A DNA stretch of 25,850 nt from a virus: the IMG/VR virus record IMGVR_UViG_3300037189_013396, positions 1 to 25,850 of that record. One strand, given 5' to 3'. The position numbers were made by a program, and so were the translations under genes. A model generated the notes under the pieces. It was not told the DNA's origin. It did not search any database and saw only the letters and a program-made list of their open reading frames with translations. Of the stretch, positions 1-25,850 are shown piece by piece. Position 1 is the stretch's first letter, and each line of letters opens with the position of its first letter.

Positions 1-347
1 AGGTTTATGAACTTGCCACCGTTGAGAGATTGGTAAATGTATGGTCTCAAGAAAGAGCCATTGTAAAATTCAAAAACATACAAAGTCGAAAGAAAAAGTC
101 CGTCTGACAATTCCACAGGTTCGTTGAATCGAACAATATCACCTTCATAGATTTCGTTGCCGTCTTTGTCTTTGAGACCTGTGTATTGCTGAATGGTATG
201 ATTGTCATATGATGAACTCCATGATTTACGGTAATCGCGATGCCAATCATAAATGAGAACATTGCCATTATTACGGATAGCAATATCATCAGCATGTAAA
301 AATGATTTATCCTCTTTCGACCACACTCTAAATTTAATTTCCTTCAT
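1..347 (-). CDS. YopX-family protein, copy 1 (3' end cut by window edge)
   Basis: The frame is open from ATG at 347 to the left edge of the window with no stop, so the C-terminus is missing. The protein begins MKEIKFRVWSKEDKSF and carries the family hallmark QQYTGLKDKDGNEIYEGDIV near residue 50-70. YopX-family proteins are small proteins common in phages and prophages of many bacteria; their function is not established. A second, separate copy lies at 953-1363. The start codon overlaps a short upstream frame as ATGA; that frame ends LQNAELLEQK and looks like the C-terminal tail of another YopX gene. No clear Shine-Dalgarno sequence precedes the start. Family assignment is secure from the motif; the role is unknown. 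Confidence 0.85.
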   Translation of the reverse strand, partial: MKEIKFRVWSKEDKSFLHADDIAIRNNGNVLIYDWHRDYRKSWSSSYDNHTIQQYTGLKDKDGNEIYEGDIVRFNEPVELSDGLFLSTLYVFEFYNGSFLRPYIYQSLNGGKFIN

Positions 348-389
348 TTCTGTTCTAGTAGTTCAGCGTTTTGTAAATTTATCAATGAC
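345..389 (-). pseudogene. Remnant of a YopX C-terminus
   Basis: A short frame reading ...LQNAELLEQK and stop precedes YopX copy 1 and overlaps its ATG. It matches the end of YopX copy 2 (FENPELLEH), and 14 bases (TGTTCTAGTAGTTC on the plus strand) are identical at 351-364 and 957-970. The simplest reading is that a YopX gene once stood here and only its tail survives. The upstream limit is set by a TAG in the same frame. It is very short, so chance cannot be excluded. Confidence 0.4.
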
Positions 390-464
390 TAATGATGTGG
401 AAATTTCAACGAATGCAACGACAAACCATGCAATAAGAATCAGGTAGTTTAAAACGGTTCTCAT
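363..464 (-). CDS. Small single-span membrane protein, 33 aa
   Basis: A 33-residue frame starts at ATG 464 (MRTVLNYLILIAWFVV...) and ends at TGA 363-365, filling the gap between the 483-692 gene and YopX copy 1. Residues 5-27 are strongly hydrophobic and would form one membrane helix, followed by a short basic tail (DKFTKR). It overlaps the YopX remnant in another frame. There is no strong ribosome binding site, though AGGTG lies at the end of the upstream gene. Function unknown. It could be a chance frame, but three other gaps in this cluster hold similar short membrane frames. Confidence 0.4.
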   Translation of the reverse strand: MRTVLNYLILIAWFVVAFVEISTSLVIDKFTKR

Positions 465-482
465 TTGTTCTATTAGACTTGT

Positions 483-692
483 TTACACCTTGTCTTCTGG
501 CATTTCTTCAACATATGGAATAGGTTCATATCCATGGTCAACAAGGGATTGAGATAACTCCTTGACCTTTTCAAGCAAAGGACCGGGGTTGAGTTGACTA
601 TTTTTGAGAAGTTTATTCAATACCTTGATTTGTAAGGAAATGGTTTTGTCGAGTGTCTCAATAATTGCCTGATCTAGTGTTTTGATATTCAT
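483..692 (-). CDS. Hypothetical phage protein, 69 aa
   Basis: I do not recognise this protein. It starts MNIKTLDQAIIETLDKTISL, is mostly predicted helix with heptad-like leucines (LQIKVLNKLLKN), and ends in an acidic tail (YVEEMPEDKV). It follows the 696-956 gene by 3 bases (stop TAA, then ATG), so the two are probably co-translated. The frame is open over its whole length, on the same strand as its neighbours and tightly packed with them, which supports a real gene. Confidence 0.65.
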   Translation of the reverse strand: MNIKTLDQAIIETLDKTISLQIKVLNKLLKNSQLNPGPLLEKVKELSQSLVDHGYEPIPYVEEMPEDKV

Positions 693-695
693 GAT

Positions 696-956
696 TTATT
701 CTTGTTCTCTTTGGTCGTATAATTTTTTAAATTCTCGGTCGTAAACCTCTTCAAACTTATCTCTAACTTTATCAAGATTTGAGAGTGCTGTATCAGCGTA
801 ACCAGTTAAGTGATACTGTAGAATTTTATTTCTATCACGATCAAATTCTTGCACCACAACACTTTTCATATAAGACATCAGACTGAGAATACCCATCGCA
901 TCAATGTCATTGAGAGCACGATCAAGTGCTATTTGATTGTCTGATTTCTTTTTCAA
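696..956 (-). CDS. Hypothetical phage protein, 86 aa, TTG start
   Basis: I do not recognise this protein. It is a charged, mostly helical protein (DRALNDIDAMGILSLMSYMK ... KVRDKFEEVYDREFKKLYDQ). The frame begins with TTG, which overlaps the TGA stop of YopX copy 2 as TTGA, a geometry typical of translational coupling. An internal ATG at codon 21 is the alternative start. The C-terminus is rich in Asp, Glu, Lys and Arg. Confidence 0.6.
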   Translation of the reverse strand: MKKKSDNQIALDRALNDIDAMGILSLMSYMKSVVVQEFDRDRNKILQYHLTGYADTALSNLDKVRDKFEEVYDREFKKLYDQREQE

Positions 957-1363
957 TGTTCTAGTAGTTCGGGATTTTCAAACAGGTTTCCGATGACTTC
1001 AGTTGCATCGCTATAATAAATTCTCCAACCTGTATGTGTAAGTGGCTTCCCGTCTTTTTTTGCAAAAGACCAAGCAGAATAAAAATTATCCCATATCACT
1101 TGAAAATAATTATATGACACAGTATTATCATTTTCGAACAATGGAAACACGATAATATCCCCTTCATAAATCTCAACACCGTCTTTGTCTTTCAAGCCAG
1201 TGTATTGCTGGTAAGTCAATCCATCTGGATGTTGCTTCCAGTAAAATGTATTTGGAAGAATTTCTCCGACGCCATGCTCATCTGTTCGCATTCTCCAGAT
1301 GTGTTTGTTTGAGATCCATTCTTTTTTCAAATTGTCCCAAACGCGAAATTTAAGTTCTCTCAT
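953..1363 (-). CDS. YopX-family protein, copy 2, 136 aa
   Basis: This is a complete YopX-family protein. It opens MRELKFRVWDNLKKEW, has the central signature QQYTGLKDKDGVEIYEGDII at about residues 52-71, and closes with the typical EVIGNLFENPELLEH. The family is widespread in phages; its biochemical function is not known. The ATG overlaps the TGA of the 1360-2010 gene (ATGA), and its own stop overlaps the TTG of the 696-956 gene, so it sits inside a coupled run. It is clearly paralogous to copy 1 at 1-347, and the middle of the two proteins is nearly identical. Confidence 0.9.
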   Translation of the reverse strand: MRELKFRVWDNLKKEWISNKHIWRMRTDEHGVGEILPNTFYWKQHPDGLTYQQYTGLKDKDGVEIYEGDIIVFPLFENDNTVSYNYFQVIWDNFYSAWSFAKKDGKPLTHTGWRIYYSDATEVIGNLFENPELLEH

Positions 1364-2010
1364 GCTACGTCAAAAGTTTCTTCGTTTGTTGAAGATTTCA
1401 TCGTTCGTATGCCAGTAACGGTAAACTCGAAATCATCTTTGTAAGTATGTTCTTTTAAGAAAGCTTCTCGAAATCCGCCAATTTTGTTTTTGATGTAATC
1501 GATTTGCTCTTGTGTTGGCGGTGAGTCCATGTATATTACCACGCTTAAAGCTGCTGGATATTTATTAACAGTTTCGAGCTTTTCGGCTTTTTCAATTTCC
1601 GATTCTTTATGTTTTCGATCTCTCGCAATAGCTTCAAGAGTCCAGTTTCCAACGGTTTTACCCGCTTTAAGATCTTTTTCGATTATCTTTAAATTCTTGA
1701 TTCCTTGATTATAATATGCTGATACCTGTTTTCTATAATCCTCAAGTGCCTCCTGTTCTTGACCTTCTTTAAAATTCCCGCCAAAGCCATGATTAAACCA
1801 TCCTTTTGTTGGGTAAATTGAACATGGTCGTTCGCAACCATCCTCATCAGGAACGTCGATTACATTTTCAAACAAAGGATTTTCATCTTCATATTCGTCT
1901 CCGACGCCACATTCTCCGACTCTTCCCGTAAGAAATGCGCAAAGTTCACGTTCAAAATTTCCAGCGTATTGTTCTGTATCAATGATGATACCGTATGTTG
2001 TTTTTTTCAT
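1360..2010 (-). CDS. Hypothetical phage protein, 216 aa
   Basis: I do not recognise a family. The N-terminus reads MKKTTYGIIIDTEQYAGNFE, followed by a region with four cysteines (at GECGVGD and DGCERPCSIYP), Gly- and Phe-rich KGWFNHGFGGNFKEGQ, a helical middle rich in Lys and Glu, and a C-terminal part with VVIYMDSPPTQEQIDYIKNK. It is probably a soluble cytoplasmic protein. It ends in an ATGA overlap with YopX copy 2. Its upstream region carries AATAAAATAAA three bases before the ATG, a leader shared with the 2938-3324 gene. Confidence 0.75.
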   Translation of the reverse strand: MKKTTYGIIIDTEQYAGNFERELCAFLTGRVGECGVGDEYEDENPLFENVIDVPDEDGCERPCSIYPTKGWFNHGFGGNFKEGQEQEALEDYRKQVSAYYNQGIKNLKIIEKDLKAGKTVGNWTLEAIARDRKHKESEIEKAEKLETVNKYPAALSVVIYMDSPPTQEQIDYIKNKIGGFREAFLKEHTYKDDFEFTVTGIRTMKSSTNEETFDVA

Positions 2011-2031
2011 TTCTTTATTTTATTACAGTGT

Positions 2032-2250
2032 TTAATCTATAAAATGCTTGCGTCCATCAAGAATGATTTGAGCAGCAAGCTCATCATCAAATTTGTATTC
2101 AACATCGGTATTATCAATCACCTGTTCAAGCTCGGCAAATTCATCATTCACCATCTGTTCAAGTTGATCCCTTTCATATTTCTCAGGGCAGGTCTTGATA
2201 TCCATAAGCAGTTTGTGATACTCAGGATTGAATTCTTTAACATTCACCAT
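2032..2250 (-). CDS. Hypothetical phage protein, start uncertain
   Basis: The clearly protein-like part reads MVNVKEFNPEYHKLLMDIKT and on to an acidic C-terminus (DDELAAQIILDGRKHFID). The ATG at 2250 is the first safe start. The frame stays open to 2373, and the stretch ESFVQILRLCRVGIQFFTDG just upstream also looks like protein, so a GTG at 2283 or a longer form is possible. The longest form would overlap the HNH endonuclease gene and its promoter-like motif. The 5' end may have been cut or replaced when that endonuclease gene arrived. Function unknown. Confidence 0.6.
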   Translation of the reverse strand: MVNVKEFNPEYHKLLMDIKTCPEKYERDQLEQMVNDEFAELEQVIDNTDVEYKFDDELAAQIILDGRKHFID

Positions 2251-2348
2251 GTATTGACCATCGGTGAAAAATTGAATGCCCACTCTGCAAAGACGCAGAA
2301 TCTGAACAAAAGATTCGAACTTTCGTGCAAAAAAATGACAAATTTGAC

Positions 2349-2354
2349 TAAATA
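2349..2354 (+). promoter_or_regulatory. TAAATA late-promoter-like motif before the HNH gene
   Basis: TAAATA, then ATATT, then ATG at 2360: five bases from motif to start. This is one of nine copies with this spacing in the window, and it resembles the T4 late promoter core TATAAATA. Confidence 0.5.
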
Positions 2355-2359
2355 ATATT

Positions 2360-2920
2360 ATGAATGATGACATTGAAAAACAAATAAAAATAATTGAAGA
2401 TACTTATCCATCTCCACAAAAAGCACAACGAGAATTATTTAAGATAGGAGTTAGGCGATGTTGTAATTGTAAAGATGTGAAATATTTAGAAGATTTTGGA
2501 AAAAATAAACATTTATACAGAAGACGATGTAGAAAATGCGAAAATGAAATTGGCAAGAAGAGGTGGCACGACAGCAGAAAAACACAAACGTTGGAAGAGG
2601 CTATACGTTATAAATTCTATCAAGCAAAATATCGAAGTGGTCAAAAAGGGAGAGCGTTTAATTTAACAGTTGAAGACGTTGTAAATCAATGGAATAAACA
2701 GCAAGGATATTGTTATTACACCGGATTGAAAATGAAAGTGACCCCCAACAACCCTGATCATTTTTCTATTGATAGAATCGATTCCAAAATGGGCTACGAA
2801 CCTGATAACATTGTGATATGCACCCATGTTATAAATTTAATGAAAAAAGATTTAAACAAAGATGATTTTATAAACTATTGCATGTTGGTTGTCAGTAACT
2901 GGTCGAAGAACCCGAAATAA
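2360..2920 (+). CDS. HNH homing endonuclease, 186 aa
   Basis: This is a free-standing mobile endonuclease expected to cut a specific DNA site and promote its own spread. A zinc-ribbon-like pair, C34-x2-C37 and C57-x2-C60, lies near the N-terminus. The HNH (His-Me finger) core follows: YCYYTGLKM at about 117-125, SIDRIDSKMGY at 136-146, then DNIVICTHVINLMKK, where N150 and N159 are the expected conserved asparagines. The Asp of IDRID stands at the usual position of the first core residues in this subfamily. It runs opposite to all its neighbours, as insertions often do, and has its own TAAATA motif. Its end is 17 bases from the stop of the convergent 2938-3324 gene. Confidence 0.88.
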   Translation: MNDDIEKQIKIIEDTYPSPQKAQRELFKIGVRRCCNCKDVKYLEDFGKNKHLYRRRCRKCENEIGKKRWHDSRKTQTLEEAIRYKFYQAKYRSGQKGRAFNLTVEDVVNQWNKQQGYCYYTGLKMKVTPNNPDHFSIDRIDSKMGYEPDNIVICTHVINLMKKDLNKDDFINYCMLVVSNWSKNPK

Positions 2921-2937
2921 CATTCATTACTTTGCTT

Positions 2938-3324
2938 TTAATCGATTTTGCCGTATTTTTCTTGGAGTTGTTTCAGCAGTTGCATTTCCTTTTGCTTGGT
3001 CAGTTCTGCTTGTTCAGCTTCATACAGTTTGTTCGCAGTGTTCCATTTCTTTAATTGGCTCTTGTATTGCCTATAATCATCGTCATACTTTGCTTTCTCC
3101 TGCTCGTAATTAGGATTTTTAAAGTTTGGCTTTGCAGACTTCAACAACTTCATAGCAAATGGATCATCATAATCATAATCTCTTGCGAGATAATAATCAT
3201 AATCAGGATCAAAATTCAATTTTTCATCTTCGCTGATTCTTTCTACAGAAATCACCTCGCCGCCTTTGTAATATTCAAGAGGTTTGATTGGTCGTGTGAT
3301 AAGAATGTATTCCTTTGATTGCAT
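2938..3324 (-). CDS. Hypothetical phage protein with C-terminal coiled coil, 128 aa
   Basis: I do not recognise this protein. It starts MQSKEYILITRPIKPLEYYK, has a Tyr/Asp-rich segment with an internal echo (DYDYYLARDYDYDD at about 41-54), and ends in a long charged helix (NKLYEAEQAELTKQKEMQLL) likely to form a coiled coil. The DNA under the Tyr/Asp segment repeats AATCATAATC. The leader AATAAAATAAA lies three bases before its ATG, as in the 1360-2010 gene. Confidence 0.7.
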   Translation of the reverse strand: MQSKEYILITRPIKPLEYYKGGEVISVERISEDEKLNFDPDYDYYLARDYDYDDPFAMKLLKSAKPNFKNPNYEQEKAKYDDDYRQYKSQLKKWNTANKLYEAEQAELTKQKEMQLLKQLQEKYGKID

Positions 3325-3346
3325 ATGTTTATTTTATTACTGCTCC

Positions 3347-3604
3347 TTACTTCTTGATCTTAATCTTGCTTACATCAACACCAAACTTACTTGCAATATC
3401 TTCCAATGTCAATTCTAATGCTGGTGCTGTAAGAGCATTGAACTGTTCTTCTGATAGACGTTTACCATCGACACACCATTCTTTATATCCATCAGCATAT
3501 TCAACTGCTGGTCCATCTAGGCGGTGACAGATAGTCATCGCTCGGTCTTTGTAGTAAATCTTATGACCACATTTGTTAATGTATATGTATTGTTCTTGTT
3601 GCAT
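3347..3604 (-). CDS. Small protein with a HRLDGPA...DGxKEW repeat-type motif, 85 aa
   Basis: The central part reads ICHRLDGPAVEYADGYKEWC followed by VDGKRLSEEQF. This HRxxGPAxExxxGxxxWxxxGxxH-type unit, reminiscent of MORN-like motifs, occurs singly or in tandem in many phage and bacterial proteins; its molecular role is not established. Residues 1-20 form a short beta-rich lead-in (YIYINKCGHKIYYKD), and the C-terminus is a small helical part ending in KIKIKK. The ATG overlaps the region right after the TAA of the 3606-4259 gene (TAATATG), so co-translation is likely. Confidence 0.75.
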   Translation of the reverse strand: MQQEQYIYINKCGHKIYYKDRAMTICHRLDGPAVEYADGYKEWCVDGKRLSEEQFNALTAPALELTLEDIASKFGVDVSKIKIKK

Positions 3605-3605
3605 A

Positions 3606-4259
3606 TTAAGCTTGTTTTTTGTAATTATGTTTTTCTGCTTCTTCTGGACTCAGCGTAGCATACCATCCACCCCTTTTACAAAGACTGCCTCTGTTTCCAG
3701 TATATTGACAAATAGTAGATGATAGAAATTCAGCGAAGCTAATCATACCAGCAACTTTTTTATCACCACCGTCATAGTAAACTCGGAGTTGTCCGAACTT
3801 TTCTTTGATCTGATCAATCGTAACAGGTGGAACTGGTGAGATATCCCACTTGTAGTATGGATAGAAAATCTTTCTGATTTTATTCAGACAATTCCAAATA
3901 CCCATTTTGAGTTTATTTTCTTCTTGAAACTTAGCTCTTTGTGCAGCGGTGAGGAAGATTTGTTTCTTATATGGGTTGAGTCTATTGTAGATAGGATCGA
4001 AGACCTTTGAGAAAATCTTCTTATAGAACCATTCTTTAACAATTCGAATCGGCTTGTATTTCTCCGTATACACTTGCTGCATGCAGCAATATGATGACAG
4101 AGCTTTACACAAATCATCCACAAGATTCTCCCAACCTACAGGACACCAAATACCACATGATGGCTGAATTGGATTGCCCTGCTCATCTTTAGGAAAGAGA
4201 GTGGGATACCGTTTAATTAAATATTCATCAAATGGAACGCTTGAGTCTTTCAATTTCAT
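3606..4259 (-). CDS. Phage protein of the 'KFGxLRxYYDG' family, 217 aa
   Basis: Two conserved blocks identify a family common in phages and prophages without known function: an N-terminal GIWCPVGWENLVDDLCKAL (about 36-54) and a C-terminal IKEKFGQLRVYYDGGD, followed by a segment that in typical members is a CxxC...C zinc site. Here only STICQYTGNRGSLCKRGGWY remains and the second CxxC partner is not obvious, so the metal site looks degenerate. The middle is basic and aromatic. The first 32 bases overlap the end of the 4228-4497 gene in another frame. Confidence 0.75.
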   Translation of the reverse strand: MKLKDSSVPFDEYLIKRYPTLFPKDEQGNPIQPSCGIWCPVGWENLVDDLCKALSSYCCMQQVYTEKYKPIRIVKEWFYKKIFSKVFDPIYNRLNPYKKQIFLTAAQRAKFQEENKLKMGIWNCLNKIRKIFYPYYKWDISPVPPVTIDQIKEKFGQLRVYYDGGDKKVAGMISFAEFLSSTICQYTGNRGSLCKRGGWYATLSPEEAEKHNYKKQA

Positions 4260-4497
4260 CTTTTAGTTTTTGGTTTTCGGTTGCGAAGAATGCATTTGCA
4301 TTTCTGAGATTTTCTAAATCTTTAGGAAGACATGGAAGCTTACTAAAGCTGACAAGGTGATCACAATAATCGGAGAGATGTTTGTAATCTGAATATTTTA
4401 CATAATCACCTTCCGGGTGAGTATAAAGTCCAGCTGATGTGATTTTATAAGCATGGGAGAAATTCACCCGGAAGATGTATCGATCAACGGTAGACAT
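4228..4497 (-). CDS. Hypothetical phage protein, 89 aa
   Basis: I do not recognise this protein. It begins MSTVDRYIFRVNFSHAYKIT, has a small mixed domain, and ends with a likely coiled coil (LENLRNANAFFATENQKLKD and following). It overlaps the start of the 3606-4259 gene by 32 bases. Its ATG lies directly after the TAA of the 4499-5023 gene (TAATATG), so it is probably translated with it. Confidence 0.65.
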   Translation of the reverse strand: MSTVDRYIFRVNFSHAYKITSAGLYTHPEGDYVKYSDYKHLSDYCDHLVSFSKLPCLPKDLENLRNANAFFATENQKLKDEIERLKRSI

Positions 4498-4498
4498 A

Positions 4499-5023
4499 TT
4501 AGATCGCCCTGTAGTCGGTAACAGTCTTTTGGTATGGCTCGACCTGATGAATACAATCCAATTCTAGCTCACTACCGTTGTAGGATTCATAATATCCCGG
4601 AACCATCCAGAACGTTTCATTGATGTCATTCTGAGTGACCTTGAGAACAACATAATGTTCTGATCCATCACCTTCGCCGCCGCCATGACGATAGTGATTT
4701 TCAATCTTCCAACCATCACCAAATTTCAACTCTACATCGTCATGAGCGAGTCCATACACACTAGAAGTGTATTTAAGATTCTTGAAGAATGGCAGATTGG
4801 CTTGATTTTCTGACATTTGGATAACACTAATGAGGCTCTTCTCGGTAGGAGTCCAACCATTGAACTTATTCTTGGATGCGATTTCAGCCTTGAGTTGTTC
4901 CTGTCGAGCGATTTCATCCTTCAATGCCTTTTCCTGCTTCTTCTTGACAGCTTCAAGATTGGCAAGCTGTTGATTGAGGGATTCGATAGTGGTGTCGATT
5001 GATGCTGGAGTATTAGTTTTCAT
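4499..5023 (-). CDS. Hypothetical protein with N-terminal coiled coil, 174 aa
   Basis: From the ATG at 5023 the protein starts MKTNTPASIDTTIESLNQQL and continues as a long coiled coil to about residue 52 (KALKDEIARQEQLKAEIASK). A globular part of about 120 residues follows, with a Gly/His-rich turn HYRHGGGEGDGSEHY and FWMVPGYYESYNGSELELD. I do not recognise the family. A longer frame reaches a TTG at 5068, but that would overlap the upstream gene by 56 bases; the ATG gives an 11-base overlap and is preferred. Function unknown. Confidence 0.7.
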   Translation of the reverse strand: MKTNTPASIDTTIESLNQQLANLEAVKKKQEKALKDEIARQEQLKAEIASKNKFNGWTPTEKSLISVIQMSENQANLPFFKNLKYTSSVYGLAHDDVELKFGDGWKIENHYRHGGGEGDGSEHYVVLKVTQNDINETFWMVPGYYESYNGSELELDCIHQVEPYQKTVTDYRAI

Positions 5024-5795
5024 ATTTTCGTAGTTTGTTTTGAGATTCTGCTTGTTGAAATTTTTCAATGTAGTTTTTGTCTTTGCATCCAGTTAGATGC
5101 TGGAAATTATCCAGAATGAAGAACTTGAACCACCCGGATGACATCGTGGTTGCAAGTTTCTTGAGACTTTTTCCATATGCAGCAGCATGACCGCATGTGA
5201 AATTAGAAGGAATGTGATAACGCTCAAGAGCAGTTACCCAAATTTCTTCTTTTGTCATGAGTATTTTATCATCAAATGAAAGTTTGTCAAATCCTGATTG
5301 AGAACAATTTACACCTTCGACAATCAGTTTTTCATAAAGCGGTTTGTCGTAAACGGCAACAACTTCATGGATATCATCGTGGATGTATTTACGAGGAACT
5401 GCATCCTCGAAGAATGTAGTGCTCGTCTTACCTTTGAGACTTGCCCACTTCTTACCGTGAACGCCAATCCAATCTTTAACAAGACGGTAATACAATTCTT
5501 TGTCAACCACGCATCCCCGCTTTTTCAAAAAGAGAATGTCTGCCATGGTTTTCTCCCAGTGAATATCCCAACCCGAATGTGATTGCTTAATCGTTAGCAG
5601 AAAATTAGGATCGACGTAAATATTACTCTTGTTGTTATCAAGAATGTATTGAAAGCTGTCAACCCAATAATGCTGCGTCTCCCTAGACATATGAGGAGTT
5701 TTTGAAATAACATCAAGGTCTTTGGGATTTCGTTTGAAATCCGGGAACCACGCTTGCATTGCGTGTGAACCGATGATTAGTGTTTCTCTAGGCAT
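5013..5795 (-). CDS. Nucleotidyltransferase-like phage protein, 260 aa
   Basis: The N-terminus reads TLIIGSHAMQAWFPDFKRNP then KDLDVISKTP. A glycine-serine pair after a hydrophobic strand, followed about 18 residues later by a D-x-D-type strand (DLDV), is the signature of the nucleotidyltransferase (pol-beta-like) fold; similar large-phage proteins are known. A third catalytic acid may lie at WDIHWEKTMADILFL (about 76-90), but I cannot prove it. The C-terminal half is helical with several His and Cys (CGHAAAYGKSLKKL). The substrate is unknown: nucleic-acid ends, protein or small molecule are all possible. A CACTG-containing spacer precedes the ATG. Confidence 0.6.
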   Translation of the reverse strand: MPRETLIIGSHAMQAWFPDFKRNPKDLDVISKTPHMSRETQHYWVDSFQYILDNNKSNIYVDPNFLLTIKQSHSGWDIHWEKTMADILFLKKRGCVVDKELYYRLVKDWIGVHGKKWASLKGKTSTTFFEDAVPRKYIHDDIHEVVAVYDKPLYEKLIVEGVNCSQSGFDKLSFDDKILMTKEEIWVTALERYHIPSNFTCGHAAAYGKSLKKLATTMSSGWFKFFILDNFQHLTGCKDKNYIEKFQQAESQNKLRKYEN

Positions 5796-5821
5796 GTTAG
5801 TAGAATACGTCAGTGTTTAAT

Positions 5822-6211
5822 TCATGTCCAGAGGTAGCCTGAATACTTGACGATTGTAGTCATAGCGTCTAAATCACGACGATCTAGCTCTTGTAAATCT
5901 TTATAACAATCCCAATTTTCTTCAAGTTTTGGACGTTCATTCTTGATGTAGTTGTAAACTCTTCGAAGTTCTCCGTCAACAGCTTTTACATTATCAACAT
6001 ATTCCTGCTTAATGTAGCCCGCTTGAAGATCTTCAGAGAAATCAAATTGATCCTTAAGTCCTTCTTCATTCTCAACATAATCGATGAGAGTTTCAAACAG
6101 AACAAGCTGAATCAATTCAGGCTTATCCATCCAATGATTAGGAATCTTCTTGGTCAACCAGCGTTGCTTAGGGCTGAAGAATTCTTTAATTGATAACCAG
6201 ATGCTTTTCAT
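5822..6211 (-). CDS. Hypothetical phage protein, 129 aa
   Basis: The protein begins MKSIWLSIKEFFSPKQRWLT with the block LTKKIPNHWMDKPELIQLVLF and then ETLIDYVENEEGLKD. Proteins with a similar Trp-rich start and an acidic helical segment occur in large myoviruses, but I know of no function. It is mostly helical and probably cytoplasmic. Its start overlaps the end of the 6186-6389 gene by 26 bases. Confidence 0.65.
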   Translation of the reverse strand: MKSIWLSIKEFFSPKQRWLTKKIPNHWMDKPELIQLVLFETLIDYVENEEGLKDQFDFSEDLQAGYIKQEYVDNVKAVDGELRRVYNYIKNERPKLEENWDCYKDLQELDRRDLDAMTTIVKYSGYLWT

Positions 6212-6389
6212 TTTTGTATTTGAATGATATTTCGATGTTGTTGTTGCTCATTGATTTGATCCATTCGATGTGTGGTTCAAGCACACTAAATGGTTCACCA
6301 CCTGCTTCCAATATGGCAATTGCCATGCTCTTGAAGTTATTGAAAAATAGTTGGTCTGCGTCAGTATCTAATAGGTTATTGTCACACAT
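6186..6389 (-). CDS. Hypothetical phage protein, 67 aa, first gene after a sigma70 promoter
   Basis: A short frame from ATG 6389 (MCDNNLLDTDADQLFFNNFK) with an amphipathic middle (MAIAILEAGGEPFSVLEPHI). I do not recognise it. It is the first gene downstream of the strong promoter at 6408-6436, and its stop region overlaps the start of the 5822-6211 gene. The predicted leader is only about a dozen bases and has no Shine-Dalgarno sequence. Confidence 0.6.
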   Translation of the reverse strand: MCDNNLLDTDADQLFFNNFKSMAIAILEAGGEPFSVLEPHIEWIKSMSNNNIEISFKYKNEKHLVIN

Positions 6390-6407
6390 AAAAAAGAGAA
6401 TGGAGAT

Positions 6408-6436
6408 ATCATACCCCCATTCCCTTGATTTGTCAA
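6408..6436 (-). promoter_or_regulatory. Sigma70-type promoter, near consensus
   Basis: On the minus strand TTGACA (6431-6436), a 17-base spacer, then TATGAT (6408-6413). The -35 box is perfect, the -10 box has one mismatch and the spacer is optimal. The likely RNA start is near 6401, about 12 bases before the ATG at 6389. It would drive the 6186-6389 gene and those after it. Confidence 0.8.
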
Positions 6437-6446
6437 GCTTTGTTTA

Positions 6447-6524
6447 TTACAATCGATTGAAGTAGATACTGTATAATATTACAAAACTTAACGAGATCGT
6501 CAATATAACTTCGCTGATGTTCAT
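6447..6524 (-). CDS. Possible 25-residue membrane peptide
   Basis: A frame from ATG 6524 to TAA 6447-6449 fills most of the 147-base gap between two genes. It starts MNISEVILTISLSFVILYSI, a run hydrophobic enough for one membrane helix. There is no ribosome binding site, and the sequence may instead simply be promoter-upstream DNA. Kept because similar membrane frames fill other gaps here. Confidence 0.22.
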   Translation of the reverse strand: MNISEVILTISLSFVILYSIYFNRL

Positions 6525-6536
6525 GATGTTTGAAGG

Positions 6537-7091
6537 TTATGGCAGTGTTTTATTTTTATGGCGCTCAATAAGAAACTCTCTCACATCCTCTTCAAATGGA
6601 TCTTCAGGAAAATCAACACCGTAGTAATCTTGAATTTTGAGATAATTTGTCTCGTAGTTATCATCAATACCGATGAATTGTATCTTACCTTGATTTTCCC
6701 GAGGTATAAGATTGTCAATCAAAACGTTATTTGGATTGGCGTATTCATGTGGAGTGATTGCACCATATCTACCACCATACGCTGTAGAAACCCAAACTCT
6801 TGCAGCTTCTTGATCTTCACGCGCAAAGATGTCCTTTGGATCAAAATCCCAACCAGCAAGTTCGTTGATTTTTTCAGCATAATCTCTGGTTGCTGTGGTG
6901 AGAATATGCACGTTTTCCTTGCCGACCAATTCACGACTGAAACGAATCAGCGCATAACTGCATGGACGAATGATTGTGTGGTATGTAAAGCCACCATCAC
7001 CAAGAGAAAACTGAACATGGTTTTGGTTTGGTTCATCCCAAAGTGTATGTATCATAGTCTCGTCGATATCAAAATAGATTTTGTTTATCAT
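6537..7091 (-). CDS. HAD-superfamily phosphatase (NIF/FCP-like), 184 aa
   Basis: Motif I is IYFDIDETMIHTLWDE (nucleophile D8, acid/base D10, a DxDxT). Motif II is around HILTTATRDYAEKINELAGW, and the acidic motif IV is probably near NVLIDNLIPRENQ or FIGIDDNYETN. A RPCSYALI segment after motif I recalls NIF/FCP-like phosphatases. The enzyme should hydrolyse a phosphomonoester; the substrate is not clear. T4 polynucleotide kinase uses the same fold for its 3'-phosphatase, so a nucleic acid end is one candidate. It directly follows the cREC-type gene, with a 12-base gap. Confidence 0.82.
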   Translation of the reverse strand: MINKIYFDIDETMIHTLWDEPNQNHVQFSLGDGGFTYHTIIRPCSYALIRFSRELVGKENVHILTTATRDYAEKINELAGWDFDPKDIFAREDQEAARVWVSTAYGGRYGAITPHEYANPNNVLIDNLIPRENQGKIQFIGIDDNYETNYLKIQDYYGVDFPEDPFEEDVREFLIERHKNKTLP

Positions 7092-7103
7092 AGTAATTTA
7101 GTT

Positions 7104-7553
7104 TTATTGTGTTTCTTCTCCGTCAAGCCAAAGTTGCTTTAAGACTTCTTTGATGTTTTTCGCTCCCCATTGGTTTGCGCTGTGAACGTAGCAGGTTGGA
7201 GTTTTGATCCTACCAGACTCGTTCCACTTGTCAATCAAATATTCAGCGCAATGTTTGCCGCTTTTGGTAGTTATATCATCATAGTTAATTATGCCAGTTT
7301 TGCTTGTTACTACATGGTAATATCGCTTCATCTCATCGGATAAGTCGTGATCAAAGCTGATCACATCAGGAATACCGTTCTTCTCAATATACGCTACGAA
7401 ATCTTTATAAGTTCGAACAATATCCCAATTACCATTGGGAATACCACAAATATTTTCGAGGGATTTACCAGAAATGATTTGCTTTTTTTCGTCTCGTCTT
7501 GGGTAGATCCAAGCGTCTTTCGGAAAACGGATGTCGTCTAAGAATAGGTTCAT
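7104..7553 (-). CDS. Cyclic-phosphate-processing receiver (cREC) domain protein, 149 aa
   Basis: The start MNLFLDDIRFP gives the paired acids D6 and D7. The strand VISFDHDLSDE (about 84-94) gives the third conserved acidic cluster, and the end has CYVHSANQWGAKNIKEVL, matching the family's HSxNxxGxxNI block. This receiver-like domain has been predicted from comparative genomics to process cyclic phosphates on RNA ends or related nucleotides; I know of no direct biochemical proof. It is common in phages. Its neighbour is a HAD phosphatase, which would fit a two-step end-processing pair, but that is inference. Confidence 0.82.
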   Translation of the reverse strand: MNLFLDDIRFPKDAWIYPRRDEKKQIISGKSLENICGIPNGNWDIVRTYKDFVAYIEKNGIPDVISFDHDLSDEMKRYYHVVTSKTGIINYDDITTKSGKHCAEYLIDKWNESGRIKTPTCYVHSANQWGAKNIKEVLKQLWLDGEETQ

Positions 7554-7564
7554 TTGTTTAGTAG

Positions 7565-7708
7565 TTAGAATTTAAAGCCTGACATGCAGGTTGCACAGAT
7601 GAATAAAAATGTCCCAACAATCAATGCTGCTGAAACCGCCAATGCTGATAGCACCCAGCCCCATAGTGGCATTGTTATTGTATATGAGTGTGTGAGAAAG
7701 TCAATCAT
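7565..7708 (-). CDS. Small membrane protein, 47 aa
   Basis: ATG at 7708 lies two bases after the TAA of the 7711-8001 gene, and the frame ends at TAA 7565-7567, just before the cREC gene. The N-terminus is MIDFLTHSYTITMPLWGWVL, followed by a strongly hydrophobic helix (SALAVSAALIVGTFLFICAT) and a short CMSGFKF tail. It fills the 157-base gap exactly, which supports a real gene. Function unknown; single-span phage membrane peptides include holin-like, lysis-control and exclusion proteins, but nothing here decides. Confidence 0.7.
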   Translation of the reverse strand: MIDFLTHSYTITMPLWGWVLSALAVSAALIVGTFLFICATCMSGFKF

Positions 7709-7710
7709 GA

Positions 7711-8001
7711 TTATTTTTCAAATTTTGCCTTTAACGCTTCGTATTGTTTGCGTTCGTATTCCAATCGACGTTCATCACGTTCTTTTTCAGCGGCAATTCG
7801 ATTGCTTTCTTCTAAATCAGTTTCAAGTTTATCACCATACAGATCATAATAATAACCACCTTCATATACACTCTCTTCTACAATTCTAAGATTTGTATAT
7901 TCAGAATATCTCTTTTTGTAATCTTCTAATTGTTTTATAGTGTCGTCAAGACTACCTTCAATTTCAAGCCTCAACAGTTCTTTAGATTTAATTTTTTTCA
8001 T
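7711..8001 (-). CDS. Hypothetical coiled-coil protein, 96 aa
   Basis: I do not recognise this protein. It is almost entirely charged helix: MKKIKSKELLRLEIEGSLDD near the N-terminus and an AEKERDERRLEYERKQYEAL segment near the C-terminus, with a short Tyr/Gly-rich break (VYEGGYYYDLYGDKL) between. Its start overlaps the end of the 7988-8161 gene by 14 bases. Confidence 0.65.
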   Translation of the reverse strand: MKKIKSKELLRLEIEGSLDDTIKQLEDYKKRYSEYTNLRIVEESVYEGGYYYDLYGDKLETDLEESNRIAAEKERDERRLEYERKQYEALKAKFEK

Positions 8002-8161
8002 TCTTTAATAGTTGTTCTATGTCTACTTTTTGATAGATTGTGCATCGACTGTGTGAATATTTGTCAGGATTCTTTTGAATATCTTCAATTGATACCCAAT
8101 TGTATGATGTGGACCGATCATCTGCCCATGCTACAAGATAGTATAATGTTTTTTCTTTCAT
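7988..8161 (-). CDS. Hypothetical phage protein, 57 aa
   Basis: The chosen ATG at 8161 overlaps the TGA of the 8158-8424 gene (ATGA) and gives MKEKTLYYLVAWADDRSTSY. A longer frame to 8182 would read further into the upstream gene. The protein has a small beta-like start, then IEDIQKNPDKYSHSRCTIYQ and a helical end. Not recognised. Confidence 0.6.
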   Translation of the reverse strand: MKEKTLYYLVAWADDRSTSYNWVSIEDIQKNPDKYSHSRCTIYQKVDIEQLLKNEKN

Positions 8162-8424
8162 ATTAATTCGTAACTTTCCCATTCAATAAGCCCTTTAGGA
8201 TTAGAGTTGCAGCCTCCACATCCACCGTCTCTACCTTTGCAGATACTACATTTTTTACTTTGCTTTTGTTTCTTTAGAGAGCGGATCATTCCATGACCTG
8301 CACAATGATAGCAATTCGTGGTCGTCTCATGACCACAGAAATATCCGATTTCCCCTTCGCCATCACAAGCTGGACAGATAAGAAGGTTTTGTGATTTTAT
8401 TAGTTCTTTAATTGTGCTTGTCAT
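8158..8424 (-). CDS. DnaJ-like cysteine-rich zinc protein, 88 aa
   Basis: The protein carries repeated CxxC units of the DnaJ zinc-finger type: CPACDGEGEIGYFCG, then CYHCAGHGMI, CSICKGRDGGCGGCN. At least four such pairs could bind two zinc ions. In DnaJ this region is a chaperone part, but here it stands alone without a J domain, as in several small phage and bacterial proteins that may fold or scaffold partners. The role is unknown. It is coupled to both neighbours by ATGA overlaps (8421-8424 and 8158-8161). Confidence 0.75.
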   Translation of the reverse strand: MTSTIKELIKSQNLLICPACDGEGEIGYFCGHETTTNCYHCAGHGMIRSLKKQKQSKKCSICKGRDGGCGGCNSNPKGLIEWESYELI

Positions 8425-8582
8425 AGTCTGTCTCTTTCTTCGAATTGTTCACCTTCGCTCTGAAGTAATTTTGCAGCGGCAATAAGAAATTGATCAGGTG
8501 TAGCAGAATTGACATCGCTACCAGACATAAATTTGTAGTCAATCAATTTATGTTCTTTGTCAAAGTCATTCATCGCTACCAT
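8421..8582 (-). CDS. Small hypothetical protein, 53 aa
   Basis: The frame from ATG 8582 (MVAMNDFDKEHKLIDYKFMS) to TGA 8421-8423 fills the gap before the zinc-protein gene and overlaps its ATG as ATGA. It is preceded by GAGAG five bases before the start, one of the few Shine-Dalgarno-like sites in this cluster. The C-terminus is helical (QFLIAAAKLLQSEGEQFEER). The frame is open upstream to a TAG without another ATG. Function unknown. Confidence 0.65.
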   Translation of the reverse strand: MVAMNDFDKEHKLIDYKFMSGSDVNSATPDQFLIAAAKLLQSEGEQFEERDRL

Positions 8583-8610
8583 GAAATCTCTCAAGTCTTG
8601 AGCGTGTTGT

Positions 8611-9084
8611 TCATCTCCATTTGGTTTCTTCTTGTTTTGTTTCTAGTTCTTTTATTTTTGCTTTGACGGCGCGGACGAGTGAATAGTAATGCTTACCTTG
8701 GTCATTGTCAATGAATTTGTCGTTCTCATCGTAACATTCTTCGTATCTTTCGATCAAACTGAGAACTTCAAGCATTTCAGATTCTCTAATTCCAATATAA
8801 TCATCATCACCATAAGTAAAATGCCGAACTTCATAGTAAGAATTTGTTATTTTCTTAATAACCATTGTAGAGTCATCAAGAAAACAATTAATGAATAGTG
8901 CAAATAAGTATTCAACATCTTCAAGTGTTGTGTTGCCTACACCAAACAACTTATAACAGCTTTGGGAACGCAGGTTTAATGTTCGTTTGAGAACTTCCCA
9001 ATCTTTGTGTTTCTCAAATGCAACCTCCAAACCTTTAAGACGTTCATTGAAATTTGCCGTTAGCCTATCTAAAATATGTTTCAT
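8611..9084 (-). CDS. Hypothetical phage protein, 157 aa
   Basis: I do not recognise this protein. It starts MKHILDRLTANFNERLKGLE, is mainly helical, contains FALFINCFLDDSTMVIKKIT and an acidic stretch (ERYEECYDENDKFIDNDQGK), and ends in a charged coiled coil. Its ATG overlaps the stop of a displaced tail of the PTH2 gene (ATGA), which suggests it once stood directly behind an intact PTH2 gene and was separated from it by the insertion now at about 9117-10242. Confidence 0.7.
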   Translation of the reverse strand: MKHILDRLTANFNERLKGLEVAFEKHKDWEVLKRTLNLRSQSCYKLFGVGNTTLEDVEYLFALFINCFLDDSTMVIKKITNSYYEVRHFTYGDDDYIGIRESEMLEVLSLIERYEECYDENDKFIDNDQGKHYYSLVRAVKAKIKELETKQEETKWR

Positions 9085-9116
9085 AGTAATGGTAGTTTAT
9101 CAGTGATCCCTTCAAA
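9081..9116 (-). pseudogene. Displaced C-terminal fragment of the PTH2 gene
   Basis: The twelve codons here read FEGITDKLPLL and stop. The intact peptidyl-tRNA hydrolase at 10237-10647 ends FEGLTDHLPLL. The bases are also alike (TTTGAAGGG followed by ACTGAT in both) but not identical. This is the conserved last strand of the PTH2 fold, so it is a real fragment. It marks the old 3' end of the gene before the stretch with the 9132-9320 gene and the GIY-YIG gene came to lie between. Confidence 0.75.
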
Positions 9117-9131
9117 ATTGTAGTTTAGTTT

Positions 9132-9320
9132 TTAAGACCATCCGATGTAATGTTCCCATCCTTCAGTGCCATAGAAATCTTCATCAGACGCTTCTTGCAC
9201 CATACTTTCCAATTTAGAAACATAGTATAAAAAATCGTGGAGATCTTCGACAGTCGCATGACCGCACATCATTTTACCTCGGATTATATTAATTTCTTGT
9301 TCAGACTTTATCGGTTTCAT
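9132..9320 (-). CDS. Small conserved phage protein (GTEGWxHY family), 62 aa
   Basis: The protein contains RGKMMCGHATVEDLHDFLYY, a YVSKLE helix and the end block EDFYGTEGWEHYIGW. This arrangement (a FLxYVxxLE helix, then acidic residues, then GTEGWxHY) recurs in small phage proteins without assigned function. The ATG at 9320 is chosen because the upstream ATG at 9332 falls inside the -10 box of the promoter at 9331-9358. With that promoter the leader would be only a few bases. The gene lies within the stretch that separates the PTH2 gene from its displaced tail. Confidence 0.7.
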   Translation of the reverse strand: MKPIKSEQEINIIRGKMMCGHATVEDLHDFLYYVSKLESMVQEASDEDFYGTEGWEHYIGWS

Positions 9321-9330
9321 ATTTTTATTC

Positions 9331-9358
9331 ATAATATCATGGATTTTTGGATTGTCAA
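9331..9358 (-). promoter_or_regulatory. Sigma70-type promoter
   Basis: On the minus strand TTGACA (9353-9358), a 16-base spacer, then TATTAT (9331-9336). The expected RNA start near 9324 is about four bases before the ATG at 9320. It lies back to back with the TAAATA motif of the GIY-YIG gene at 9362-9367. Confidence 0.7.
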
Positions 9359-9361
9359 GTG

Positions 9362-9367
9362 TAAATA
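9362..9367 (+). promoter_or_regulatory. TAAATA late-promoter-like motif before the GIY-YIG gene
   Basis: TAAATA, then CATGT, then ATG at 9373: a five-base spacing, the same as at the tail genes. It also decides the start codon, since the frame itself is open further upstream without an ATG. Confidence 0.5.
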
Positions 9368-9372
9368 CATGT

Positions 9373-10242
9373 ATGGCTAAAAGACCACAAATTCGAGGAC
9401 TCTACAAAATAGAAAGTCAACAAACTAAAAGAGTTTATATCGGGATTGCAAATTCTATAGATCGAAGATGGCAATATCACAAAAACTCGCTGGCATCTCA
9501 GAAACACAAAAATATTATTCTACAGAATCATGTTAATAAATATGGATTTGAAGACTTAATTTTCAGCATCCTAGAGATTTGTGAGAATTTAACTTTTGAA
9601 GAATTAAAGCTTAAAGAAATTGTCACTATTAAAAAATTTAAATCTAATGGAACTCTGTTATTCAATTTAACCGATGGTGGAGATGGAACTCTAGGACAGG
9701 GAGTGATACCATGTAAAATTAAAAATATCTATACTGGTGAAATTTTAACCTTTTCGAGTATAACAAATGCATCTGAGTATATAGATGTTGATAGGTCATC
9801 TATGGCAAAATTATTAAAAGGTAAAAAGAAACAAATGAAAGGATGGTGTTCAGCAGAGTTGGAATATGATCAATCTGAATTAAACAGAAAAAATAGAGTG
9901 TTATATCATAAAGACTATGGAGAGGTTAAAGTTGGGGAAAATATGTGCGCATTTGCCAGAAAATATAATTTAAATGAAAAAGTCATACACCGTCTATTTA
10001 CAACGCCAGATAGATACAAAAGCCACAAAGGGTGGACGACCTACGATCCAAAAATTGAAAAAAGAATTCATATGAAACATAGAAGGGTCGCTTGTTATGA
10101 TAAGCAGAAAAATTTGATCAAAGAATTTGATTTTATTTCCGAAGCTGCTAGAGAATATGATTGTGACTCATCCTCTATAAATCAAGCTTTAGCGAAACCT
10201 TTCATGAGAACGTCTATGAAATTGTATTGGAGTTACTTATAG
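9373..10242 (+). CDS. GIY-YIG homing endonuclease with C-terminal DNA-binding repeats, 289 aa
   Basis: This is a free-standing mobile endonuclease. The GIY-YIG nuclease domain fills residues 1-105: GLY at 9-11, YIG at 22-24, the catalytic arginine in DRRW (R31), KYG (Y57), the metal-binding glutamate probably E82 (LKEIVTI), and FNLTDGGDG at 97-105. Behind it are three NUMOD/IENR-like helix-turn-helix units that should give target specificity: TFSSITNASEYIDVDRSSMA (126-145), CAFARKYNLNEKVIHRLF (192-209) and FDFISEAAREYDCDSSSIN (252-270), each followed by a GW or YW block. It runs against its neighbours, is AT-richer than them, and ends overlapping the stop of the PTH2 gene. The duplicated PTH2 tail suggests its target lies there. 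Confidence 0.92.
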   Translation: MAKRPQIRGLYKIESQQTKRVYIGIANSIDRRWQYHKNSLASQKHKNIILQNHVNKYGFEDLIFSILEICENLTFEELKLKEIVTIKKFKSNGTLLFNLTDGGDGTLGQGVIPCKIKNIYTGEILTFSSITNASEYIDVDRSSMAKLLKGKKKQMKGWCSAELEYDQSELNRKNRVLYHKDYGEVKVGENMCAFARKYNLNEKVIHRLFTTPDRYKSHKGWTTYDPKIEKRIHMKHRRVACYDKQKNLIKEFDFISEAAREYDCDSSSINQALAKPFMRTSMKLYWSYL

Positions 10243-10647
10243 TAGTGGTAAATGATCAGTCAACCCTTCAAATTTATGACAAAAATGTGGTCCGATTGCG
10301 CAGCATGTCATTGTAGGAACTCCATTGAATTCGGTTGCTCCGTTGTCAGTGATCATATGAGAGATCAAACCATTGTCAAGTGCCTTCTGATGTAATTCAC
10401 GAAGTTCTTCTTCGCTGTTCACATAGACACAAATTTTACGAAATGAATTGTTAAGCCAGTGATTGATTTCTTCTACTTCTCGCCAATCGTAAATTGTCTC
10501 CGTGGAAAATTCGAACCCATCATTCACAGATGCCCAATACATTCCTTTCGTGAGGAATGCCATGCTGGCGTGACTGCCTTGCGCAATCATTTTTCCTTTG
10601 CGCATGTTCAGATCTTTGCGCATTACGATGACTTGTTTTGTATCCAT
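10237..10647 (-). CDS. Peptidyl-tRNA hydrolase, PTH2 type, 136 aa
   Basis: PTH2 enzymes free tRNA from stalled peptidyl-tRNA. The N-terminus QVIVMRKDLNMRKGKMIAQG with GSHASM matches the PTH2 block VxRxDLxMxxGKxxAQxxHA. The middle ICVYVNSEEELRELHQKALD and MITDNGATEFNGVPTMTCCAIGP match the strand-helix and the TxxGPTxTxLAIGP-like region. The C-terminus FEGLTDHLPLL is the usual last strand. Usual length. It is the archaeal/eukaryal-like type, also found in many large phages. The stop overlaps that of the convergent GIY-YIG gene by three bases, and a second copy of its tail lies at 9081-9116. It abuts the 10648-10860 gene (TAA next to ATG). Confidence 0.85.
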   Translation of the reverse strand: MDTKQVIVMRKDLNMRKGKMIAQGSHASMAFLTKGMYWASVNDGFEFSTETIYDWREVEEINHWLNNSFRKICVYVNSEEELRELHQKALDNGLISHMITDNGATEFNGVPTMTCCAIGPHFCHKFEGLTDHLPLL

Positions 10648-10860
10648 TTAATTGAAGTATTCTTTCTCTGCATTATACAACGCTTCTTCGATTGTCAACC
10701 CTTCAAAAAAACGTTTCGGTTGATACATCGCGCCAAATCCAATAGACCAAATTTGTCCACGGTCTTGAGTAAGAATTCGGGTTATGGTCGTCCCATGAAT
10801 TCCTTCGGCGTGAGGGAACAATTTTTCAATCTCAACGATTCGTTCATCTATTGTATTCAT
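10648..10860 (-). CDS. Hypothetical phage protein, 70 aa
   Basis: A short frame beginning MNTIDERIVEIEKLFPHAEG, with a beta-like middle (RILTQDRGQIWSIGFGAMYQ) and a helical end (GLTIEEALYNAEKEYF). This looks like a small globular alpha/beta protein seen in other phages, but I have no function for it. The ATG sits two bases after the TAA of the membrane-protein gene at 10863-10988, and its stop abuts the PTH2 ATG. Confidence 0.65.
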   Translation of the reverse strand: MNTIDERIVEIEKLFPHAEGIHGTTITRILTQDRGQIWSIGFGAMYQPKRFFEGLTIEEALYNAEKEYFN

Positions 10861-10862
10861 GC

Positions 10863-10988
10863 TTACCAGTGTCTTATTGTGTTAGCGATAATAAAGAAGC
10901 AGGTAATGAGGTTAACCACCCAGAACACAGTTCGTATGATTGCAGCAATGTCTGCTTCTCCATCATGATCAGTTACTTTCGGACCCAT
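10863..10988 (-). CDS. Small membrane protein, 41 aa
   Basis: The frame from ATG 10988 starts MGPKVTDHDGEADIAAIIRT and continues into a hydrophobic helix (VFWVVNLITCFFIIANTI) with a short RHW end. The hydrophilic N-terminus and single helix suggest an inner-membrane peptide. GGGCAAAGG lies just before the ATG and may serve as a ribosome binding site. The stop is two bases before the next ATG, so the gap is well explained by this gene. Function unknown. Confidence 0.68.
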   Translation of the reverse strand: MGPKVTDHDGEADIAAIIRTVFWVVNLITCFFIIANTIRHW

Positions 10989-11026
10989 CGCCTTTGCCCA
11001 AATTCTCTAAATTCTTTTTATGCTTT

Positions 11027-11464
11027 TCAATTTTTAATTTTAGCATTTATAATTCGACAGTCTTTCGTCTCAAATGAGTATGTTGGCGTTCCTTCATATC
11101 GAAGTTCTCCGTCAATTTCGATACCAATATTTGGCCTCTTGTATCTAAGAATACCAAGATCGCTATCGTAAAAACCGATAAGCTCTTCAGGATCAAGTTC
11201 AGGTGCGTCCCATTCAAAAGAATGCATGTTGAAGAATACTTCACTTGGACCATCATCGGGAAATTCTTCCAACCAAACGTAAGTGGTTGAAGAGTTCAGT
11301 TCGACTTCACGAACTGTATATTCTTGACCCTTCTCTAGCAAGTTAAACTCAGCTTGAGCGGTTTGTGGAATGAACGCGAACTTAGCAGCTTCTCGAAACT
11401 TGATCTTTTGACCGACCTTCGGAAGCCCGTGAAGGATTTTGTGTTTGTCGAATAGTTTGCCCAT
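11027..11464 (-). CDS. Hypothetical phage protein, 145 aa
   Basis: The N-terminus is MGKLFDKHKILHGLPKVGQK. The middle reads LEKGQEYTVREVELNSSTTY then VWLEEFPDDGPSEVFFNMHS, a beta-rich arrangement that recurs in small phage proteins. The end is acidic then basic (FETKDCRIINAKIKN). No function known. A spacer with AAAACACTG precedes the ATG, as at the 1360-2010 and 5013-5795 genes. Confidence 0.7.
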   Translation of the reverse strand: MGKLFDKHKILHGLPKVGQKIKFREAAKFAFIPQTAQAEFNLLEKGQEYTVREVELNSSTTYVWLEEFPDDGPSEVFFNMHSFEWDAPELDPEELIGFYDSDLGILRYKRPNIGIEIDGELRYEGTPTYSFETKDCRIINAKIKN

Positions 11465-11490
11465 GGAACGTAAAGTAGGTCAGTGTTTTA

Positions 11491-11751
11491 TTATTGATCG
11501 TAATCCATATTGAATTGGATTTGGCTGTTGTCACAGCGACGTTCAAATTCAGATTTGGTGATTTTACACACAAGATCGGTATTGTCAATATACCAACCTT
11601 TGGTATCCACAAATTCCGCTGTTTCGCCGTAGATTTCCGCCAGCCATTTAAAAGCGTTTTGCTTTTTAAAGATATTGTCATAATTGGTTCTGTATTCGTT
11701 GGACGCCACCTTGGACTTGATTTCATCTCCTGTAATATCATTCCTGCTCAT
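11491..11751 (-). CDS. Hypothetical phage protein, 86 aa
   Basis: I do not recognise this protein: MSRNDITGDEIKSKVASNEY at the start, then KKQNAFKWLAEIYGETAEFV, and a C-terminus with CKITKSEFERRCDNSQIQFN. It is small and probably soluble. Its ATG overlaps the TGA of the 48-residue gene upstream (ATGA). Confidence 0.65.
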   Translation of the reverse strand: MSRNDITGDEIKSKVASNEYRTNYDNIFKKQNAFKWLAEIYGETAEFVDTKGWYIDNTDLVCKITKSEFERRCDNSQIQFNMDYDQ

Positions 11752-11894
11752 ATTTTTTTATAGTTTTCTACAGCGATTTTAATTTTATAAACAACGTCAT
11801 CGTAATCTTCGATCTCAACGATTGCGATCTTTTTAAATTCATTGATCGTGGTTTCGATGTAATCGATCAATTTGGATTCTTCTGTTGCTGTCAT
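11748..11894 (-). CDS. Small hypothetical protein, 48 aa
   Basis: The frame from ATG 11894 reads MTATEESKLIDYIETTINEF and ends with VYKIKIAVENYKKI. The ATG overlaps the TGA of the dehydratase gene (ATGA), and its own TGA overlaps the ATG of the 11491-11751 gene, so it is locked between two coupled genes; this strongly supports it. It is an acidic, helical small protein of unknown function. Confidence 0.72.
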   Translation of the reverse strand: MTATEESKLIDYIETTINEFKKIAIVEIEDYDDVVYKIKIAVENYKKI

Positions 11895-12880
11895 GATGTG
11901 CTAGGGGTGAATTTGTTTTTGTAGAATTCAACGGTCGCCTTTAAAGCATAGCTGAAGTCCATTGGTTCAAATGCTCTGGTGTAATTTACTGTATCAATAG
12001 CATAGCGAAAATCATGACCTTTACGATCTTCTACGAATTCGATGAATGAATTTGAATCGACCGTAGCATCTGGATGCAGAATGTCAATGATTTCTCGAAT
12101 CAATTCCAAATTTGTTTTTTCCACACCGCTGCCAATGTTGTATACTTTACCAGATTCGCCACTTTCAGCAATTTCAAGAATACTCTTATTGTGGTCATCA
12201 ACGTGAATCCACTCTCTAATATTGGTGCCTTGACCATAAACAGGAATCTTCTTACCATTTACAACATTCTTAATAATGGTAGGAATGAATTTCTCATCAT
12301 TCTGATGCGGTCCAAAATTATTACAACAACGAGTAACAATAATATCTATACCAAATGTGCTTTGGAATGACAATGCAATTAAATCACTAGCAGCTTTAGA
12401 AGAAGAATATGGACTTCTTGGATTGAGAGGAGTATCCTCTGTAAATGCAGGATCATCTAAGTGTAAATGGCCATACACTTCATCTGTAGAAATACAGATA
12501 ATTCTAGCGTTAGACTTTTTCTTTAATAGATATTCCAATAATACAGCAGTCCCATAAGAATTATTGTATACAAAGGATGATGGATTGGTAATAGATCTAT
12601 CTACATGAGATTCTGCTGCAAAATGGAATACATAATCATAATCAATAGTATCTATATATCCCCCAATATTATCAATATCACATACACTACGAACTATTTC
12701 AGTATAAGTATTATGATTAATAAACTTAATAGACCTTATTTCTCTCCATCCCACTCCTTGTTTATCTATATTTATAATATTAACATAAGTATAATGTTTA
12801 TTAATATATTCTATAAAATTACTTCCAATAAATCCATTACCTCCAGTAATTAATATGTTTTTGTGATTCAGATTGAGCAT
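11891..12880 (-). CDS. rmlB: dTDP-glucose 4,6-dehydratase-like NAD-dependent sugar epimerase/dehydratase, 329 aa
   Basis: This is an extended short-chain dehydrogenase of the RmlB type, which turns dTDP-glucose into dTDP-4-keto-6-deoxyglucose. Seen: Rossmann glycine motif TGGNGFIGSNF (12-22), HFAAESHVDRS (86-96), STDEVYG (131-137, with the Asp-Glu pair typical of dehydratases), YxxxK at Y158/K162, TRCCNNFGPHQ...EKFIP (183-200) and REWIHVDDH (222-230). Length is normal. The exact sugar nucleotide is not proven. The ATG at 12880 is preferred over a TTG at 12913. No other sugar gene is in view; it may supply a sugar for DNA, capsid or host surface modification. The 5' half is visibly AT-richer than the 3' half. 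Confidence 0.88.
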   Translation of the reverse strand: MLNLNHKNILITGGNGFIGSNFIEYINKHYTYVNIINIDKQGVGWREIRSIKFINHNTYTEIVRSVCDIDNIGGYIDTIDYDYVFHFAAESHVDRSITNPSSFVYNNSYGTAVLLEYLLKKKSNARIICISTDEVYGHLHLDDPAFTEDTPLNPRSPYSSSKAASDLIALSFQSTFGIDIIVTRCCNNFGPHQNDEKFIPTIIKNVVNGKKIPVYGQGTNIREWIHVDDHNKSILEIAESGESGKVYNIGSGVEKTNLELIREIIDILHPDATVDSNSFIEFVEDRKGHDFRYAIDTVNYTRAFEPMDFSYALKATVEFYKNKFTPSTS

Positions 12881-12885
12881 ACCTA

Positions 12886-12913
12886 CATTTAGCACCAAAT
12901 GCTCACTTGTCAA
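12886..12913 (-). promoter_or_regulatory. Candidate promoter of the rmlB-like gene
   Basis: On the minus strand TTGACA (12908-12913), a 16-base spacer and TAAATG (12886-12891), then five bases to the ATG at 12880. TAAATG is a one-base variant of the TAAATA motif and a poor sigma70 -10 box. The TTGACA shares bases with TTGTCA on the plus strand, which is 17 bases from the TAAATA of the divergent gene. Confidence 0.4.
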
Positions 12914-12929
12914 ATCCTTTTTCTGTGGT

Positions 12930-12935
12930 TAAATA
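12930..12935 (+). promoter_or_regulatory. TAAATA late-promoter-like motif before the gp16-like gene
   Basis: TAAATA, then ACACT, then ATG at 12941: a five-base spacing. TTGTCA lies 17 bases upstream (12907-12912) and may act as a -35 box. Confidence 0.5.
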
Positions 12936-12940
12936 ACACT

Positions 12941-13447
12941 ATGGAATACTTTGCAGACGATGACGATTTAGATGCGGAACTTGACGACGTTGCCAATGAC
13001 ATCATCAACCAACTCAAAAATCAAACAAAAAGCTTGAAAAATGTAGAACGTGAATATCCTGAACTCACTCCAGAACAGGTTGATGCGTTTGTGCTTAAAT
13101 ACGGCTCCATTGCGGTCATAGAGCTTGCTGACGCTCTTAAGAGTCAGACAGAAATAGTTCGCCAAACAGGAGACGACAAGCAGGTTGTAGCCCTTGCAGA
13201 GCTTGCTAAATCATTCCAAGGAAACCTTGAAGTATTGCAGAAAAGAAACATCGCTGACAATAAAAATCAAACTGCGATCAAGATCAAAGAGATGGACATT
13301 GAAAGCAAGAAAGAAACTCAAGAACGCGAAGAAAATCATCGCATTACAATGAGCCGTGAGGAACTTTTCAAAATCATGATTCAGCAAAAATTGGCTGATA
13401 AGCAGCCAAAAGATGCAAAACCATCAGACGACGTTATTGACATTTGA
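12941..13447 (+). CDS. Putative terminase small subunit (T4 gp16-like), 168 aa
   Basis: The protein has an acidic N-terminus (MEYFADDDDLDAELDDVAND), a central pair of helices (YGSIAVIELADALKSQTEIV and ALAELAKSFQGNLEVLQKRN) joined by RQTGDDKQ, a long charged helix, and an acidic end (KPSDDVIDI). The length (T4 gp16 is 164) and the helix-turn-helix centre with LAKSFQGNLEVLQK resemble gp16 of T4-type phages, which recognises DNA and regulates the packaging ATPase. The match is by pattern only. Unlike T4, no large terminase gene follows; the gene faces the tail operon and its last 24 bases overlap the end of the 13424-14380 gene. The start is fixed by the ATG after TAAATA. Confidence 0.45.
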   Translation: MEYFADDDDLDAELDDVANDIINQLKNQTKSLKNVEREYPELTPEQVDAFVLKYGSIAVIELADALKSQTEIVRQTGDDKQVVALAELAKSFQGNLEVLQKRNIADNKNQTAIKIKEMDIESKKETQEREENHRITMSREELFKIMIQQKLADKQPKDAKPSDDVIDI

Positions 13448-14380
13448 CGGTTTTGCGCCAAGCTGTCCTTGGTTGCTGTTCAGATAGTATTCAACATTCT
13501 TATCAACACCATCCACCTTGAAAGACTTACTTCGTTGATCAAACGAATCAATGACATTTCCAAAAAGGTCGCATGTAAGGGTTTCTGTGGCTCCGCTCTC
13601 GTTAGTGTATTTTTTATTGATTTCATAGTTCTTAGAATTTGAAGTGTTACTGTTAATGTCAAATGGATTATAGGTCTTGTTGTCTACAAAAAGTCTATAA
13701 TTCTCAGAGTTTAAGTAATTGGATACTTGATTAAAAATATTTGAACTTGATGCGTTTAAAACGGCTGCTGTGCCTGTATCTTTAACACAATACGAACCGT
13801 GTGCTGTATTGAGCCAACTACCGCTCGATTCTGAATTATATCTACCTTGAGGATTCTTGTCTACAAGAGGTAAAGTATTGTCAGCAAAAATGCTACCACT
13901 CATACCGCTTCTAAAAACTTCTTCGCTCTGACTCACAGAGTTCTTAATAAGAGTTTTAAGAAATGGAGGCAGTTTATTCTGAATATCATTTGATGTGCCA
14001 TTTGGAACATTGGCTTTTGGAGTAATTGGGGTGCTGCTGCATCCAAACTGAACATTACCACAGCTTCCCATACAGCTAGGAGTTTGAATGAAATAATTTT
14101 TACCTTCACCTAGAGTAGCAGCATGTGATGCCAATGGAGATGCCAACAATTGGGATACATAGTATTTGATACTGTATTCGTCTAATTGAGAACCTTCATC
14201 GTTTAATTTATTGATGAATTTTTCCAATTGATTTAACCCAAGTTCAAATACCTTTTTGAACTCTTCCATGAATTCAATCTCTTTGTCTGAGAAATTGGCA
14301 AGAACGTTTAAGTTCTCCACATTGGATAAATCATCCTTTGTGAATAACACAGTTCTTAGAAGTTCTATTTGATTACGCAT
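13424..14380 (-). CDS. Unknown protein at the end of the tail operon, 318 aa
   Basis: I do not recognise a family. It starts MRNQIELLRTVLFTKDDLSN, has an N-terminal helical part to about residue 85, a cysteine-rich turn (CMGSCGNVQFGCSS at about 103-116), then a Ser/Asn/Thr-rich body and an Asn-rich end. Being the last gene of the tail operon, behind the hub gene, it is probably a virion or baseplate-associated protein, but this rests on position alone. Its 3' end overlaps the convergent gp16-like gene by 24 bases. No TAAATA lies before its ATG. Confidence 0.65.
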   Translation of the reverse strand: MRNQIELLRTVLFTKDDLSNVENLNVLANFSDKEIEFMEEFKKVFELGLNQLEKFINKLNDEGSQLDEYSIKYYVSQLLASPLASHAATLGEGKNYFIQTPSCMGSCGNVQFGCSSTPITPKANVPNGTSNDIQNKLPPFLKTLIKNSVSQSEEVFRSGMSGSIFADNTLPLVDKNPQGRYNSESSGSWLNTAHGSYCVKDTGTAAVLNASSSNIFNQVSNYLNSENYRLFVDNKTYNPFDINSNTSNSKNYEINKKYTNESGATETLTCDLFGNVIDSFDQRSKSFKVDGVDKNVEYYLNSNQGQLGAKPSNVNNVV

Positions 14381-14388
14381 ATTATTAA

Positions 14389-15789
14389 TTATATCACAGT
14401 ATCAGAATACAAATTTTGTTTTCTGGTATCAAGCTCTTTATTTCTTTCTAAATTCAATTTCAATATATTTTTACTCTTTGTTGCGGTCGGACCAACATAC
14501 GTTTTACAACACATCATTTGATTTTGATAAAGATCTCCTACAAAAACGTGGCGAAGTTCGCTCACAAACCATCGGCCTAATAATTTTTCATCACTTCTAA
14601 ATATCTCAGCGCCTCTAGTAGAATAGATGTCCATAAATTTTCCGCTAGTTCGCTTAGAGTCTCCGATATTGCTAAATGTTGATTGTAGATTATAAAATAC
14701 CAACGCTGATGTCATTTCAGCTTCTACTAATTTAACACTATCTTCGATAGGATATGGAAGTCTGAAATGCACGAATTTCTTCTTATTACTCTCGTTTAAA
14801 ACAAGGAATGGCAACACTTCACCTCCGAGAGATCTAAACACATCAACAAATTGAGTTTTCCATTTCGGTTTCAATTTATAGATATCAACTTTTTTAATTT
14901 TTTGTTCTCCTGAAATTGGATCGTATCCATGCACCAATCGACTAACAAAGAATTCATTGGTTACTGAGTAAAAAGGAGTTGAATAACTGATATTAGAGGT
15001 GGGGTCAGGCTTGTTCCTATTAACTTCACCACCAGTAGGGGGGTTGTTTGGGTTATTTGTATCAGCGCCTCCATACGACAAATCGCCCAAGGCAAATGCG
15101 TCCAGTAGATTTTCTGGTTTTTGATTGTCTTGGAATATTTTTGTAAGAGAAGTGAACGAGAATTGTTTGGTGATATGATCGTAATTTATAAATGCTTTTG
15201 TATGAATGTCCCCGGACTTCATGTAAAAGATACGCAAGAAATGATAAAGAAGATCGAGATATCTCCAGTTTACAGGAGGTATATAAGTTAAAGTGAAATC
15301 ACCAGATTCCCATTTTCCAGAATTTACATAACTACCACCCAATAACTCCACAAACAATTCTTTAATTAAATCACCGACTTTACCTTCGTATTTTTTATTG
15401 TATGGAATTTGTTCCATAAATGGTATAGCTTTTTCATCTACCAACTTAAAAGTTTTAATATTTGAAGACCGAGTAACTGGATTGCCATGATTCGACTCAT
15501 CTATAATAGCAAACGTGTTGTCGTATTTACGTTCATCTGGATCTGTCTTCAATTTGAAGTAAATTCTAATACGATCTCTACCATCACCTCTTAAGAAAAA
15601 CTTATCGTTTTCTATGAAGTCATATGGATTTGCAATACTTATGGTGCCACTTTCGAATGGTTCGAAAAAGTTATCAACTAATGTCATTCCTCGAATAGCT
15701 GATTTTGTGAATTCAACTTCTAAGCCATCGGCATTTTTAAGTTTAAATTCACATTCATAATCAAGTCCATTTATTTTAAATGTTTCCAT
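14389..15789 (-). CDS. Putative baseplate hub protein (gp27/gpD-like), 466 aa
   Basis: The layout fits the central hub of a contractile tail: an N-terminal beta domain (IRGMTLVDNFFEPFESGTIS and IRIYFKLKTDPDERKYDNTF), the typical helix VGDLIKELFVELLGGSYV, a domain following it (WRYLDLLYHFLRIFYMKSGD), and a C-terminal strand pair ending LGRWFVSELRHVFVGDLYQN, like the closing strands of hub proteins. A Pro/Asn-rich loop sits near residue 250. It joins the tube to the spike. It follows the gp53-like gene, with TAA overlapping ATG. I cannot tell gp27 from a fused variant. Confidence 0.6.
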   Translation of the reverse strand: METFKINGLDYECEFKLKNADGLEVEFTKSAIRGMTLVDNFFEPFESGTISIANPYDFIENDKFFLRGDGRDRIRIYFKLKTDPDERKYDNTFAIIDESNHGNPVTRSSNIKTFKLVDEKAIPFMEQIPYNKKYEGKVGDLIKELFVELLGGSYVNSGKWESGDFTLTYIPPVNWRYLDLLYHFLRIFYMKSGDIHTKAFINYDHITKQFSFTSLTKIFQDNQKPENLLDAFALGDLSYGGADTNNPNNPPTGGEVNRNKPDPTSNISYSTPFYSVTNEFFVSRLVHGYDPISGEQKIKKVDIYKLKPKWKTQFVDVFRSLGGEVLPFLVLNESNKKKFVHFRLPYPIEDSVKLVEAEMTSALVFYNLQSTFSNIGDSKRTSGKFMDIYSTRGAEIFRSDEKLLGRWFVSELRHVFVGDLYQNQMMCCKTYVGPTATKSKNILKLNLERNKELDTRKQNLYSDTVI

Positions 15790-16187
15790 TAATAATGTCG
15801 TCCTCCGAAAATAGTAGAATTGGTTATATCAGAATAAATCAATGTGGTGACACCGGGATCGATGTAAGACAATTGAACTCCCCCATTTACATAAAATGGG
15901 GCTCCGTCAAACTTATCTTTATTTAGGAGATAAAGTATCCACCAACTTTGAATATCGCCATAAATTTTGTATGATATCGTGGTTAGCGCCATACGAGTTT
16001 TGACATCGTAAAATCCGAGGTAATCGCTATCAATTACTGGAAAATCAATCTTCTTCAATGTATTGTATGTGTAGAAATCCTTATCATCGAGTGATTGGGT
16101 AAACACTTTGAAAATACGTTCATAGCTTTTGATATTCAAAGCTTCTAATGCTGAGATTTGGTCCCTATATTGTCCTACGTCGATCAT
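15789..16187 (-). CDS. Baseplate protein, gp53-like with LysM-type fold, 132 aa
   Basis: The C-terminal half reads TTISYKIYGDIQSWWILYLL then NKDKFDGAPFYVNGGVQLSY, matching the LysM-like block YxIYGDxxxWWxIxxxN...G..L of T4 gp53 and related baseplate wedge or hub-adaptor proteins. The N-terminus (QYRDQISALEALNIKSYERI) is helical. T4 gp53 is longer (about 196 aa). It lies between the gp48/gp54-like and hub genes, as expected for a baseplate part. Its ATG follows TAAATA by five bases. Confidence 0.65.
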   Translation of the reverse strand: MIDVGQYRDQISALEALNIKSYERIFKVFTQSLDDKDFYTYNTLKKIDFPVIDSDYLGFYDVKTRMALTTISYKIYGDIQSWWILYLLNKDKFDGAPFYVNGGVQLSYIDPGVTTLIYSDITNSTIFGGRHY

Positions 16188-16192
16188 TATAT

Positions 16193-16198
16193 TATTTA
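16193..16198 (-). promoter_or_regulatory. TAAATA motif before the gp53-like gene
   Basis: TAAATA, then five bases (ATATA), then the ATG at 16187. The motif includes the TAA stop of the gene upstream. Confidence 0.45.
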
Positions 16199-17092
16199 TT
16201 GTTGAGGAGCGGCACCAGCAAATCCACCACCAGTTGTATTTGATAGATAATCGATGAAGTTGGAAGGTTCGATTGTGAGTGGAGTGAATGCCATGGTAAT
16301 GCCATAACCTTCGGGAACGATTTTAGCTCCAATCATTTTACGTGCTCCCAAGAACTGAATAGACAATGCGCTGCAATATGCCCAACGCATGTAACGCCAG
16401 CCCTTTAATGTAACTTCATATATTCTAGGTGGGGTCATTGCAACTGATGTTTTTCTCGTTGGTCTATTATGCTTCATGAATTCTGTGATGAATTTATAGT
16501 TAAGTTCTACAGAATCAGCATTTATTGTGTTAGAAAGAACGAAGTTAACTTCTAATGGACCTTCAGAAGCTGACGTAAAGTCATAAAATTTAGGAGTTTC
16601 AATATATGATCCAGCATTGCCATCCCCATCTAATTTTGATAAAGTAGATCCAATAGAGGCGAAATCGTATCCACTATTTTTTATAAAAGATCCCAACATT
16701 CCAGCACCAGCAGCTGCCGTTTGAGCTAAATCTACAGCGGTTCCTCCAAGTGATTGTATTCCAGCATCTAATGCTTCTCCTACACCACCGCTTCCTCCAA
16801 AACCATTTTTAAAAGTATCACCAAATGAATTGGTAAAGCTTCTTATATTATCTCCGAAAAATGGAAATAAGTAATAATCATTTGTTGCTGTTGTGGCATC
16901 ACTATACAGCTTATCATAAAATTTCAACGGATCTTGTTCTGTTACTACCGTAACGTAATTTCTAAACCTGTTAATAGTTAGATTTTTATCCAAATCATAC
17001 GCTTTAACAAATAACTGCGGAGTATTATAACGCAAAGGGGAGCCCTTTGGCATACTTGTCCAGTCATAATCATTGATAATATCGTAAGCCAT
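16196..17092 (-). CDS. Putative tube-baseplate junction protein (gp48/gp54-like), 298 aa
   Basis: The N-terminus is MAYDIINDYDWTSMPKGSPL. A low-complexity middle rich in Gly and Ala (GFGGSGGVGEALDAGIQSLG and following) could be a flexible or tube-facing segment. The C-terminal third reads YEVTLKGWRYMRWAYCSALS, IQFLGARKMIGAKIVPEGYG and ITMAFTPLTIEPSNFIDY, a tube-like strand pattern seen in proteins that cap the baseplate and start the tube (gp48, gp54 and relatives). The place after the tape measure fits. The identity as gp48 or gp54 is not settled. Confidence 0.5.
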   Translation of the reverse strand: MAYDIINDYDWTSMPKGSPLRYNTPQLFVKAYDLDKNLTINRFRNYVTVVTEQDPLKFYDKLYSDATTATNDYYLFPFFGDNIRSFTNSFGDTFKNGFGGSGGVGEALDAGIQSLGGTAVDLAQTAAAGAGMLGSFIKNSGYDFASIGSTLSKLDGDGNAGSYIETPKFYDFTSASEGPLEVNFVLSNTINADSVELNYKFITEFMKHNRPTRKTSVAMTPPRIYEVTLKGWRYMRWAYCSALSIQFLGARKMIGAKIVPEGYGITMAFTPLTIEPSNFIDYLSNTTGGGFAGAAPQQ

Positions 17093-17097
17093 GTTAA

Positions 17098-17103
17098 TAT
17101 TTA
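17098..17103 (-). promoter_or_regulatory. TAAATA motif before the gp48/gp54-like gene
   Basis: TAAATA, five bases (TTAAC), then the ATG at 17092. The first three bases are the stop of the tape measure gene. Confidence 0.45.
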
Positions 17104-19146
17104 GGCACCCAATCTATACACACTTGTGAAATAACCATCTCGATTATCATCAAATTCAATTATGTCTTTTGTTGGCATTGGATTTATTTGAGGTATATTT
17201 GGAATAGCCGCTGTTTGTGCAGAGGAGTTCATTCTCTTAAGCTCATTCAAGCTCATATTACCTATTGTAATAAGATTATTCAATGCGGTTAAGTGCTTTT
17301 GAGACAAAGATATCATTAAGCCCAAACGTTCAGTTTGAACAGAAGATATGTTTGCCATTCTTTGACCGACCTTATCATTACCGTTTTGAATGGCTTGTGC
17401 ATTATTAACAGGTGCTTCGATAGCTGGCTTCAATGAATCTAAGGTGCCAGATGCAAATGATTTTATTTGTTCAACCTTAGTTGATACAGTGTTGGAGATA
17501 CCGCTCCAAACATTTTTGAAAAAGTTTTTTGATTTCTCAAAACCAGAACTCACAGAATCTTTTAAATTTGATACCATTGTCGATGTTTGCATGGAAGAGG
17601 CGGCGTCCTCAGACACAATACCCAGCCACTCCAACGGCTTTCTTAAAACCATTGGTAAGTCTTTCATTTTAGAACGAACAAAATCTTTAACTTTACCAAT
17701 CCAGTTAGTGTTAGTATTTCCAATTGATGTGTCAGTTGATTCAGTAGTTGAGAATAAAGACGACAACATATTGTAACCTTGTATAAGCATATCCATACCC
17801 GGAATGCTACGTGCTACGTATTCAAGACCCTTTAATATATCACCACTTGAAAATGAATCCCAAGCTTTTGAGAGATATTTAAAAGATGAAATAATTGGAA
17901 TCTTTTCGCCGTTTGACCATATCCAATCGCCAATCGACTTAGCCCATGATGATATGGAGGAAGCGGCAGCTGCTATATTAAGATTCGGTTCTTCTGGTTT
18001 GGCATCTGGATTGAGATAAGCCATCAATGTATCAATACCTCGTATTATCAAGCCGCCGCCCGGTATGATAGCGACTATACCATAAGCGAGATATTTGAGA
18101 GCTTCATTAAGATTACCACTTTTAAACGAATCCCACGACATTCCCAGATATTTAAATGTTCCCAATAATGGAATATCTTTAGCGTTTTCCCACAAGAAAC
18201 TTCCAATCGATTTAACCATATCTCCCAATATATCCAATTTAGAAAGTTTCGGCTTTCCTTCGCCTTGATCTGATTTATAATCGAGAAAAGCGTTAAGCGC
18301 ATCGAGACCGAGTTGTATAGGTATTACAAATGCTGCTGCTCCGGGAACTAAGCTCAACAGTCCAACAAGAGCACTTACAGTATCAATAACACCACCGACA
18401 ATATCACCGTCTTTAAAACGTATATACGCAAACCCTAATGATATAAGAGTTCCAATAAGTGGAATTTTTGTTAAAACCTTGGATAGCGGTTTGAGCACTT
18501 TAACGGCCATCTTTCCAAGAAATCCTTTTTCAAGTTTGGCCAAAACTTTACCACCCAAACCACCAGAAAATTCTCCTATAAATTTTGTAAACTTCCCTCC
18601 AAGTTTTCCAAAAAGTTTCTCAGGTAATTCTTTAAGCAATGTAAATACAGTTGAAACGACTCTTTTCAATATCGCTATCCCGCCTTCTATTCCTATTCTG
18701 GATAGAATTTTTAATGCTCCTCTAAAAGGACCATCATTCATCAAACCACTCACAAGAGCGGCTATGCCCCCAACAATTAACATCAACCCAGTTCCAAGAC
18801 CAGACAGTAATGACATTTCTTCTTTGGGCTTTTGAGATATCGGTGTGGTTGCTTTGGTTTGTGATTTGGCAATACTACCTACGATTGTTTTCTCAGCAAC
18901 ATCCGGTTTTTTCGCATTTTGTATTTCAACAAATACGTCACTGAATATTTTTGCAAACTCAGTAGTTTTGTTTTTTTCTTGAGATGATAATGTATTTTTC
19001 GAAGCTTCTCTATTACCAATCGATGAATTAATAATATTGGTTTCTGCCAATTTATCTTGTTTTGGCATACCTTTATCACCTTCCATGGTTTGTAAAAAAC
19101 CAAGAATTCGATTTAAAGTAGGTAATATTTCAACATTTGATTCCAC
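17101..19146 (-). CDS. Tape measure protein with three internal repeats, 681 aa
   Basis: The largest complete tail gene here, placed between chaperone-like and baseplate genes, is expected to set tail length (T4 gp29 analogue, 590 aa). The N-terminus is polar and helical; residues 112-140 are hydrophobic (LGTGLMLIVGGIAALVSGLM). Three related hydrophobic units follow at about 227-292, 323-380 and 415-466: KIPLIGTLISLGFAYIRFKD, DIPLLGTFKYLGMSWDSFKS and KIPIISSFKYLSKAWDSFSS, each then leading to an IPG segment and a closing helix. The C-terminus has further helices and ends DGYFTSVYRLGA. The start is GTG at 19146, six bases after TAAATA; an ATG two bases upstream is out of frame. Function is inferred from position and character. 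Confidence 0.72.
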   Translation of the reverse strand: MESNVEILPTLNRILGFLQTMEGDKGMPKQDKLAETNIINSSIGNREASKNTLSSQEKNKTTEFAKIFSDVFVEIQNAKKPDVAEKTIVGSIAKSQTKATTPISQKPKEEMSLLSGLGTGLMLIVGGIAALVSGLMNDGPFRGALKILSRIGIEGGIAILKRVVSTVFTLLKELPEKLFGKLGGKFTKFIGEFSGGLGGKVLAKLEKGFLGKMAVKVLKPLSKVLTKIPLIGTLISLGFAYIRFKDGDIVGGVIDTVSALVGLLSLVPGAAAFVIPIQLGLDALNAFLDYKSDQGEGKPKLSKLDILGDMVKSIGSFLWENAKDIPLLGTFKYLGMSWDSFKSGNLNEALKYLAYGIVAIIPGGGLIIRGIDTLMAYLNPDAKPEEPNLNIAAAASSISSWAKSIGDWIWSNGEKIPIISSFKYLSKAWDSFSSGDILKGLEYVARSIPGMDMLIQGYNMLSSLFSTTESTDTSIGNTNTNWIGKVKDFVRSKMKDLPMVLRKPLEWLGIVSEDAASSMQTSTMVSNLKDSVSSGFEKSKNFFKNVWSGISNTVSTKVEQIKSFASGTLDSLKPAIEAPVNNAQAIQNGNDKVGQRMANISSVQTERLGLMISLSQKHLTALNNLITIGNMSLNELKRMNSSAQTAAIPNIPQINPMPTKDIIEFDDNRDGYFTSVYRLGA
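17785..18468 (-). repeat. Three degenerate repeats inside the tape measure gene
   Basis: The units correspond to residues about 227-292, 301-380 and 397-466. Units 2 and 3 are the most alike, with SIGSFLWENAKDIPLLGTFK against SIGDWIWSNGEKIPIISSFK, and their DNA is also similar. Unit 1 is more diverged. They suggest tandem duplication of a 70-95 residue module. Confidence 0.65.
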
Positions 19147-19152
19147 ATTACT

Positions 19153-19158
19153 TATTTA
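19153..19158 (-). promoter_or_regulatory. TAAATA motif before the tape measure gene
   Basis: TAAATA, six bases (AGTAAT), then GTG at 19146. It lies just after the TGA of the upstream gene. Confidence 0.45.
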
Positions 19159-19161
19159 GAA

Positions 19162-19899
19162 TCATGAATCAAAGAAAGCGACATCAACATCAATTAAACG
19201 ATCAGAATCCTTAATACGAACAGTAAGAGCATCGTTTTCAAGAGTTTTGTAAGCTTGAATGAATGCAGTAATTTCTTTATTCAAGACAAGGGGTAGATTA
19301 TTCACGATCTTAACTCTATCGCGAACAGCTAAATTACTAAAGTTAATTGAATCTTCTCCAATCGTCACGTTTTTGATGTATTTGACAATTTCAAATGTGT
19401 AAATATCTCCAACGCTTTTACCAATATCTTTATCAGCATCTTTCTTTAAAATATCGACGCAAGATGTTATAATTTGATTTTCTGCTACCAATGTAGGAAT
19501 TTCCAATTCGAGGCTAATAATCCCTTGGATTTTTTTTGTTGTAGTGGGCTTGACCGACTTCAATTTTTCAATAACTTCAGACAACACATCGTATTTCTCA
19601 TCGTCAAATTTAACAACCGTTCCAACGCTATTAGAGCGCAATTGAAGGGAGATTAAAAGTCTATCAACGACCGTTAGGTTTTTATCTCCTGTGTTTTCCA
19701 AAATTGCATCGTTGACTACTTTTTGAAACTTGAGAGCCCCTACAATACCTTCTGTAATTGTAGAAATGATTTCCTTTTGTTGTTTGAATGTCAAAGGCTC
19801 GCATTCAATTTGTTTGCCAGTAGATATTACATCAACCTTTAATTTATCAGATTTAATTTCGTTGATTTTTTCAAGAAATGACTTAACGTTGTCGTCCAT
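19162..19899 (-). CDS. Baseplate hub assembly chaperone, T4 gp26-like, 245 aa
   Basis: The N-terminal part CEPLTFKQQKEIISTITEGI then VGALKFQKVVNDAILEN and LTVVDRLLISLQLRSNSVG follows the pattern of the gp26 baseplate-hub family (a 'PLTxKQxK' start, an Asp-Arg 'VDR' and a LQLR block). The C-terminus has VRDRVKIVNNLPLVLNKEIT and ends in VDVAFFDS. In T4, gp26 helps build the hub and is not a main virion part. Its place just before the tape measure is where tail chaperones of other phages sit. A related protein is encoded next to it. Confidence 0.6.
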   Translation of the reverse strand: MDDNVKSFLEKINEIKSDKLKVDVISTGKQIECEPLTFKQQKEIISTITEGIVGALKFQKVVNDAILENTGDKNLTVVDRLLISLQLRSNSVGTVVKFDDEKYDVLSEVIEKLKSVKPTTTKKIQGIISLELEIPTLVAENQIITSCVDILKKDADKDIGKSVGDIYTFEIVKYIKNVTIGEDSINFSNLAVRDRVKIVNNLPLVLNKEITAFIQAYKTLENDALTVRIKDSDRLIDVDVAFFDS

Positions 19900-19905
19900 A
19901 TTTGC

Positions 19906-19911
19906 TATTTA
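19906..19911 (-). promoter_or_regulatory. TAAATA motif before the gp26-like gene
   Basis: AGG-TAAATA, six bases (GCAAAT), then ATG at 19899. The AGG could serve as a weak ribosome binding site here. Confidence 0.45.
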
Positions 19912-19921
19912 CCTGAAACTT

Positions 19922-20647
19922 TTAGAAATCAAGTCTTGGAGTGTTATTTTGTTGACTTTGCATTTCATCGTTGTATTTCTTCATGTAGAAGCTGATATCT
20001 TTAATGTCAGAGTCCATTAAAATATTTCCATCGATGCGCTTGGATAAGTAAAAAATAACATCTTGGAAATATTCTTTTGTGTAATTAGAAAACAATCCTT
20101 TTAAGAAAATATAAGGTTGGTTTGTGTAAAAATTAATTGTTATCGAACTTAACAGCGGATTATCAAGTTTGTAAACTTTAGATTTGTCTTTTGCAATATG
20201 TTCTGCTATCTTAGAGAATACCTTGGCTGGTAATTTATTGATAACCAATTGTTTATCAGATTTAGATAACGATGATAAATTTAAAGATATATCAGAAAAC
20301 TTAACTACTTTCAATAAGTTATAAATAGGCATTACATCATTTGTATTGAACGTGAATTCTTCTGGTATCCCCAATTCATATGTGTTATCATTATCTTTTA
20401 TAATAACAATATCATTTAAATTTTGAGACAGTTGATTTACAAGATAAGATAATTGAATTGTTATTTCTTTACCTTCTAATGAAAATGTTATAGTATCGCT
20501 AACATGATATTCCCATGCATTTAAAATAGATTTAAATTTTTCTTGAACGGTATCTCCTTCAAATTCATTCAAAAATTCATAGAATTTATCATCTCTTCCC
20601 GTTTCTATAAATGAGGACACTTCTTTTAATTTGCGGAATGATAACAT
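19922..20647 (-). CDS. Putative tail/hub assembly chaperone, paralogue of the gp26-like protein, 241 aa
   Basis: The protein starts MLSFRKLKEVSSFIETGRDD. Its middle, VMPIYNLLKVVKFSDISLNL followed by SSLSKSDKQLVINKLPAKVF, resembles the C-terminal NFSNLAVRDRVKIVNNLPLV block of its neighbour at 19162-19899, suggesting two related chaperones side by side. The rest is helical with a beta part near residues 55-95 (ITFSLEGKEITIQLSYLV). The ATG overlaps the stop of the second tube gene (TAATG), so translation is probably coupled. Assignment is by position and resemblance only. Confidence 0.45.
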   Translation of the reverse strand: MLSFRKLKEVSSFIETGRDDKFYEFLNEFEGDTVQEKFKSILNAWEYHVSDTITFSLEGKEITIQLSYLVNQLSQNLNDIVIIKDNDNTYELGIPEEFTFNTNDVMPIYNLLKVVKFSDISLNLSSLSKSDKQLVINKLPAKVFSKIAEHIAKDKSKVYKLDNPLLSSITINFYTNQPYIFLKGLFSNYTKEYFQDVIFYLSKRIDGNILMDSDIKDISFYMKKYNDEMQSQQNNTPRLDF

Positions 20648-21267
20648 TATCCAACTATTGGTTCATAATTCAAACAAGCCATCGTTACACTTTTAATAGT
20701 GAACGTGGTATTATCATAATCTAAAGTATAACCCTCAACAGCAGTCGGATGAACACCATTAAGCTTATAACCTTTTCTGAAGTTTCCTTGGTTATCATAT
20801 TGCTTCACAACCATAGTGGCTTTTAAGCTAGGAGATCCATCTTCGATAAGTCCTTTTATACCTACTGCAATCATCCAAGGTCTAAAAAATTCATGCTCCA
20901 AATCTTGGGCAGTTTCCAAAATGTTAACAGAGAAAGTTCTGTTCAAGAAATTTATTCGATTATTCAGGGCATGAGTTGGTAAGAAACCACCTTTGCCTGT
21001 GCCAAAGTCCAACGCTACAAATTCTGATGATTCAGTTGGTAATGTTACACTCTGAGCAACTAAAATAGAGCCAGCATCACCTTTACTCATATCATTTGGC
21101 GTTGTATTAGCTTTCCATTTTTCACCTGCTTTTTCCAACTGATTATTTATCGCACCTGTTGTAACTCCATCAATTGAAATTGACCAAAAGACAGGGAGGC
21201 TCAAACAAAATTTGGCCTCCCTGCTAAATGATTGTAAGAAATCGTTGATTTGGATTGGCATTCCCAT
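20647..21267 (-). CDS. gp19-like tail tube protein, second copy, 206 aa
   Basis: The C-terminal half reads RTFSVNILETAQDLEHEFFR, PWMIAVGIKGLIEDG, VVKQYDNQGNFRKGYKLNGV, HPTAVEGYTLDYDN and FTIKSVTMACLNYE. This is the gp19 tube fold order (strand, helix, 'YDxxG' strand, 'GVxPxxVxGxxLDY' and final strands). The N-terminus MGMPIQINDFLQSFSREAKF is short and helical. With the neighbour at 21284-21853 it makes two tube-type proteins; one may form the main tube and the other an end or a minor ring. The ATG is six bases after TAAATA. A strong hairpin lies in codons 15-25. Confidence 0.65.
   Translation of the reverse strand: MGMPIQINDFLQSFSREAKFCLSLPVFWSISIDGVTTGAINNQLEKAGEKWKANTTPNDMSKGDAGSILVAQSVTLPTESSEFVALDFGTGKGGFLPTHALNNRINFLNRTFSVNILETAQDLEHEFFRPWMIAVGIKGLIEDGSPSLKATMVVKQYDNQGNFRKGYKLNGVHPTAVEGYTLDYDNTTFTIKSVTMACLNYEPIVG
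21192..21223 (-). other. GC-rich hairpin inside the second tube gene
   Basis: CAGGGAGGC (21192-21200) and GCCTCCCTG (21215-21223) form a perfect nine-base-pair stem in an AT-rich gene, about 50 bases into the coding sequence. On the transcribed strand the stem is followed by TCTTTT. The inner CAAA/TTTG can extend it with one bulge. Confidence 0.5.
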
Positions 21268-21273
21268 ATCAAC

Positions 21274-21279
21274 TATTTA
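21274..21279 (-). promoter_or_regulatory. TAAATA motif before the second tube gene
   Basis: CAC-TAAATA, six bases (GTTGAT), then ATG at 21267. Confidence 0.45.
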
Positions 21280-21283
21280 GTGA

Positions 21284-21853
21284 TCAACTGAAATCTTCAT
21301 ACCAGTGATAACTAAATGTAGCATCAAATGATACAATATCACCAGTTCCTTCTGCGATAGAATAAGTCAAAGCTCCGATATTACGAATGCCAACACCAAT
21401 CAACTTGATGGTCTTGACGATTTGAAGTGGTTGACCTGAAGTTGCATTGATATCTCTTGTGCAAGGAATTGCAAGAATATCAAGAGTGATGGAGCTTTCT
21501 GGTCCGGGCATACAAAGATTCGCAGTAGTGTCTTCGTTGTTGAACGCTACTCGGGAAGCGTTTTCAAGCTTTGTTCTAAGATCAAGGGCTTGGTCTGAAT
21601 AGAAGCTGATGGAATAACCTTCAGCACCTTCATAGGTAGCTCTACCTCCGATATTGAAAACTTGACCAGCATAACTGACAGTTTTGTTTTCAATTGTTCG
21701 GCCCGGTAAAGTTCCCGCCTTGGCATAAACAAGATCGGTTTCTCCCCTTAAGGAAAGACCCGGAAAGGAAATGTCTTTGATTCTAAATAGGAAGTCTCTG
21801 GCAAATTGCTTTTGGGAAGCTTGAGAGAAGAATGTTTCAATATTCGCTGGCAT
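21284..21853 (-). CDS. Tail tube protein, gp19-like, 189 aa
   Basis: The N-terminus is MPANIETFFSQASQKQFARD, then FLFRIKD and KAGTLPGRTIENKTVSYAGQ, VFNIGGRATYEGAEGYSISF, YSDQALDLRTKLENASRVAF. The order 'LPGRxI...xxYxGxxFxxxGxxxYEG...F..D...R..LE' is that of T4 gp19 tube proteins; length (T4: 163) fits. The tube would lie inside the sheath encoded upstream. In T4 the sheath and tube genes (18 and 19) are adjacent; here a homing endonuclease gene lies between. The ATG is five bases after TAAATA. Confidence 0.75.
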   Translation of the reverse strand: MPANIETFFSQASQKQFARDFLFRIKDISFPGLSLRGETDLVYAKAGTLPGRTIENKTVSYAGQVFNIGGRATYEGAEGYSISFYSDQALDLRTKLENASRVAFNNEDTTANLCMPGPESSITLDILAIPCTRDINATSGQPLQIVKTIKLIGVGIRNIGALTYSIAEGTGDIVSFDATFSYHWYEDFS

Positions 21854-21858
21854 ATAGT

Positions 21859-21864
21859 TATTTA
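21859..21864 (-). promoter_or_regulatory. TAAATA motif before the tube gene
   Basis: AAC-TAAATA, five bases (ACTAT), then ATG at 21853, in the 23-base gap behind the endonuclease gene. Confidence 0.5.
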
Positions 21865-21876
21865 GTTATGTGATTA

Positions 21877-23580
21877 TCAAAAAGCGTCCGCGTCATACAA
21901 AAATACCAGATTGCCGCAATCGTAGATTCTCCTGTAACCCCTTTCATACATTAATTCTCTTTCTGTTTTCTCTTTATCAGACGCCGTTTTTATCAATGTG
22001 TGTTTTTGAAAATTCATTCTATGTAATAGAACGATGTTGTCTGATGTATAATAATAGTTTGGTTTTGATTTTGATATTAATTTCATATTTAATTTTTTAT
22101 ATAATTCGCCATTACTGTATCTCAAATCGCAATAAGATATAAATTTTTTAATGTTTGAATGTTTTAAAATTTTACTAGCACCCCCAATAACTTGAGTATT
22201 TAATAAATTACAAAATCGAATTAATTCATATGTTGATGCCCCTCTGGTAATTTTTCTATTTCCAAAACACATCAAAGATACCAGTTCATTATTGTAATAT
22301 AACCCAATAGCTTTTGTAAATTTACAAGAACCTTGTCTATGATTTACATCAAGAAATTTTTTAGCAATATCCAAACCAACCTCACTGTATTTACATTTAC
22401 GAGCATATATTTTATTAGACGTTTTTTTCAATTTATTACACAATATCGATTTTATTATATCTTTTTTCAATTTCCATTCATTGTCAAATATCGTAATCAA
22501 AGATATCCCTTGATCTAAACATTGTTCATACTTTTTTAAATGTTTATGTTTTTTATATGATTCATCTTCCGCGTTATTCGGAAATGTTGTTCCGAATGAA
22601 TGCCACAAAATTCCATTGTATTCAATTGCCAATGAATGGTCGGGGAGATAAATATCCAATTCATGTCCATTAAGCACGTTTCTGTCATTTAAAATGATAT
22701 TATCAACCCCTAAAGTTTTTAAAAAGTCAACAACTTCATTTTCTTCTCTTGATCTGCCAGAATGACCATTGCAATTAGGGCAATATATAACGCTCCATAA
22801 TTTATTTTTAAATAATGGTTTGAAAATGTGTTCACATTGTTTGCATTTAACTTCAACTCTGGATGTTGTAGTCGTATTTTGGTCTTTAATGAACGATAAG
22901 ATTTCAAATTTTTCTTCTATTTGAGATGATATAGTTATCATTTGTTTTTCATGCATGTCTTTGCGGGATGCATATTTACTATATCCTTTTTTCCTGTTTA
23001 TAAATGGTAGAGGATTATTTTCATCATCTGTTGGGGTTGTCTGTATATTATGTTCTATGCAATAAACACGTTCAGATATTGAAAAATCATCCAATGTAAT
23101 GAATGGAGTGTAATAAAAAACACTACATGCAAAATTAGGATATTTTGATAGTCGAGAGATGCTAAACGAAACATTATCTTGGGTTGAATGTTTATGAAAA
23201 AATGCAGAACACTCTTCTTTACTCATTAAACTATAATCAGAATTTAAATATTTTTGTTTCAATTCATCAGATGATCTTTTGTTTTTTTCTGTGTAATTGA
23301 ATTTATTTTTTACAACTTTGTTTTTTTGACTATAATTAAATGAATTGTTGTATTTTTTATTCTGCGGAGAATATCTTAATTTTTTATTTGTAATTGGACA
23401 TTTTATAATTTCTTTAATATCATTAAGTATGCAATAAACTCGCTCTTGGGGCTTCGCATTATATTCATCGAGAAATGACGTTGCTTTTATTATCTCATTT
23501 AATAAATTTTTTGATATTTTTTTAAAACTTAAGTTGCCCTTAACATCAAAACATTTACGTATTTCATTTTTTAAATTCAT
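21877..23580 (-). CDS. Vsr-like (EDxHD-type) homing endonuclease, 567 aa
   Basis: A mobile endonuclease of the very-short-patch-repair-like class. The nuclease core is SREENEVVDFLKTLG (277-291), NGHELDIYLPDHSLAIEYNG (304-323, with D309 and E320) and WHS (H327), then KHKHLKKYEQCLDQGISLIT and IFDNEWKLK. A zinc ribbon (C246-x2-C249, C267-x2-C270) precedes it. The N-terminal half has two similar units starting ERVYCI (46 and 170). The C-terminal part (FLDVNHRQGS, YELIRFCNLL, GGASKIL, DLRYSNGELY) is typical of the family. The gene is very AT-rich with many AAA, AAT and TTT codons, unlike the tail genes around it. It has no TAAATA and sits behind a terminator. Confidence 0.85.
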   Translation of the reverse strand: MNLKNEIRKCFDVKGNLSFKKISKNLLNEIIKATSFLDEYNAKPQERVYCILNDIKEIIKCPITNKKLRYSPQNKKYNNSFNYSQKNKVVKNKFNYTEKNKRSSDELKQKYLNSDYSLMSKEECSAFFHKHSTQDNVSFSISRLSKYPNFACSVFYYTPFITLDDFSISERVYCIEHNIQTTPTDDENNPLPFINRKKGYSKYASRKDMHEKQMITISSQIEEKFEILSFIKDQNTTTTSRVEVKCKQCEHIFKPLFKNKLWSVIYCPNCNGHSGRSREENEVVDFLKTLGVDNIILNDRNVLNGHELDIYLPDHSLAIEYNGILWHSFGTTFPNNAEDESYKKHKHLKKYEQCLDQGISLITIFDNEWKLKKDIIKSILCNKLKKTSNKIYARKCKYSEVGLDIAKKFLDVNHRQGSCKFTKAIGLYYNNELVSLMCFGNRKITRGASTYELIRFCNLLNTQVIGGASKILKHSNIKKFISYCDLRYSNGELYKKLNMKLISKSKPNYYYTSDNIVLLHRMNFQKHTLIKTASDKEKTERELMYERGYRRIYDCGNLVFLYDADAF

Positions 23581-23623
23581 GATTTCTTAATACTTTGTAA
23601 TTTTCATAATTATCAATCAACTA

Positions 23624-23658
23624 AAGAAAAAGTCAAGATTAAATCTTGACTTTTTCTT
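23624..23658 (-). terminator. Rho-independent terminator-like hairpin after the sheath gene
   Basis: Two arms of 17 bases (23624-23640 and 23642-23658) are perfect inverted copies. On the minus strand the core GTCAAGATT...AATCTTGAC is followed by TTTTTCTTT, a U-tract, five bases after the sheath stop region. The A-tract on the other side would let it work in both directions. It should end the sheath message before the endonuclease gene. Confidence 0.8.
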
Positions 23659-23662
23659 GTTA

Positions 23663-25850
23663 TTATATAATTTCGTTAAAGTTGGCGTCTGTTCTTGTCG
23701 CTGTGAATGTTACTGTTATAAATTCTGCTGTTTTAGTTGGTTTGATAAACACATCAGCATGTAATTCATTAGCGTCAATCACTTCCGCTGTATTATTCCT
23801 TTCGTCACAAACAATCAAGTAATCATAGCAACCACCGTTTTGCTTCGCGTATTCAAAGAGCGGAGTCAAAGTATTCACGAAGCGAGTTCTTGTGAAGTCG
23901 TTGTTCGGCTCAAACAAGAAGTATTTGGCTACTTTCTTGGTTGGACGTTCAAGTGTCAAGAACAAGCGGCGAACGTTGATTCTGTCGAATGCACTTGGCT
24001 TCTTATTAAGGGTCTTTTGACCGATGATAACGATACCATCTGATGCGCTGAATGTAAGCGGGTTGATGTTGCTCTTGTAGAGTTCATCACGTTGCTTTTG
24101 GTTAGGGTTGACAGCGATATCAAGTGCTGTTGTTACGATACCTCTGGTGTAACCAGCGGGCGCACTCCATGGATATTCATTGGCATCTGTTCTTGCCATT
24201 GCAGAAGCTGCAAATGGAGAGAATGGAATCCAGACATTTTCACCAGTAAAGTCATCATAGATCAACACCCAGTTTCCGTAGGTGATGGCATATGAAGAGT
24301 TTGTCAATTCGAATTGGTGTCTGATCGGCCAGTAAACATCAGTTTGGAAATTCTTATTCTTATCGCTAAGAATCTTAGTGTTTCTTCCAGTTACAAGGAA
24401 GTGGCGGATTGGGTCAGCGATAAACACGCAGTCTCCACGACCACCAGTGTTACTTGGAAGGTTACAGAAGTTTTCAAACTTGTTGAAGATGTTAGTGTAG
24501 TTAGCACGGATATCAGTATTCGTGAGATCTTGCGATGTTCTCATCGCATCGATCTTAGTTTTAAGAGCCGAAGTGTAGAGAGTATCATCATAGTATTCAG
24601 TTCCTGCCGCTGAAGCAACTGCAAAGATGGTGCCAAGACCAGCTTCTGCAATAACATCAATGTCGTAAACTTCATCATTTCTGATGCTATCCAAAGCACG
24701 ATCAATTTTGCTTGGGATGCTACCGATAAGCTTTTGCTTGATTACAGTGTTGCTGTAAGCGCCAAGCGGATAAAGATTATCAGCAAAACCAAGTGTTGAG
24801 CTTAGGGATTGGATAGTTGAGAGTGGGATGCTGTTAAGAGAGGATGAGATTTTTGCATAGTTGGTGATCATACCACTTGTCAACACTCTAACCTTCTTAG
24901 TTGGGATACCACTTGAATCCAAGCTGGACTGACGGAACTTATTGGAGATGTATGGGTTAACCAAAATCTCAACGTTGCGGCTGTTTGTGTCTTGCTGTTC
25001 CAAGAAGAATGGAATTGCTGGACCACCGCTTGGGTTCAACTGAGTTCTGAAGCTGTCGATGGAACCAACGATAGCATCTTCAAGAAGATAATCCAACTTG
25101 AAGCTCTCGGTAGCATAAAGACTCTTACGAAGCTTGAACACACCGAGATTAAGAAGGTCATCATCTTCTCTGTCATCGATGTTATAGTCAGTAAGGTTCT
25201 CCATGATTTGAGAAACGCTGTTAGCAACACCAGTTGGAGTTGCAGTGAGGCTAAACTGAAGAGTGCCAACAGGAACTGGGGTGTATGTAAACGCACCAGA
25301 AAGGTTGTTGACATAGTTTCCTGTAAGGCTCAAAGTCTGAACACCCTTAATTGCATCGTAGTCAGTCGCTGGGTTGATGTTTGTGTTGTCTGCAAGACCA
25401 ATATAATATCCTTCAAATTGGCTATTGATGGTAGTTTTCGCCTTGTTAAGGACGATAACACCAGCTTTACCATATGCTGAAGTTGCGCTGAAAGATGCTG
25501 CGTTAGTAGCAGTTGTGCTCCAATCGAATAAAGTTCCTTCCAAAGCTTGGTTATATTGAGCTTCGTTCAAATCAATGTGTGTTGGTTCACCTAAGAAATA
25601 AGCGCAATTACCACTCAAGTCAAGGTTAGAAGAACCAGCAGTTGGACTGTTGAGATCAACTGATTGAACTGGGTAAAGCAAAGCGGAGTATTGACTTCCA
25701 AATCCATCACCAGAGTTAGCACCGTAAGGTAAACGATAGGTGTAGATGTTTGCAGGAGAGTTGAGAAGCTCTCTCACAGAGTAATAGAAGTAACGTTCAG
25801 CACTATTTGTAGGAGTGCCGTAAATTTGTTCGAATTCGTCCCTTGTTGAA
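23663..25850 (-). CDS. Tail sheath protein (T4 gp18-like), N-terminus beyond the window
   Basis: The visible 728 residues form the contractile sheath. The frame runs off the right edge: upstream of an internal GTG at 25777 it still reads STRDEFEQIYGTPTNSAERY, so that GTG is not the start. The C-terminal domain shows the family pattern: RRLFLTLERPTKKVAKYFLF, EPNNDFTRTRFVNTLTPLFE, GGCYDYLIVCDERNNTAEVI and ADVFIKPTKTAEFITVTF. These are the strands that lock sheath subunits and bind the tube. T4 gp18 has 659 residues, so this sheath is longer, mostly in the variable outer domains. A terminator follows directly. Codon use is less AT-rich than in the endonuclease behind it, as expected for a highly expressed gene. 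Confidence 0.9.
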   Translation of the reverse strand, partial: STRDEFEQIYGTPTNSAERYFYYSVRELLNSPANIYTYRLPYGANSGDGFGSQYSALLYPVQSVDLNSPTAGSSNLDLSGNCAYFLGEPTHIDLNEAQYNQALEGTLFDWSTTATNAASFSATSAYGKAGVIVLNKAKTTINSQFEGYYIGLADNTNINPATDYDAIKGVQTLSLTGNYVNNLSGAFTYTPVPVGTLQFSLTATPTGVANSVSQIMENLTDYNIDDREDDDLLNLGVFKLRKSLYATESFKLDYLLEDAIVGSIDSFRTQLNPSGGPAIPFFLEQQDTNSRNVEILVNPYISNKFRQSSLDSSGIPTKKVRVLTSGMITNYAKISSSLNSIPLSTIQSLSSTLGFADNLYPLGAYSNTVIKQKLIGSIPSKIDRALDSIRNDEVYDIDVIAEAGLGTIFAVASAAGTEYYDDTLYTSALKTKIDAMRTSQDLTNTDIRANYTNIFNKFENFCNLPSNTGGRGDCVFIADPIRHFLVTGRNTKILSDKNKNFQTDVYWPIRHQFELTNSSYAITYGNWVLIYDDFTGENVWIPFSPFAASAMARTDANEYPWSAPAGYTRGIVTTALDIAVNPNQKQRDELYKSNINPLTFSASDGIVIIGQKTLNKKPSAFDRINVRRLFLTLERPTKKVAKYFLFEPNNDFTRTRFVNTLTPLFEYAKQNGGCYDYLIVCDERNNTAEVIDANELHADVFIKPTKTAEFITVTFTATRTDANFNEII

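Follow-up and report, generated by a model that had tools for sequence, protein, structure and literature searches.

TAAATA boxes placed just before late-gene start codons in an uncultured branch of T4-like phages are putative late promoters for leaderless mRNA

The window analyzed here is a 25.8-kb virus fragment (IMG/VR record IMGVR_UViG_3300037189_013396, positions 1 to 25,850), with genes in its late half for a tail sheath, a tape measure, baseplate proteins and two proteins resembling tail tubes. Its nearest named relatives are T4-like phages, and since identity to these is only about 31–43% in the sheath and terminase, the window belongs to a deep, uncultured T4-like branch. The hexamer TAAATA, interpreted below as a late-promoter core, precedes nine of the 39 listed start codons by 5 or 6 bases. 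Three copies on the plus strand (2349..2354, 9362..9367 and 12930..12935) lie 5 bases before the ATGs at 2360, 9373 and 12941, which open an HNH/endonuclease VII-like gene (2360-2920; PHROG 1035/3322/3118, E down to 6.7e-25), a GIY-YIG homing endonuclease gene (9373-10242; Pfam GIY-YIG and NUMOD1) and the gene of a 168-aa protein without significant family match (12941-13447), respectively. The other six copies are on the minus strand. Those at 16193..16198 and 17098..17103 lie 5 bases before the ATG at 16187 of a baseplate wedge gene (15789-16187; phrog_7145) and the ATG at 17092 of a 298-aa protein of the tail cluster; at these two of the nine sites the TAA of the hexamer also terminates the gene before it, which is not the case at the other seven. 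A spacing of 6 bases is found for the copies at 19153..19158, 19906..19911 and 21274..21279, which precede the GTG at 19146 of the tape-measure gene (17101-19146; phrog_58), the ATG at 19899 of a baseplate hub-like gene (19162-19899; phrog_150) and the ATG at 21267 of a tail-tube-like gene (20647-21267; phrog_45). The last copy (21859..21864) lies 5 bases before the ATG at 21853 of the tail tube protein (21284..21853; phrog_45, E 3.1e-14), which served as the probe for finding relatives. A preliminary description of the window had given nine copies on both strands with these positions and spacings, two of them beside homing endonucleases (2360 and 9373, plus strand), and all of this held; its label of "gp16-like" for the gene at 12941 is unsupported, the gene having no significant family match. 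A third homing-endonuclease-like gene in the window (21877-23580, minus strand) has no TAAATA motif.

The nine placements are not expected by chance. First-order Markov simulation of the upstream regions (n = 3000) gave no such start in 2733 runs, one in 254 and two in 13. The copy number of TAAATA in the window is close to chance (37 seen against 34.8 expected), and the unusual property of the hexamer is its position, not its frequency. The full T4 late octamer TATAAATA is no commoner here than expected (2 copies against 2.5).

Searches of IMG/VR with the tube protein and with a tube profile identified 52 and 267 contigs, respectively. The tail cluster of the window recurs, nearly identical in sequence, in a 69.8-kb IMG/VR contig (G007, locus L004), whose tube protein is identical to that of the window. 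TAAATA lies exactly 5 bases before the tail-tube gene in all 51 usable contigs of the first search (tube proteins 50–100% identical), though the flanking sequences have diverged. Most tube genes of 38 further contigs from the second search keep the spacing of 5, the exceptions being one clonal group with the box at 8 bases and another with the box at 22. The shifts in these two sub-lineages indicate that the box is not rigidly tied to the start codon.

The same preference extends over whole genomes. In ten long related IMG/VR contigs (139–212 kb, one of 89 kb), for which gene starts were computed and frames of at least 80 codons counted, the ATGs following TAAATA at spacings of 4, 5, 6, 7 and 8 bases numbered 2, 364, 66, 25 and 22, respectively, against a background of 6.1 per spacing. 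The distribution is one-sided, at or below background at 4, with a peak at 5 and then a decaying tail. GTG starts follow TAAATA 41 times at spacing 5 and 12 times at spacing 6 in these contigs, while TTG starts show no excess. Anagrams of TAAATA give no comparable spacing peak, and a clear excess at spacing 5 was seen for only two of the 18 single-base variants, AAAATA (45 vs 16) and TAAGTA (31 vs 2). The TAA of the hexamer coincides with an upstream stop codon at 6–23% of the sites in the relatives. When the pattern was compared with a reversed-pattern control in each relative, the counts were, for example, 47 vs 5, 43 vs 4 and 45 vs 0.

Labels taken from matches to T4 proteins and cyanophage S-T4 proteins revealed which genes carry the motif. 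TAAATA is present at 5–6 bases before 24 of 34 structural genes in a first set of genomes and 35 of 57 in a second, and before none of the genes for replication, recombination and nucleotide functions (0/42 and 0/57). Pooled, it precedes 59 of 91 recognizable structural genes at this distance and none of 99 other T4-type genes (P 3e-12 and 3e-14). TAAATA is thus restricted to late genes, as a gp55-type late promoter requires; about one third of the recognized structural genes, including that of the major capsid protein (gp23), lack it at 5–6 bases.

Homologues of the T4 late sigma factor gp55 were found in nine relatives (G001, G002, G003, G006 and a second set of five genomes). They are about 150 aa long, adjoin homologues of gp47, gp46 and uvsW, and lack the hydrophobic C-terminal clamp-binding tail of the T4 protein; two of them are encoded at L063:17900-18343 (minus strand) and L072:3030-3479 (plus strand). 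No gp55 gene lies on the window, which is too short a fragment to hold one. The clamp gp45 was recognized in one genome only and the clamp loader gp44 in all long genomes; with gp33 and gp45 unresolved, a coupling of late transcription to replication as in T4 remains unproven here. A position profile of 154 sites showed no −35 signal, a segment of about 80% A+T after the box, and A/G followed by T/C/A in the two bases before TAAATA, unlike T4 and resembling Aeh1. In the T4 late octamer the first base is numbered −13 and the last −6 (PMC2988020). Five bases therefore separate the box from +1, and a spacing of 5 places +1 on the start codon. The cliff between 4 and 5 is what would be expected if +1 may fall on or before the start codon and not inside it. 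At divergent late gene pairs, both boxes lie between start codons only 27–57 bases apart, which leaves little room for leaders.

Shine-Dalgarno sequences are absent from these phage genomes. AGGA, GGAG or GAGG precedes 0–17% of the genes in the relatives, compared with 2–13% in a control window, and only 0–7% of their late genes. The corresponding values are 45–62% in T4, Aeh1, HTVC008M, Mosig and OspM_OC, and 32% in S-PM2.

Collectively, TAAATA very likely forms the core of a late promoter of gp55 type that yields leaderless or near-leaderless mRNA. The position of the box, its conservation, its late-gene specificity, the gp55 gene in relatives and the lack of Shine-Dalgarno sites are established directly. 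The RNA 5′ ends at start codons are deduced from the T4 geometry and, like the mode of translation, are inferred from sequence alone, without RNA data. These results agree with most of the preliminary description. The genome-wide search for enrichment at 5–6 bases that it proposed was made in the ten long relatives, where the enrichment was strong, and in the 69.8-kb contig, and the gp55-type sigma gene that it suggested seeking was present in relatives. Its premise that T4 RNA starts about six bases past the box matches the published numbering (PMC2988020), and its remark that almost no Shine-Dalgarno site is visible held, the relatives being at the level of the control window. Its reading of late promoters giving leaderless mRNA is supported, with the actual RNA 5′ ends still an inference. 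Two refinements can be made, namely that the box is nearer to the Aeh1 form (A/G)CTAAATA than to the T4 consensus, and that early genes appear leaderless too (see below).

In the proposed mechanism, most late genes of this branch would own a copy of TAAATA, the sole sequence element of a promoter without −35 region. A gp55-type holoenzyme would bind the box and then open the A+T-rich segment. With a spacing of 5, transcription would start on the first base (A or G) of the start codon, and with spacings of 6–8, one to three bases before it. Translation of the resulting mRNA with a 5′ AUG would do without a Shine-Dalgarno site and presumably depend on recognition of the 5′-terminal AUG. This last step is not shown here; it is taken from what has been established for leaderless mRNA of bacteria (PMC3160421). 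A point against this picture is the close packing of many tail genes, for which read-through RNA from a promoter further upstream would supply leadered mRNA as well.

Genes without TAAATA carry other fixed elements, which are specific to lineages. These early elements are TTAATTAAAACCGA in G001, G002 and G004, TTAAAAACTAGA in G013–G019, and TTAAACACT(A/G) in G003, G007 and the window. Each is followed by a −10-like TAnnnT that ends exactly 6 bases before the ATG. TAnnnT at this distance was counted for 41, 47, 29 and 20 genes in G001–G004, respectively, against about 3–5 expected, and by such counts the smaller contigs G006 and G007 show this class only weakly or not at all. Other genes have TTGAC(A) ending about 28–31 bases upstream, which is the −35 position expected if transcription starts on the ATG. 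The window holds three early-type boxes of this kind, all on the minus strand. The box TTAAACACTG, of a class common to the relatives, occurs at 2026..2035 upstream of gene 1360-2010 and at 5811..5820 upstream of gene 5013-5795, with the −10-like sequences TAAAAT (2017..2022) and TATTCT (5802..5807) exactly 6 bases before the ATGs at 2010 and 5795, respectively. The third box, TAAAACACTG at 11481..11490, lies upstream of gene 11027-11464 and is accompanied by TACTTT (11472..11477), 7 bases before the ATG at 11464. The distance from a sigma70 −10 element to +1 is 6 bases and that from the T4-type late box is 5, so that the two promoter classes, independent and unlike in geometry, would target the same nucleotide, which serves as an internal control on the late reading. 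Early genes thus appear to be leaderless as well, an inference made from the sequence without RNA data.

The major capsid gene stands apart. In G001, about 60 bases separate this gene from its upstream TAAATA. The capsid leader contains a small hairpin (AGG...CCT) in 71 of 80 loci, with a covarying stem; the 29 distinct hairpins have a mean stem of 5.2 pairs, compared with 3.6 for shuffled interiors. No Rfam match to the hairpin was found in the five loci tested. A leader with a hairpin opens the possibility that the most abundant virion protein is made from leadered mRNA.

Three other explanations of the pattern were considered. TAAATA might be a translation-initiation signal, such as an AU-rich enhancer or S1-binding site suited to a host that does not use Shine-Dalgarno sequences, with RNA starting further upstream. 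Genomes without Shine-Dalgarno sites do need another initiation cue, and the position of the box is fixed relative to the start codon. However, structural and other T4-type genes all need to be translated, and only the former carry the motif; a general translation signal is therefore excluded and a late promoter fits, which also disposes of the possibility, raised in the preliminary description, of a translation signal for all genes. The one-sided spacing with its cliff at 4, the fit of the box to the T4-family late box without a −35 element, and the displacement of the box to 8 or 22 bases in some lineages also speak against this reading, which we regard as very unlikely. An origin by chance, from AT-rich DNA and TAA stop codons ahead of packed genes, is all but ruled out. 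The genome is AT-rich and two of the nine hexamers in the window do overlap a stop codon, but the simulations never exceeded two sites, the anagrams lack a comparable peak, stop codons account for only 6–23% of sites in the relatives, and the spacing was conserved in every usable contig of the first search. The preliminary description had named this artefact as an alternative, and the anagram control, the single-substitution control and the stop-codon count exclude it.

The remaining explanation accepts the late promoter and holds that read-through transcripts make most of the protein, leaderless ends being minor and the positioning of the box a consequence of compactness. In its favor, the late genes of the tail cluster are tightly packed and co-oriented, and coupled translation would account for the missing Shine-Dalgarno sites. 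Nevertheless, a compact genome gives no reason for one spacing, exactly 5, to be preferred, boxes are present at divergent pairs with no co-directional upstream gene nearby, and T4 and Aeh1 are compact too yet lack the pattern. We consider this explanation unlikely, and the reading of TAAATA as a late promoter for leaderless or near-leaderless mRNA is preferred over all three.

Two further ideas were examined and not retained. The absence of Shine-Dalgarno sites suggested a Bacteroidota-type host. Bacteroidota promoters have the form TAnnTTTG; the early promoters here resemble TTGAC(A)/TAnnnT and not this form, and no host is claimed. Neither the tube nor the terminase protein had a relative in the GTDB genome contigs searched. 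The possibility of TAG recoding in G001 and G002 came up because of a tRNA with anticodon CTA; TAG is rare there and mostly marks normal gene ends.

No description of leaderless late mRNA in T4-like phages was found in the open-access literature searched. Leaderless mRNA in bacteria is usually treated as a mode that a minority of cellular genes use. A bolder reading, toward which the evidence leans by a narrow margin, is that a widespread uncultured T4-like branch runs its infection program on leaderless mRNA, with a lineage-specific early box and a −10 element at 6, a late gp55 box at 5 and Shine-Dalgarno sites abandoned; the major capsid gene, with its leader and conserved hairpin, would be a recognized exception. 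If true, early and late promoters belonging to two sigma systems would both set the RNA start, exact to the base, on the start codon, an extreme case that would make it testable how leaderless mRNA sustains virion production on a large scale and how host ribosomes behave. The spacing also offers gene callers a precise start-site rule in a widespread phage group (at least 267 IMG/VR contigs).

No clear excess of TAAATA spacing was seen in Aeh1, S-PM2, P-SSM2, S-T4, KVP40, Syn9 or most other isolates. The late promoters of T4, served by the gp55/gp33/gp45 system, share the TAAATA core, its use by late structural genes only and on both strands, the lack of a −35 element and an A+T-rich melting segment (PMC2988020), and relatives of the window encode a gp55 homologue. 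The T4 promoters differ in their consensus, TATAAATA, and in the Shine-Dalgarno sequences that precede 59% of called T4 genes. The pattern search in T4 gave 10 against 5 for the reversed control, yet only 1 of 215 called genes has the box at 5–6. The late promoters of Aeh1, (A/G)CTAAATA (quoted in PMC2988020), contain the box most similar to that of this branch, with A/G at −13 and C or T at −12; however, none of 262 called Aeh1 genes has it at 5–6, and 62% have a Shine-Dalgarno sequence. The pelagiphages HTVC008M and Mosig are intermediate (pattern against reversed control, 14 vs 4 and 11 vs 3, respectively). In HTVC008M, a Pelagibacter phage of the Kyanoviridae that is cultured in its SAR11 host, TAAATA precedes the ATG of 12 called genes, including homologues of gp2, gp3, gp4 and gp25, by exactly 5 bases, but these are a small share of its genes, about half of the others have a Shine-Dalgarno sequence, and there is no early leaderless class. 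The leaderless genes of Actinobacteria and Deinococcus-Thermus have TAnnnT about 10–12 bases upstream and no Shine-Dalgarno sequence (PMC3160421, PMC12340547), which is the −10 geometry of the early class described here. Those genes are cellular and depend on a housekeeping sigma factor, whereas here a phage late sigma factor would be used as well, and all temporal classes of genes are apparently leaderless.

In the cultured Pelagibacter phage HTVC008M, TAAATA stands exactly 5 bases upstream of the ATG in 12 genes (L104 / L129-L136), and this pelagiphage offers a growable system in which the RNA 5' ends can be tested. No TAAATA start is present at a third homing endonuclease, which is placed between the tube and sheath genes (window 21877-23580).

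A second, early-type promoter family was also observed, whose boxes differ by lineage (TTAATTAAAACCGA, TTAAAAACTAGA, TTAAACACTG). Many small genes are preceded by the repeated box together with a -10 element, TAnnnT, exactly 6 bases upstream of the ATG (G001:48000-68000, loci L057-L058, and L259-L306; in the window, 2026-2035, 5811-5820 and 11481-11490). The box AAAACACTG lies on the minus strand at window 6543-6551 and is followed 18 bases further on by an ATG whose frame stays open for fewer than 60 codons only, which suggests a small gene that is not listed.

Approximately 60 bases upstream of the major capsid gene, its leader carries a conserved, covarying hairpin, ATGAGG...CCTGAA (L307-L386; for example, L307:1433-1500). 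It matched no Rfam family at the five loci tested and is possibly a structured RNA.

Among the proteins that the related phages encode are some of NAD-salvage type (NAPRTase/NAMPT-like), some with a PARP domain and some of the poly(A) polymerase/CCA type (L096:4503-6107, L077:5493-6995, L059:9027-10259, L056:18161-19660). The large tRNA arrays of two relatives, G001 and G002, both contain a tRNA with the amber anticodon CTA (L056:3941-4013 and L079:16159-16232), and TAG nonetheless still terminates a few genes. The G001 array also holds a second, shorter gp55-like protein of 114 aa (L056:4657-4998), conceivably another sigma factor. The gp55 homologues of the relatives (L063:17900-18343, L072:3030-3479, L081:14058-14507, L086:9319-9777) end C-terminally in acidic residues and lack the hydrophobic clamp-binding tail, whereas T4 gp55 possesses this C-terminal tail.
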